From: Zeus faber
Taxonomy: Eukaryota; Chordata; Actinopteri; Zeiformes; Zeidae
Direction of reading: 5' to 3'
Assembly: GCA_960531495.1 (NCBI GenBank)
Contig: OY482866.1
Coordinates: forward strand, 4,405,418 to 4,469,417
Length of the DNA stretch: 64,000 nucleotides
A model generated the notes under the pieces. It saw nothing but the letters and a program-made list of their open reading frames with translations, had not been told where the DNA came from and did not search any database. A program made the position numbers and the translations under genes. Shown here piece after piece: positions 1 to 64,000 of the stretch. The first letter of the stretch is position 1. Every line of letters begins with the position of its first letter.

Positions 1-42
1 CATGACCTCAATTGTTGCTAGGCACTGTCTCCAACAGACCAC

Positions 43-113
43 TGCATTGGCTGGGAATCGAACCCGGGCAACCCGCGTGGCAGGCGAGAATTCTTCCACT
101 GAACCACCAATGC
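43..113 (-). tRNA. tRNA-Gly (GCC), one T-stem mismatch
   Basis: This is 71 nt with anticodon GCC. It differs from the canonical array copy at one base (ctggg for ccggg on the plus strand), which gives a C-A mismatch in the T stem. The A and B boxes are intact, so transcription is plausible. Its unit is cut by the window edge. Confidence 0.8.
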
Positions 114-922
114 TCATGTTCAACTGCTTTTTGCCCCCCCCAAGCTACAGTTAACGGTTAACCCTAACCATAACCCTGATAAAAAGGTTTGCATACCGTC
201 CTGATACTGGACTTTTTTAGATCTTGGCTGTCCTGGAAGTATTGGCCGTTGGGGCAAGGGCAAAAAATCAAGAAAGACAAATTTGAAAGAAGGCTAAATC
301 CTTCGGGGATTTTTATGGCTCTGCGTTCAGATGGCAGTCCCAGATGGAGGCGTGGGTAAAAATCCAGCTTCTGACAAGTTCTTTCTGTAGATGTTATCCT
401 AAATGCCTACTTTGTTTGAGCATTTAGGCAACAGCAGCATAATAACCCAAGCATTCAGACAGTTGACTTGGACCTCACTAGCTCCATGAAGCAACTACCC
501 CATCTTACCTCAGTGTCAAAAGTGAATGCAAGAAGAGGCCATGAACAAGAAGACATTTACTATTTTTGGATCTTGGCGGTCCTGGAATTATTGGGCGTTG
601 TAGCAAGGGCAAAAAATCATGAAAGACAAATTTGAAAGAAGGCCAAACCCTTTGGAGAATTTAACAGCACTGCGTTCAGATGGCAGTCCCAGATGGAGGC
701 GTGGGTAAAAATGCAGCTTCTGACAAGTTCTTTCTGTAGATTCTATCCTAAATGCCTACTTTGCTCGAGCAATTATGCAACAGCAGCATAATGACCTAAG
801 CATCCAGAGAGTTGACTTGGACCTCACTAGCTCCATGTGACCCCTACCCCATCTTATCTCAGTGTCAGCTGTAAAACTTGCATGACCTCAATTGTTGCTA
901 GGCACTGTCTCCAACAGACCAC

Positions 923-992
923 TGCATTGGCCGGGAATAAACCCGGGCAACCCGCGTGGCAGGCGAGAATTCTTCCACTGAACCACCAATGC
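923..992 (-). pseudogene. tRNA-Gly pseudogene, six-base T loop
   Basis: It is 70 nt because the T loop reads TTTATT in place of TTCGATT. This loses the conserved C56-G57 and breaks the B box. The acceptor, D and anticodon (GCC) arms are unchanged. It is probably not transcribed efficiently. Confidence 0.85.
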
Positions 993-1801
993 TCATGTGC
1001 AACTGCTTTTTGCCGCCCCCAAGCTACAGTTAATGGTTAACCCTAACCATAACCCTTATAAAAAGATTCGGATACCGTCCTGATACTGGACTTTTTTGGA
1101 TCTTGGCGGTCCTGGAAGTATTGGCCGTTGCGGCAAGGGCAAAAAATCAAGAAAGACAAAATTGAAAGAAGGCTAAATCCTTCGGGGATTTTTACGGCTC
1201 TGCGTTCAGATGGCAGTCCCAGATGGAGGCGTGGGTAAAAATCCAGCTTCTGACAAGTTCTTTCTGTAAATGTTATCCTAAATGCCTACTTTGTTCGAGC
1301 ATTTAGGCAACAGCAGCATAATAACCCAAGCATTCAGACAGTTGACTTGGACCTCACTAGCTCCATGAAGCAACTACCCCATCTTACCTCAGTGTCAAAA
1401 GTGAATGCAAGAAGAGGCAATGAACAAGAAGACATTTACTATTTTTGGATATTGGCGGTCCTGGAAGTATTGGGCGTTGTAGCAAGGGCAAAAAATCATG
1501 AAAGACAAATTTGAAAGAAGGCCAAACCCTTTGGAGAATTTAACAGCGCTGCGTTCAGATGGCAGTCCCAGATGGAGGCGTGGGTAAAAATGCAGCTTCT
1601 GACAAGTTCTTTCTGTAGATGTTATCCTAAATGCCTACTTTGCTCGAGCAATTATGCAACAGCAGCATAATGACCTAAGCATCCAGAGAGTTGACTTGGA
1701 CCTCACTAGCTCCATGTGACACCTACCCCATCTTATCTCAGTGTCAGCTGTAAAACTTGCATGACCTCAATTGTTGCTAGGCACTGTCTCCAAAAGACCA
1801 C

Positions 1802-1871
1802 TGCATTGGCCGGGAATAAACTCGGGCAACCCGCGTGGCAGGCGAGAATTCTTCCACTGAACCACCAATGC
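1802..1871 (-). pseudogene. tRNA-Gly pseudogene, six-base T loop
   Basis: It has the same TTTATT T loop as the copy at 923 and one further T-stem change (ctcgg on plus for cccgg). The anticodon is GCC. The shared lesion and the ccaaaagacca flank mark it as a near duplicate of its neighbours. Confidence 0.85.
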
Positions 1872-2680
1872 TCATGTGCACCTGCTTTTTGCCGCCCCCA
1901 AGCTACAGTTAATGGTTAACCCTAACCATAACCCTTATAAAAAGATTCGGATACCGTCCTGATACTGGACTTTTTTGGATCTTGGCGGTCCTGGAAGTAT
2001 TGGCCGTTGCGGCAAGGGCAAAAAATCAAGAAAGACAAAATTGAAAGAAGGCTAAATCCTTCGGGGATTTTTACGGCTCTGCGTTCAGATGGCAGTCCCA
2101 GAGGGAGGCGTGGGTAAAAATCCAGCTTCTGACAAGTTCTTTCTGTAAATGTTATCCTAAATGCCTACTTTGTTCGAGCATTTAGGCAACAGCAGCATAA
2201 TAACCCAAGCATTCAGACAGTTGACTTGGACCTCACTAGCTCCATGAAGCAACTACCCCATCTTACCTCAGTGTCAAAAGTGAATGCAAGAAGAGGCAAT
2301 GAACAAGAAGACATTTACTATTTTTGGATATTGGCGGTCCTGGAAGTATTGGGCGTTGTAGCAAGGGCAAAAAATCATGAAAGACAAATTTGAAAGAAGG
2401 CCAAACCCTTTGGAGAATTTAACAGCGCTGCGTTCAGATGGCAGTCCCAGATGGAGGCGTGGGTAAAAATGCAGCTTCTGACAAGTTCTTTCTGTAGATG
2501 TTATCCTAAATGCCTACTTTGCTCGAGCAATTATGCAACAGCAGCATAATGACCTAAGCATCCAGAGAGTTGACTTGGACCTCACTAGCTCCATGTGACA
2601 CCTACCCCATCTTATCTCAGTGTCAGCTGTAAAACTTGCATGACCTCAATTGTTGCTAGGCACTGTCTCCAAAAGACCAC

Positions 2681-2751
2681 TGCATTGGCCGGGAATCAAA
2701 CCCGGGCAACCCGCGTGGCAGGCGAGAATTCTTCCACTGAACCACCAATGC
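2681..2751 (-). tRNA. tRNA-Gly (GCC) with C56 changed
   Basis: It is 71 nt with all stems paired and anticodon GCC. The T loop reads TTTGATT, so the invariant C56 is T and the B box is weakened. It is borderline between a gene and a pseudogene. Confidence 0.7.
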
Positions 2752-3561
2752 TCATGTTCACCTGCTTCTTGCCCCCCCCAAGCTACAGTTAATGGTTAAC
2801 CCTAACCAAAATCCTGATAAAAAGGTTCGCATACCGTCCTGATACTGGACTTTTTTGGATCTTGGCTGTCCTGGAAGTATTGGCCAGTGCGGCAAGGGCA
2901 AAAAATCAAGAAAGACATATTTGAAAGAAGGCCAAATCCTTCGGAGATTTTTACGGTGCTGCGTTCAGATGGCAGTCCCAGATGGAGGCTTGGGTAAAAA
3001 TCCAGCTTCTGACAAGTTCTTTCTGTAGATGTTATCCTAAATGCCTACTTTGCTCGAGCATTTAGGCAACAGCAGTATAATCACCCAAGAATTCAGACAT
3101 TTGACTTGGACCTCACTAGCTCTATGAAGCAACGACCCCATCTTACCTCAGAGTCAAAAGTGAATGCAAGAGGACGCCATGAACAAGAAGACATTTACTA
3201 TTTTTGGATCTTGGCGGTCCTGGAAGTATTGGCCGTTGTAGCAAGGGCAAAAAAATCATGAAAGACAAATTTGAAAGAAGGCCAAACCCTTTGGAGAATT
3301 TAACAGCACTGCGTTCAGATGGCAGTCACAGAGGGAGGCGTGGGTAAAAATCCAGCTTCTGACAAGTTCTTTCTGTAGATGTTATCCTAAATGCCTACTT
3401 TGTTCGAGCAATTATGCAACAGCAGCATAATGACCTAAGCATCCAGAGAGTTGACTTGGACCTCACTAGCTCCATGTGACACCTACCCCATCTTATCTCA
3501 GTGTCAGCTGTAAAACTTGCATGACCTCAATTGTTGCTAGGCACTGTCTGGGACAGACCAC

Positions 3562-3632
3562 TGCATTGGCTGGGAATCGAACCCGGGCAACCCGCGTGGC
3601 AGGCGAGAATTCTTCCACTGAACCACCAATGC
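3562..3632 (-). tRNA. tRNA-Gly (GCC), one T-stem mismatch
   Basis: It has the same single ctggg variant as the copy at 43, with intact boxes and anticodon. The flank just beyond the 3' end has a private gtctgggacagac palindrome. Confidence 0.8.
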
Positions 3633-4441
3633 TCATGTTCAACTGCTTTTTGCCCCCCCCAAGCTACAGTTAATGGTTAACCCTAACCATAACCCTGATA
3701 AAAAGGTTTGCATACCGTCCTGATACTGGACTTTTTTAGATCTTGGCTGTCCTGGAAGTATTGGCCGTTGGGGCAAGGGCAAAAAATCAAGAAAGACAAA
3801 TTTGAAAGAAGGCTAAATCCTTCGGGGATTTTTATGGCTCTGCGTTCAGATGGCAGTCCCAGATGGAGGCGTGGGTAAAAATCCAGCTTCTGACAAGTTC
3901 TTTCTGTAGATGTTATCCTAAATGCCTACTTTGTTTGAGCATTTAGGCAACAGCAGCATAATAACCCAAGCATTCAGACAGTTGACTTGGACCTCACTAG
4001 CTCCATGAAGCAACTACCCCATCTTACCTCAGTGTCAAAAGTGAATGCAAGAAGAGGCCATGAACAAGAAGACATTTACTATTTTTGGATCTTGGCGGTC
4101 CTGGAATTATTGGGCGTTGTAGCAAGGGCAAAAAATCATGAAAGACAAATTTGAAAGAAGGCCAAACCCTTTGGAGAATTTAACAGCACTGCGTTCAGAG
4201 GGCAGTCCCAGATGGAGGCGTGGGTAAAAATGCAGCTTCTGACAAGTTCTTTCTGTAGATTTTATCCTAAATGCCTACTTTGCTCGAGCAATTATGCAAC
4301 AGCAGCATAATCACCCAAGCATCCAGAGAGTTGACTTGGACCTCACTAGCTCCATGTGACACCTACCCCATCTTATCTCAGTGTCAGCTGTAAAATTTGC
4401 ATGACCTCAATTGTTGCTAGGCACTGTCTCCAACAGACCAC

Positions 4442-4512
4442 TACATTGGCCGGGAATCGAACGCGGGCAACCCGCGTGGCAGGCGAGAATTCTTCCACTG
4501 AATCACCAAAGC
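4442..4512 (-). pseudogene. tRNA-Gly relic with weakened stems
   Basis: It is 71 nt with anticodon GCC. The 3' acceptor strand reads CCAATGT, the 5' strand GCTTTGG, and the T stem has a C-C clash (acgcggg on plus), so pairs 1, 3 and 52 are lost or wobble. There is also a D-arm change (GTGATTC). It belongs to a four-member class with 7962, 20968 and 46067. Confidence 0.75.
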
Positions 4513-5321
4513 TCATGTTCAACTGCTTTTTGCCCCCCCCAAGCTACAGTTAATGGTTAACCCTAACCATAACCCTTATAAAAAGGTTCGGATACCGTCC
4601 TGATACTGGACTTTTTTGGATCTTGGCTGTCCTGGAAGTATTGGCCGTTGCGGCAAGGGCAAAAAATCAAAAAAGACATATTTGAAAGAAGGCTAAATCC
4701 TTCGGGGATTTTTACGGCACTGCGTTCAGATGGCAGTCCCAGAGGGAGGCGTGGGTAAAAATCCAGCTTCTGACAAGTTCTTTCTGTAGATTTTATCCTA
4801 AATGCCTACTTTGTTCGAGCATTTAGGCAACAGCAGCATAATAACCCAAGCATTCAGACAGTTGACTTGGACCTCACTAGCTCCATGAAGCAACTACCCC
4901 ATCTTACCTCAGTGTCAAAAGTGAATGCAAGAAGAGGCAATGAACAAGAAGACATTTACTATTTTTGGATATTGGCGGTCCTGGAAGTATTGGGCGTTGT
5001 AGCAAGGGCAAAAAATCATGAAAGACAAATTTGAAAGAAGGCCAAACCCTTTGGAGAATTTAACAGCGCTGCGTTCAGATGGCAGTCCCAGATGGAGGCG
5101 TGGGTAAAAATGCAGCTTCTGACAAGTTCTTTCTGTAGATGTTATCCTAAATGCCTACTTTGCTCGAGCAATTATGCAACAGCAGCATAATGACCTAAGC
5201 ATCCAGAGAGTTGACTTGGACCTCACTAGCTCCATGTGACACCTACCCCATCTTATCTCAGTGTCAGCTGTAAAACTTGCATGACCTCAATTGTTGCTAG
5301 GCACTGTCTCCAAAAGACCAC

Positions 5322-5391
5322 TGCATTGGCCGGGAATAAACCCGGGCAACCCGCGTGGCAGGCGAGAATTCTTCCACTGAACCACTAATGC
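5322..5391 (-). pseudogene. tRNA-Gly pseudogene, six-base T loop
   Basis: It is 70 nt with a TTTATT T loop, plus one acceptor change (accactaatgc on plus) that puts A at position 6. The anticodon is GCC. Confidence 0.85.
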
Positions 5392-6200
5392 TCATGTGCA
5401 CCTGCTTTTTGCCGCCCCCAAGCTACAGTTAATGGTTAACCCTAACCATAACCCTTATAAAAAGATTCGGATACCGTCCTGATACTGGACTTTTTTGGAT
5501 CTTGGCGGTCCTGGAAGTATTGGCCGTTGCGGCAAGGGCAAAAAATCAAGAAAGACTAAATTGAAAGAAGGCTAAATCCTTCGGGGATTTTTACGGCTCT
5601 GCGTTCAGATGGCAGTCCCAGAGGGAGGCGTGGGTAAAAATCCAGCTTCTGACAAGTTCTTTCTGTAAATGTTATCCTAAATGCCTACTTTGTTCGAGCA
5701 TTTAGGCAACAGCAGCATAATAACCCAAGCATTCAGACAGTTGACTTGGACCTCACTAGCTCCATGAAGCAACTACCCCATCTTACCTCAGTGTCAAAAG
5801 TGAATGCAAGAAGAGGCAATGAACAAGAAGACATTTACTATTTTTGGATATTGGCGGTCCTGGAAGTATTGGGCGTTGTAGCAAGGGCAAAAAATCATGA
5901 AAGACAAATTTGAAAGAAGGCCAAACCCTTTGGAGAATTTAACAGCGCTGCGTTCAGATGGCAGTCCCAGATGGAGGCGTGGGTAAAAATGCAGCTTCTG
6001 ACAAGTTCTTTCTGTAGATGTTATCCTAAATGCCTACTTTGCTCGAGCAATTATGCAACAGCAGCATAATGACCTAAGCATCCAGAGAGTTGACTTGGAC
6101 CTCACTAGCTCCATGTGACACCTACCCCATCTTATCTCAGTGTCAGCTGTAAAACTTGCATGACCTCAATTGTTGCTAGGCACTGTCTCCAAAAGACCAC

Positions 6201-6271
6201 TGCATTGGCCGGGAATCGAACCCGGGCAACCCGCGTGGCAGGCGAGAATTCTTCCACTGAACCACCAATGC
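6201..6271 (-). tRNA. tRNA-Gly (GCC), canonical
   Basis: It is 71 nt. The acceptor stem is GCATTGG/CCAATGC and the discriminator is A73. The D stem is GTTC/GAAT, the anticodon stem CTCGC/GCGGG with loop CTGCCAC (anticodon GCC), and the T arm CCGGG-TTCGATT-CCCGG. The A box is TGGTTCAGTGG and the B box GGTTCGATTCC. From memory it differs from the usual vertebrate tRNA-Gly-GCC at the D loop (AGTGGAA for AGTGGTA) and the variable loop (TTGC for AGGC). There is no intron and no encoded CCA, as expected for a eukaryotic nuclear gene. It would decode GGC and GGU codons. Confidence 0.93.
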
Positions 6272-7081
6272 TCATGTTCACCTGCTTCTTGCCCCCCCCA
6301 AGCTACAGTTAATGGTTAACCCTAACCAAAATCCTGATAAAAAGGTTCGCATACCGTCCTGATACTGGACTTTTTTGGATCTTGGCTGTCCTGGAAGTAT
6401 TGGCCAGTGCGGCAAGGGCAAAAAATCAAGAAAGACATATTTGAAAGAAGGCCAAATCCTTCGGAGATTTTTACGGTGCTGCGTTCAGATGGCAGTCCCA
6501 GATGGAGGCTTGGGTAAAAATCCAGCTTCTGACAAGTTCTTTCTGTAGATGTTATCCTAAATGCCTACTTTGCTCGAGCATTTAGGCAACAGCAGTATAA
6601 TCACCCAAGCATTCAGACATTTGACTTGGACCTCACTAGCTCTATGAAGCAACGACCCCATCTTACCTCAGAGTCAAAAGTGAATGCAAGAGGACGCCAT
6701 GAACAAGAAGACATTTACTATTTTTGGATCTTGGCGGTCCTGGAAGTATTGGCCGTTGTAGCAAGGGCAAAAAAATCATGAAAGACAAATTTGAAAGAAG
6801 GCCAAACCCTTTGGAGAATTTAACAGCACTGCGTTCAGATGGCAGTCACAGAGGGAGGCGTGGGTAAAAATCCAGCTTCTGACAAGTTCTTTCTGTAGAT
6901 GTTATCCTAAATGCCTACTTTGTTCGAGCAATTATGCAACAGCAGCATAATGACCTAAGCATCCAGAGAGTTGACTTGGACCTCACTAGCTCCATGTGAC
7001 ACCTACCCCATCTTATCTCAGTGTCAGCTGTAAAACTTGCATGACCTCAATTGTTGCTAGGCACTGTCTCAGACAGACCAC

Positions 7082-7152
7082 TGCATTGGCTGGGAATCGA
7101 ACCCGGGCAACCCGCGTGGCAGGCGAGAATTCTTCCACTGAACCACCAATGC
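7082..7152 (-). tRNA. tRNA-Gly (GCC), one T-stem mismatch
   Basis: It carries the ctggg variant seen at 43 and 3562 (C-A in the T stem), with boxes and anticodon intact. Together these mark a repeated multi-unit block with a period of about 3.5 kb. Confidence 0.8.
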
Positions 7153-7961
7153 TCATGTTCAACTGCTTTTTGCCCCCCCCAAGCTACAGTTAATGGTTAA
7201 CCCTAACCAAAATCCTGATAAAAAGGTTTGCATACCGTCCTGATACTGGACTTTTTTAGATCTTGGCTGTCCTGGAAGTATTGGCCGTTGGGGCAAGGAA
7301 AAAAAATCAAGAAAGACAAATTTGAAAGAAGGCTAAATCCTTCGGGGATTTTTATGGCTCTGCGTTCAGATGGCAGTCCCAGATGGAGGCGTGGGTAAAA
7401 ATCCAGCTTCTGACAAGTTCTTTCTGTAGATGTTATCCTAAATGCCTACTTTGTTTGAGCATTTAGGCAACAGCAGCATAATAACCCAAGCATTCAGACA
7501 GTTGACTTGGACCTCACTAGCTCCATGAAGCAACTACCCCATCTTACCTCAGTGTCAAAAGTGAATGCAAGAAGAGGCCATGAACAAGAAGACATTTACT
7601 ATTTTTGGATCTTGGCGGTCCTGGAATTATTGGGCGTTGTAGCAAGGGCAAAAAATCATGAAAGACAAATTTGAAAGAAGGCCAAACCCTTTGGAGAATT
7701 TAACAGCACTGCGTTCAGATGGCAGTCCCAGATGGAGGCGTGGGTAAAAATGCAGCTTCTGACAAGTTCTTTCTGTAGATTTTATCCTAAATGCCTACTT
7801 TGCTCGAGCAATTATGCAACAGCAGCATAATCACCCAAGCATCCAGAGAGTTGACTTGGACCTCACTAGCTCCATGTGACACCTACCCCATCTTATCTCA
7901 GTGTCAGCTGTAAAATTTGCATGACCTCAATTGTTGCTAGGCACTGTCTCCAACAGACCAC

Positions 7962-8032
7962 TACATTGGCCGGGAATCGAACGCGGGCAACCCGCGTGGC
8001 AGGCGAGAATTCTTCCACTGAATCACCAAAGC
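7962..8032 (-). pseudogene. tRNA-Gly relic with weakened stems
   Basis: It belongs to the class of 4442: acceptor GCTTTGG/CCAATGT, T-stem C-C clash, GTGATTC D arm, anticodon GCC. Confidence 0.75.
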
Positions 8033-8841
8033 TCATGTTCAACTGCTTTTTGCCCCCCCCAAGCTACAGTTAATGGTTAACCCTAACCATAACCCTTATA
8101 AAAAGGTTCGGATACCGTCCTGATACTGGACTTTTTTGGATCTTGGCTGTCCTGGAAGTATTGGCCGTTGCGGCAAGGGCAAAAAATCAAAAAAGACATA
8201 TTTGAAAGAAGGCTAAATCCTTCGGGGATTTTTACGGCACTGCGTTCAGATGGCAGTCCCAGAGGGAGGCGTGGGTAAAAATCCAGCTTCTGACAAGTTC
8301 TTTCTGTAGATTTTATCCTAAATGCCTACTTTGTTCGAGCATTTAGGCAACAGCAGCATAATAACCCAAGCATTCAGACAGTTGACTTGGACCTCACTAG
8401 CTCCATGAAGCAACTACCCCATCTTACCTCAGTGTCAAAAGTGAATGCAAGAAGAGGCCATGAACAAGAAGACATTTACTATTTTTGGATCTTGGCGGTC
8501 CTGGAAGTATTGGGCGTTGTAGAGAGGGCAAAAAATCATGAAAGACAAATTTGAAAGAAGGCCAAATCCTTTGGAGAATTTAACAGCACTGCGTTCGGAT
8601 GGCAGTCCCAGATGGAGGCGTGGGTAAAAATGCAGCTTCTGGCAAGTTCTTTCTGTAGATTTTATCCTAAATGCCTACTTTGCTCGAGCAATTATGCAAC
8701 AGCAGCATAATCACCCAAGCATCCAGAGAGTTGACTTGGACCTCACTAGCTCCATGTGACACCTACCCCATCTTATCTCAGTGTCAGCTGTAAAACTTGC
8801 ATGACCTCAATTGTTGCTAGGCACTGACTCCAACAGACCAC

Positions 8842-8912
8842 TGCATTGGCCGGGAATCGAACCCGGGCAACCCGCGTGGGAGGCGAGAATTCTTCCACTA
8901 AACCACCAATGC
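8842..8912 (-). tRNA. tRNA-Gly (CCC)
   Basis: It is 71 nt with all stems paired. The anticodon triplet (plus 8878-8880, ggg) is CCC, one base from GCC, so it would read GGG. It has one further change, C13 to T (GTTT, a G-U pair in the D stem). The B box is intact. The 3' flank has the linked variant gcactgactcc. Confidence 0.9.
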
Positions 8913-11119
8913 TCATGTTCAACCGCTTTTTGCCCCCCCCCCAAGCTACAGTTAATGGTTAACCCTAACCATAACCCTGATAAAAAGGTTCGCATACCGT
9001 CCTGATACTGGACTTTTTTGGATCTTGGCTGTCCTGGAAGTATTGGCCGTTGCGGCAAGGGCAAAAAATCAAGAAAGACATATTTGAAAGAAGGCCAAAT
9101 CCTTCTGAGATTTTTACGGTGCTGCGTTCAGATGGCAGTCCCAGAGGGAGGCGTGGGTAAATATCCAGCTTCTGACAAGTTCTTTCTGTAGATGTTATCC
9201 TAAATGCCTACTTTGTTCGAGCATTTAGGCAACAGCAGTATATTCACCCAAGCATTCAGACAGTTGACTTGGACCTCACTAGCTCCATGAAGCAACGACC
9301 CCATCTTACCTAAGAGTCAAAAGTGAATGCAAGAAGACGCCATGAACAAGAAGACTTTTACTATTTTTGGATCTTGGAGGTCCTGGAAGTATTGGCCGTT
9401 GCGGCAAGGGCAAAAAATCAAGAAAGACATATTTGAAAGAAGGCCAAATCCTTCGGAGATTTTTACGGTGCTGCGTTAAATTGGCAGTCCCAGATGGAGG
9501 CGTGGTTAAAAATCCAGCTTCTGACAAGTTCTTACTGTAGATGTTATCCTAAATGCCTACTTTGCTCGACCATTTATGGAACAGCAGCATAATAACCCAA
9601 GCATTCAGACAGTTGACTTGGACCTCACTAGCTCCATGAAGCAACGACCCCATCTTACCTAAGAGTCAAAAGTGAATGCAAGAAGACGCCATGAACAAGA
9701 AGACTTTTACTATTTTTGGATCTTGGAGGTCCTGGAAGTATTGGCCGTTGCGGCAAGGGCAAAAAATCAAGAAAGACAAAATTGAAAGAAGGCTAAATCC
9801 TTCGGGGATTTTTATGGCTCTGCGTTCAGATGGCAGTCCCGGATGGAGGCGTGGGTAAAAATCCAGCTTCTGACAAGTTCTTTCTGTAGATGTTATCCTA
9901 AATGCCTACTTTGTTTGAGCATTTAGGCAACAGCAGCATAATAACCCAAGCATTCAGACAGTTGACTTGGACCTCACTAGCTCCATGAAGCAACTACCCC
10001 ATCTTACCTCAGTGTCAAAAGTGAATGCAAGAAGACACCATGAACAAGAAGACATTTGCTATTTTTGGATCTTGGCGGTCCTGGAAGTATTGGCCGTTGT
10101 AGCAAGGGCAAAAAATCAAGAAAGACAAATTTGAAAGATGGCTAAATCCTTCGGGGATTTTAACGGCGCTGCGTTCAGATGGCAGTCCCAGAGGGAGGCG
10201 TGGGTAAAAATCCAGCTTCTGACAAGTTCTTTCTGTAGATTTTATCCTAAATGCCTACTTTCTTCGAGCATTTAGGCAACAGCAGTATAATCACCCAAGC
10301 ATTCAGAAAGTTGGCATGGACCTCACAAGCTCCATGAAGCAACGACCCCATCTTACCTCAGAGTCAAAAGTGAATGCAAGAAGACGCCAGGAACAAGAAG
10401 ACATTTACTATTTATGGATCTTGGCGGTCCTGGAAGTATTGGCCGTTGCGGCAAGGGCAAAAAATCAAGAAAGACATATTTGAAAGAAGGCTAAATCCTT
10501 CGGGGATTTTTACGGCGCTGCGTTCAGATGGCAGTCCCAGAGGGAGGCGTGGGTAAAAATCCAGCTTCTGACAAGTTCTTTCTGTAGATGTTATCCTAAA
10601 TGCCTACTTTGCTCGAGCATTTAGGCAACAGCAGTATAATCACCCAAGCATTCAGACAGTTGACTTGGACCTCACTAGCTCCATGAAGCAACGACCCCAT
10701 CTTACCTCAGAGTCAAAAGTGAATGCAAGAAGACGCCATGAACAAGAAGACATTTACTATTTTTGGATCTTGGCGGTCCTGGAATTATTGGGCGTTGTAG
10801 CAAGGGCAAAAAATCATGAAAGACAAATTTGAAAGAAGGCCAAACCCTTTGGAGAATTTAACAGCACTGCGTTCAGATGGCAGTCCCAGATGGAGGCGTG
10901 GGTAAAAATGCAGCTTCTGACAAGTTCTTTCTGTAGATTTTATCCTAAATGCCTACTTTGCTCGAGCAATTATGCAACAGCAGCATAATCACCCAAGCAT
11001 CCAGAGAGTTGACTTGGACCTCACTAGCTCCATGTGACACCTACCCCATCTTATCTCAGTGTCAGCTGTAAAACTTGCATGACCTCAATTGTTGTTAGGC
11101 ACTGTCTCCAACAGACCAC
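8913..11119. repeat. Block of six 349-bp half-units without tRNA
   Basis: The gap to the next tRNA is 2278 bp instead of 880, i.e. four extra half-units. The marker gtgaatgcaag recurs at 9323, 9672, 10021, 10370 and 10719, exactly 349 bp apart. There are no genes; the short ORFs here are repeat by-products. Confidence 0.92.
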
Positions 11120-11190
11120 TGCATTGGCCGGGAATCGAACCCGGGCAACCCGCGTGGCAGGCGAGAATTCTTCCACTGAACCACCAATGC
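11120..11190 (-). tRNA. tRNA-Gly (GCC), canonical
   Basis: It is identical over 71 nt to the copy at 6201. The 3' flank has the gttgttaggc variant, shared with the copies at 17980, 25186, 31700, 34690, 38026, 43427 and 49588. Confidence 0.93.
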
Positions 11191-11999
11191 TCATGTTCAA
11201 CTGCTTTTTGCCCCCCCCAAGCTACAGTTAATGGTTAACCCTAACCATAACCCTTATAAAAAGGTTCGGATACCGTCCTGATACTGGACTTTTTGGGATC
11301 TTGGCGGTCCTGGAAGTATTGGCCGTTGCGGCAAGGGCAAAAAATCAAGAAAGACATATTTGAAAGAAGGCTAAATCCTTCGGGGATTTTTACGGCACTG
11401 CGTTCAGATGGCAGTCCCAGATGGAGGCGTGGGTAAAAATCCAGCTTCTGACAAGTTCTTTCTGTAGATGTTATCCTAAATGCCTACTTTGTTCGAGCAT
11501 TTAGGCAACAGCAGCATAATAACCCAAGCATTCAGACAGTTGACTTGGACCACACTAGCTCCATGAAGCAACTACCCCATCTTACCTCAGTGTCAAAAGT
11601 GAATGCAAGAAGAGGCCATGAACAAGAAGACATTTACTATTTTTGGATCTTGGCGGTCCTGGAATTATTGGGCGTTGTAGCAAGGGCAAAAAATCATGAA
11701 AGACAAATTTGAAAGAAGGCCAAACCCTTTGGAGAATTTAACAGCACTGCGTTCAGATGGCAGTCCCAGATGGAGGCGTGGGTAAAAATGCAGCTTCTGA
11801 CAAGTTCTTTCTGTAGATTTTATTCTAAATGCCTACTTTGCTCGAGCAATTATGCAACAGCAGCATAATCACTCAAGCATCCAGAGAGTTAACTTGGACC
11901 TCACTAGCTCCATGTGACACCTACCCCATCTTATCTCAGTGTCAGCTGTAAAATTTGCATGACCTCAATTGTTGCTAGGCACTGTCTCCAACAGACCAC

Positions 12000-12070
12000 T
12001 ACATTGGCCGGGAATCGAACGCGGGCAACCCGCGTGGCAGGCGAGAATTCTTCCACTGAACCACCAATGC
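12000..12070 (-). pseudogene. tRNA-Gly, mosaic of relic and canonical halves
   Basis: The 3' half is of the relic type (CCAATGT acceptor strand, T-stem C-C clash), while the 5' half is canonical (GCATTGG, GTTC). Pair 1-72 is G-U. It looks like a recombinant between classes. Anticodon GCC. Confidence 0.75.
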
Positions 12071-12880
12071 TCATGTTCACCAGCTTCTTGCCCCCCCCAA
12101 GCTACAGTTAATGGTTAACCCTAACCAAAATCCTGATAAAAAGGTTCGCATACCGTCCTGATACTGGACTTTTTTGGATCTTGGCTGTCCTGGAAGTATT
12201 GGCCAGTGCGGCAAGGGCAAAAAATCAAGAAAGACATATTTGAAAGAAGGCCAAATCCTTCGGAGATTTTTACGGTGCTGCGTTCAGATGGCAGTCCCAG
12301 ATGGAGGCGTGGGTAAAAATCCAGCTTCTGACAAGTTCTTTCTGTAGATGTTATCCTAAATGCCTACTTTGCTCGAGCATTTAGGCAACAGCAGTATAAT
12401 CACCCAAGCATTCAGACAGTTGACTTGGACCTCACTAGCTCTATGAAGCAACGACCCCATCTTACCTCAGAGTCAAAAGTGAATGCAAGAGGACGCCATG
12501 AACAAGAAGACATTTACTATTTTTGGATCTTGGCGGTCCTGGAAGTATTGGCCGTTGTAGCAAGGGCAAAAAAATCATGAAAGACAAATTTGAAAGAAGG
12601 CCAAAGCCTTTGGAGAATTTAACAGCACTGCGTTCAGATGGCAGTCCCAGATGGAGGCGTGGGTAAAAATGCAGCTTCTGACAAGTTCTTTCTGTAGATT
12701 TTATCCTAAATGCCTACTTTGCTCGAGCAATTATGCAACAGCAGCATAATCACCCAAGCATCCAGAGAGTTAACTTGGACCTCACTAGCTCCATGTGACA
12801 CCTACCCCATCTTATCTCAGTGTCAGCTGTAAAACTTGCATGACCTCAATTGTTGCTAGGCACTGTCTCCAACAGACCAC

Positions 12881-12951
12881 TGCATTGGCCGGGAATCGAA
12901 CCCGGGCAACCCGCGTGGCAGGCGAGAATTCTTCCACTGAACCACCAATGC
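12881..12951 (-). tRNA. tRNA-Gly (GCC), canonical
   Basis: It is identical to the 6201 copy; the anticodon complement ggc is at plus 12917-12919. Confidence 0.93.
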
Positions 12952-13761
12952 TCATGTTCACCTGCTTCTTGCCCCCCCCAAGCTACAGTTAATGGTTAAC
13001 CCTAACCAAAATCCTGATAAAAAGGTTCGCATACCGTCCTGATACTGGACTTTTTTGGATCTTGGCTGTCCTGGAAGTATTGGCCAGTGCGGCAAGGGCA
13101 AAAAATCAAGAAAGACATATTTGAAAGAAGGCCAAATCCTTCGGAGATTTTTACGGTGCTGCGTTCAGATGGCAGTCCCAGATGGAGGCGTGGGTAAAAA
13201 TCCAGCTTCTGACAAGTTCTTTCTGTAGATGTTATCCTAAATGCCTACTTTGCTCGAGCATTTAGGCAACAGCAGTATAATCACCCAAGCATTCAGACAG
13301 TTGACTTGGACCTCACTAGCTCTATGAAGCAACGACCCCATCTTACCTCAGAGTCAAAAGTGAATGCAAGAGGACGCCATGAACAAGAAGACATTTACTA
13401 TTTTTGGATCTTGGCGGTCCTGGAAGTATTGGCCGTTGTAGCAAGGGCAAAAAAATCATGAAAGACAAATTTGAAAGAAGGCCAAACCCTTTGGAGAATT
13501 TAACAGCACTGCGTTCAGATGGCAGTCACAGAGGGAGGCGTGGGTAAAAATCCAGCTTCTGACAAGTTCTTTCTGTAGATGTTATCCTAAATGCCTACTT
13601 TGTTCGAGCAATTATGCAACAGCAGCATAATGACCTAAGCATCCAGAGAGTTGACTTGGACCTCACTAGCTCCATGTGACACCTACCCCATCTTATCTCA
13701 GTGTCAGCTGTAAAACTTGCATGACCTCAATTGTTGCTAGGCACTGTCTCCAACAGCCGAC

Positions 13762-13832
13762 TGCATTGGCCGGGAATCGAACCCGGGCAACCCGCGTGGC
13801 AGGCGAGAATTCTTCCACTGAACCACCAATGC
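13762..13832 (-). tRNA. tRNA-Gly (GCC), canonical
   Basis: The tRNA is unchanged. The leader has a private tgcctccccc variant, shared only with the units at 29590 and 41317. The 3' flank reads cagccgactg. Confidence 0.93.
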
Positions 13833-14642
13833 TCATGTTCACCTGCTTCTTGCCTCCCCCAAGCTACAGTTAATGGTTAACCCTAACCAAAATCCTGATA
13901 AAAAGATTCGGATACCGTCCTGATACTGGACTTTTTTGGATCTTGGCGGTCCTGGAAGTATTGGCCGTTGCGGCAAGGGCAAAAAATCAAGAAAGACATA
14001 TTTGAAAGAAGGCTAAATCCTTCGGAGATTTTTACGGTGCTGCGTTCAGATGGCAGTCCCAGATGGAGGCGTGGGTAAAAATCCAGCTTCTGACAAGTTC
14101 TTTCTGTAGATGTTATCCTAAATGCCTACTTTGCTCGAGCATTTAGGCAACAGCAGTATAATCACCCAAGCATTCAGACAGTTGACTTGGACCTCACTAG
14201 CTCTATGAAGCAACGACCCCATCTTACCTCAGAGTCAAAAGTGAATGCAAGAGGACGCCATGAACAAGAAGACATTTACTATTTTTGGATCTTGGCGGTC
14301 CTGGAAGTATTGGCCGTTGTAGCAAGGGCAAAAAAATCATGAAAGACAAATTTGAAAGAAGGCCAAACCCTTTGGAGAATTTAACAGCACTGCGTTCAGA
14401 TGGCAGTCACAGAGGGAGGCGTGGGTAAAAATCCAGCTTCTGACAAGTTCTTTCTGTAGATGTTATCCTAAATGCCTACTTTGTTCGAGCAATTATGCAA
14501 CAGCAGCATAATGACCTAAGCATCCAGAGAGTTGACTTGGACCTCACTAGCTCCATGTGACACCTACCCCATCTTATCTCAGTGTCAGCTGTAAAACTTG
14601 CATGACCTCAATTGTTGCTAGGCACTGTCTCCAACAGCCGAC

Positions 14643-14713
14643 TGCATTGGCCGGGAATCGAACCCGGGCAACCCGCGTGGCAGGCGAGAATTCTTCCACT
14701 GAACCACCAATGC
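14643..14713 (-). tRNA. tRNA-Gly (GCC), canonical
   Basis: The tRNA is unchanged, with the cagccgactg 3' flank as at 13762. Confidence 0.93.
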
Positions 14714-15522
14714 TCATGTTCACCTGCTTCTTGCCCCCCCCAAGCTACAGTTAATGGTTAACCCTAACCAAAATCCTGATAAAAAGATTCGGATACCGTC
14801 CTGATACTGGACTTTTTGGGATCTTGGCGGTCCTGGAAGTATTGGCCGTTGCGGCAAGGGCAAAAAATCAAGAAAGACATATTTGAAAGAAGGCTAAATC
14901 CTTCGGGGATTTTTACGGCACTGCGTTCAGATGGCAGTCCCAGATGGAGGCGTGGGTAAAAATCCAGCTTCTGACAAGTTCTTTCTGTAGATGTTATCCT
15001 AAATGCCTACTTTGTTCGAGCATTTAGGCAACAGCAGCATAATAACTCAAGCATTCAGACAGTTGACTTGGACCACACTAGCTCCATGAAGCAACTACCC
15101 CATCTTACCTCAGTGTCAAAAGTGAATGCAAGAAGAGGCCATGAACAAGAAGACATTTACTATTTTTGGATCTTGGCGGTCCTGGAATTATTGGGCGTTG
15201 TAGCAAGGGCAAAAAATCATGAAAGACAAATTTGAAAGAAGGCCAAACCCTTTGGAGAATTTAACAGCACTGCGTTCAGATGGCAGTCCCAGATGGAGGC
15301 GTGGGTAAAAATGCAGCTTCTGACAAGTTCTTTCTGTAGATTTTATTCTAAATGCCTACTTTGCTCGAGCGATTATGCAACAGCAGCATAATCACCCAAG
15401 CATCCAGAGAGTTAACTTGGACCTCACTAGCTCCATGTGACACCTACCCCATCTTATCTCAGTGTTAGCTGTAAAATTTGCATGACCTCAATTGTTGCTA
15501 GGCACTGTCTCCAACAGACCAC

Positions 15523-15592
15523 TACATTGGCCGGGAATAAACCCGGGCAACCCGCGTGGCAGGCGAGAATTCTTCCACTGAACCACCAAAGC
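15523..15592 (-). pseudogene. tRNA-Gly pseudogene, six-base T loop and relic acceptor
   Basis: It is 70 nt with T loop TTTATT and acceptor GCTTTGG/CCAATGT (mismatch at pair 3). Anticodon GCC. It combines two lesion types. Confidence 0.85.
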
Positions 15593-16750
15593 TCATGTTC
15601 AACTGCTTTTTGCCCCCCCCAAGCTACAGTTAATGGTTAACCCTAACCATAACCCTTATAAAAAGGTTCGGATACCGTCCTGATACTGGACTTTTTTGGA
15701 TCTTGGCTGTCCTGGAAGTATTGGCCGTTGCGGAAAGGGCAAAAAATCAAGAAAGACATATTTGAAAGAAGGCTAAATCCTTCGGGGATTTTTACGGCAC
15801 TGCGTTCAGATGGCAGTCCCAGAGGGAGGCGTGGGTAAAAATCCAGCTTCTGACAAGTTCTTTCTGTAGATGTTATCCTAAATGCCTACTTTGTTCGAGC
15901 ATTAAGGCAACAGCAGCATAATAACCCAAGCATTCAGACAGTTGACTTGGACCTCACTAGCTCCATGAAGCAACTACCCCATCTTACCTCAGTGTCAAAA
16001 GTGAATGCAAGAAGAGGCCATGAACAAGAAGACATTTACTATTTTTGGATCTTGGCGGTCCTGGAAGTATTGGCCGTTGCGGCAAGGGCAAAAAATCAAG
16101 AAAGACATATTTGAAAGAAGGCTAAATCCTTCGGGGATTTTTACGGCGCTGCGTTCAGATGGCAGTCCCAGAGGGAGGCGTGGGTAAAAATCCAGCTTCT
16201 GACAAGTTCTTTCTGTAGATGTTATCCTAAATGCCTACTTTGCTCGAGCATTTAGGCAACAGCAGTATAATCACCCAAGCATTCAGACAGTTGACTTGGA
16301 CCTCACTAGCTCCATGAAGCAACTACCCCATCTTACCTCAGTGTCAAAAGTGAATGCAAGAAGAGGCCATGAACAAGAAGACATTTACTATTTTTGGATC
16401 TTGGCGGTCCTGGAAGTATTGGGCGTTGTAGCAAGGGCAAAAAATCATGAAAGACAAATTTGAAAGAAGGCCAAACCCTTTGGAGAATTTAACAGCACCG
16501 CGTTCAGATGGCAGTCCCAGATGGAGGCATGGGTAAAAATGCAGCTTCTGACAAGTTCTTTCTGTAGATGTTATCCTAAATGCCTACTTTGTCCGAGCAT
16601 TTAGGCAACAGCAGCATAGTAACCCAAGCATTCAGACAGTTGACTTGGACCTCACTAGCTCCATGTGACACCTACCCCATCTTATCTCAGTGTCAGCTGT
16701 AAAACTTGCATGACCTCAATTGTTGCTAGGCACTGTCTCCAACAGACCAC
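15593..16750. repeat. Three half-units (one extra)
   Basis: The tRNA spacing is 1228 bp (880 plus 348), from one additional half-unit. Confidence 0.88.
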
Positions 16751-16821
16751 TGCATTGGCCGGGAATCGAACCCGGGCAACCCGCGTGGCAGGCGAGAATT
16801 CTTCCACTGAACCACCAATGC
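16751..16821 (-). tRNA. tRNA-Gly (GCC), canonical
   Basis: The tRNA is unchanged. The adjacent half-unit has the gtccgagcattt...catagtaac variant, shared with units at 22.6, 36.7, 46.8 and 48.6 kb. Confidence 0.93.
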
Positions 16822-17979
16822 TCATGTTCACCTGCTTCTTGCCCCCCCCAAGCTACAGTTAATGGTTAACCCTAACCAAAATCCTGATAAAAAGATTCGG
16901 ATACCGTCCTGATACTGGACTTTTTTGGATCTTGGCGGTCCTGGAAGTATTGGCCGTTGCGGCAAGGGCAAAAAATCAAGAAAGACATATTTGAAAGAAG
17001 GCTAAATCCTTCGGGGATTTTTACGGCACTGCGTTCAGATGGCAGTCCCAGAGGGAGGCGTGGGTAAAAATCCAGCTTCTGACAAGTTCTTTCTGTAGAT
17101 TTTATCCTAAATGCCTACTTTCTTCGAGCATTTAGGCAACAGCAGTATAATCACCCAAGCATTCAGAAAGTTGGCATGGACCTCACAAGCTCCATGAAGC
17201 AACGACCCCATCTTACCTCAGAGTCAAAAGTGAATGCAAGAAGACGCCAGGAACAAGAAGACATTTACTATTTATGGATCTTGGCGGTCCTGGAAGTATT
17301 GGCCGTTGCGGCAAGGGCAAAAAATCAAGAAAGACATATTTGAAAGAAGGCTAAATCCTTCGGGGATTTTTACGGCGCTGCGTTCAGATGGCAGTCCCAG
17401 AGGGAGGCGTGGGTAAAAATCCAGCTTCTGACAAGTTCTTTCTGTAGATGTTATCCTAAATGCCTACTTTGCTCGAGCATTTAGGCAACAGCAGTATAAT
17501 CACCCAAGCATTCAGACAGTTGACTTGGACCTCACTAGCTCCATGAAGCAACGACCCCATCTTACCTCAGAGTCAAAAGTGAATGCAAGAAGACGCCATG
17601 AACAAGAAGACATTTACTATTTTTGGATCTTGGCGGTCCTGGAATTATTGGGCGTTGTAGCAAGGGCAAAAAATCATGAAAGACAAATTTGAAAGAAGGC
17701 CAAACCCTTTGGAGAATTTAACAGCACTGCGTTCAGATGGCAGTCCCAGATGGAGGCGTGGGTAAAAATGCAGCTTCTGACAAGTTCTTTCTGTAGATTT
17801 TATCCTAAATGCCTACTTTGCTCGAGCAATTATGCAACAGCAGCATAATCACCCAAGCATCCAGAGAGTTGACTTGGACCTCACTAGCTCCATGTGACAC
17901 CTACCCCATCTTATCTCAGTGTCAGCTGTAAAACTTGCATGACCTCAATTGTTGTTAGGCACTGTCTCCAACAGACCAC
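16822..17979. repeat. Three half-units (one extra)
   Basis: The tRNA spacing is 1229 bp. It includes the gttggcatggacctcac variant half-unit, also found near 10.3, 24.4, 30.9, 33.9, 37.2 and 42.6 kb. Confidence 0.88.
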
Positions 17980-18050
17980 TGCATTGGCCGGGAATCGAAC
18001 CCGGGCAACCCGCGTGGCAGGCGAGAATTCTTCCACTGAACCACCAATGC
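17980..18050 (-). tRNA. tRNA-Gly (GCC), canonical
   Basis: The tRNA is unchanged, with the gttgttaggc flank as at 11120. Confidence 0.93.
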
Positions 18051-18859
18051 TCATGTTCAACTGCTTTTTGCCCCCCCCAAGCTACAGTTAATGGTTAACC
18101 CTAACCATAACCCTTATAAAAAGGTTCGGATACCGTCCTGATACTGGACTTTTTGGGATCTTGGCGGTCCTGGAAGTATTGGCCGTTGCGGCAAGGGCAA
18201 AAAATCAAGAAAGACATATTTGAAAGAAGGCTAAATCCTTCGGGGATTTTTACGGCACTGCGTTCAGATGGCAGTCCCAGATGGAGGCGTGGGTAAAAAT
18301 CCAGCTTCTGACAAGTTCTTTCTGTAGATGTTATCCTAAATGCCTACTTTGTTCGAGCATTTAGGCAACAGCAGCATAATAACTCAAGCATTCAGACAGT
18401 TGACTTGGACCACACTAGCTCCATGAAGCAACTACCCCATCTTACCTCAGTGTCAAAAGTGAATGCAAGAAGAGGCCATGAACAAGAAGACATTTACTAT
18501 TTTTGGATCTTGGCGGTCCTGGAATTATTGGGCGTTGTAGCAAGGGCAAAAAATCATGAAAGACAAATTTGAAAGAAGGCCAAACCCTTTGGAGAATTTA
18601 ACAGCACTGCGTTCAGATGGCAGTCCCAGATGGAGGCGTGGGTAAAAATGCAGCTTCTGACAAGTTCTTTCTGTAGATTTTATTCTAAATGCCTACTTTG
18701 CTCGAGCGATTATGCAACAGCAGCATAATCACCCAAGCATCCAGAGAGTTAACTTGGACCTCACTAGCTCCATGTGACACCTACCCCATCTTATCTCAGT
18801 GTCAGCTGTAAAATTTGCATGACCTCAATTGTTGCTAGGCACTGTCTCCAACAGACCAC

Positions 18860-18929
18860 TACATTGGCCGGGAATAAACCCGGGCAACCCGCGTGGCAGG
18901 CGAGAATTCTTCCACTGAACCACCAAAGC
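18860..18929 (-). pseudogene. tRNA-Gly pseudogene, six-base T loop and relic acceptor
   Basis: It carries the same double lesion as 15523 and is 70 nt long. Confidence 0.85.
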
Positions 18930-20086
18930 TCATGTTCAACTGCTTTTTGCCCCCCCCAAGCTACAGTTAATGGTTAACCCTAACCATAACCCTTATAAAA
19001 AGGTTCGGATACCGTCCTGATACTGGACTTTTTTGGATCTTGGCTGTCCTGGAAGTATTGGCCGTTGCGGCAAGGGCAAAAAATCAAGAAAGACATATTT
19101 GAAAGAAGGCTAAATCCTTCGGGGATTTTTACGGCACTGCGTTCAGATGGCAGTCCCAGAGGGAGGCGTGGGTAAAAATCCAGCTTCTGACAAGTTCTTT
19201 CTGTAGATGTTATCCTAAATGCCTACTTTGTTCGAGCATTTAGGCAACAGCAGCATAATAACCCAAGCATTCAGACAGTTGACTTGGACCTCACTAGCTC
19301 CATGAAGCAACTACCCCATCTTACCTCAGTGTCAAAAGTGAATGCAAGAAGAGGCCATGAACAAGAAGACATTTACTATTTTTGGATCTTGGCGGTCCTG
19401 GAAGTATTGGCCGTTGCGGCAAGGGCAAAAAATCAAGAAAGACATATTTGAAAGAAGGCTAAATCCTTCGGGGATTTTTACGGCGCTGCGTTCAGATGGC
19501 AGTCCCAGAGGGAGGCGTGGGTAAAAATCCAGCTTCTGACAAGTTCTTTCTGTAGATGTTATCCTAAATGCCTACTTTGCTCGAGCATTTAGGCAACAGC
19601 AGTATAATCACCCAAGCATTCAGACAGTTGACTTGGACCTCACTAGCTCCATGAAGCAACTACCCCATCTTACCTCAGTGTCAAAAGTGAATGCAAGAAG
19701 AGGCCATGAACAAGAAGACATTTACTATTTTTGGATCTTGGCGGTCCTGGAAGTATTGGGCGTTGTAGCATGGGCAAAAAATCATGAAAGACAAATTTGA
19801 AAGAAGGCCAAATCCTTTGGAGAATTTAACAGCACTGCGTTCGGATGGCAGTCCAGATGGAGGCGTGGGAAAAAATGCAGCTTCTGACAAGTTCTTTCTG
19901 TAGATTTTATCCTAAATGCCTACTTTGCTCGAGCAATTATGCAACAGCAGCATAATCACCCAGGCATCCAGAGAGTTGACTTGGACCTCACTAGCTCCAT
20001 GTGACACCTACCCCATCTTATCTCAGTGTCAGCTGTAAAACTTGCATGACCTCAATTGTTGCTAGGCACTGACTCCAACAGACCAC
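18930..20086. repeat. Three half-units (one extra)
   Basis: The tRNA spacing is 1227 bp. It is matched by the block at 44,028-45,185 in both spacing and order. Confidence 0.88.
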
Positions 20087-20157
20087 TGCATTGGCCGGGA
20101 ATCGAACCCGGGCAACCCGCGTGGGAGGCGAGAATTCTTCCACTAAACCACCAATGC
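20087..20157 (-). tRNA. tRNA-Gly (CCC)
   Basis: It carries the same two changes as 8842 (anticodon CCC, T13), with boxes and stems intact. It keeps the linked gcactgactcc flank. Confidence 0.9.
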
Positions 20158-20967
20158 TCATGTTCAACCGCTTTTTGCCCCCCCCCAAGCTACAGTTAAT
20201 GGTTAACCCTAACCATAACCCTGATAAAAAGGTTCGCATACCGTCCTGATACTGGACTTTTTTGGATCTTGGCTGTCCTGGAAGTATTGGCCGTTGCGGC
20301 AAGGGCAAAAAATCAAAAAAGACATATTTGAAAGAAGGCTAAATCCTTCGGGGATTTTTACGGCACTGCGTTCAGATGGCAGTCCCAGATGGAGGCGTGG
20401 GTAAAAATCCAGCTTCTGACAAGTTCTTTCTGTAGATGTTATCCTAAATGCCTACTTTGTTCGAGCATTTAGGCAACAGCAGCATAATAACCCAAGCATT
20501 CAGACAGTTGACTTGGACCACACTAGCTCCATGAAGCAACTACCCCATCTTACCTCAGTGTCAAAAGTGAATGCAAGAAGAGGCCATGAACAAGAAGACA
20601 TTTACTATTTTTGGATCTTGGCGGTCCTGGAATTATTGGGCGTTGTAGCAAGGGCAAAAAATCATGAAAGACAAATTTGAAAGAAGGCCAAACCCTTTGG
20701 AGAATTTAACAGCACTGCGTTCAGATGGCAGTCCCAGATGGAGGCGTGGGTAAAAATGCAGCTTCTGACAAGTTCTTTCTGTAGATTTTATTCTAAATGC
20801 CTACTTTGCTCGAGCAATTATGCAACAGCAGCATAATCACCCAAGCATCCAGAGAGTTAACTTGGACCTCACTAGCTCCATGTGACACCTACCCCATCTT
20901 ATCTCAGTGTCAGCTGTAAAATTTGCATGACCTCAATTGTTGCTAGGCACTGTCTCCAACAGACCAC

Positions 20968-21038
20968 TACATTGGCCGGGAATCGAACGCGGGCAACCCG
21001 CGTGGCAGGCGAGAATTCTTCCACTGAATCACCAAAGC
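20968..21038 (-). pseudogene. tRNA-Gly relic with weakened stems
   Basis: It is of the 4442 class, with acceptor and T-stem mismatches. Anticodon GCC. Confidence 0.75.
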
Positions 21039-21847
21039 TCATGTTCAACTGCTTTTTGCCCCCCCCAAGCTACAGTTAATGGTTAACCCTAACCATAACC
21101 CTTATAAAAAGGTTCGGATACCGTCCTGATACTGGACTTTTTTGGATCTTGGCTGTCCTGCAAGTATTGGCCGTTGCGGCAAGGGCAAAAAATCAAGAAA
21201 GACATATTTGAAAGAAGGCTAAATCCTTCGGGGATTTTTACGGCACTGCGTTCAGATGGCAGTCCCAGAGGGAGGCGTGGGTAAAAATCCAGCTTCTGAC
21301 AAGTTCTTTCTGTAGATGTTATCCTAAATGCCTACTTTGTTCGAGCATTTAGGCAACAGCAGCATAATAACCCAAGCATTCAGACAGTTGACTTGGACCT
21401 CACTAGCTCCATGAAGCAACTACCCCATCTTACCTCAGTGTCAAAAGTGAATGCAAGAAGAGGCCATGAACAAGAAGACATTTACTATTTTTGGATCTTG
21501 GCGGTCCTGGAAGTATTGGCCGTTGCGGCAAGGGCAACAAATCAAGAAAGACATATTTGAAAGAAGGCTAAATCCTTTGGAGAATTTAACAGCACTGCGT
21601 TCGGATGGCAGTCCCAGATGGAGGCGTGGGAAAAAATGCAGCTTCTGACAAGTTCTTTCTGTAGATTTTATCCTAAATGCCTACTTTGCTCGAGCAATTA
21701 TGCAACAGCAGCATAATCACCCAGGCATCCAGAGAGTTGACTTGGACCTCACTAGCTCCATGTGACACCTACCCCATCTTATCTCAGTGTCAGCTGTAAA
21801 ACTTGCATGACCTCAATTGTTGCTAGGCACTGACTCCAACAGACCAC

Positions 21848-21918
21848 TGCATTGGCCGGGAATCGAACCCGGGCAACCCGCGTGGGAGGCGAGAATTCTT
21901 CCACTAAACCACCAATGC
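21848..21918 (-). tRNA. tRNA-Gly (CCC)
   Basis: This is the third CCC copy, identical to 20087 within the tRNA. The leader just upstream carries a ggttatccct variant. Confidence 0.9.
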
Positions 21919-22727
21919 TCATGTTCAACCGCTTTTTGCCCCCCCCAAGCTACAGTTAATGGTTATCCCTAACCATAACCCTGATAAAAAGGTTCGCATA
22001 CCGTCCTGATACTGGACTTTTTTGGATCTTGGCTGTCCTGGAAGTATTGGCCGTTGCGGCAAGGGCAAAAAATCAAGAAAGACATATTTGAAAGAAGGCC
22101 AAATCCTTCGGAGATTTTTACGGTGCTGCGTTCAGATGGCAGTCCCAGATGGAGGTGTGGGTAAAAATCCAGCTTCTGACAAGTTCTTTCTGTAGATGTT
22201 ATCCTAAATGCCTACTTTGCTCGAGCATTTAGGCAACAGCAGTATAATCACCCAAGCATTCAGACAGTTGACTTGGACCTCACTAGCTCTATGAAGCAAC
22301 GACGCCATCTTACCTCAGAGTCAAAAGTGAATGCAAGAGGACGCCATGAACAAGAAGACATTTACTATTTTTGGATCTTGGCGGTCCTGGAAGTATTGGG
22401 CGTTGTAGCAAGGGCAAAAAATCATGAAAGACAAATTTGAAAGAAGGCCAAACCCTTTGGAGAATTTAACAGCACCGCGTTCAGATGGCAGTCCCAGATG
22501 GAGGCGTGGGTAAAAATGCAGCTTCTGACAAGTTCTTTCTGTAGATGTTATCCTAAATGCCTACTTTGTCCGAGCATTTAGGCAACAGCAGCATAGTAAC
22601 CCAAGCATTCAGACAGTTGACTTGGACCTCACTAGCTCCATGTGACACCTACCCCATCTTATCTCAGTGTCAGCTGTAAAACTTGCATGACCTCAATTGT
22701 TGCTAGGCACTGTCTCCAACAGACCAC

Positions 22728-22798
22728 TGCATTGGCCGGGAATCGAACCCGGGCAACCCGCGTGGCAGGCGAGAATTCTTCCACTGAACCACCAATGC
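22728..22798 (-). tRNA. tRNA-Gly (GCC), canonical
   Basis: The tRNA is unchanged. The leader starts with the catgtgcacc variant. Confidence 0.93.
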
Positions 22799-23607
22799 TC
22801 ATGTGCACCTGCTTTTTGCCCCCCCCAAGCTACAGTTAATGGTTAACCCTAACCATAACCCTTATAAAAAGGTTCGGATACCGTCCTGATACTGGACTTT
22901 TTTGGATCTTGGCGGTCCTGGAAGTATTGGCCGTTGCGGCAAGGGCAAAAAATCAAGAAAGACATATTTGAAAGAAGGCTAAATCCTTCGGGGATTTTTA
23001 CGGCGCTGCGTTCAGATGGCAGTCCCAGAGGGAGGCGTGGGTAAAAATCCAGCTTCTGACAAGTTGTTTCTGTAGATGTTATCCTAAATGCCTACTTTGT
23101 TCGAGCATTTAGGCAACAGCAGCATAATAACCCAAGCATTCAGACAGTTGACTTGGACCACACTAGCTCCATGAAGCAACTACCCCATCTTACCTCAGTG
23201 TCAAAAGTGAATGCAAGAAGAGGCCATGAACAAGAAGACATTTACTATTTTTGGATCTTGGCGGTCCTGGAAGTATTGGGCGTTGTAGCAAGGGAAAAAA
23301 ATCATGAAAGACAAATTTGAAAGAAGGCCAAACCCTTTGGAGAATTTAACAGCACTGCGTTCAGATGGCAGTCCCAGATGGAGGCGTGGGTAAAAATGCA
23401 GCTTCTGACAAGTTCTTTCTGTAGATTTTATCCTAAATGCCTACTTTGCTCGAGCAATTATGCAACAGCAGCATCATTAACCAAGCATCCAGAGAGTTGA
23501 CTTGGACCTCACTAGCTCCATGTGACACCTACCCCATCTTATCTCAGTATCAGCTGTAAAACTTGCATGACCTCAATTTTTGCTAGGCACTGTCTCCAAC
23601 AGACCAC

Positions 23608-23678
23608 TGCATTGGCCGGGAATCAAACCCGGGCAACCCGCGTGGCAGGCGAGAATTCTTCCACTGAACCACCAATGC
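23608..23678 (-). tRNA. tRNA-Gly (GCC) with C56 changed
   Basis: It has T loop TTTGATT as at 2681. The stems are paired and the anticodon is GCC, but the B box is weakened. Confidence 0.7.
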
Positions 23679-25185
23679 TCATGTTCAACTGCTTTTTGCC
23701 CCCCCCAAGCTACAGTTAATGGTTAACCCTAACCATAACCCTGATAAAAAGGTTTGCATACCGTCCTGATACTGGACTTTTTTAGATCTTGGCTGTCCTG
23801 GAAGTATTGGCCGTTGGGGCAAGGGCAAAAAATCAAGAAAGACAAAATTGAAAGAAGGCTAAATCCTTCGGGGATTTTTATGGCTCTGCGTTCAGATGGC
23901 AGTCCCGGATGGAGGCGTGGGTAAAAATCCAGCTTCTGACAAGTTCTTTCTGTAGATGTTATCCTAAATGCCTACTTTGTTTGAGCATTTAGGCAACAGC
24001 AGCATAATAACCCAAGCATTCAGACAGTTGACTTGGACCTCACTAGCTCCATGAAGCAACTACCCCATCTTACCTCAGTGTCAAAAGTGAATGCAAGAAG
24101 ACACCATGAACAAGAAGACATTTGCTATTTTTGGATCTTGGCGGTCCTGGAAGTATTGGCCGTTGTAGCAAGGGCAAAAAATCAAGAAAGACAAATTTGA
24201 AAGATGGCTAAATCCTTCGGGGATTTTAACGGCGCTGCGTTCAGATGGCAGTCCCAGAGGGAGGCGTGGGTAAAAATCCAGCTTCTGACAAGTTCTTTCT
24301 GTAGATTTTATCCTAAATGCCTACTTTCTTCGAGCATTTAGGCAACAGCAGTATAATCACCCAAGCATTCAGAAAGTTGGCATGGACCTCACAAGCTCCA
24401 TGAAGCAACGACCCCATCTTACCTCAGAGTCAAAAGTGAATGCAAGAAGACGCCAGGAACAAGAAGACATTTACTATTTATGGATCTTGGCGGTCCTGGA
24501 AGTATTGGCCGTTGCGGCAAGGGCAAAAAATCAAGAAAGACATATTTGAAAGAAGGCTAAATCCTTCGGGGATTTTTACGGCGCTGCGTTCAGATGGCAG
24601 TCCCAGAGGGAGGCGTGGGTAAAAATCCAGCTTCTGACAAGTTCTTTCTGTAGATGTTATCCTAAATGCCTACTTTGCTCGAGCATTTAGGCAACAGCAG
24701 TATAATCACCCAAGCATTCAGACAGTTGACTTGGACCTCACTAGCTCCATGAAGCAACGACCCCATCTTACCTCAGAGTCAAAAGTGAATGCAAGAAGAC
24801 GCCATGAACAAGAAGACATTTACTATTTTTGGATCTTGGCGGTCCTGGAATTATTGGGCGTTGTAGCAAGGGCAAAAAATCATGAAAGACAAATTTGAAA
24901 GAAGGCCAAACCCTTTGGAGAATTTAACAGCACTGCGTTCAGATGGCAGTCCCAGATGGAGGCGTGGGTAAAAATGCAGCTTCTGACAAGTTCTTTCTGT
25001 AGATTTTATCCTGAATGCCTACTTTGCTCGAGCAATTATGCAACAGCAGCATAATCACCCAAGCATCCAGAGAGTTGACTTGGACCTCACTAGCTCCATG
25101 TGACACCTACCCCATCTTATCTCAGTGTCAGCTGTAAAACTTGCATGACCTCAATTGTTGTTAGGCACTGTCTCCAACAGACCAC
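23679..25185. repeat. Four half-units (two extra)
   Basis: The tRNA spacing is 1578 bp (880 plus two half-units). The order of half-unit variants matches part of the 8.9-11.1 kb block. Confidence 0.88.
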
Positions 25186-25256
25186 TGCATTGGCCGGGAA
25201 TCGAACCCGGGCAACCCGCGTGGCAGGCGAGAATTCTTCCACTGAACCACTAATGC
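25186..25256 (-). tRNA. tRNA-Gly (GCC), one acceptor mismatch
   Basis: It is canonical except for GCATTAG in the 5' acceptor strand, which gives an A-C clash at pair 6. Boxes are intact. Confidence 0.75.
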
Positions 25257-26066
25257 TCATGTTCAACTGCTTTTTGCCCCGCCCAAGCTACAGTTAATGG
25301 TTAACCCTAACCATAACCCTGATAAAAAGGTTCGCATACCGTCCTGATACTGGACTTTTTTGGATCTTGGCTGTCCTGGAAGTATTGGCCGTTGCGGCAA
25401 GGGCAAAAAATCAAGAAAGACATATTTGAAAGAAGGCTAAATCCTTCGGGGATTTTTACGGCACTGCGTTCAGATGGCAGTCCCAGAGGGAGGCGTGGGT
25501 AAAAATCCAGCTTCTGACAAGTTCTTTCTGTAGATGTTATCCTAAATGCCTACTTTCTTCGAGCATTTAGGCAACAGCAGTATAATCATGCAAGCATTCA
25601 GACAGTTGACTTGGACCTCACTAGCTCCATGAAGCAACTACCCCATCTTACCTCAGTGTCAAAAGTGAATGCAAGAGGACGCCATGAACAAGAAGACATT
25701 TACTCTTTTTGGATCTTGGCGGTCCTGGAAGTATTGGCCGTTGTAGCAAGGGCAAAAAAATCATGAAAGACAAATTTGAAAGAAGGCCAAACCCTTTGGA
25801 GAATTTAACAGCACTGCGTTCAGATGGCAGTCCCAGATGGAGGCGTGGGTAAAAATGCAGCTTCTGACAAGTTCTTTCTGTAGATTTTATCCTAAATGCC
25901 TACTTTGCTCGAGCAATTATGCAACAGCAGCATAATCACCCAAGCATCCAGAGAGTTAACTTGGACCTCACTAGCTCCATGTGACACCTACCCCATCTTA
26001 TCTCAGTGTCAGCTGTAAAACTTGCATGACCTCAATTGTTGCTAGGCACTGTCTCCAACAGACCAC

Positions 26067-26137
26067 TGCATTGGCCGGGAATCGAACCCGGGCAACCCGC
26101 GTGGCAGGCGAGAATTCTTCCACTGAACCACCAATGC
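26067..26137 (-). tRNA. tRNA-Gly (GCC), canonical
   Basis: It is unchanged over 71 nt. Confidence 0.93.
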
Positions 26138-26947
26138 TCATGTTCACCTGCTTCTTGCCCCCCCCAAGCTACAGTTAATGGTTAACCCTAACCAAAATCC
26201 TGATAAAAAGGTTCGCATACCGTCCTGATACTGGACTTTTTTGGATCTTGGCTGTCCTGGAAGTATTGGCCAGTGCGGCAAGGGCAAAAAATCAAGAAAG
26301 ACATATTTGAAAGAAGGCCAAATCCTTCGGAGATTTTTACGGTGCTGCGTTCAGATGGCAGTCCCAGATGGAGGCGTGGGTAAAAATCCAGCTTCTGACA
26401 AGTTCTTTCTGTAGATGTTATCCTAAATGCCTACTTTGCTCGAGCATTTAGGCAACAGCAGTATAATCACCCAAGCATTCAGACAGTTGACTTGGACCTC
26501 ACTAGCTCTATGAAGCAACGACCCCATCTTACCTCAGAGTCAAAAGTGAATGCAAGAGGACGCCATGAACAAGAAGACATTTACTATTTTTGGATCTTGG
26601 CGGTCCTGGAAGTATTGGCCGTTGTAGCAAGGGCAAAAAAATCATGAAAGACAAATTTGAAAGAAGGCCAAACCCTTTGGAGAATTTAACAGCACTGCGT
26701 TCAGATGGCAGTCACAGAGGGAGGCGTGGGTAAAAATCCAGCTTCTGACAAGTTCTTTCTGTAGATGTTATCCTAAATGCCTACTTTGTTCGAGCAATTA
26801 TGCAACAGCAGCATAATGACCTAAGCATCCAGAGAGTTGACTTGGACCTCACTAGCTCCATGTGACACCTACCCCATCTTATCTCAGTGTCAGCTGTAAA
26901 ACTTGCATGACCTCAATTGTTGCTAGGCACTGTCTCCAACAGCCGAC

Positions 26948-27018
26948 TGCATTGGCCGGGAATCGAACCCGGGCAACCCGCGTGGCAGGCGAGAATTCTT
27001 CCACTGAACCACCAATGC
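26948..27018 (-). tRNA. tRNA-Gly (GCC), canonical
   Basis: It is unchanged over 71 nt, with the cagccgactg 3' flank. Confidence 0.93.
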
Positions 27019-27827
27019 TCATGTTCACCTGCTTCTTGCCCCCCCCAAGCTACAGTTAATGGTTAACCCTAACCAAAATCCTGATAAAAAGATTCGGATA
27101 CCGTCCTGATACTGGACTTTTTTGGATCTTGGCGGTCCTGGAAGTATTGGCCGTTGCGGCAAGGGCAAAAAATCAAGAAAGACATATTTGAAAGAAGGCT
27201 AAATCCTTCGGGGATTTTTACGGCACTGCGTTCAGATGGCAGTCCCAGATGGAGGCGTGGGTAAAAATCCAGCTTCTGACAAGTTCTTTCTGTAGATGTT
27301 ATCCTAAATGCCTACTTTGTTCGAGCATTTAGGCAACAGCAGCATAATAACCCAAGCATTCAGACAGTTGACTTGGACCACACTAGCTCCATGAAGCAAC
27401 TACCCCATCTTACCTCAGTGTCAAAAGTGAATGCAAGAAGAGGCCATGAACAAGAAGACATTTACTATTTTTGGATCTTGGCGGTCCTGGAATTATTGGG
27501 CGTTGTAGCAAGGGCAAAAAATCATGAAAGACAAATTTGAAAGAAGGCCAAACCCTTTGGAGAATTTAACAGCACTGCGTTCAGATGGCAGTCCCAGATG
27601 GAGGCGTGGGTAAAAATGCAGCTTCTGACAAGTTCTTTCTGTAGATTTTATTCTAAATGCCTACTTTGCTCGAGCAATTATGCAACAGCAGCATAATCAC
27701 TCAAGCATCCAGAGAGTTAACTTGGACCTCACTAGCTCCATGTGACACCTACCCCATCTTATCTCAGTGTCAGCTGTAAAATTTGCATGACCTCAATTGT
27801 TGCTAGGCACTGTCTCCAACAGACCAC

Positions 27828-27898
27828 TACATTGGCCGGGAATCGAACGCGGGCAACCCGCGTGGCAGGCGAGAATTCTTCCACTGAACCACCAATGC
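27828..27898 (-). pseudogene. tRNA-Gly, mosaic of relic and canonical halves
   Basis: It has the same composition as 12000: relic 3' half with a T-stem clash and a canonical 5' half. It is the first unit of a repeated four-unit block. Confidence 0.75.
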
Positions 27899-28708
27899 TC
27901 ATGTTCACCTGCTTCTTGCCCCCCCCAAGCTACAGTTAATGGTTAACCCTAACCAAAATCCTGATAAAAAGGTTCGCATACCGTCCTGATACTGGACTTT
28001 TTTGGATCTTGGCTGTCCTGGAAGTATTGGCCAGTGCGGCAAGGGCAAAAAATCAAGAAAGACATATTTGAAAGAAGGCCAAATCCTTCGGAGATTTTTA
28101 CGGTGCTGCGTTCAGATGGCAGTCCCAGATGGAGGCGTGGGTAAAAATCCAGCTTCTGACAAGTTCTTTCTGTAGATGTTATCCTAAATGCCTACTTTGC
28201 TCGAGCATTTAGGCAACAGCAGTATAATCACCCAAGCATTCAGACAGTTGACTTGGACCTCACTAGCTCTATGAAGCAACGACCCCATCTTACCTCAGAG
28301 TCAAAAGTGAATGCAAGAGGACGCCATGAACAAGAAGACATTTACTATTTTTGGATCTTGGCGGTCCTGGAAGTATTGGCCGTTGTAGCAAGGGCAAAAA
28401 AATCATGAAAGACAAATTTGAAAGAAGGCCAAACCCTTTGGAGAATTTAACAGCACTGCGTTCAGATGGCAGTCCCAGATGGAGGCGTGGGTAAAAATGC
28501 AGCTTCTGACAAGTTCTTTCTGTAGATTTTATCCTAAATGCCTACTTTGCTCGAGCAATTATGCAACAGCAGCATAATCACCCAAGCATCCAGAGAGTTA
28601 ACTTGGACCTCACTAGCTCCATGTGACACCTACCCCATCTTATCTCAGTGTCAGCTGTAAAACTTGCATGACCTCAATTGTTGCTAGGCACTGTCTCCAA
28701 CAGACCAC

Positions 28709-28779
28709 TGCATTGGCCGGGAATCGAACCCGGGCAACCCGCGTGGCAGGCGAGAATTCTTCCACTGAACCACCAATGC
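28709..28779 (-). tRNA. tRNA-Gly (GCC), canonical
   Basis: It is unchanged; second unit of the repeated block (equivalent to 12881 and 40436). Confidence 0.93.
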
Positions 28780-29589
28780 TCATGTTCACCTGCTTCTTGC
28801 CCCCCCCAAGCTACAGTTAATGGTTAACCCTAACCAAAATCCTGATAAAAAGGTTCGCATACCGTCCTGATACTGGACTTTTTTGGATCTTGGCTGTCCT
28901 GGAAGTATTGGCCAGTGCGGCAAGGGCAAAAAATCAAGAAAGACATATTTGAAAGAAGGCCAAATCCTTCGGAGATTTTTACGGTGCTGCGTTCAGATGG
29001 CAGTCCCAGATGGAGGCGTGGGTAAAAATCCAGCTTCTGACAAGTTCTTTCTGTAGATGTTATCCTAAATGCCTACTTTGCTCGAGCATTTAGGCAACAG
29101 CAGTATAATCACCCAAGCATTCAGACAGTTGACTTGGACCTCACTAGCTCTATGAAGCAACGACCCCATCTTACCTCAGAGTCAAAAGTGAATGCAAGAG
29201 GACGCCATGAACAAGAAGACATTTACTATTTTTGGATCTTGGCGGTCCTGGAAGTATTGGCCGTTGTAGCAAGGGCAAAAAAATCATGAAAGACAAATTT
29301 GAAAGAAGGCCAAACCCTTTGGAGAATTTAACAGCACTGCGTTCAGATGGCAGTCACAGAGGGAGGCGTGGGTAAAAATCCAGCTTCTGACAAGTTCTTT
29401 CTGTAGATGTTATCCTAAATGCCTACTTTGTTCGAGCAATTATGCAACAGCAGCATAATGACCTAAGCATCCAGAGAGTTGACTTGGACCTCACTAGCTC
29501 CATGTGACACCTACCCCATCTTATCTCAGTGTCAGCTGTAAAACTTGCATGACCTCAATTGTTGCTAGGCACTGTCTCCAACAGCCGAC

Positions 29590-29660
29590 TGCATTGGCCG
29601 GGAATCGAACCCGGGCAACCCGCGTGGCAGGCGAGAATTCTTCCACTGAACCACCAATGC
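29590..29660 (-). tRNA. tRNA-Gly (GCC), canonical
   Basis: It is unchanged; its leader has the tgcctccccc marker shared with 13762 and 41317. Confidence 0.93.
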
Positions 29661-30470
29661 TCATGTTCACCTGCTTCTTGCCTCCCCCAAGCTACAGTTA
29701 ATGGTTAACCCTAACCAAAATCCTGATAAAAAGATTCGGATACCGTCCTGATACTGGACTTTTTTGGATCTTGGCGGTCCTGGAAGTATTGGCCGTTGCG
29801 GCAAGGGCAAAAAATCAAGAAAGACATATTTGAAAGAAGGCTAAATCCTTCGGAGATTTTTACGGTGCTGCGTTCAGATGGCAGTCCCAGATGGAGGCGT
29901 GGGTAAAAATCCAGCTTCTGACAAGTTCTTTCTGTAGATGTTATCCTAAATGCCTACTTTGCTCGAGCATTTAGGCAACAGCAGTATAATCACCCAAGCA
30001 TTCAGACAGTTGACTTGGACCTCACTAGCTCTATGAAGCAACGACCCCATCTTACCTCAGAGTCAAAAGTGAATGCAAGAGGACGCCATGAACAAGAAGA
30101 CATTTACTATTTTTGGATCTTGGCGGTCCTGGAAGTATTGGCCGTTGTAGCAAGGGCAAAAAAATCATGAAAGACAAATTTGAAAGAAGGCCAAACCCTT
30201 TGGAGAATTTAACAGCACTGCGTTCAGATGGCAGTCACAGAGGGAGGCGTGGGTAAAAATCCAGCTTCTGACAAGTTCTTTCTGTAGATGTTATCCTAAA
30301 TGCCTACTTTGTTCGAGCAATTATGCAACAGCAGCATAATGACCTAAGCATCCAGAGAGTTGACTTGGACCTCACTAGCTCCATGTGACACCTACCCCAT
30401 CTTATCTCAGTGTCAGCTGTAAAACTTGCATGACCTCAATTGTTGCTAGGCACTGTCTCCAACAGCCGAC

Positions 30471-30541
30471 TGCATTGGCCGGGAATCGAACCCGGGCAAC
30501 CCGCGTGGCAGGCGAGAATTCTTCCACTGAACCACCAATGC
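30471..30541 (-). tRNA. tRNA-Gly (GCC), canonical
   Basis: It is unchanged; fourth unit of the repeated block (equivalent to 14643 and 42198). Confidence 0.93.
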
Positions 30542-31699
30542 TCATGTTCACCTGCTTCTTGCCCCCCCCAAGCTACAGTTAATGGTTAACCCTAACCAAA
30601 ATCCTGATAAAAAGATTCGGATACCGTCCTGATACTGGACTTTTTTGGATCTTGGCGGTCCTGGAAGTATTGGCCGTTGCGGCAAGGGCAAAAAATCAAG
30701 AAAGACATATTTGAAAGAAGGCTAAATCCTTCGGGGATTTTTACGGCACTGCGTTCAGATGGCAGTCCCAGAGGGAGGCGTGGGTAAAAATCCAGCTTCT
30801 GACAAGTTCTTTCTGTAGATTTTATCCTAAATGCCTACTTTCTTCGAGCATTTAGGCAACAGCAGTATAATCACCCAAGCATTCAGAAAGTTGGCATGGA
30901 CCTCACAAGCTCCATGAAGCAACGACCCCATCTTACCTCAGAGTCAAAAGTGAATGCAAGAAGACGCCAGGAACAAGAAGACATTTACTATTTATGGATC
31001 TTGGCGGTCCTGGAAGTATTGGCCGTTGCGGCAAGGGCAAAAAATCAAGAAAGACATATTTGAAAGAAGGCTAAATCCTTCGGGGATTTTTACGGCGCTG
31101 CGTTCAGATGGCAGTCCCAGAGGGAGGCGTGGGTAAAAATCCAGCTTCTGACAAGTTCTTTCTGTAGATGTTATCCTAAATGCCTACTTTGCTCGAGCAT
31201 TTAGGCAACAGCAGTATAATCACCCAAGCATTCAGACAGTTGACTTGGACCTCACTAGCTCCATGAAGCAACGACCCCATCTTACCTCAGAGTCAAAAGT
31301 GAATGCAAGAAGACGCCATGAACAAGAAGACATTTACTATTTTTGGATCTTGGCGGTCCTGGAATTATTGGGCGTTGTAGCAAGGGCAAAAAATCATGAA
31401 AGACAAATTTGAAAGAAGGCCAAACCCTTTGGAGAATTTAACAGCACTGCGTTCAGATGGCAGTCCCAGATGGAGGCGTGGGTAAAAATGCAGCTTCTGA
31501 CAAGTTCTTTCTGTAGATTTTATTCTAAATGCCTACTTTGCTCGAGCAATTATGCAACAGCAGCATAATCACCCAAGCATCCAGAGAGTTGACTTGGACC
31601 TCACTAGCTCCATGTGACACCTACCCCATCTTATCTCAGTGTCAGCTGTAAAACTTGCGAGACCTCAATTGTTGTTAGGCACTGTCTCCAACAGACCAC
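30542..31699. repeat. Three half-units (one extra)
   Basis: The tRNA spacing is 1229 bp; it contains the gttggcatggacctcac half-unit. Confidence 0.88.
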
Positions 31700-31770
31700 T
31701 GCATTGGCCGGGAATCGAACCCGGGCAACCCGCGTGGCAGGCGAGAATTCTTCCACTGAACCACCAATGC
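31700..31770 (-). tRNA. tRNA-Gly (GCC), canonical
   Basis: It is unchanged over 71 nt. The trailer has a private cttgcgagacc change. Confidence 0.93.
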
Positions 31771-32579
31771 TCATGTTCAACTGCTTTTTGCCCCCCCCAA
31801 GCTACAGTTAATGGTTAACCCTAACCATAACCCTTATAAAAAGGTTCGGATACCGTCCTGATACTGGACTTTTTGGGATCTTGGCGGTCCTGGAAGTATT
31901 GGCCGTTGCGGCAAGGGCAAAAAATCAAGAAAGACATATTTGAAAGAAGGCTAAATCCTTCGGGGATTTTTACGGCACTGCGTTCAGATGGCAGTCCCAG
32001 ATGGAGGCGTGGGTAAAAATCCAGCTTCTGACAAGTTCTTTCTGTAGATGTTATCCTAAATGCCTACTTTGTTCGAGCATTTAGGCAACAGCAGCATAAT
32101 AACCCAAGCATTCAGACAGTTGACTTGGACCACACTAGCTCCATGAAGCAACTACCCCATCTTACCTCAGTGTCAAAAGTGAATGCAAGAAGAGGCCATG
32201 AACAAGAAGACATTTACTATTTTTGGATCTTGGCGGTCCTGGAATTATTGGGCGTTGTAGCAAGGGCAAAAAATCATGAAAGACAAATTTGAAAGAAGGC
32301 CAAACCCTTTGGAGAATTTAACAGCACTGCGTTCAGATGGCAGTCCCAGATGGAGGCGTGGGTAAAAATGCAGCTTCTGACAAGTTCTTTCTGTAGATTT
32401 TATTCTAAATGCCTACTTTGCTCGAGCAATTATGCAACAGCAGCATAATCACCCAAGCATCCAGAGAGTTAACTTGGACCTCACTAGCTCCATGTGACAC
32501 CTACCCCATCTTATCTCAGTGTCAGCTGTAAAATTTGCATGACCTCAATTGTTGCTAGGCACTGTCTCCAACAGACCAC

Positions 32580-32650
32580 TACATTGGCCGGGAATCGAAC
32601 GCGGGCAACCCGCGTGGCAGGCGAGAATTCTTCCACTGAACCACCAATGC
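32580..32650 (-). pseudogene. tRNA-Gly, mosaic of relic and canonical halves
   Basis: It is of the 12000 class. Confidence 0.75.
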
Positions 32651-33460
32651 TCATGTTCACCTGCTTCTTGCCCCCCCCAAGCTACAGTTAATGGTTAACC
32701 CTAACCAAAATCCTGATAAAAAGGTTCGCATACCGTCCTGATACTGGACTTTTTTGGATCTTGGCTGTCCTGGAAGTATTGGCCGTTGCGGCAAGGGCAA
32801 AAAATCAAGAAAGACATATTTGAAAGAAGGCCAAATCCTTCGGAGATTTTTACGGTGCTGCGTTCAGATGGCAGTCCCAGATGGAGGCGTGGGTAAAAAT
32901 CCAGCTTCTGACAAGTTCTTTCTGTAGATGTTATCCTAAATGCCTACTTTGCTCGAGCATTTAGGCAACAGCAGTATAATCACCCAAGCATTCAGACAGT
33001 TGACTTGGACCTCACTAGCTCTATGAAGCAACGACCCCATCTTACCTCAGAGTCAAAAGTGAATGCAAGAGGACGCCATGAACAAGAAGACATTTACTAT
33101 TTTTGGATCTTGGCGGTCCTGGAAGTATTGGCCGTTGTAGCAAGGGCAAAAAAATCATGAAAGACAAATTTGAAAGAAGGCCAAACCCTTTGGAGAATTT
33201 AACAGCACTGCGTTCAGATGGCAGTCACAGAGGGAGGCGTGGGTAAAAATCCAGCTTCTGACAAGTTCTTTCTGTAGATGTTATCCTAAATGCCTACTTT
33301 GTTCGAGCAATTATGCAACAGCAGCATAATGACCTAAGCATCCAGAGAGTTGACTTGGACCTCACTAGCTCCATGTGACACCTACCCCATCTTATCTCAG
33401 TGTCAGCTGTAAAACTTGCATGACCTCAATTGTTGCTAGGCACTGTCTCCAACAGCCGAC

Positions 33461-33531
33461 TGCATTGGCCGGGAATCGAACCCGGGCAACCCGCGTGGCA
33501 GGCGAGAATTCTTCCACTGAACCACCAATGC
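33461..33531 (-). tRNA. tRNA-Gly (GCC), canonical
   Basis: It is unchanged; the leader begins catttt where neighbours have catgtt. Confidence 0.93.
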
Positions 33532-34689
33532 TCATTTTCACCTGCTTCTTGCCCCCCCCAAGCTACAGTTAATGGTTAACCCTAACCAAAATCCTGATAA
33601 AAAGATTCTGGTACCGTCCTGATACTGGACTTTTTTGGATCTTGGCGGTCCTGGAAGTATTGGCCGTTGCGGCAAGGGCAAAAAATCAAGAAAGACATAT
33701 TTGAAAGAAGGCTAAATCCTTCGGGGATTTTTACGGCACTGCGTTCAGATGGCAGTCCCAGAGGGAGGCGTGGGTAAAAATCCAGCTTCTGACAAGTTCT
33801 TTCTGTAGATTTTATCCTAAATGCCTACTTTCTTCGAGCATTTAGGCAACAGCAGTATAATCACCCAAGCATTCAGAAAGTTGGCATGGACCTCACAAGC
33901 TCCATGAAGCAACGACCCCATCTTACCTCAGAGTCAAAAGTGAATGCAAGAAGACGCCAGGAACAAGAAGACATTTACTATTTATGGATCTTGGCGGTCC
34001 TGGAAGTATTGGCCGTTGCGGCAAGGGCAAAAAATCAAGAAAGACATATTTGAAAGAAGGCTAAATCCTTCGGGGATTTTTACGGCGCTGCGTTCAGATG
34101 GCAGTCCCAGAGGGAGGCGTGGGTAAAAATCCAGCTTCTGACAAGTTCTTTCTGTAGATGTTATCCTAAATGCCTACTTTGCTCGAGCATTTAGGCAACA
34201 GCAGTATAATCACCCAAGCATTCAGACAGTTGACTTGGACCTCACTAGCTCCATGAAGCAACGACCCCATCTTACCTCAGAGTCAAAAGTGAATGCAAGA
34301 AGACGCCATGAACAAGAAGACATTTACTATTTTTGGATCTTGGCGGTCCTGGAATTATTGGGCGTTGTAGCAAGGGCAAAAAATCATGAAAGACAAATTT
34401 GAAAGAAGGCCAAACCCTTTGGAGAATTTAACAGCACTGCGTTCAGATGGCAGTCCCAGATGGAGGCGTGGGTAAAAATGCAGCTTCTGACAAGTTCTTT
34501 CTGTAGATTTTATCCTAAATGCCTACTTTGCTCGAGCAATTATGCAACAGCAGCATAATCACCCAAGCATCCAGAGAGTTGACTTGGACTTCACTAGCTC
34601 CATGTGACACCTACCCCATCTTATCTCAGTGTCAGCTGTAAAACTTGCATGACCTCAATTGTTGTTAGGCACTGTCTCCAACAGACCAC
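33532..34689. repeat. Three half-units (one extra)
   Basis: The tRNA spacing is 1229 bp. Confidence 0.88.
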
Positions 34690-34760
34690 TGCATTGGCCG
34701 GGAATCGAACCCGGGCAACCCGCGTGGCAGGCGAGAATTCTTCCACTGAACCACCAATGC
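34690..34760 (-). tRNA. tRNA-Gly (GCC), canonical
   Basis: It is unchanged over 71 nt, with the gttgttaggc flank. Confidence 0.93.
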
Positions 34761-35569
34761 TCATGTTCAACTGCTTTTTGCCCCCCCCAAGCTACAGTTA
34801 ATGGTTAACCCTAACCATAACCCTTATAAAAAGGTTCGGATACCGTCCTGATACTGGACTTTTTGGGATCTTGGCGGTCCTGGAAGTATTGGCCGTTGCG
34901 GCAAGGGCAAAAAATCAAGAAAGACATATTTGAAAGAAGGCTAAATCCTTCGGGGATTTTTACGGCACTGCGTTCAGATGGCAGTCCCAGATGGAGGCGT
35001 GGGTAAAAATCCAGCTTCTGACAAGTTCTTTCTGTAGATGTTATCCTAAATGCCTACTTTGTTCGAGCATTTAGGCAACAGCAGCATAATAACTCAAGCA
35101 TTCAGACAGTTGACTTGGACCACACTAGCTCCATGAAGCAACTACCCCATCTTACCTCAGTGTCAAAAGTGAATGCAAGAAGAGGCCATGAACAAGAAGA
35201 CATTTACTATTTTTGGATCTTGGCGGTCCTGGAATTATTGGGCGTTGTAGCAAGGGCAAAAAATCATGAAAGACAAATTTGAAAGAAGGCCAAACCCTTT
35301 GGAGAATTTAACAGCACTGCGTTCAGATGGCAGTCCCAGATGGAGGCGTGGGTAAAAATGTAGCTTCTGACAAGTTCTTTCTGTAGATTTTATTCTAAAT
35401 GCCTACTTTGCTCGAGCGATTATGCAACAGCAGCATAATCACCCAAGCATCCAGAGAGTTAACTTGGACCTCACTAGCTCCATGTGACACCTACCCCATC
35501 TTATCTCAGTGTCAGCTGTAAAATTTGCATGACCTCAATTGTTGCTAGGCACTGTCTCCAACAGACCAC

Positions 35570-35639
35570 TACATTGGCCGGGAATAAACCCGGGCAACCC
35601 GCGTGGCAGGCGAGAATTCTTCCACTGAACCACCAAAGC
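35570..35639 (-). pseudogene. tRNA-Gly pseudogene, six-base T loop and relic acceptor
   Basis: It has the double lesion of 15523 and is 70 nt long. Confidence 0.85.
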
Positions 35640-36797
35640 TCATGTTCAACTGCTTTTTGCCCCCCCCAAGCTACAGTTAATGGTTAACCCTAACCATAAC
35701 CCTTATAAAAAGGTTCGGATACCGTCCTGATACTGGACTTTTTTGGATCTTGGCTGTCCTGGAAGTATTGGCCGTTGCGGCAAGGGCAAAAAATCAAGAA
35801 AGACATATTTGAAAGAAGGCTAAATCCTTCGGGGATTTTTACGGCACTGCGTTCAGATGGCAGTCCCAGAGGGAGGCGTGGGTAAAAATCCAGCTTCTGA
35901 CAAGTTCTTTCTGTAGATGTTATCCTAAATGCCTACTTTGTTCGAGCATTTAGGCAACAGCAGCATAATAACCCAAGCATTCAGACAGTTGACTTGGACC
36001 TCACTAGCTCCATGAAGCAACTACCCCATCTTACCTCAGTGTCAAAAGTGAATGCAAGAAGAGGCCATGAACAAGAAGACATTTACTATTTTTGGATCTT
36101 GGCGGTCCTGGAAGTATTGGCCGTTGCGGCAAGGGCAAAAAATCAAGAAAGACATATTTGAAAGAAGGCTAAATCCTTCGGGGATTTTTACGGCGCTGCG
36201 TTCAGATGGCAGTCCCAGAGGGAGGCGTGGGTAAAAATCCAGCTTCTGACAAGTTCTTTCTGTAGATGTTATCCTAAATGCCTACTTTGCTCGAGCATTT
36301 AGGCAACAGCAGTATAATCACCCAAGCATTCAGACAGTTGACTTGGACCTCACTAGCTCCATGAAGCAACGACCCCATCTTACCTCAGAGTCAAAAGTGA
36401 ATGCAAGAAGACGCCATGAACAAGAAGACATTTACTATTTTTGGATCTTGGCGGTCCTGGAATTATTGGGCGTTGTAGCAAGGGCAAAAAATCATGAAAG
36501 ACAAATTTGAAAGAAGGCCAAACCCTTTGGAGAATTTAACAGCACTGCGTTCAGATGGCAGTCCCAGATGGAGGCGTGGGTAAAAATGCAGCTTCTGACA
36601 AGTTCTTTCTGTAGATGTTATCCTAAATGCCTACTTTGTCCGAGCATTTAGGCAACAGCAGCATAGTAACCCAAGCATTCAGACAGTTGACTTGGACCTC
36701 ACTAGCTCCATGTGACACCTACCCCATCTTATCTAGGTGTCAGCTGTAAAACTTGCATGACCTCAATTGTTGCTAGGCACTGTCTCCAACAGACCAC
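35640..36797. repeat. Three half-units (one extra)
   Basis: The tRNA spacing is 1228 bp, as in the block following 15523. Confidence 0.88.
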
Positions 36798-36868
36798 TGC
36801 ATTGGCCGGGAATCGAACCCGGGCAACCCGCGTGGCAGGCGAGAATTCTTCCACTGAACCACCAATGC
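36798..36868 (-). tRNA. tRNA-Gly (GCC), canonical
   Basis: It is unchanged over 71 nt. Confidence 0.93.
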
Positions 36869-38025
36869 TCATGTTCACCTGCTTCTTGCCCCCCCCAAGC
36901 TACAGTTAATGGTTAACCCTAACCAAAATCCTGATAAAAAGATTCGGATACCGTCCTGATACTGGACTTTTTTGGATCTTGGCGGTCCTGGAAGTATTGG
37001 CCGCCGGGCAAGGGCAAAAAATCAAGAAAGACATATTTGAAAGAAGGCTAAATCCTTCGGGGATTTTTACGGCACTGCGTTCAGATGGCAGTCCCAGAGG
37101 GAGGCGTGGGTAAAAATCCAGCTTCTGACAAGTTCTTTCTGTAGATTTTATCCTAAATGCCTACTTTCTTCGAGCATTTAGGCAACAGCAGTATAATCAC
37201 CCAAGCATTCAGAAAGTTGGCATGGACCTCACAAGCTCCATGAAGCAACGACCCCATCTTACCTCAGAGTCAAAAGTGAATGCAAGAAGACGCCAGGAAC
37301 AAGAAGACATTTACTATTTATGGATCTTGGCGGTCCTGGAAGTATTGGCCGTTGCGGCAAGGGCAAAAAATCAAGAAAGACATATTTGAAAGAAGGCTAA
37401 ATCCTTCGGGGATTTTTACGGCGCTGCGTTCAGATGGCAGTCCCAGAGGGAGGCGTGGGTAAAAATCCAGCTTCTGACAAGTTCTTTCTGTAGATGTTAT
37501 CCTAAATGCCTACTTTGCTCGAGCATTTAGGCAACAGCAGTATAATCACCCAAGCATTCAGACAGTTGACTTGGACCTCACTAGCTCCATGAAGCAACGA
37601 CCCCATCTTACCTCAGAGTCAAAAGTGAATGCAAGAAGACGCCATGAACAAGAAGACATTTACTATTTTTGGATCTTGGCGGTCCTGGAATTATTGGGCG
37701 TTGTAGCAAGGGCAAAAAATCATGAAAGACAAATTTGAAAGAAGGCCAAACCCTTTGGAGAATTTAACAGCACTGCGTTCAGATGGCAGTCCCAGATGGA
37801 GGCGTGGGTAAAAATGCAGCTTCTGACAAGTTCTTTCTGTAGATTTTATCCTAAATGCCTACTTTGCTCGAGCAATTATGCAACAGCAGCATAATCACCC
37901 AAGCATCCAGAGAGTTGACTTGGACTTCACTAGCTCCATGTGACACCTACCCCATCTTATCTCAGTGTCAGCTGTAAAACTTGCATGACCTCAATTGTTG
38001 TTAGGCACTGTCTCCAACAGACCAC
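36869..38025. repeat. Three half-units (one extra)
   Basis: The tRNA spacing is 1228 bp. There is a private one-base shortening near 37,003 (ggccgccgggcaagg). Confidence 0.88.
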
Positions 38026-38096
38026 TGCATTGGCCGGGAATCGAACCCTGGCAACCCGCGTGGCAGGCGAGAATTCTTCCACTGAACCACCAATGC
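38026..38096 (-). tRNA. tRNA-Gly (GCC), one T-stem mismatch
   Basis: It is canonical except for ccctgg on plus (for cccggg), which gives CAGGG in the T stem and an A-G clash at pair 50. Confidence 0.75.
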
Positions 38097-38904
38097 TCAT
38101 GTTCAACTGCTTTTTGCCCCCCCCAAGCTACAGTTAATGGTTAACCCTAACCATAACCCTTATAAAAAGGTTCGGATACCGTCCTGATACTGGACTTTTT
38201 GGGATCTTGGCGGTCCTGGAAGTATTGGCCGTTGCGGCAAGGGCAAAAAATCAAGAAAGACATATTTGAAAGAAGGCTAAATCCTTCGGGGATTTTTACG
38301 GCACTGCGTTCAGATGGCAGTCCCAGATGGAGGCGTGGGTAAAAATCCAGCTTCTGACAAGTTCTTTCTGTAGATGTTATCCTAAATGCCTACTTTGTTC
38401 GAGCATTTAGGCAACAGCAGCATAATAACTCAAGCATTCAGACAGTTGACTTGGACCACACTAGCTCCATGAAGCAACTACCCCATCTTACCTCAGTGTC
38501 AAAAGTGAATGCAAGAAGAGGCCATGAACAAGAAGACATTTACTATTTTTGGATCTTGGCGGTCCTGGAATTATTGGGCGTTGTAGCAAGGGCAAAAAAT
38601 CATGAAAGACAAATTTGAAAGAAGGCCAAACCCTTTGGAGAATTTAACAGCACTGCGTTCAGATGGCAGTCCCAGATGGAGGCGTGGGTAAAAATGCAGC
38701 TTCTGACAAGTTCTTTCTGTAGATTTTATTCTAAATGCCTACTTTGCTCGAGCGATTATGCAACAGCAGCATAATCACCCAAGCATCCAGAGAGTTAACT
38801 TGGACCTCACTAGCTCCATGTGACACCTACCCCATCTTATCTCAGTGTCAGCTGTAAAATTTGCATGACCTCAATTGTTGCTAGGCACTGTCTCCAACAG
38901 ACCA

Positions 38905-38938
38905 CTACATTGGCCGGGAATAAACCCGGCCAATGTAG
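38905..38938. other. Fold-back tRNA remnant: perfect 14-bp hairpin
   Basis: The sequence enters a tRNA-Gly pseudogene of the six-base T-loop class from its 3' end (ctacattggccggg, 38905-38918) and reads the loop aataaa. It then continues with the exact reverse complement of the entered bases (38925-38938). It resumes in the spacer at cctaaccaaaatcc, so the rest of the tRNA is missing. This is the signature expected of a fold-back or template switch during DNA synthesis. Confidence 0.9.
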
Positions 38939-38940
38939 CC

Positions 38941-39468
38941 CCTAACCAAAATCCTGATAAAAAGGTTCGCATACCGTCCTGATACTGGACTTTTTTGGAT
39001 CTTGGCTGTCCTGGAAGTATTGGCCAGTGCGGCAAGGGCAAAAAATCAAGAAAGACATATTTGAAAGAAGGCCAAATCCTTCGGAGATTTTTACGGTGCT
39101 GCGTTCAGATGGCAGTCCCAGATGGAGGCGTGGGTAAAAATCCAGTGTCAAAAGTGAATGCAAGAAGAGGCCATGAACAAGAAGACATTTACTATTTTTG
39201 GATCTTGGCGGTCCTGGAATTATTGGGCGTTGTAGCAAGGGCAAAAAATCATGAAAGACAAATTTGAAAGAAGGCCAAACCCTTTGGAGAATTTAACAGC
39301 ACTGCGTTCAGATGGCAGTCCCAGATGGAGGCGTGGGTAAAAATGCAGCTTCTGACAAGTTCTTTCTGTAGATTTTATTCTAAATGCCTACTTTGCTCGA
39401 GCAATTATGCAACAGCAGCATAATCACTCAAGCATCCAGAGAGTTAACTTGGACCTCACTAGCTCCAT
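38941..39468. repeat. Shortened, rearranged array unit
   Basis: The unit after the hairpin lacks the tRNA. It has an internal deletion of roughly 210 bp near 39,146, where aaatccag joins tgtcaaaag (cag occurs at both edges in intact units). The next tRNA lies 648 bp from the remnant instead of 880. Confidence 0.85.
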
Positions 39469-39554
39469 GTGACACCTACCCCATCTTATCTCAGTGTCAG
39501 CTGTAAAATTTGCATGACCTCAATTGTTGCTAGGCACTGTCTCCAACAGACCAC

Positions 39555-39625
39555 TACATTGGCCGGGAATCGAACGCGGGCAACCCGCGTGGCAGGCGAG
39601 AATTCTTCCACTGAACCACCAATGC
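39555..39625 (-). pseudogene. tRNA-Gly, mosaic of relic and canonical halves
   Basis: It is of the 12000 class; first unit of the third copy of the four-unit block. Confidence 0.75.
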
Positions 39626-40435
39626 TCATGTTCACCTGCTTCTTGCCCCCCCCAAGCTACAGTTAATGGTTAACCCTAACCAAAATCCTGATAAAAAGGT
39701 TCGCATACCGTCCTGATACTGGACTTTTTTGGATCTTGGCTGTCCTGGAAGTATTGGCCAGTGCGGCAAGGGCAAAAAATCAAGAAAGACATATTTGAAA
39801 GAAGGCCAAATCCTTCGGAGATTTTTACGGTGCTGCGTTCAGATGGCAGTCCCAGATGGAGGCGTGGGTAAAAATCCAGCTTCTGACAAGTTCTTTCTGT
39901 AGATGTTATCCTAAATGCCTACTTTGCTCGAGCATTTAGGCAACAGCAGTATAATCACCCAAGCATTCAGACAGTTGACTTGGACCTCACTAGCTCTATG
40001 AAGCAACGACCCCATCTTACCTCAGAGTCAAAAGTGAATGCAAGAGGACGCCATGAACAAGAAGACATTTACTATTTTTGGATCTTGGCGGTCCTGGAAG
40101 TATTGGCCGTTGTAGCAAGGGCAAAAAAATCATGAAAGACAAATTTGAAAGAAGGCCAAACCCTTTGGAGAATTTAACAGCACTGCGTTCAGATGGCAGT
40201 CCCAGATGGAGGCGTGGGTAAAAATGCAGCTTCTGACAAGTTCTTTCTGTAGATTTTATCCTAAATGCCTACTTTGCTCGAGCAATTATGCAACAGCAGC
40301 ATAATCACCCAAGCATCCAGAGAGTTAACTTGGACCTCACTAGCTCCATGTGACACCTACCCCATCTTATCTCAGTGTCAGCTGTAAAACTTGCATGACC
40401 TCAATTGTTGCTAGGCACTGTCTCCAACAGACCAC

Positions 40436-40506
40436 TGCATTGGCCGGGAATCGAACCCGGGCAACCCGCGTGGCAGGCGAGAATTCTTCCACTGAACCAC
40501 CAATGC
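40436..40506 (-). tRNA. tRNA-Gly (GCC), canonical
   Basis: It is unchanged over 71 nt. Confidence 0.93.
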
Positions 40507-41316
40507 TCATGTTCACCTGCTTCTTGCCCCCCCCAAGCTACAGTTAATGGTTAACCCTAACCAAAATCCTGATAAAAAGGTTCGCATACCGTCCTGATAC
40601 TGGACTTTTTTGGATCTTGGCTGTCCTGGAAGTATTGGCCAGTGCGGCAAGGGCAAAAAATCAAGAAAGACATATTTGAAAGAAGGCCAAATCCTTCGGA
40701 GATTTTTACGGTGCTGCGTTCAGATGGCAGTCCCAGATGGAGGCGTGGGTAAAAATCCAGCTTCTGACAAGTTCTTTCTGTAGATGTTATCCTAAATGCC
40801 TACTTTGCTCGAGCATTTAGGCAACAGCAGTATAATCACCCAAGCATTCAGACAGTTGACTTGGACCTCACTAGCTCTATGAAGCAACGACCCCATCTTA
40901 CCTCAGAGTCAAAAGTGAATGCAAGAGGACGCCATGAACAAGAAGACATTTACTATTTTTGGATCTTGGCGGTCCTGGAAGTATTGGCCGTTGTAGCAAG
41001 GGCAAAAAAATCATGAAAGACAAATTTGAAAGAAGGCCAAACCCTTTGGAGAATTTAACAGCACTGCGTTCAGATGGCAGTCACAGAGGGAGGCGTGGGT
41101 AAAAATCCAGCTTCTGACAAGTTCTTTCTGTAGATGTTATCCTAAATGCCTACTTTGTTCGAGCAATTATGCAACAGCAGCATAATGACCTAAGCATCCA
41201 GAGAGTTGACTTGGACCTCACTAGCTCCATGTGACACCTACCCCATCTTATCTCAGTGTCAGCTGTAAAACTTGCATGACCTCAATTGTTGCTAGGCACT
41301 GTCTCCAACAGCCGAC

Positions 41317-41387
41317 TGCATTGGCCGGGAATCGAACCCGGGCAACCCGCGTGGCAGGCGAGAATTCTTCCACTGAACCACCAATGC
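41317..41387 (-). tRNA. tRNA-Gly (GCC), canonical
   Basis: It is unchanged; its leader has the tgcctccccc marker. Confidence 0.93.
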
Positions 41388-42197
41388 TCATGTTCACCTG
41401 CTTCTTGCCTCCCCCAAGCTACAGTTAATGGTTAACCCTAACCAAAATCCTGATAAAAAGATTCGGATACCGTCCTGATACTGGACTTTTTTGGATCTTG
41501 GCGGTCCTGGAAGTATTGGCCGTTGCGGCAAGGGCAAAAAATCAAGAAAGACATATTTGAAAGAAGGCTAAATCCTTCGGAGATTTTTACGGTGCTGCGT
41601 TCAGATGGCAGTCCCAGATGGAGGCGTGGGTAAAAATCCAGCTTCTGACAAGTTCTTTCTGTAGATGTTATCCTAAATGCCTACTTTGCTCGAGCATTTA
41701 GGCAACAGCAGTATAATCACCCAAGCATTCAGACAGTTGACTTGGACCTCACTAGCTCTATGAAGCAACGACCCCATCTTACCTCAGAGTCAAAAGTGAA
41801 TGCAAGAGGACGCCATGAACAAGAAGACATTTACTATTTTTGGATCTTGGCGGTCCTGGAAGTATTGGCCGTTGTAGCAAGGGCAAAAAAATCATGAAAG
41901 ACAAATTTGAAAGAAGGCCAAACCCTTTGGAGAATTTAACAGCACTGCGTTCAGATGGCAGTCACAGAGGGAGGCGTGGGTAAAAATCCAGCTTCTGACA
42001 AGTTCTTTCTGTAGATGTTATCCTAAATGCCTACTTTGTTCGAGCAATTATGCAACAGCAGCATAATGACCTAAGCATCCAGAGAGTTGACTTGGACCTC
42101 ACTAGCTCCATGTGACACCTACCCCATCTTATCTCAGTGTCAGCTGTAAAACTTGCATGACCTCAATTGTTGCTAGGCACTGTCTCCAACAGCCGAC

Positions 42198-42268
42198 TGC
42201 ATTGGCCGGGAATCGAACCCGGGCAACCCGCGTGGCAGGCGAGAATTCTTCCACTGAACCACCAATGC
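42198..42268 (-). tRNA. tRNA-Gly (GCC), canonical
   Basis: It is unchanged over 71 nt. Confidence 0.93.
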
Positions 42269-43426
42269 TCATGTTCACCTGCTTCTTGCCCCCCCCAAGC
42301 TACAGTTAATGGTTAACCCTAACCAAAATCCTGATAAAAAGATTCGGATACCGTCCTGATACTGGACTTTTTTGGATCTTGGCGGTCCTGGAAGTATTGG
42401 CCGTTGCGGCAAGGGCAAAAAATCAAGAAAGACATATTTGAAAGAAGGCTAAATCCTTCGGGGATTTTTACGGCACTGCGTTCAGATGGCAGTCCCAGAG
42501 GGAGGCGTGGGTAAAAATCCAGCTTCTGACAAGTTCTTTCTGTAGATTTTATCCTAAATGCCTACTTTCTTCGAGCATTTAGGCAACAGCAGTATAATCA
42601 CCCAAGCATTCAGAAAGTTGGCATGGACCTCACAAGCTCCATGAAGCAACGACCCCATCTTACCTCAGAGTCAAAAGTGAATGCAAGAAGACGCCAGGAA
42701 CAAGAAGACATTTACTATTTATGGATCTTGGCGGTCCTGGAAGTATTGGCCGTTGCGGCAAGGGCAAAAAATCAAGAAAGACATATTTGAAAGAAGGCTA
42801 AATCCTTCGGGGATTTTTACGGCGCTGCGTTCAGATGGCAGTCCCAGAGGGAGGCGTGGGTAAAAATCCAGCTTCTGACAAGTTCTTTCTGTAGATGTTA
42901 TCCTAAATGCCTACTTTGCTCGAGCATTTAGGCAACAGCAGTATAATCACCCAAGCATTCAGACAGTTGACTTGGACCTCACTAGCTCCATGAAGCAACG
43001 ACCCCATCTTACCTCAGAGTCAAAAGTGAATGCAAGAAGACGCCATGAACAAGAAGACATTTACTATTTTTGGATCTTGGCGGTCCTGGAATTATTGGGC
43101 GTTGTAGCAAGGGCAAAAAATCATGAAAGACAAATTTGAAAGAAGGCCAAACCCTTTGGAGAATTTAACAGCACTGCGTTCAGATGGCAGTCCCAGATGG
43201 AGGCGTGGGTAAAAATGCAGCTTCTGACAAGTTCTTTCTGTAGATTTTATCCTAAATGCCTACTTTGCTCGAGCAATTATGCAACAGCAGCATAATCACC
43301 CAAGCATCCAGAGAGTTGACTTGGACCTCACTAGCTCCATGTGACACCTACCCCATCTTATCTCAGTGTCAGCTGTAAAACTTGCATGACCTCAATTGTT
43401 GTTAGGCACTGTCTCCAACAGACCAC

Positions 43427-43497
43427 TGCATTGGCCGGGAATCGAACCCGGGCAACCCGCGTGGCAGGCGAGAATTCTTCCACTGAACCACCAATGC
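43427..43497 (-). tRNA. tRNA-Gly (GCC), canonical
   Basis: It is unchanged, with the gttgttaggc flank. Confidence 0.93.
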
Positions 43498-43957
43498 TCA
43501 TGTTCAACTGCTTTTTGCCCCCCCCAAGCTACAGTTAATGGTTAACCCTAACCATAACCCTTATAAAAAGGTTCGGATACCGTCCTGATACTGGACTTTT
43601 TGGGATCTTGGCGGTCCTGGAAGTATTGGCCGTTGCGGCAAGGGCAAAAAATCAAGAAAGACATATTTGAAAGAAGGCTAAATCCTTCGGGGATTTTTAC
43701 GGCACTGCGTTCAGATGGCAGTCCCAGATGGAGGCGTGGGTAAAAATCCAGCTTCTGACAAGTTCTTTCTGTAGATTTTATCCTAAATGCCTACTTTGTT
43801 CGAGCATTTAGGCAACAGCAGCATAATCACCCAAGCATCCAGAGAGTTAACTTGGACCTCACTAGCTCCATGTGACACCTACCCCATCTTATCTCAGTGT
43901 CAGCTGTAAAATTTGCATGACCTCAATTGTTGCTAGGCACTGTCTCCAACAGACCAC
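43498..43957. repeat. Single fused half-unit (one lost)
   Basis: The tRNA spacing is only 531 bp. The half-unit starts as the first type (tttgttcgagcatttaggc) and ends as the second type (tcacccaagcatccagagagttaac), so a crossover between the two half-units removed 349 bp. Confidence 0.88.
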
Positions 43958-44027
43958 TACATTGGCCGGGAATAAACCCGGGCAACCCGCGTGGCAGGCG
44001 AGAATTCTTCCACTGAACCACCAAAGC
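43958..44027 (-). pseudogene. tRNA-Gly pseudogene, six-base T loop and relic acceptor
   Basis: It has the double lesion of 15523 and is 70 nt long. Confidence 0.85.
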
Positions 44028-45185
44028 TCATGTTCAACTGCTTTTTGCCCCCCCCAAGCTACAGTTAATGGTTAACCCTAACCATAACCCTTATAAAAAG
44101 GTTCGGATACCGTCCTGATACTGGACTTTTTTGGATCTTGGCTGTCCTGGAAGTATTGGCCGTTGCGGCAAGGGCAAAAAATCAAGAAAGACATATTTGA
44201 AAGAAGGCTAAATCCTTCGGGGATTTTTACGGCACTGCGTTCAGATGGCAGTCCCAGAGGGAGGCGTGGGTAAAAATCCAGCTTCTGACAAGTTCTTTCT
44301 GTAGATGTTATCCTAAATGCCTACTTTGTTCGAGCATTTAGGCAACAGCAGCATAATAACCCAAGCATTCAGACAGTTGACTTGGACCTCACTAGCTCCA
44401 TGAAGCAACTACCCCATCTTACCTCAGTGTCAAAAGTGAATGCAAGAAGAGGCCATGAAAGAGAAGACATTTACTATTTTTGGATCTTGGCGGTCCTGGA
44501 AGTATTGGCCGTTGCGGCAAGGGCAAAAAATCAAGAAAGACATATTTGAAAGAAGGCTAAATCCTTCGGGGATTTTTACGGCGCTGCGTTCAGATGGCAG
44601 TCCCAGAGGGAGGCGTGGGTAAAAATCCAGCTTCTGACAAGTTCTTTCTGTAGATGTTATCCTAAATGCCTACTTTGCTCGAGCATTTAGGCAACAGCAG
44701 TATAATCACCCAAGCATTCAGACAGTTGACTTGGACCTCACTAGCTCCATGAAGCAACTACCCCATCTTACCTCAGTGTCAAAAGTGAATGCAAGAAGAG
44801 GCCATGAACAAGAAGACATTTACTATTTTTGGATCTTGGCGGTCCTGGAAGTATTGGGCGTTGTAGCATGGGCAAAAAATCATGAAAGACAAATTTGAAA
44901 GAAGGCCAAATCCTTTGGAGAATTTAACAGCACTGCGTTCGGATGGCAGTCCCAGATGGAGGCGTGGGAAAAAATGCAGCTTCTGACAAGTTCTTTCTGT
45001 AGATTTTATCCTAAATGCCTACTTTGCTCGAGCAATTATGCAACAGCAGCATAATCACCCAGGCATCCAGAGAGTTGACTTGGACCTCACTAGCTCCATG
45101 TGACACCTACCCCATCTTATCTCAGTGTCAGCTGTAAAACTTGCATGACCTCAATTGTTGCTAGGCACTGACTCCAACAGACCAC
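44028..45185. repeat. Three half-units (one extra)
   Basis: The tRNA spacing is 1228 bp, leading to a CCC copy exactly as at 18.9-20.1 kb. Confidence 0.88.
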
Positions 45186-45256
45186 TGCATTGGCCGGGAA
45201 TCGAACCCGGGCAACCCGCGTGGGAGGCGAGAATTCTTCCACTAAACCACCAATGC
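45186..45256 (-). tRNA. tRNA-Gly (CCC)
   Basis: This is the fourth CCC copy, identical in the tRNA to 20087, and it lies in an equivalent block. Confidence 0.9.
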
Positions 45257-46066
45257 TCATGTTCAACCGCTTTTTGCCCCCCCCCAAGCTACAGTTAATG
45301 GTTAACCCTAACCATAACCCTGATAAAAAGGTTCGCATACCGTCCTGATACTGGACTTTTTTGGATCTTGGCTGTCCTGGAAGTATTGGCCGTTGCGGCA
45401 AGGGCAAAAAATCAAAAAAGACATATTTGAAAGAAGGCTAAATCCTTCGGGGATTTTTACGGCACTGCGTTCAGATGGCAGTCCCAGATGGAGGCGTGGG
45501 TAAAAATCCAGCTTCTGACAAGTTCTTTCTGTAGATGTTATCCTAAATGCCTACTTTGTTCGAGCATTTAGGCAACAGCAGCATAATAACCCAAGCATTC
45601 AGACAGTTGACTTGGACCACACTAGCTCCATGAAGCAACTACCCCATCTTACCTCAGTGTCAAAAGTGAATGCAAGAAGAGGCCATGAACAAGAAGACAT
45701 TTACTATTTTTGGATCTTGGCGGTCCTGGAATTATTGGGCGTTGTAGCAAGGGCAAAAAATCATGAAAGACAAATTTGAAAGAAGGCCAAACCCTTTGGA
45801 GAATTTAACAGCACTGCGTTCAGATGGCAGTCCCAGATGGAGGCGTGGGTAAAAATGCAGCTTCTGACAAGTTCTTTCTGTAGATTTTATTCTAAATGCC
45901 TACTTTGCTCGAGCAATTATGCAACAGCAGCATAATCACCCAAGCATCCAGAGAGTTAACTTGGACCTCACTAGCTCCATGTGACACCTACCCCATCTTA
46001 TCTCAGTGTCAGCTGTAAAATTTGCATGACCTCAATTGTTGCTAGGCACTGTCTCCAACAGACCAC

Positions 46067-46137
46067 TACATTGGCCGGGAATCGAACGCGGGCAACCCGC
46101 GTGGCAGGCGAGAATTCTTCCACTGAATCACCAAAGC
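46067..46137 (-). pseudogene. tRNA-Gly relic with weakened stems
   Basis: It is of the 4442 class and follows a CCC copy, as 20968 does. Confidence 0.75.
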
Positions 46138-46947
46138 TCATGTTCAACTGCTTTTTGCCCCCCCCCAAGCTACAGTTAATGGTTAACCCTAACCATAACC
46201 CTTATAAAAAGGTTCGGATACCGTCCTGATACTGGACTTTTTTGGATCTTGGCTGTCCTGCAAGTATTGGCCGTTGCGGCAAGGGCAAAAAATCAAGAAA
46301 GACATATTTGAAAGAAGGCCAAATCCTTCGGAGATTTTTACGGTGCTGCGTTCAGATGGCAGTCCCAGATGGAGGTGTGGGTAAAAATCCAGCTTCTGAC
46401 AAGTTCTTTCTGTAGATGTTATCCTAAATGCCTACTTTGCTCGAGCATTTAGGCAACAGCAGTATAATCACCCAAGCATTCAGACAGTTGACTTGGACCT
46501 CACTAGCTCTATGAAGCAACGACGCCATCTTACCTCAGAGTCAAAAGTGAATGCAAGAGGACGCCATGAACAAGAAGACATTTACTATTTTTGGATCTTG
46601 GCGGTCCTGGAAGTATTGGGCGTTGTAGCAAGGGCAAAAAATCATGAAAGACAAATTTGAAAGAAGGCCAAACCCTTTGGAGAATTTAACAGCACCGCGT
46701 TCAGATGGCAGTCCCAGATGGAGGCATGGGTAAAAATGCAGCTTCTGACAAGTTCTTTCTGTAGATGTTATCCTAAATGCCTACTTTGTCCGAGCATTTA
46801 GGCAACAGCAGCATAGTAACCCAAGCATTCAGACAGTTGACTTGGACCTCACTAGCTCCATGTGACACCTACCCCATCTTATCTCAGTGTCAGCTGTAAA
46901 ACTTGCATGACCTCAATTGTTGCTAGGCACTGTCTCCAACAGACCAC

Positions 46948-47018
46948 TGCATTGGCCGGGAATCGAACCCGGTCAACCCGCGTGGCAGGCGAGAATTCTT
47001 CCACTGAACCACCAATGC
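46948..47018 (-). tRNA. tRNA-Gly (GCC), variable-loop variant
   Basis: It is canonical except for one variable-loop base (cggtcaac on plus). The stems and boxes are intact. Confidence 0.85.
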
Positions 47019-47827
47019 TCATGTGCACCTGCTTTTTGCCCCCCCCAAGCTACAGTTAATGGTTAACCCTAACCATAACCCTTATAAAAAGGTTCGGATA
47101 CCGTCCTGATACTGGACTTTTTTGGATCTTGGCGGTCCTGGAAGTATTGGCCGTTGCGGCAAGGGCAAAAAATCAAGAAAGACATATTTGAAAGAAGGCT
47201 AAATCCTTCGGGGATTTTTACGGCGCTGCGTTCAGATGGCAGTCCCAGAGGGAGGCGTGGGTAAAAATCCAGCTTCTGACAAGTTGTTTCTGTAGATGTT
47301 ATCCTAAATGCCTACTTTGTTCGAGCATTTAGGCAACAGCAGCATAATAACCCAAGCATTCAGACAGTTGACTTGGACCACACTAGCTCCATGAAGCAAC
47401 TACCCCATCTTACCTCAGTGTCAAAAGTGAATGCAAGAAGAGGCCATGAACAAGAAGACATTTACTATTTTTGGATCTTGGCGGTCCTGGAAGTATTGGG
47501 CGTTGTAGCAAGGGAAAAAAATCATGAAAGACAAATTTGAAAGAAGGCCAAACCCTTTGGAGAATTTAACAGCACTGCGTTCAGATGGCAGTCCCAGATG
47601 GAGGCGTGGGTAAAAATGCAGCTTCTGACAAGTTCTTTCTGTAGATTTTATCCTAAATGCCTACTTTGCTCGAGCAATTATGCAACAGCAGCATAATCAC
47701 CCAAGCATCCAGAGATTTGACTTGGACCTCACTAGCTCCATGTGACACCTACCCCATCTTATCTCAGTGTCAGCTGTAAAACTTGCATGACCTCAATTGT
47801 TGCTAGGCACTGTCTCCGACAGCCGAC

Positions 47828-47898
47828 TGCATTGGCCGGGAATCGAACCCAGGCAACCCGCGTGGCAGGCGAGAATTCTTCCACTGAACCACCAATGC
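47828..47898 (-). tRNA. tRNA-Gly (GCC), G-U in T stem
   Basis: It is canonical except for cccagg on plus, which turns T-stem pair 50-64 into U-G. Probably still a gene. Confidence 0.85.
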
Positions 47899-48707
47899 TC
47901 ATGTTCACCTGCTTCTTGCCCCCCCCAAGCTACAGTTAATGGTTAACCCTAACCAAAATCCTGAAAAAAAGATTCGGATACCGTCCTGATACTGGACTTT
48001 TTTGGATCTTGGCGGTCCTGGAAGTATTGGCCGTTGCGGCAAGGGCAAAAAATCAAGAAAGACAAAATTGAAAGAAGGCTAAATCCTTCGGGGATTTTTA
48101 CGGCTCTGCGTTCAGATGGCAGTCCCAGAGGGAGGCGTGGGTAAAAATCCAGCTTCTGACAAGTTCTTTCTGTAAATGTTATCCTAAATGCCTACTTTGT
48201 TCGAGCATTTAGGCAACAGCAGCATAATAACCCAAGCATTCAGACAGTTGACTTGGACCTCACTAGCTCCATGAAGCAACTACCCCATCTTACCTCAGTG
48301 TCAAAAGTGAATGCAAGAAGAGGCAATGAACAAGAAGACATTTACTATTTTTGGATATTGGCGGTCCTGGAAGTATTGGGCGTTGTAGCAAGGGCAAAAA
48401 ATCATGAAAGACAAATTTGAAAGAAGGCCAAACCCTTTGGAGAATTTAACAGCGCCGCGTTCAGATGGCAGTCCCAGATGGAGGCATGGGTAGAAATGCA
48501 GCTTCTGACAAGTTCTTTCTGTAGATGTTATCCTAAATGCCTACTTTGTCCGAGCATTTAGGCAACAGCAGCATAGTAACCCAAGCATTCAGACAGTTGA
48601 CTTGGACCTCACTAGCTCTATGAAGCAACGACCCCATCTTACCTCAGTGTCAGCTGTAAAACTTGCATGACCTCAATTGTTGCTAGGCACTGTCTCCAAC
48701 AGACCAC

Positions 48708-48778
48708 TGCATTGGCCTGAAATCGAACCCGGGCAACCCGCATGGCAGGCGAGAATTCTTCCACTGAACCACCAATGC
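48708..48778 (-). pseudogene. tRNA-Gly, diverged copy near array edge
   Basis: It is 71 nt with anticodon GCC, but has T-stem changes (cctga on plus) and an anticodon-stem change (cgcatgg). The 5' flank lacks the usual tccatgtgacacc motif and has the half-unit version, so the unit is a recombinant. Confidence 0.75.
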
Positions 48779-49587
48779 TCATGTGCACCTGCTTTTTGCC
48801 CCCCCCAAGCTACAGTTAATGGTTAACCCTAACCATAACCCTTATAAAAAGGTTCGGATACCGTCCTGATACTGGACTTTTTTGGATCTTGGCGGTCCTG
48901 GAAGTATTGGCCGTTGCGGCAAGGGCAAAAAATCAAGAAAGACAAAATTGAAAGAAGGCTAAATCCTTCGGGGATTTTTACGGCTCTGCGTTCAGATGGC
49001 AGTCCCAGCGGGAGGCGTGGGTAAAAATCCAGCTTCTGACAAGTTCTTTCTGTAGATGTTATCCTAAATGCCTACTTTGTTCGAGCATTTAGGCAACAGC
49101 AGTATAATCACCCAAGCATTCAGACAGTTGACTTGGACCTCACTAGCTCCATGAAGCAACTACCCCATCTTACCTCAGTGTCAAAAGTGAATGCAAGAAG
49201 AGGCCATGAATAAGAAGACATTTACTATTTTTGGATCTTGGCGGTCCTGGAAGTATTGGGCGTTGTAGCAAGGGCAAAAAATCATGAAAGACAAATTTGA
49301 AAGAAGGCCAAACCCTTTGGAGAATTTTACAGCACTGCGTTCAGATGGCAGTCCCAGATGGAGGCGTGGGTAAAAATGCAGCTTCTGACAAGTTCTTTCT
49401 GTAGATTTTATCCTAAATGCCTACTTTGCTCGAGCAATTATGCAACAGCAGCATAATCACCCAAGCATCCAGAGAGTTGACTTGGACTTCACTAGCTCCA
49501 TGTGACACCTACCCCATCTTATCTCAGTGTCAGCTGTAAAACTTGCATGACCTCAATTGTTGTTAGGCACTGTCTCCAACAGACCAC

Positions 49588-49658
49588 GGCATTGGCCGGG
49601 AATCAAACCCGGACCTCACGCGTGGCAGGCGAGAATCCTTCCACTGAACCACCAATGC
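49588..49658 (-). pseudogene. Last tRNA-Gly of the array, diverged
   Basis: This is the right-most copy, 71 nt with anticodon GCC. It has TTTGATT in the T loop, a T-T clash in the anticodon stem (GCGTG), C at the discriminator and a changed D arm. Its variable region reads AGGT rather than the array's TTGC, closer to the AGGC that I recall as the usual vertebrate state. Confidence 0.75.
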
Positions 49659-49756
49659 TCATGTGTGACAGCTTTTTGCCCCCCCCCAAGCTACAGTTAA
49701 TGGATAACCCTAACCATAACCCTGATAAAAAGGTTTGGATACAGTCCTGATACTGT

Positions 49757-50583
49757 GTCACCACACCAGTATGTTCCTGAATTGCCGCCCTTCTGTACTG
49801 ATGTGTCGATGTAGGTGTTCTTTGTCAGGTACATGCTTGGAATTCGCACTGAAGAAGATCTTCGCCTCAACACACAGCAGGGTGATGATGCGGAACTGGT
49901 CTATATGGGTGGAGTTTTCCTCCTTCGGGATCCACACCCCTTCAGCCACTTGCCATTGATCTGGGATCTTCCCTTTTCACCAGAAGATTCGCAGGATTTT
50001 CCACAGGCGCAGTAGGAGTTTGGGACAGTTCTTGTACACTATGTACGAAGTGCCACTTGCTCCTGGAGCAGAGTTAGCCCTTGCTTTATGAACAACCTCT
50101 CTGATTTCCTTCTGCTGCAGCTCTGACATGTCAAACTGCACTTCCAGTTCAGGGGGATGCATGAAGATGTTGCACTCTCCCAGCTCCTGCTCTCTTTCGG
50201 GGTCGCTGTACATCTGTGTAAGATGTTGGTCTATGTCCTCCTGCGAGGAGACAAGTTTCCCGCTGCGCTTCTGCCCCAGCAGGTCTTTAGTGAACTTGAA
50301 GAGGTTGGCGATAAAGGCAGCTCATTTAGCTTGCCTTACCTCTTGCGTTGCCGCCTCCGATGCCCCTCTGCCCGGCGGAGAACTCTCATCTTCTTCTGTA
50401 GGATGCAAATCAACTGGGCCAGGCCAATGTGTTCCTCTTCTCCTGCCACCTTGTGCTGGGACTTCATCACAGGGCTTTCATCTCCTTCTTGATGTTGTGG
50501 ATCTTCACAGCGCTCTGGTTGTTTGAGGAAGATGTTCCAGAGCCTTTCCTCTCCTCCTCACCGAACCATTCAGCTGCGAGAGT
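49757..50583 (-). mobile_element. R2-like LINE, reverse transcriptase part
   Basis: Minus-strand reading frames give a basic HRRRQRKR stretch near 50,340. Next comes a segment with IREVVHKARANSAPGASGTSYIVYKNCPKLLLRLWK (50,213-49,977 frame). Then VAEGVWIPKEENSTHIDQFRIITLL follows (49,949-49,758 frame). These match the early palm motifs of R2-clade non-LTR reverse transcriptases found widely in fish (family from memory). The frame is interrupted several times, and everything after the early palm, including the catalytic YxDD box and the endonuclease, is missing where the tRNA array begins. It is a dead copy, and 51,226-51,667 is its N-terminal part. Confidence 0.8.
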
Positions 50584-50588
50584 GACAA
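50584..50588. repeat. Target-site duplication, left (gacaa)
   Basis: Five bases that recur directly after the LTR at 51,221-51,225, as left by an LTR-element integrase. Confidence 0.8.
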
Positions 50589-51220
50589 TGTCACGACCAG
50601 GGCTAGGAGAGACCCAAACGCACAACACGGGGAGACGGGAGGCAGTCAAAGGATGTTTATTAGCCCACACGGTGGAGCTGGCTGGGGGGACCCGGTCAGG
50701 TAGGGATGGAGCAGGGCTGGGCAGGGATGATGATGACCGGGCAGAGGGGTCCAGGATCCGGGTGGAGAGACGGGGAACCGGGCTGGATGGAGAAGGACGG
50801 ACAGCCTTGGTCGACGAGCAGAGACAAGCAGGTAAACCGGGCTGGCTGGAGATGGACGGACACCCTGGGTCGACAAGAGGGGATGAGCAGGTGAGCTGGG
50901 CTGGCTGGAAATGGACGGACGGACTGGGTCGACGAGAGGAGACAAGCAGGTAAGGGGAAGACGAAACAAAGAGACATAAACTAGGGGTTTGAAATAAGCA
51001 CTAGGAGCTAGGAACTTGGAACTAGGAATGGAGCCAGTAGCTGTACAACTCAGGTAAGCTAGTTGAAGGTCTGTTAAAGAATGACTGGGAAGCTGGAGAC
51101 TAAATACTGTGTGGAGTGATGCAGGTAATTGTTCCCAGGTGTGTGCAATTGGCTCAAGGAGGGAGCTGCAGATGGGGCAAGAGCGGCCTCTAGTGGCACT
51201 GGGAGGCCGTGGGCCTAACA
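50589..51220 (-). mobile_element. Solo LTR (632 bp), probably Gypsy/chromovirus-like
   Basis: Read on the minus strand, the element starts TGTTAGGCCC and ends GGTCGTGACA, the TG...CA form of an LTR. It is flanked by perfect gacaa repeats. A TATTTA promoter-like box lies at 51,101-51,106 and an AATAAA signal at 50,656-50,661, in the order expected for U3-R-U5. No internal region is present, so it is a solo LTR left by recombination between two LTRs. It sits inside the R2-like LINE and is therefore younger than it; the perfect duplication suggests a fairly recent insertion. The family assignment is from end sequences only. Confidence 0.75.
50778..50954. repeat. Minisatellite, 3 x 59 bp, inside the LTR
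   Basis: Three head-to-tail 59-bp units (50,778-50,836; 50,837-50,895; 50,896-50,954) share gggctgg, ggacggac, ggtcgac and gcaggt. It lies between the promoter-like box and the polyadenylation signal of the LTR. The long overlapping ORFs here on both strands come from the tandem repeat and its GC bias. Confidence 0.9.
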
Positions 51221-51225
51221 GACAA
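51221..51225. repeat. Target-site duplication, right (gacaa)
   Basis: Right partner of 50,584-50,588. Confidence 0.8.
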
Positions 51226-51667
51226 TGATCGTTGTCATGGCTTGAAGTTCCTGGCCGGCCCCTCCCTTCTCCGTTTCCTCCAGAATTTGGTCGACATCGT
51301 CATCAAATTGCTTCCACAGTGACGTCATGGTAGCTGCAGGCCTCCGGTCCGACTTAATGCTCAGGGGATTAGTTGACAACACTTGGAGGTTCTGGGCACT
51401 AAGGAGTGGCTCCGGGCCTGGCCCCTCCTGCATCTCACCAGGTTGAACGCCTGTGCGCTGTGTTGCTTCTGCTCCCACTGAACACTTCGTCTTCGCTCGG
51501 TGGATCTTCAAGCCGCGGGTGTTCTTGCAGACTTTACCACATGTACACTGCATGCTCATAGTCGTTTGTCCGTTGCCTAGGTCTGTTACCGTTGTGTCCG
51601 CCCGACTGGGGTGCTCATCCTCCCCCCCTCTCGGGCACCCCTGGGGGTACCTTTCCTTTTGGTTCAT
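51226..51667 (-). mobile_element. R2-like LINE, N-terminal zinc-finger part
   Basis: A frame of 150 codons (51,667-51,215) contains a C2H2-type finger, CTCGKVCKNTRGLKIHRAKTKC. Fingers of this kind sit at the N terminus of R2-clade LINE proteins and bind the target DNA. A SLWKQFDDDVDQIL segment follows. The reading then runs into the solo LTR and resumes beyond it at 50,583, consistent with one LINE split by the insertion. The true 5' end was not located. Confidence 0.75.
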
Positions 51668-52450
51668 TGTAGCTTAGTTGGGCGTCCTCCTCTCAGAGGA
51701 CACAAATTGGGTTGCCAGCCCATTCTGCCCTGGTTGCCATCCCTCCGAACTGTCACTGACTCTCCAGTAGTCATCACACTGTTCATGGTTGTCATCCAGT
51801 CTTTGTTTGTTGTCATCCAGTAAGTGTTTTCTTTTTTTAACTCTGCATGGTGGTATATACATTAATACCATATGACAGCATCTATCTGTCTGTTTGTGTG
51901 TGTTCTCAGTGTGCTTAACTTCAATACTTCACTTCTAATGTAATGACAGGTTTTACGCCAGACCTTCTTAAGAATTACTCAAAGCACGCAAATACGCAAA
52001 GCACATCAGTTTGCCTTTGTAGCTGACAGATTTACAGTGATTAACACACATCTGTTCTCTCCCAGAACTCTGCAACCCAACTGCCACACAATCTAAACCT
52101 CCTGCTGAATGATGTGATGTGCCTAGCACGTCACTTGATGGTAACTATCATGTTGGTGTAATAATAATAATAGTAATAATAATAATAATAGTAATAATAC
52201 ACATCGTGTGAAAGATAAAAATGTGAGATTGTTACATCAAAATCTATTTAGAAAATGTTGTTTTTCTCTCTCAAAAAAATGTCCCGCCTCAGCTGTTGTG
52301 TCTTGTGGATTTATCACCACAGCACACCACAGTGTCTGTTGCAGGTAGGTTCTTATACCCACTACACACTGCTTCATTATAGCTTTCAGTAGGAATTTGA
52401 TAGTGTCTGATTAAGTGGGAAATGTCACAACAAAGTAGCATGCTATTTGT
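51668..52450. other. Intergenic, no gene seen
   Basis: AT-rich DNA. The first 200 bp may be 5' sequence of the R2-like LINE, but no family feature shows this. Short ORFs on both strands have no recognisable content. Confidence 0.5.
52159..52199. repeat. AAT microsatellite
   Basis: About 13 imperfect AAT/ATT units with interspersed AGT. Confidence 0.9.
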
Positions 52451-54183
52451 TTTCGGTTTTAATAATGATTTTGATTTTAAAAAAAACCTATGTTTTCTCA
52501 GAGCCTCTCTCATCCTCTCATGAGCCGTCAGCAGTGTCCAGTACACGTCTGCCATCAATAATTATAAAGACAGCTCACAGTAAGTTTGAAAATTGTGTGT
52601 GTGTGTGCCCATGTGAGGTAGAGAAGTATGTCACCATCACAAACACAGTAGTAAAATATAACTCAAAATATATTTTTTCTTCCCATCCAGGTCAGTCATT
52701 ACCAGGCTGTTCAACACACCCCAGCATTCATCCATCCCAACTCCCTGGCTGTCCTTCTGTGAACAACCACATGAAGATGGTGTCATTGTGGCGTTTCCCT
52801 TCTCAGCCAGAGTTGATTGACAGCATCTCTGATCTTCCCTCTATGCTTAAGGCATGGCAGATTCAGCGTATTCACATCCTGCGAGGGTGCCCTAGTGAGC
52901 CTGAGCTGGCAGCCGGGATCATGTACAGGTACGGTGGAACACTGCAGCTGAACCATGTCCAGGGTGAGGGGGCTAAGGTTCTTGTCTGGATCTCCATCAG
53001 AGGTACATCTCAGCAGGAGGGCTACCACTTCCATCAGGCTCAGGGGGTCACTGGAATCTGAGTTTCATCTGAGCTATTTCAAGCCCAGGGGATGACAAGG
53101 GTGGCTCGCTGGATCTATCAGCGTCTGGTAGACCTGAAGCAACCAGGTGTTCGACTTCCAGCTGTCTCTGATCCAGTTCGGATTGCAGACCTCAATGCAG
53201 TCTCCAAACGGGTGTCAGGGGATGAGAGGTATCCAGCCCTTCAGTTAGTATCTATATTTTTCTTATACAGGAAATATTTACTTATTTTTCCATTACTCTG
53301 TTGTTCCTCATATAGAAACCATTTGGATGCCGCCTCTGCCCCTGCAGGCTTCACCAAGCGGGGTCTGCACTGGACCAGTGAAAACTGGTGGAAGAGTGTT
53401 TGTCCTTGACCACAAGCGTTGGACATCCCCTATGAAGGAGAAAATCAACATCCTGCTTAATAAACTTCGTGGACAGAAGGACATGCTGAAGCTTGTGGAG
53501 CAGGAACATGTTGATATGGTTCACCAATCCACATCTGACCCAAACAGTATGCTCCACCCTACAGCAATGTTTCACATTGCACAGTATGTGAAGTCCATGG
53601 CCAAGCTACGAAACACCAGCTCTCCATTGAACACCAGCCCAGAGAAGCTCCGCGAGAGACAGCAGTTATGGCAGTCTTTGACAGAGGGGAGTGAGACCGT
53701 CTGTGTGCCTGTTGTTTCCATGCCTCCAGCTGTTGTAAATCCACCTGAACCCGCTGCCGCCGCACCTTTAACTGAGGACTCCATCAAAAAGATTGCACTA
53801 GGCATCATGGAGAGGTAGCAGCAGCAGCAACAGCAACAATCAGGACACATGAAACAAACAAAGTCATGTCTTTCCTGTGGTCAGCCAAAGTCCCGGTACC
53901 AAAACAACGGCTCCTCCATCCACGTCTTCTATAAGCAAGGCCCTGTCCGTTATTTCTGCTGCTCCACTCAGGTTTTTAAAGCCTATGGTGCTGAGGGCCT
54001 GGCAAACTCCAAAATGCCCTTTAAAGACATTATGGAGACTACGTTTTTCCAACAGGAACTGGAACACACCAATAAGAGGGTGGAGGAAAGAGGGCAACAA
54101 AAGAGGAAAAGGGTGGAGGAAAGAAGGCAACAAATGAGGAAAAGGCCCGACTCCCAGCACAAAGGGTGTATGTGCCGTCTCAT

Positions 54184-55041
54184 TTACATTTACATTTAGT
54201 CATTTAGCAGACGCTTTTATCCAAAGCGACTTACAAGGGAGAATAACATTCAAGCTACATTGCGACAGAGACATTAGTGTAACAATAAATACTGCTAAGT
54301 AGTGCTAAGTAATTGTAGTTTAGGAGAAGAGGTTCTCACTGAAGAGCTGGGTCTTCAAGTGCTTCTTAAAGACAGAGAGGGAGGTCCCTGCCCCGGTCAT
54401 TTTTGGCAGCTCGTTCCACCAATGTGGAACTACAAATGAGAATAACCTGGATTGCCGTGGTTGTACGGCCGGCAAAGCCAGGTGACGCTCATTTGATGAG
54501 CGCAGCATCCAGGGGGTAACATGTGCTTTTACAAGAGCATTTAAGTAGGTGGGATCATTCCCAACAATCACTCTGTAGGCAAACATAAGAGACTTGAACT
54601 TGATGTGAGTGGCTACAGGTAACCAGTGGAGCTCGATGAGCAGCGGATTGACATTTGCCCTCTTTGGCTGGCTGAACCCAAGTCGCGCCGTCGCATTCTG
54701 TATCATCTGCAGTGGCTTCACCGCACAGGCCGGCAAGCCTGTTAAGAGAGCGTTGCAGCAGTCGAGACGGGACATCACCAAGGCTTGTACCAGCAGTTGA
54801 GTGGCATATTGGGTCAGGTATGGCCTGACTTTTCGGATGTTGAATAGTGCAAAGTGGCAGGACCGGGAGACGGCGGCAACATGGTCCGAGAATGTCAGTT
54901 GGTCATCAATAATGACACCTAGATTCCTTGCAGCCTTGGTAGGAACATGAGATAGAGAGTCAATTTTAATATCAATGTTGTGATAAATACCTTGTTTGGC
55001 CGGGAAGACCAGCATGTTTGGTCGGGAAGACCAGCATTTTC
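54184..55041 (-). mobile_element. L2-clade LINE, 5'-truncated
   Basis: A 231-codon minus frame (55,015-54,320) gives the C-terminal part of an L2-type reverse transcriptase, with ARNLGVIIDDQLTFSDHV, LVQALVMSRLDCCNALLTGLP, LLIELHWLPVATHIKFKSLMFAYR and FSFVVPHWWNELP. It ends with the common fish L2 3' tail (aagcgtctgctaaatgac on minus, then TGTAAATG repeats at 54,184). The frame is still open over 231 codons, so the insertion is fairly young. A 6-bp match tctcat at 54,178-54,183 and 55,042-55,047 may be the target duplication. It splits the last exon of the plus copy at CMCRL/CHMELK. Confidence 0.85.
54995..55038. repeat. 22-bp tandem duplication at the L2 5' junction
   Basis: The segments tttggccgggaagaccagca and tttggtcgggaagaccagca (first 20 of 22 bases) lie head to tail at 54,995-55,016 and 55,017-55,038, right at the truncated 5' end. 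This is the kind of junction made when first- or second-strand synthesis slips during LINE insertion. Confidence 0.85.
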
Positions 55042-55251
55042 TCTCATATGGAACTCAAGCAGGGCCGAAACAGTCCTCATGTGCACACAGGGTTCCCAGG
55101 TGTAACAGGGAAGTACATTTACTGCCCAGCAAAGATCTTCTCCCTTTCCAAAGACCAGGGCATGAACAATGAGATGACCTGGAATCACTTCAAGGAGTCT
55201 GTTTTTTATAACATCGAAAAACAGAGATGGGAGGTGGAAAAGGGGAAATAA

Positions 55252-55557
55252 TGGATGTGAAAATTGAAAAAATCTTCTTGGTAAATTGTATATATCTTTG
55301 TAAATGGTTTTATTGACTAAAAGTATTCATACTTTTGAGTGTCCCATTTTCTAAAGCTTATGTGAATAAATTCAAAAATCATCTACTAGGCATTCATTTT
55401 GTTTAAGCAGAGTCTTTGTTTCATTCAAGTATTTTTGTATTGTACATAAGGAGTTGTTGCTGTGTTGAGATTGTTCTCGTGAAGAACAGACATTTTCCAT
55501 ACCTTAGTTATTTTTTTTAGCTGTGATAGAAATTCACTGAAATGAGCTTGCATTAAC
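55252..55557. other. AT-rich spacer, no gene
   Basis: The first part is 3' flank shared with the minus copy (matched near 56,780). The rest resembles the flanks of the tRNA-Val relics (tgtttaagcagagtctttg recurs at 55,738). Confidence 0.5.
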
Positions 55558-55630
55558 TGTTTCCGCCCAGTTACAAACTGGGGACTTTTTGCTTCTGGAG
55601 AGAATGTGATAACCACTACACCACAGAAAC
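55558..55630 (-). pseudogene. tRNA-Val-like relic 1
   Basis: It is exactly 73 nt on the minus strand. It starts GTTTCTGTGGTGTAGTGG and ends CCCAG-TTTGTAA-CTGGG plus CGGAAACA. The acceptor and T stems pair fully. The anticodon stem (TTCTC/GCAAA) is broken, the anticodon position reads CAG and C56 is T. It matches the vertebrate tRNA-Val frame, as remembered, in D arm and acceptor. Not a working gene. Confidence 0.8.
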
Positions 55631-55887
55631 TGCTGCTCACTGTTCCCAGTGTATTTAAATTTTAGCATATACCCATGACAGTGGTTCCATGGGAGTTACT
55701 CATTGAGCATGCAGAATAAATAATAGAACAGTTATCTGTTTAAGCAGAGTGTTTGTTTCATTGTAGTATTGACTTAGTTATTGCAGTGTTCAGATTGCTC
55801 TCTCAAAGAGCAGACATTGTCAGAAACACAATTATTTGTGTCAGTTGTGATGAAGATCTCAGTTGACCATAACAAGTTCACATCCAC

Positions 55888-55960
55888 TGTTCCTGCTTAG
55901 TTTTGAAGTGAGGACCTTTCCTGTTTAAAGCAGATGTGATAACCACTACACCACAGAAAC
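55888..55960 (-). pseudogene. tRNA-Val-like relic 2
   Basis: It is 73 nt with the same 5' half as relic 1 (identical to TCACAT). The acceptor pairs as GTTTCTG/CAGGAAC. The T stem has two clashes, the anticodon stem is broken and the anticodon position reads TAA. Confidence 0.75.
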
Positions 55961-56072
55961 TGTAGGCCTTGCTTCCATTGTGTTTGTATTATGGCCTGTA
56001 CCCATTACAGTGATTCCACAGCACTTACTTATTGAGCATGCAAAATAAAAACTAGTTTTAGAAGGGATGTCT

Positions 56073-56145
56073 GTTTCTCCAGTGAAGCGGTAATCTTGTT
56101 TGTTACGGATGTTAGAGGTCCCCTGTTTGAAAAAGGGCAGAAACA
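56073..56145 (+). pseudogene. tRNA-Val-like relic 3 (plus strand)
   Basis: It is 73 nt on the plus strand, GTTTCTCCAGTGAAGCGG...CCCTG-TTTGAAA-AAGGG-CAGAAACA. The acceptor pairs at six of seven positions and the T stem at four of five. The anticodon arm is scrambled. Confidence 0.7.
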
Positions 56146-56449
56146 CACTTTTTTGTTGAGTATCCTCGTTCTTATTTTTTATGCAGCTGGAACCAGGGAG
56201 CCGTTTTTAACTATCAAGTCTCCCTCGTTCTATTGCTGAAAAAAAAAAAAAAAATCAAAACTCAGCAACTAGGCTTTTGTCTATTTTGAAGCACAGTCTT
56301 TGTCATTGCTTTGTTTACATTTTGTTCAAGTCTTGACTTAGTTATTGCAATGTTGAGATTGTTGTGTCAAAAAAAGACATTTCCATAAGTTAGTGAATTG
56401 CTTCAGATTTGATGAAGATACAAATCTCCTGTAATGAGCTCACATCCAC

Positions 56450-56522
56450 CGTTTGTGCCCAGTTTTGAAGTGGGGACCTTTTGAGTGTAAAGTGAATGTG
56501 ATAATCGCTACACCACAGAAAC
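56450..56522 (-). pseudogene. tRNA-Val-like relic 4
   Basis: It is 73 nt with loop TTTACAC, so the anticodon position still reads TAC (Val-UAC). The acceptor has one clash, the anticodon stem three, and the discriminator is G. It lies 562 bp from relic 2. Confidence 0.75.
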
Positions 56523-56630
56523 GGCCTCTTGTTGTTTCCAGTGTATTTACATTTTGGCATATACCCATTACATTGGTTCCATAGCACTACGTCACTGAGC
56601 AGGCAAAACAAAATTGAGTTGACACAATGT

Positions 56631-56690
56631 GTTTCAGTAGTGTAGCTATTATCACCTTGGCCTTTAACGTGAATGGTCCCATGGTTAAAA
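56631..56690 (+). pseudogene. tRNA-Val-like relic 5 (plus strand, 5' two thirds)
   Basis: GTTTCAGTAGTGTAGC...ATCACC...ATGGTCCC matches the tRNA-Val D arm and runs to the variable region. The T arm and 3' acceptor are not recognisable. It lies 558 bp from relic 3 on the same strand. Confidence 0.6.
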
Positions 56691-58077
56691 CACTATTGCT
56701 TTGATCAAACACAGACATTGCCATGGTAGCCTTTGGTTTTTACTATCTAGTGTCCCCTTTTCCAAAGCTGATGAATTTTTTTTTTTTTACAATTTACACA
56801 CCCATGATTTCTCATTTTCAACCTCCCATCATCTTATAAAATACAGACTCCTTGAAGCCCTTCCAGTGCATCTCATTGTCCATACCCTGATCTTTGTACA
56901 AGGAGAGGACCTTTAGCTTGGCAGTAAATGCACTTCCCTGCTCCACCAGGGAAGCCTGTGTGCACATTAGGACGGTTTGCGCCTTGATCCAGTTCCATGT
57001 GACAGAAACGGCACATTCGCCCTTTGTGCTGGTAGTCGGGCCTTTTACTGAATTGTTGCCCTCTTTCCTCTGCCCTCTTCTTTTTGTGCTCCAGTTTCTG
57101 TTGGAAGAACTAAGTCTCCATAAAGTCTTGAAAGGGCATTTTGGAGTTTGTCACGCCGTCAGACCATAGGCTTTTAAAACCTTCGTGGAACAATATAAAT
57201 AACGGACAGGGCCTTGCTGGTAGAAAAAGTGGATGGAGGAGACATCGTTTTGGTACCTGGACTTTGGCTGACCACAGGAAGGGCATGACTTTGTTTGTTT
57301 CCTACATCCTTGCTTTTGTTATTGCCACTCCATGATGCCTTGCATAATCCTTTTGATTAAGTCCTGAGTTAAAGGTGAAGCAGGTTAAGGTGGATTTACT
57401 ACAGCTGGAGGCATGGAAAAAAAAGGCACACAGACTGTCTCACTCTCCTCTGTTAAAGTGTGCCATAACTACTATCTCACCTGGAGCGTCGCTGGGCCGG
57501 TGTTCAATATAGAGCTGGTGTTCAGTGGCTTGGCCATGGACTTCACAAACTGCGCAATGTGAATTATTGTTGTTGGGTGGAGCATACTGTTTGGGTCTGT
57601 TGCGGAGTACTGAACCATATCAGCATTTTCCTGGTCCACAAGCTTCAGCATGTATTTTCGGTTGACGATGTTTATTGAGCAGGATGTCGATTTTCTCCTT
57701 CGTAGGGGATAATCCAACGCTTGTGGTCTAGGACAAACACTCTCTCACCAGTCTTCACTTGTTTAGTGCGAGCCCCGCATGGTGAAGCCTGCAGGGACAG
57801 AGGTGGTGTCCAAGTGGTTTCTAGAAGAGGAACATGAGAGGTAAGGCAAAAAAGTAATTATTTCCTGTATAACAAAAATATACTGTAGATACTAACAATT
57901 GACAATTTTTCATGTTGCTATTATAATAATGTGTTTACCTGGCTCTGTGAGAGGCTCAGAATCACTACTTGTAGTCATTTACTTTAATAGCAGGGGGGAA
58001 TGCAGGAAATTGGTACAGCTGGTGTGAAGAGGGGGTGACTGAACTGGGGGTGAGGGCTGAAGGCTGCTCTGTGATTC

Positions 58078-58152
58078 AAGATTTTTATTTGTCACATACA
58101 TATACATACTTTCATACATATATGCAGTTAAATGTAATGTGGAGGTGAATTT
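58078..58152. repeat. Old interspersed-repeat fragment
   Basis: The stretch tcaagatttttatttgtcac followed by a CATA-rich run and gcagttaaatgtaatgtgg looks like a 3' end common to fish interspersed repeats. The family is not assigned. It lies within an intron region of the minus copy. Confidence 0.4.
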
Positions 58153-58778
58153 CCTGGCATGGACTCTTTCTTGCTCCTGTGCTTTTCCCAGGCGAGTGGA
58201 ACGGGACAGCAAACAGGCTCCACATAATCCATACCAAACCTCTCTCTCTCTGCTGGAAAGATGAAGTATAAGGTCAGTATACGTCTTATCCCCTAACACC
58301 CGTTTGGAGACTGCATTGAGGGCTGCAATCAGAACTAGTTCAGTTCCAACGAGCCAACGCTGTAATCAGCGTTGAAACAGCGCTGATGAAACCTGCGTTC
58401 CATTGACCCACTGAGCCTGTAGGAAGTGATAGCCCTCCTGCTGAGATGTACCTCTGATGGGGATCGAGACAGGAACGTTAGCCCCCTCACCTCACATGCC
58501 ACCCTAAAGGCCTCACAGCAGTCTCTGAAATACAAAACAAAATAAAAAAAACTCATGAATGATGCTGCTGTCATATCATAGTCATTCTTATTATTTCCAT
58601 GCTGTTCAATAATTGTAGAAAAAAATTCATAGTAGAAAATATTAATGTCATTTCTTACCTGTCTACCCACTGACAATGTTCATATTCCATCTCTGTCATC
58701 CTGTAGCAGTTAGCTAACCCCTGGCACATGGGCTCCAGTCACTTCTGTCTCCCGACTGCACCATCACCCAAGCAAGGA

Positions 58779-59120
58779 TCAGTTTTCATTCATGATGGCG
58801 TCGGATGAAATGGTCCTGGATGTAAAGGTGACCTTCCTTGCAACTTTACAGGTGTCGTCTGAGCAGAGGGCCTCCCTAAAGGTGCCCTGCAGGAGCTTCT
58901 TAATCACACCCTCCTGGCACTGGTACTCATACAGGAGGCAATGAGTCAGGTAGTATGCAAACACAGAGACTCCGTTCCAGCCATCTGAATCCTCATACCC
59001 TCCGAATGGCGCTGGTTTAGAGTCCTGTCTAATGAACCCGGTGAGGGTTCTCTGGCCATACATTCCTGACTCAGCATCCATGATGTTTTGGCAGCTGAGG
59101 AGGTAGGACAGGTTGGCATG
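58779..59120 (-). pseudogene. RNase H-like (first Asp) segment of the minus copy
   Basis: A 100-codon frame (59,081-58,779) reads MDAESGMYGQRTLTGFIRQ to CQEGVIKKLLQGTFREALCSDDTCKVARKVTFTSRTISSDAIMNEN. The SDDTCKVARK string corresponds to the D-HT-KV-K signature that I recall as the first catalytic strand of DDE/RNase H-like transposases. The corresponding part is absent from the plus copy. Confidence 0.45.
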
Positions 59121-59144
59121 TTCCTTCTTCCTTCTGTGCGCCTA

Positions 59145-59400
59145 AGCTCATCCATCACTGACCTACAGATAGCCTTTTTGTAGTTCAGAGTTGCTGGCAA
59201 CAGGTTTGTGAACTTCTTGGGGAGCTTTTCCAGCCACTGTGGGTTGTTGGCAAACTACCTCCTCATGCAGATCTTACAGCACAGCCCTGATGATAACCAG
59301 TAGTACTGTCCAGTGAGGCCAACGATTACACAAGGTCTCATGACACCTGCAGTAGCCACCTGATGTAGATTGAATTTGTTCTTCAGCCTGACCATTATCT
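59145..59400 (-). pseudogene. DUF6729-like segment of the minus copy
   Basis: The minus reading gives VGLTGQYYWLSSGLCCKICMRR, a stop, then FANNPQWLEKLPKKFTNLLPATLNYKKAICRSVMDELRRTEGR. The pattern of tyrosine-rich strand, CxxC, leucine-proline segment, LTYK-like core and VMDELR helix resembles the DUF6729 domain of fish proteins linked to transposase-like regions. The second metal ligand pair is not evident. Resemblance is from memory. Confidence 0.5.
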
Positions 59401-59744
59401 TGTCATTATCCAGCTTCCAGATGAAAAATGGATGGAGTTGAGAGTATGTTGGGAATGGAAGATCCGCAACGTGGTCATCAACTCTGGCTCAGGAGGGAAA
59501 TGCCACAATGATACCATCTTCATGGGGTTTTTCACAGGTGCAGGGCCTGGCCATAGACCCAAAGATTCCAGTTTGGTCTTGATCCATATCTTCTGCTGCT
59601 GTGAACAGCTCCACTGACTCACATCAACATCATAGCCAGGGAGTTGGGAAGGAGGAACACTGAGGTGGGTTGAACTGCCTGGTAATGTTTGACCTGGACG
59701 GGAAAGAATGAAGATATTTTGAGTGATGGTGACCTACTTCTCTG

Positions 59745-59856
<112 letters not shown>

Positions 59857-59959
59857 TTCAAACGGTGATGAACTGTCTTTACAATAAGTGATGGCAGAGG
59901 TTTACTGGACATTGATGACCGAATTTTTTTTTTTTAAATCCAAGTAATTATTAAAACAC

Positions 59960-61640
59960 ACGATCATTTGCTTACGATCATTTATTTTGAATGAGGACAA
60001 AGGCCTCTACCTCCAGAAGGGGAGTTTTCTTTTTCCCAGGAACCCCCCAACTTTTTGTTAAGAGAAATGTTCTTTCTCTCTACAATGTCAATTCTAACAT
60101 GGAAAAACCAGATCACATTTCATCCTGTTTACCTTGTATGGAGATGAAGAATAACCACAGGGGAGCCTGGAGGTGCATTGTAAGGGATTGTAATTCGCGT
60201 CTGCCAAGTCATTTACAAGTTCCTGTAAATGTAACTGTTTGAGGTTGGCATCCAGGGAGACAGTTGAGGGACACAGACTTGTAAATCACTTATGACCCAA
60301 GCCATACCCTCTGCTTCTGTATAAAACCCACGGTCTTCAGAAATGATATCAGACTGGTCAATAATATAGACTGGTAAATAATCTTGAATATTCTCAGTTT
60401 TTGTTTTCTTGTAGCAGGCAGATTAACCTCACCCATCATTGCAGAAGAATTTCTTCCACAGTTTTGGCATAATCGGCAGGATCTCTGCTTGGCTCTGTTG
60501 GACCTCTTCATCACCAGGTTGTGTGCACAATGGCAGGCAGGAATCAACTGTGAAGACATCCGAGAAGGAGTTGTCTGGACATGACTGGCAGATCCAGAAG
60601 GAACAACACGAGATCTTGAAAAAATGAAGGTGCGGACTAACTGAGATATTGTACCGATCAGAGAAGATCGAAGGAAAAGCTATTGTGTAGTAAATGGCTC
60701 TGGGTGATCTTCTTTGTTAACTCAGAAATCCCCCCCTCACATAGACATATGGCTTGTTTGCGTGCGGCGCAACTAGGAAGGGGTAGTGGATATATCAGTC
60801 TGGAGGACCGTGGAAGTGGCCAATATTGTATCGATCAAGAGGATCGAGGGTTTTTGTTTATCTTTTTTTAATATATATTTTTTATTCAGTAATAACTCGA
60901 CATTAATGAATACAATTATAGAATAATATTATAGAGTATTGTTGATTCCTCCTAGCAGAAGCATCGAGGGAAGGTAAGAAACTTTTGGTGTTGTAGGAAT
61001 ACAATACAATTAATTAATAACTAGAGTAAAATTGATAAAAAAAAAAAGGGAATAAAAATAAAATCAAATACAATAATAATAATTGTTAATATTATATTTG
61101 TAATTATTGTTTTTACTATTTTTTATTATTTTATTTTGGAGGTATTATAATCCAGCTATGCGACTTACTTTTTAACTAGTTTCAGTACGTTTTAAAGAAA
61201 TCAAATAAATTGTGATCAAATTGGTGTCTGGCCGATTGATCACTCTGGAACATGTATCAATGAGATGAGTTCGGAGAGATTCTATCAGTTTTGTTTAGCC
61301 TTTGGCTTTGTTTAGCCTCCTGGCTGATAAAAATCTAAATTAAACAAGTGAATCTATGAACGCAAGATAAGCGTGGTATGTGTGCTGTACATAACATGTC
61401 AAACTAGTTTCACACCTGAGTCCTTGGTGTAAAAGTACCATTATAATCTAAAATATCTGGTAGGATTGCTAGAAAGGATACCATAAGGTTTTAAATTAAT
61501 TTGGGAAAAAAAAAAAGATATCCATTTTTTTTTTATATATAACAAGGCGAGAGAGAGCTGTAAAGGTAATGATAGTGAGGTGTCTGGAAGGTTTGAGGTG
61601 AATAGGTCACTGAGCTCCCAAAGCTGAGATATAGTGCGGG
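59960..61640. other. AT-rich intergenic, no gene
   Basis: No recognisable coding content. A roughly 30-bp motif (atattgtaccgatcagagaa and relatives) occurs at 60,645-60,674 and again at 60,822-60,850, each with a small gatc palindrome. Several A/T homopolymers are present. Confidence 0.5.
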
Positions 61641-61839
61641 AATAATAGTAACGTATGTTACTGTAGATTTATTGCCTCTATGTCATACGAAGAACAAAGA
61701 CAACAATGAGTCTATTCAGAGGTCCTATGGGAGAGGAATTTTGTTGATTCCTCCAGCTCGACCAGAGGAGGAAATGTTTAGATTTATGACAGGACAGAGG
61801 CTGAGCGGGCACCTATGGGTTGGAACCAGATGTGGTATG

Positions 61840-62040
61840 TTATCTCTGTACAGCTTTAAAAGCGAATGCAGAGCGTCACTTGGCAGAGATCCCATCCGGC
61901 TCGGTTCTCTCCTGGGCATCCTAGGCAGGTCCAGTCTGATGCTGATTTGTGTAATAAAACTATTCTTTTAATCAAGTCAGCAACAGCTCACTCCTTCATT
62001 CTTCAACACATCACACCCATCAAGAAACTACAATAGATTG
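61840..62040 (+). mobile_element. Possible LTR-like remnant
   Basis: A ctttaaaag box (61,854-61,862) is followed about 100 bp later by aataaa (61,953-61,958) and a CA-rich tail. That is the spacing of an LTR promoter, R region and polyadenylation site. No clear TG...CA ends, target duplication, primer-binding site or protein remnant was found. It may equally be the 3' part of a host transcript. Confidence 0.25.
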
Positions 62041-64000
62041 AAAGGATTAGGGAAGTTGAGATATGAAAGACAATGACTATGAAAGTGGGAAAGTTGGCCC
62101 ATGATGCATTTGGGATTCTTTGTTTAGGATGAAACTTGGAGAGAAGTGCGTGTAAAAGTTATTTTCGTAGGATATTAGAACTGAATGATTTAACTAGTCA
62201 AATAATAGTAATAGTAATAATAGTCAAATGGTGTAAGACAAAGGTCATTGCTGTGGTAGTATGCATAGATATTGCATGTTTTGAACTGGTGGATTGTGTT
62301 TAGAGAGATAATTGTGATGTTGACAATAGTGTTGTGGTGAGTTGAAGCAGGTTTTAAGTTGCTGAAAAGTGTCTTTGGTTCATTAAATGTGACTTTGGTA
62401 AGGTTAGGAGTATGGTGAGGTTTTTTAACTATAGTTTGTGCTTTGTCAATAGAATTTATTGCAAAGCATTCCAAATTGATAAAACTAAATTAATCAATAT
62501 AGATTAAAAAAAATTGCTTCCAAAATATGTTTTAAGACATTGCGGAGAGCAGATATGATGCATAGTAGCAGCAGAAATTAATTAGCTTTGGGGTTATAAA
62601 GAGTTATTTTTTTTAAATTTACTTTATTTTCCCCTTTTGTGTTCTTGTGTCAAGGTGATCTGCTGGTTGAGATAAGATAATCCTTTATATATCCCACAGA
62701 GGGAACGTCTGCAGTGTTACAACAGTAACACATTTAATGGCACAAAGCATGAGTAAATTGGTAATTCTAAATCAAAGGACATGATAAATAACTAAATAGT
62801 ATAAATTTAACACTACACATTAAATCATGATATTGCATGAGTGAATTGTTAGTTTTGGTGTGCTATACAACTGTGTTGGTATGTGTCAAATCCTTACCGG
62901 TTGCTTTTTTATTATCATTAAGGCTGGTGATCTTTTAAGTATAGTCAAACAAAATTATGAATATTGTTAATTTTTATTTTTTTTGTCTTACTCGAGAAAT
63001 AATCTCGATTTGACATTGAATAAGGTAGATGTTGATATACAGTATAAAACTTAACAAGTAGTTTAACAAAGAGGAATAATTGTTATGTTTTGTATACAAG
63101 AGCGGTAATGGATTGTTTACGTCTGCTTACTAAAAAAACTTAAATAAATGTGAAATACGTTGGCCATTTAGATGTTTTTTTTTAATTTGGACATTCAAAA
63201 ATGTTTACTTTAAACTTTAAAATATCTTGTGATTCCATTAATGTTGTAATTATGTATTGATGAAATAACCAACGCATCTATTCAGTGTTTGATTTCCGCA
63301 GTTTTGAGCAGGAATCCACTGACTGCAGTTTTGAACAGTGTAGATGTAACAGCTTCTGATTGGGAAGGCTTGGAGGACTGACAAAGAGATCAGATCAAAG
63401 AGAATTGCTCTACAATTGAGTAAGGCCATAACATGTCCAGCATTCAAAGTTCCTTGTACATTATTGTAATTATTACTATTTGTATTTAACTGAATGGCAA
63501 ATTTGATTATTTAACAGGCTCAATTGGAATTGTTTTGAGGTGAAATAAATGCAAGTATATCAATGGAAATACCTTGATTGAATTTAGCTCTATATCCCAT
63601 ATTGAGGTCCATCGTTAAAATTTATAAAAGCATCAGATATTATAGAGTGCATTATAGAACCAGAATAATCCTTGATTCGTTCTTATTTTAATGACATTCT
63701 AGTTGTCTAGTCTAGTTGTTGAAACAATCTTCAGAAGCTGAGTCCAGGAATACTGTGTTCTCACACTGTTGTCAGAGCACCTTGGAGTGATTATCGATAT
63801 GACACTGCTTCTTACAGTGGTATACCACTCCTTTGATCTTATGATAATGTATGAGAACAATAATTTAAGCACCTTAGGGTTTTTTCACACAAGCCCAAAA
63901 GCCTGATTTCCTGCTGAGAGACTTGCCTACTCCTGCATTTCTGAGAAGGTCTGTGAAAACCTTGTATACAAGATCCAGTTTGGCCAATGTCAGGCTGAAT
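62041..64000. other. AT-rich intergenic, no gene
   Basis: Apart from the repeat fragment at 62,667-62,745 there is nothing I can assign. ORFs are short and lack family features. Confidence 0.5.
62667..62745. repeat. Old interspersed-repeat fragment
   Basis: The stretch gagataagataatcctttat followed by cccacagagggaa and gcagtgttacaacagtaaca resembles a motif that recurs in many fish genomes near LINE or DNA-transposon ends. The family is not assigned. Confidence 0.4.

Follow-up and report, generated by a model that had tools for sequence, protein, structure and literature searches.

Tandem families whose unit contains a tRNA-like segment have been described in amphibians, among them PolIII/TAN of the newt Cynops (~360 nt), OAX/satellite I of Xenopus and Rana/polIII (PMC10702118). 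In human and mouse, the tDNA variable tandem repeat at 1q23.3 has a unit of 7.3 kb, in which a CTCF site accompanies five tRNA genes that are conserved across the two species (PMC4041453). Among fishes, the satellites of the armored catfish Harttia are complex mosaics of tRNA genes and tRNA-derived satellite DNA with SINE and LINE parts, and the sections of that report describing them present no array of a single tRNA gene (PMC11955569). Adjacent tRNA gene pairs in Danio are nearly all parallel and mostly of different isotypes (PMC2888827). We found no published description of the array reported here among titles and abstract openings.

The locus lies in a 64-kb stretch of DNA (the window), judged partly from a UnaL2 element to be probably of fish origin, where ARAGORN called 51 tRNA-Gly genes on the minus strand between positions 43 and 49658, 47 with the anticodon GCC and four with CCC. 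Rfam RF00005 also gave 51 matches (44.0–61.3 bits, all above the Rfam tRNA threshold), and 20 dinucleotide-preserving shuffles of the array gave 0 tRNA calls each. The sequence-only reading had counted at least 51 minus-strand copies and taken this as a minimum for an array running past the left window edge; both points held, the whole array spanning ~70.6 kb (C22:4384596-4455172) with 74 tRNA-Gly calls when read from the source genome. Its 21 identical copies with both Pol III boxes intact were recovered (21/51), as were its signature bases, AGTGGAA in 51/51 and TTGC in 49/51 window copies; TTGC occurs in 72/74 copies of the full array, with TT43-44 fixed nearly array-wide. Its claim of a full 71-nt tRNA in every 880-bp period was right about the period, the spacing between window calls having its mode at 879–881 bp (37/50), and too strong in "every": 13/50 spacings lie off the mode (531 to 2278 bp), 7/51 window copies are 70 nt long with a changed T loop, and the tRNA of one further module has collapsed. 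The array and its unit are laid out as follows.

1..49756, minus strand, right-hand portion of the satellite array of tRNA-Gly copies (ARAGORN/Rfam); the window starts at C22:4405418
Starts of the 51 tRNA-Gly calls in the window, minus strand: 43, 923, 1802, 2681, 3562, 4442, 5322, 6201, 7082, 7962, 8842, 11120, 12000, 12881, 13762, 14643, 15523, 16751, 17980, 18860, 20087, 20968, 21848, 22728, 23608, 25186, 26067, 26948, 27828, 28709, 29590, 30471, 31700, 32580, 33461, 34690, 35570, 36798, 38026, 39555, 40436, 41317, 42198, 43427, 43958, 45186, 46067, 46948, 47828, 48708, 49588
13707..13932, minus strand, example of the 226-bp tRNA module (upstream 100 bp, tRNA, downstream 55 bp)
13833-13932, minus strand, upstream part of the module, 100 bp, with telomere-like motifs
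13707-13761, minus strand, downstream part of the module, 55 bp, first TTTT 46 nt past the gene
13933..14237, minus strand, sub-repeat core of type B, 305 bp (the 349-bp sub-repeat is this core plus a 44-bp spacer)
14238..14281, minus strand, 44-bp spacer between cores, replaced by the 226-bp tRNA module at module positions
27828..31699 and 39555-43426, minus strand, near-identical block pair (99.92% over 3872 bp)

The window holds 116 cores, one of them truncated, with one to six between adjacent tRNA calls. A conserved block common to core types A and B was considered and rejected, the longest identical run of 43 columns being equalled in 7984/20000 shuffles. Beyond the tRNA, Rfam matches in the repeat unit all fell far below thresholds, and the array tRNA had 0 matches in IMG/VR. 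No match to the CENP-B box consensus occurs on either strand of the window, and a centromere may exist without one.

We conclude that the array is probably a satellite that grew out of a tRNA gene cluster, with the tRNA-Gly as a passenger. It shows the features expected of a tRNA-derived satellite: its tandem unit includes a tRNA-derived segment, a block has been duplicated and the copy at the edge is divergent. The 27828..31699 block, which contains four tRNA copies, one of them damaged and the others intact, and its counterpart at 39555-43426 are a recent duplication of several monomers. The tRNA types that have been amplified, or have decayed, within the array include the following.

13762..13832, minus strand, tRNA-Gly(GCC), majority sequence, 21/51 window copies (ARAGORN, Rfam)
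8842..8912, 20087-20157, 21848-21918 and 45186-45256, minus strand, tRNA-Gly with anticodon CCC, one type (C13T and G33C)
15523..15592, with further starts at 18860, 35570 and 43958, minus strand, amplified damaged type, 70 nt, four identical copies, with breaks in the B box and at acceptor pair 3
38902..38940, minus strand, collapsed tRNA of the one further module, no ARAGORN call
49588..49658, minus strand, edge copy 51, with T41, A43-G44 and T54

The majority type has intact boxes and a fully paired acceptor stem, and differs from vertebrate Gly-GCC at only three positions, each of them in a loop. In the window, 27/51 copies have both boxes and every stem pair, and a box or stem pair is broken in 24/51; the corresponding intact count for the full array is 35/74, only 71-nt copies being eligible as intact. 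Three damaged types have been amplified in the window, to four copies each, and none of the 16 distinct window sequences has a stem pair changed on both sides. At 38902-38940, the 5' part of the tRNA has given way to a reverse-complemented copy of the tRNA's 3' arm, which yields a perfect hairpin. Edge copy 51 shares T41, AG43-44 and T54 with a single paralogue (L036, C22:4885955-4886025), and since it matches this paralogue at AG43-44, the TT43-44 of the other array copies is derived.

The first alternative is a functional array from which much of the tRNA-Gly(GCC) would come, perhaps only in oocytes, on the model of the maternal 5S genes of zebrafish Chr4R, with Pol III transcribing from the internal boxes to the TTTT at 46 nt. 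Maternal tRNA genes on zebrafish Chr4R have likewise been proposed, as a hypothesis (PMC11075544). The intact majority type, the 35/74 intact copies and the near-fixation of TT43-44 speak for such a role, and so does the balance of loci: outside the repeat family the genome has at least six Gly-GCC loci within three mismatches of the canonical sequence, one of them perfect, against at least 28 copies of the exact majority sequence, found in the array only (the locus counts being lower bounds at that threshold, and unplaced contigs possibly haplotypes). With at least six near-canonical loci outside the family and 35 intact copies inside it, the array could matter if it is transcribed. We nevertheless consider this reading unlikely, on three lines of evidence.

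The first is variability. A functional tRNA cluster is expected to be more conserved than its spacers, and the sequence-only reading had the tRNA constant while the flanks vary; neither pattern appeared. Across 72/74 array copies, variable sites make up 22/71 of the tRNA and 140/455 of the flanks (odds ratio 1.01). Nucleotide diversity (pi) among 49/51 window copies is 0.0302 in the tRNA; the values for the four segments beside it are 0.0366, 0.0440, 0.0347 and 0.0302, with 30/78 sliding windows at or below the tRNA value. Parsimony assigns the tRNA 28 changes in the window set, where stretches of 71 columns have a median of 26, and it is the stems and B box that are hardest struck (20 changes at 42 stem sites, nine at the 11 B-box sites). 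Constraint hidden by CpG decay was rejected as an explanation, there being no significant tRNA deficit once sites are split (tRNA vs flanks: CpG sites 6/14 vs 35/70, p 0.77; other sites 8/57 vs 118/696, p 0.71). For the array consensus and two of several dispersed relics (L023 and L027), branch lengths in the tRNA (0.056, 0.085 and 0.113) exceed those in the flanks (0.035, 0.042 and 0.052). Because its copies vary as freely as the surrounding DNA, the array resembles repeat DNA more than a working tRNA factory.

The second is termination. In a functional cluster each gene should be closely followed by a Pol III terminator, but here a T4 lies within 20 nt of the 3' end in 4/74 copies and is missing there in 70/74. 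The first T4 stands 46 nt downstream in 69/74 copies of the full array, and in 46/50 window copies with readable downstream sequence. At the other Gly-GCC loci, a T4 or longer run is present at +6/+7 in 3/6. An ancestral T4 at +6 was also considered and rejected; copies 3, 4, 7 and 8 have one, but relatives L036, L039 and L023 have no T4 there.

The third is a second, dead tRNA gene within the core.

14033..14096, plus strand (opposite to the tRNA-Gly), decayed tRNA-Leu(CAG), 83% over 64 nt, E 5e-16

The match scores 67.1 bits, with a maximum of 23.8 across 1000 shuffles. Its 5' end, with the A box, is unmatched, and its B box is destroyed, the loss extending to 107/107 readable cores. The region shows no unusual conservation among cores, 66/242 windows being equally low.

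On a narrower form of the supply reading, a private tRNA-Gly(GCC) isodecoder, marked by T43-T44 (A19 is common to relatives) and turned on in the oocyte or early embryo, would come mainly from the array. We regard this as rather improbable; if true, a satellite would have taken over a housekeeping tRNA supply, with its copy number setting the dose.

Another possibility is a chromatin domain or boundary bound by TFIIIC or Pol III, where the boxes count and the tRNA product does not, as was proposed for the human 1q23.3 tDNA repeat (PMC4041453). Consensus A and B boxes are kept in 46/74 copies of the full array, and the A box (pi 0.024) is less diverse than the flanks (0.038). The B box is the main TFIIIC contact, however, and it is not conserved, with its nine window changes and a full-array pi of 0.061 against 0.038 in the flanks; we therefore give this reading little credence. 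It is hardly credible that the array is a SINE-derived satellite with a retroposon's tRNA head amplified in tandem, for which scaled reptiles offer a precedent (PMC10702118), as the acceptor stem pairs fully in the majority sequence, CCA is absent directly after the gene in window copies, Rfam finds no UnaL2 3' element inside the array (UnaL2 being the one LINE tail checked), and the same DNA also stands in blocks with other full-length tRNA genes.

Those blocks bear on where the satellite came from. A paralogous block on the same chromosome carries a single Gly-TCC, a Ser-like relic, Gly-GCC and Leu-CAG, and DNA lying a few kb beyond either end of the array aligns with this block.

56051..63188, plus strand, right flank collinear with the paralogous block (C22:4888784-4895525, pieces of 88-93% identity)

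The matching segment, C22:4888784-4895525, follows the single Gly-GCC/Leu-CAG pair on its right. Directly beside the array, 3.7 kb on the left and 6.3 kb on the right have no collinear alignment to the block, so the exact founding event is out of sight. Nine of the 26 right-flank ORFs were searched and gave no Pfam family above cut-off, one match below it being taken as chance.

The sequence-only reading had left three options, namely tRNA supply, a TFIIIC-rich chromatin domain and a selfish repeat with an incidental tRNA, and the last is the best fit: constraint on the tRNA is no stronger than on its flanks, damaged types have been amplified, a near terminator is missing in 70/74 copies and the sub-repeat carries a dead tRNA-Leu. 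On the passenger reading, the array would have been born in one copy of a multi-tRNA block, and the Leu gene would then have been stripped of its 5' end. The unit may have spread and been homogenised through unequal exchange and block duplication, carrying along a tRNA-Gly that selection on translation would not maintain. Intact copies may in some cases still bind TFIIIC or be transcribed into precursors with a long trailer, and most array transcription would be expected to be weak or silenced. Several observations weigh against a passenger. The commonest type is intact (21/51), as are 35/74 copies, and just three loop differences separate the commonest type from vertebrate Gly-GCC. For the tRNA the point estimates come out slightly lower (full-array pi 0.0318 vs 0.0381 in flanks; non-CpG 0.022 vs 0.030), the A box stands at 0.024, and among the other Gly-GCC loci 3/6 have no T4 at +6/+7 either. 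Many redundant copies would, moreover, weaken selection on each copy even in an array that is used.

A large tRNA count from a scanner thus need not mean a large tRNA supply. The private bases T43-T44 offer a clean test of whether satellite-borne tRNA is used, one relevant also to the still open question about the tRNAs of zebrafish Chr4R. Stages on the way from cluster to satellite can be seen in one genome, in the single-gene block, the dispersed relics, the divergent edge copy and the higher-order array.

Like the amphibian families, the array is a tandem repeat with a tRNA-derived segment, and its 349-bp sub-repeat is close in length to the PolIII/TAN unit; unlike those families as described, its tRNA-Gly is full length and about half intact, its sub-repeat holds a second, dead tRNA (Leu), and it has two repeat levels (PMC10702118). 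It shares with the 1q23.3 repeat the tandem amplification of a cluster containing tRNA-Gly and tRNA-Leu (PMC4041453), but its unit measures 0.88 kb and carries one full-length tRNA, whose conservation does not exceed that of the spacer. With the Harttia satellites it has in common that a fish satellite carries tRNA pieces (PMC11955569). As in the tRNA-rich region of zebrafish Chr4R (PMC11075544) and the clustered tDNAs of zebrafish and stickleback (PMC2888827), fish tRNA genes are clustered here; unlike the zebrafish pairs, they are of one isotype and on one strand.

ARAGORN called 51 tRNA-Gly genes in the window, every one on the minus strand, and Rfam scored the same 51 as tRNA (44.0–61.3 bits), while 20 shuffles of the array gave no tRNA call. 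The sequence-only reading had counted at least 51 minus-strand copies and, since the array leaves the window's left edge, regarded this number as a minimum. Both points were borne out in the source genome (803 Mb, 153 contigs), where the window was placed at C22:4405418-4469417. Read leftwards of the window, the array starts at ~C22:4384596 and ends at 4455172, a length of about 70.6 kb with 74 ARAGORN calls.

The repeat unit consists of a 226-bp tRNA module and cores (305 bp) of a 349-bp sub-repeat. Mostly two cores separate neighbouring tRNAs (range 1 to 6); the window holds 116, one of them truncated, and the full array 164 after merging. The earlier claim of a full tRNA in every 880-bp period held for 37/50 copy-to-copy spacings (879–881 bp) but not for the remaining 13/50, which span 531–2278 bp. 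The 349-bp length and spacings of 531, 880, 1229, 1578 and 2278 bp approximate multiples of 174.5–177 bp, near nucleosome repeat size; a spacing of 1529 bp, across a module with a collapsed tRNA, does not fit. Telomere-like TAACCC/TAACCA runs lie in the modules 5' of the tRNA (e.g., window 13833-13932), and the array plus strand contains CCCTAA 52 times and TTAGGG never.

A block elsewhere on the same chromosome carries single copies of related genes:

C22:4872001-4898000, paralogous block (L037, L036, L038): Gly-TCC, a relic, one Gly-GCC and one Leu-CAG

ARAGORN named the relic Asn; we take it to be Ser-like. The last 64 nt of the block's tRNA-Leu(CAG) in L036 (56.3 bits) match the core plus strand at 83% identity (E 5e-16), and the core consensus scored 67.1 bits against this gene, compared with at most 23.8 in 1000 shuffles. 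Nothing in the core matched the Leu-CAG 5' end, A box included; of the 107 cores (among 115) in which the B-box position was readable, none retained its TTC; and ARAGORN called no tRNA in the core. The 349-bp sub-repeat contains a dead tRNA gene.

On its left side the array is preceded by a Gly-TCC gene and by a relic resembling that of the paralogous block. The left flank (C22:4377801-4380868) aligns with the block's left part in pieces of 78–91% identity, and window 56051-63188 on the right aligns at 88–93% with DNA immediately right of the paralogue's Gly/Leu pair. The array-adjacent 3.7 kb (left) and 6.3 kb (right) showed no collinearity with the block, pieces of the latter matching it in reverse or elsewhere. 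Because the neighbours of the array are also those of the single Gly/Leu pair, we read it as having grown in place, the founding event itself being unseen. The two Gly-TCC genes (63–65 bits; L011:3386-3457 left of the array, L037:2426-2497 in the block) differ by eye on both sides of acceptor pair 2 (A-T and C-G), a compensated change. The right flank also contains:

Window 50776-50953, 59-bp tandem repeat
Window 54194-54247, UnaL2 LINE 3' element (64.8 bits), pointing to a fish genome
Window 59748-59854, long CA run

Edge copy 51 (window 49588-49658, minus strand) and the Gly-GCC of L036 have T41, A43-G44 and T54 in common, so TT43-44 of the array is derived; A19 is common to the array and its relatives. 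Decayed modules occur elsewhere in the genome close to tRNA-Pro or tRNA-Leu genes, and when the array consensus was compared with two relics by three-way distances, the tRNA branches came out longer than the flank branches. Core relatives near tRNA-Pro and tRNA-Leu genes on C19 (L007) and C8 (L008), about 126 and 131 kb from contig ends, are possibly subtelomeric; no telomere array lies in the terminal 2 kb of either contig.

The tRNA of the array is not conserved relative to its flanks. The sequence-only reading had described a constant tRNA amid varying flanks, a view contradicted by the full array, where variable sites amount to 22/71 in the tRNA and 140/455 in the flanks (odds ratio 1.01), with pi of 0.0318 and 0.0381, respectively (72/74 copies, end copies omitted); the A box had a pi of 0.024 and the B box one of 0.061. 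In the window (49/51 copies, end copies likewise omitted), tRNA pi was 0.0302 vs 0.0366, 0.0440, 0.0347 and 0.0302 in neighbouring segments, and 30/78 sliding windows lay at or below the tRNA value. Changes mapped on the tree numbered 28 in the tRNA vs 26 (median per 71 columns): 20 in stems (42 sites) and 8 at other tRNA sites (29), with 4 in the A box and 9 in the B box (11 sites each). CpG and other sites analysed separately revealed no significant tRNA deficit, tRNA point estimates being slightly lower. No stem pair was changed on both sides among the 16 distinct window sequences (20/51 copies compared, covering all 16).

The commonest of these sequences, present in 21 window copies, is intact (the earlier reading had noted that both its Pol III boxes are); the majority sequence reaches 28/74 in the full array. 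Both boxes were kept in 32/51 window and 46/74 full-array copies, and boxes plus all stem pairs in 27/51 and 35/74, the last a count that only 71-nt copies could enter. Each of three damaged types occurs 4 times, as often as the intact CCC type, and a duplicated block (window 27828-31699 and 39555-43426, 99.92% identity) comprises one damaged and three intact copies. Anticodons in the window were GCC (47) and CCC (4); the CCC type (window 8842, 20087, 21848, 45186) is a single amplified type whose GCC-to-CCC switch is linked to C13T. One further module holds:

Window 38902-38940, collapsed tRNA, now a perfect hairpin

Its 5' part has been replaced by the 3' arm in reverse complement, the pattern that a fold-back template switch would give.

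The array could instead serve as a tRNA-Gly(GCC) supply. At least 37 loci genome-wide lie within 3 mismatches of the canonical Gly-GCC sequence, counts being lower bounds restricted to such isodecoders: at least 28 in the array, carrying array sequence, at least 6 on C10-C13 (0 to 2 mismatches) and at least 3 relatives on C56, C118 and C151. The array is numerically dominant within this count, and the supply reading therefore stays, at low probability. Of the 50 window copies whose downstream sequence was readable, 46 have their first T4 at +46 nt from the gene and 4 have it at +6 nt; across the full array these numbers are 69/74 and 4/74, with 1/74 lacking any T4 within 60 nt. Since T4 or longer was present at +6 or +7 in 3/6 control Gly-GCC loci elsewhere (≤2 mismatches from canonical) and absent there in 3/6, the lack of a near terminator in array copies is suggestive, short of proof.

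Amphibians have tandem families that include a tRNA-like segment (PMC10702118), and satellites containing tRNA pieces occur in Harttia fish (PMC11955569). At human 1q23.3, the tDNA repeat forms a tandem tRNA cluster whose genes are conserved and which includes a CTCF site (PMC4041453), and tRNA genes are concentrated on zebrafish Chr4R, where maternal use has been proposed (PMC11075544). What sets this array apart is the joining of one full-length tRNA to a sub-repeat holding a second, dead tRNA gene, and the persistence of a block with the single genes on the array's own chromosome.
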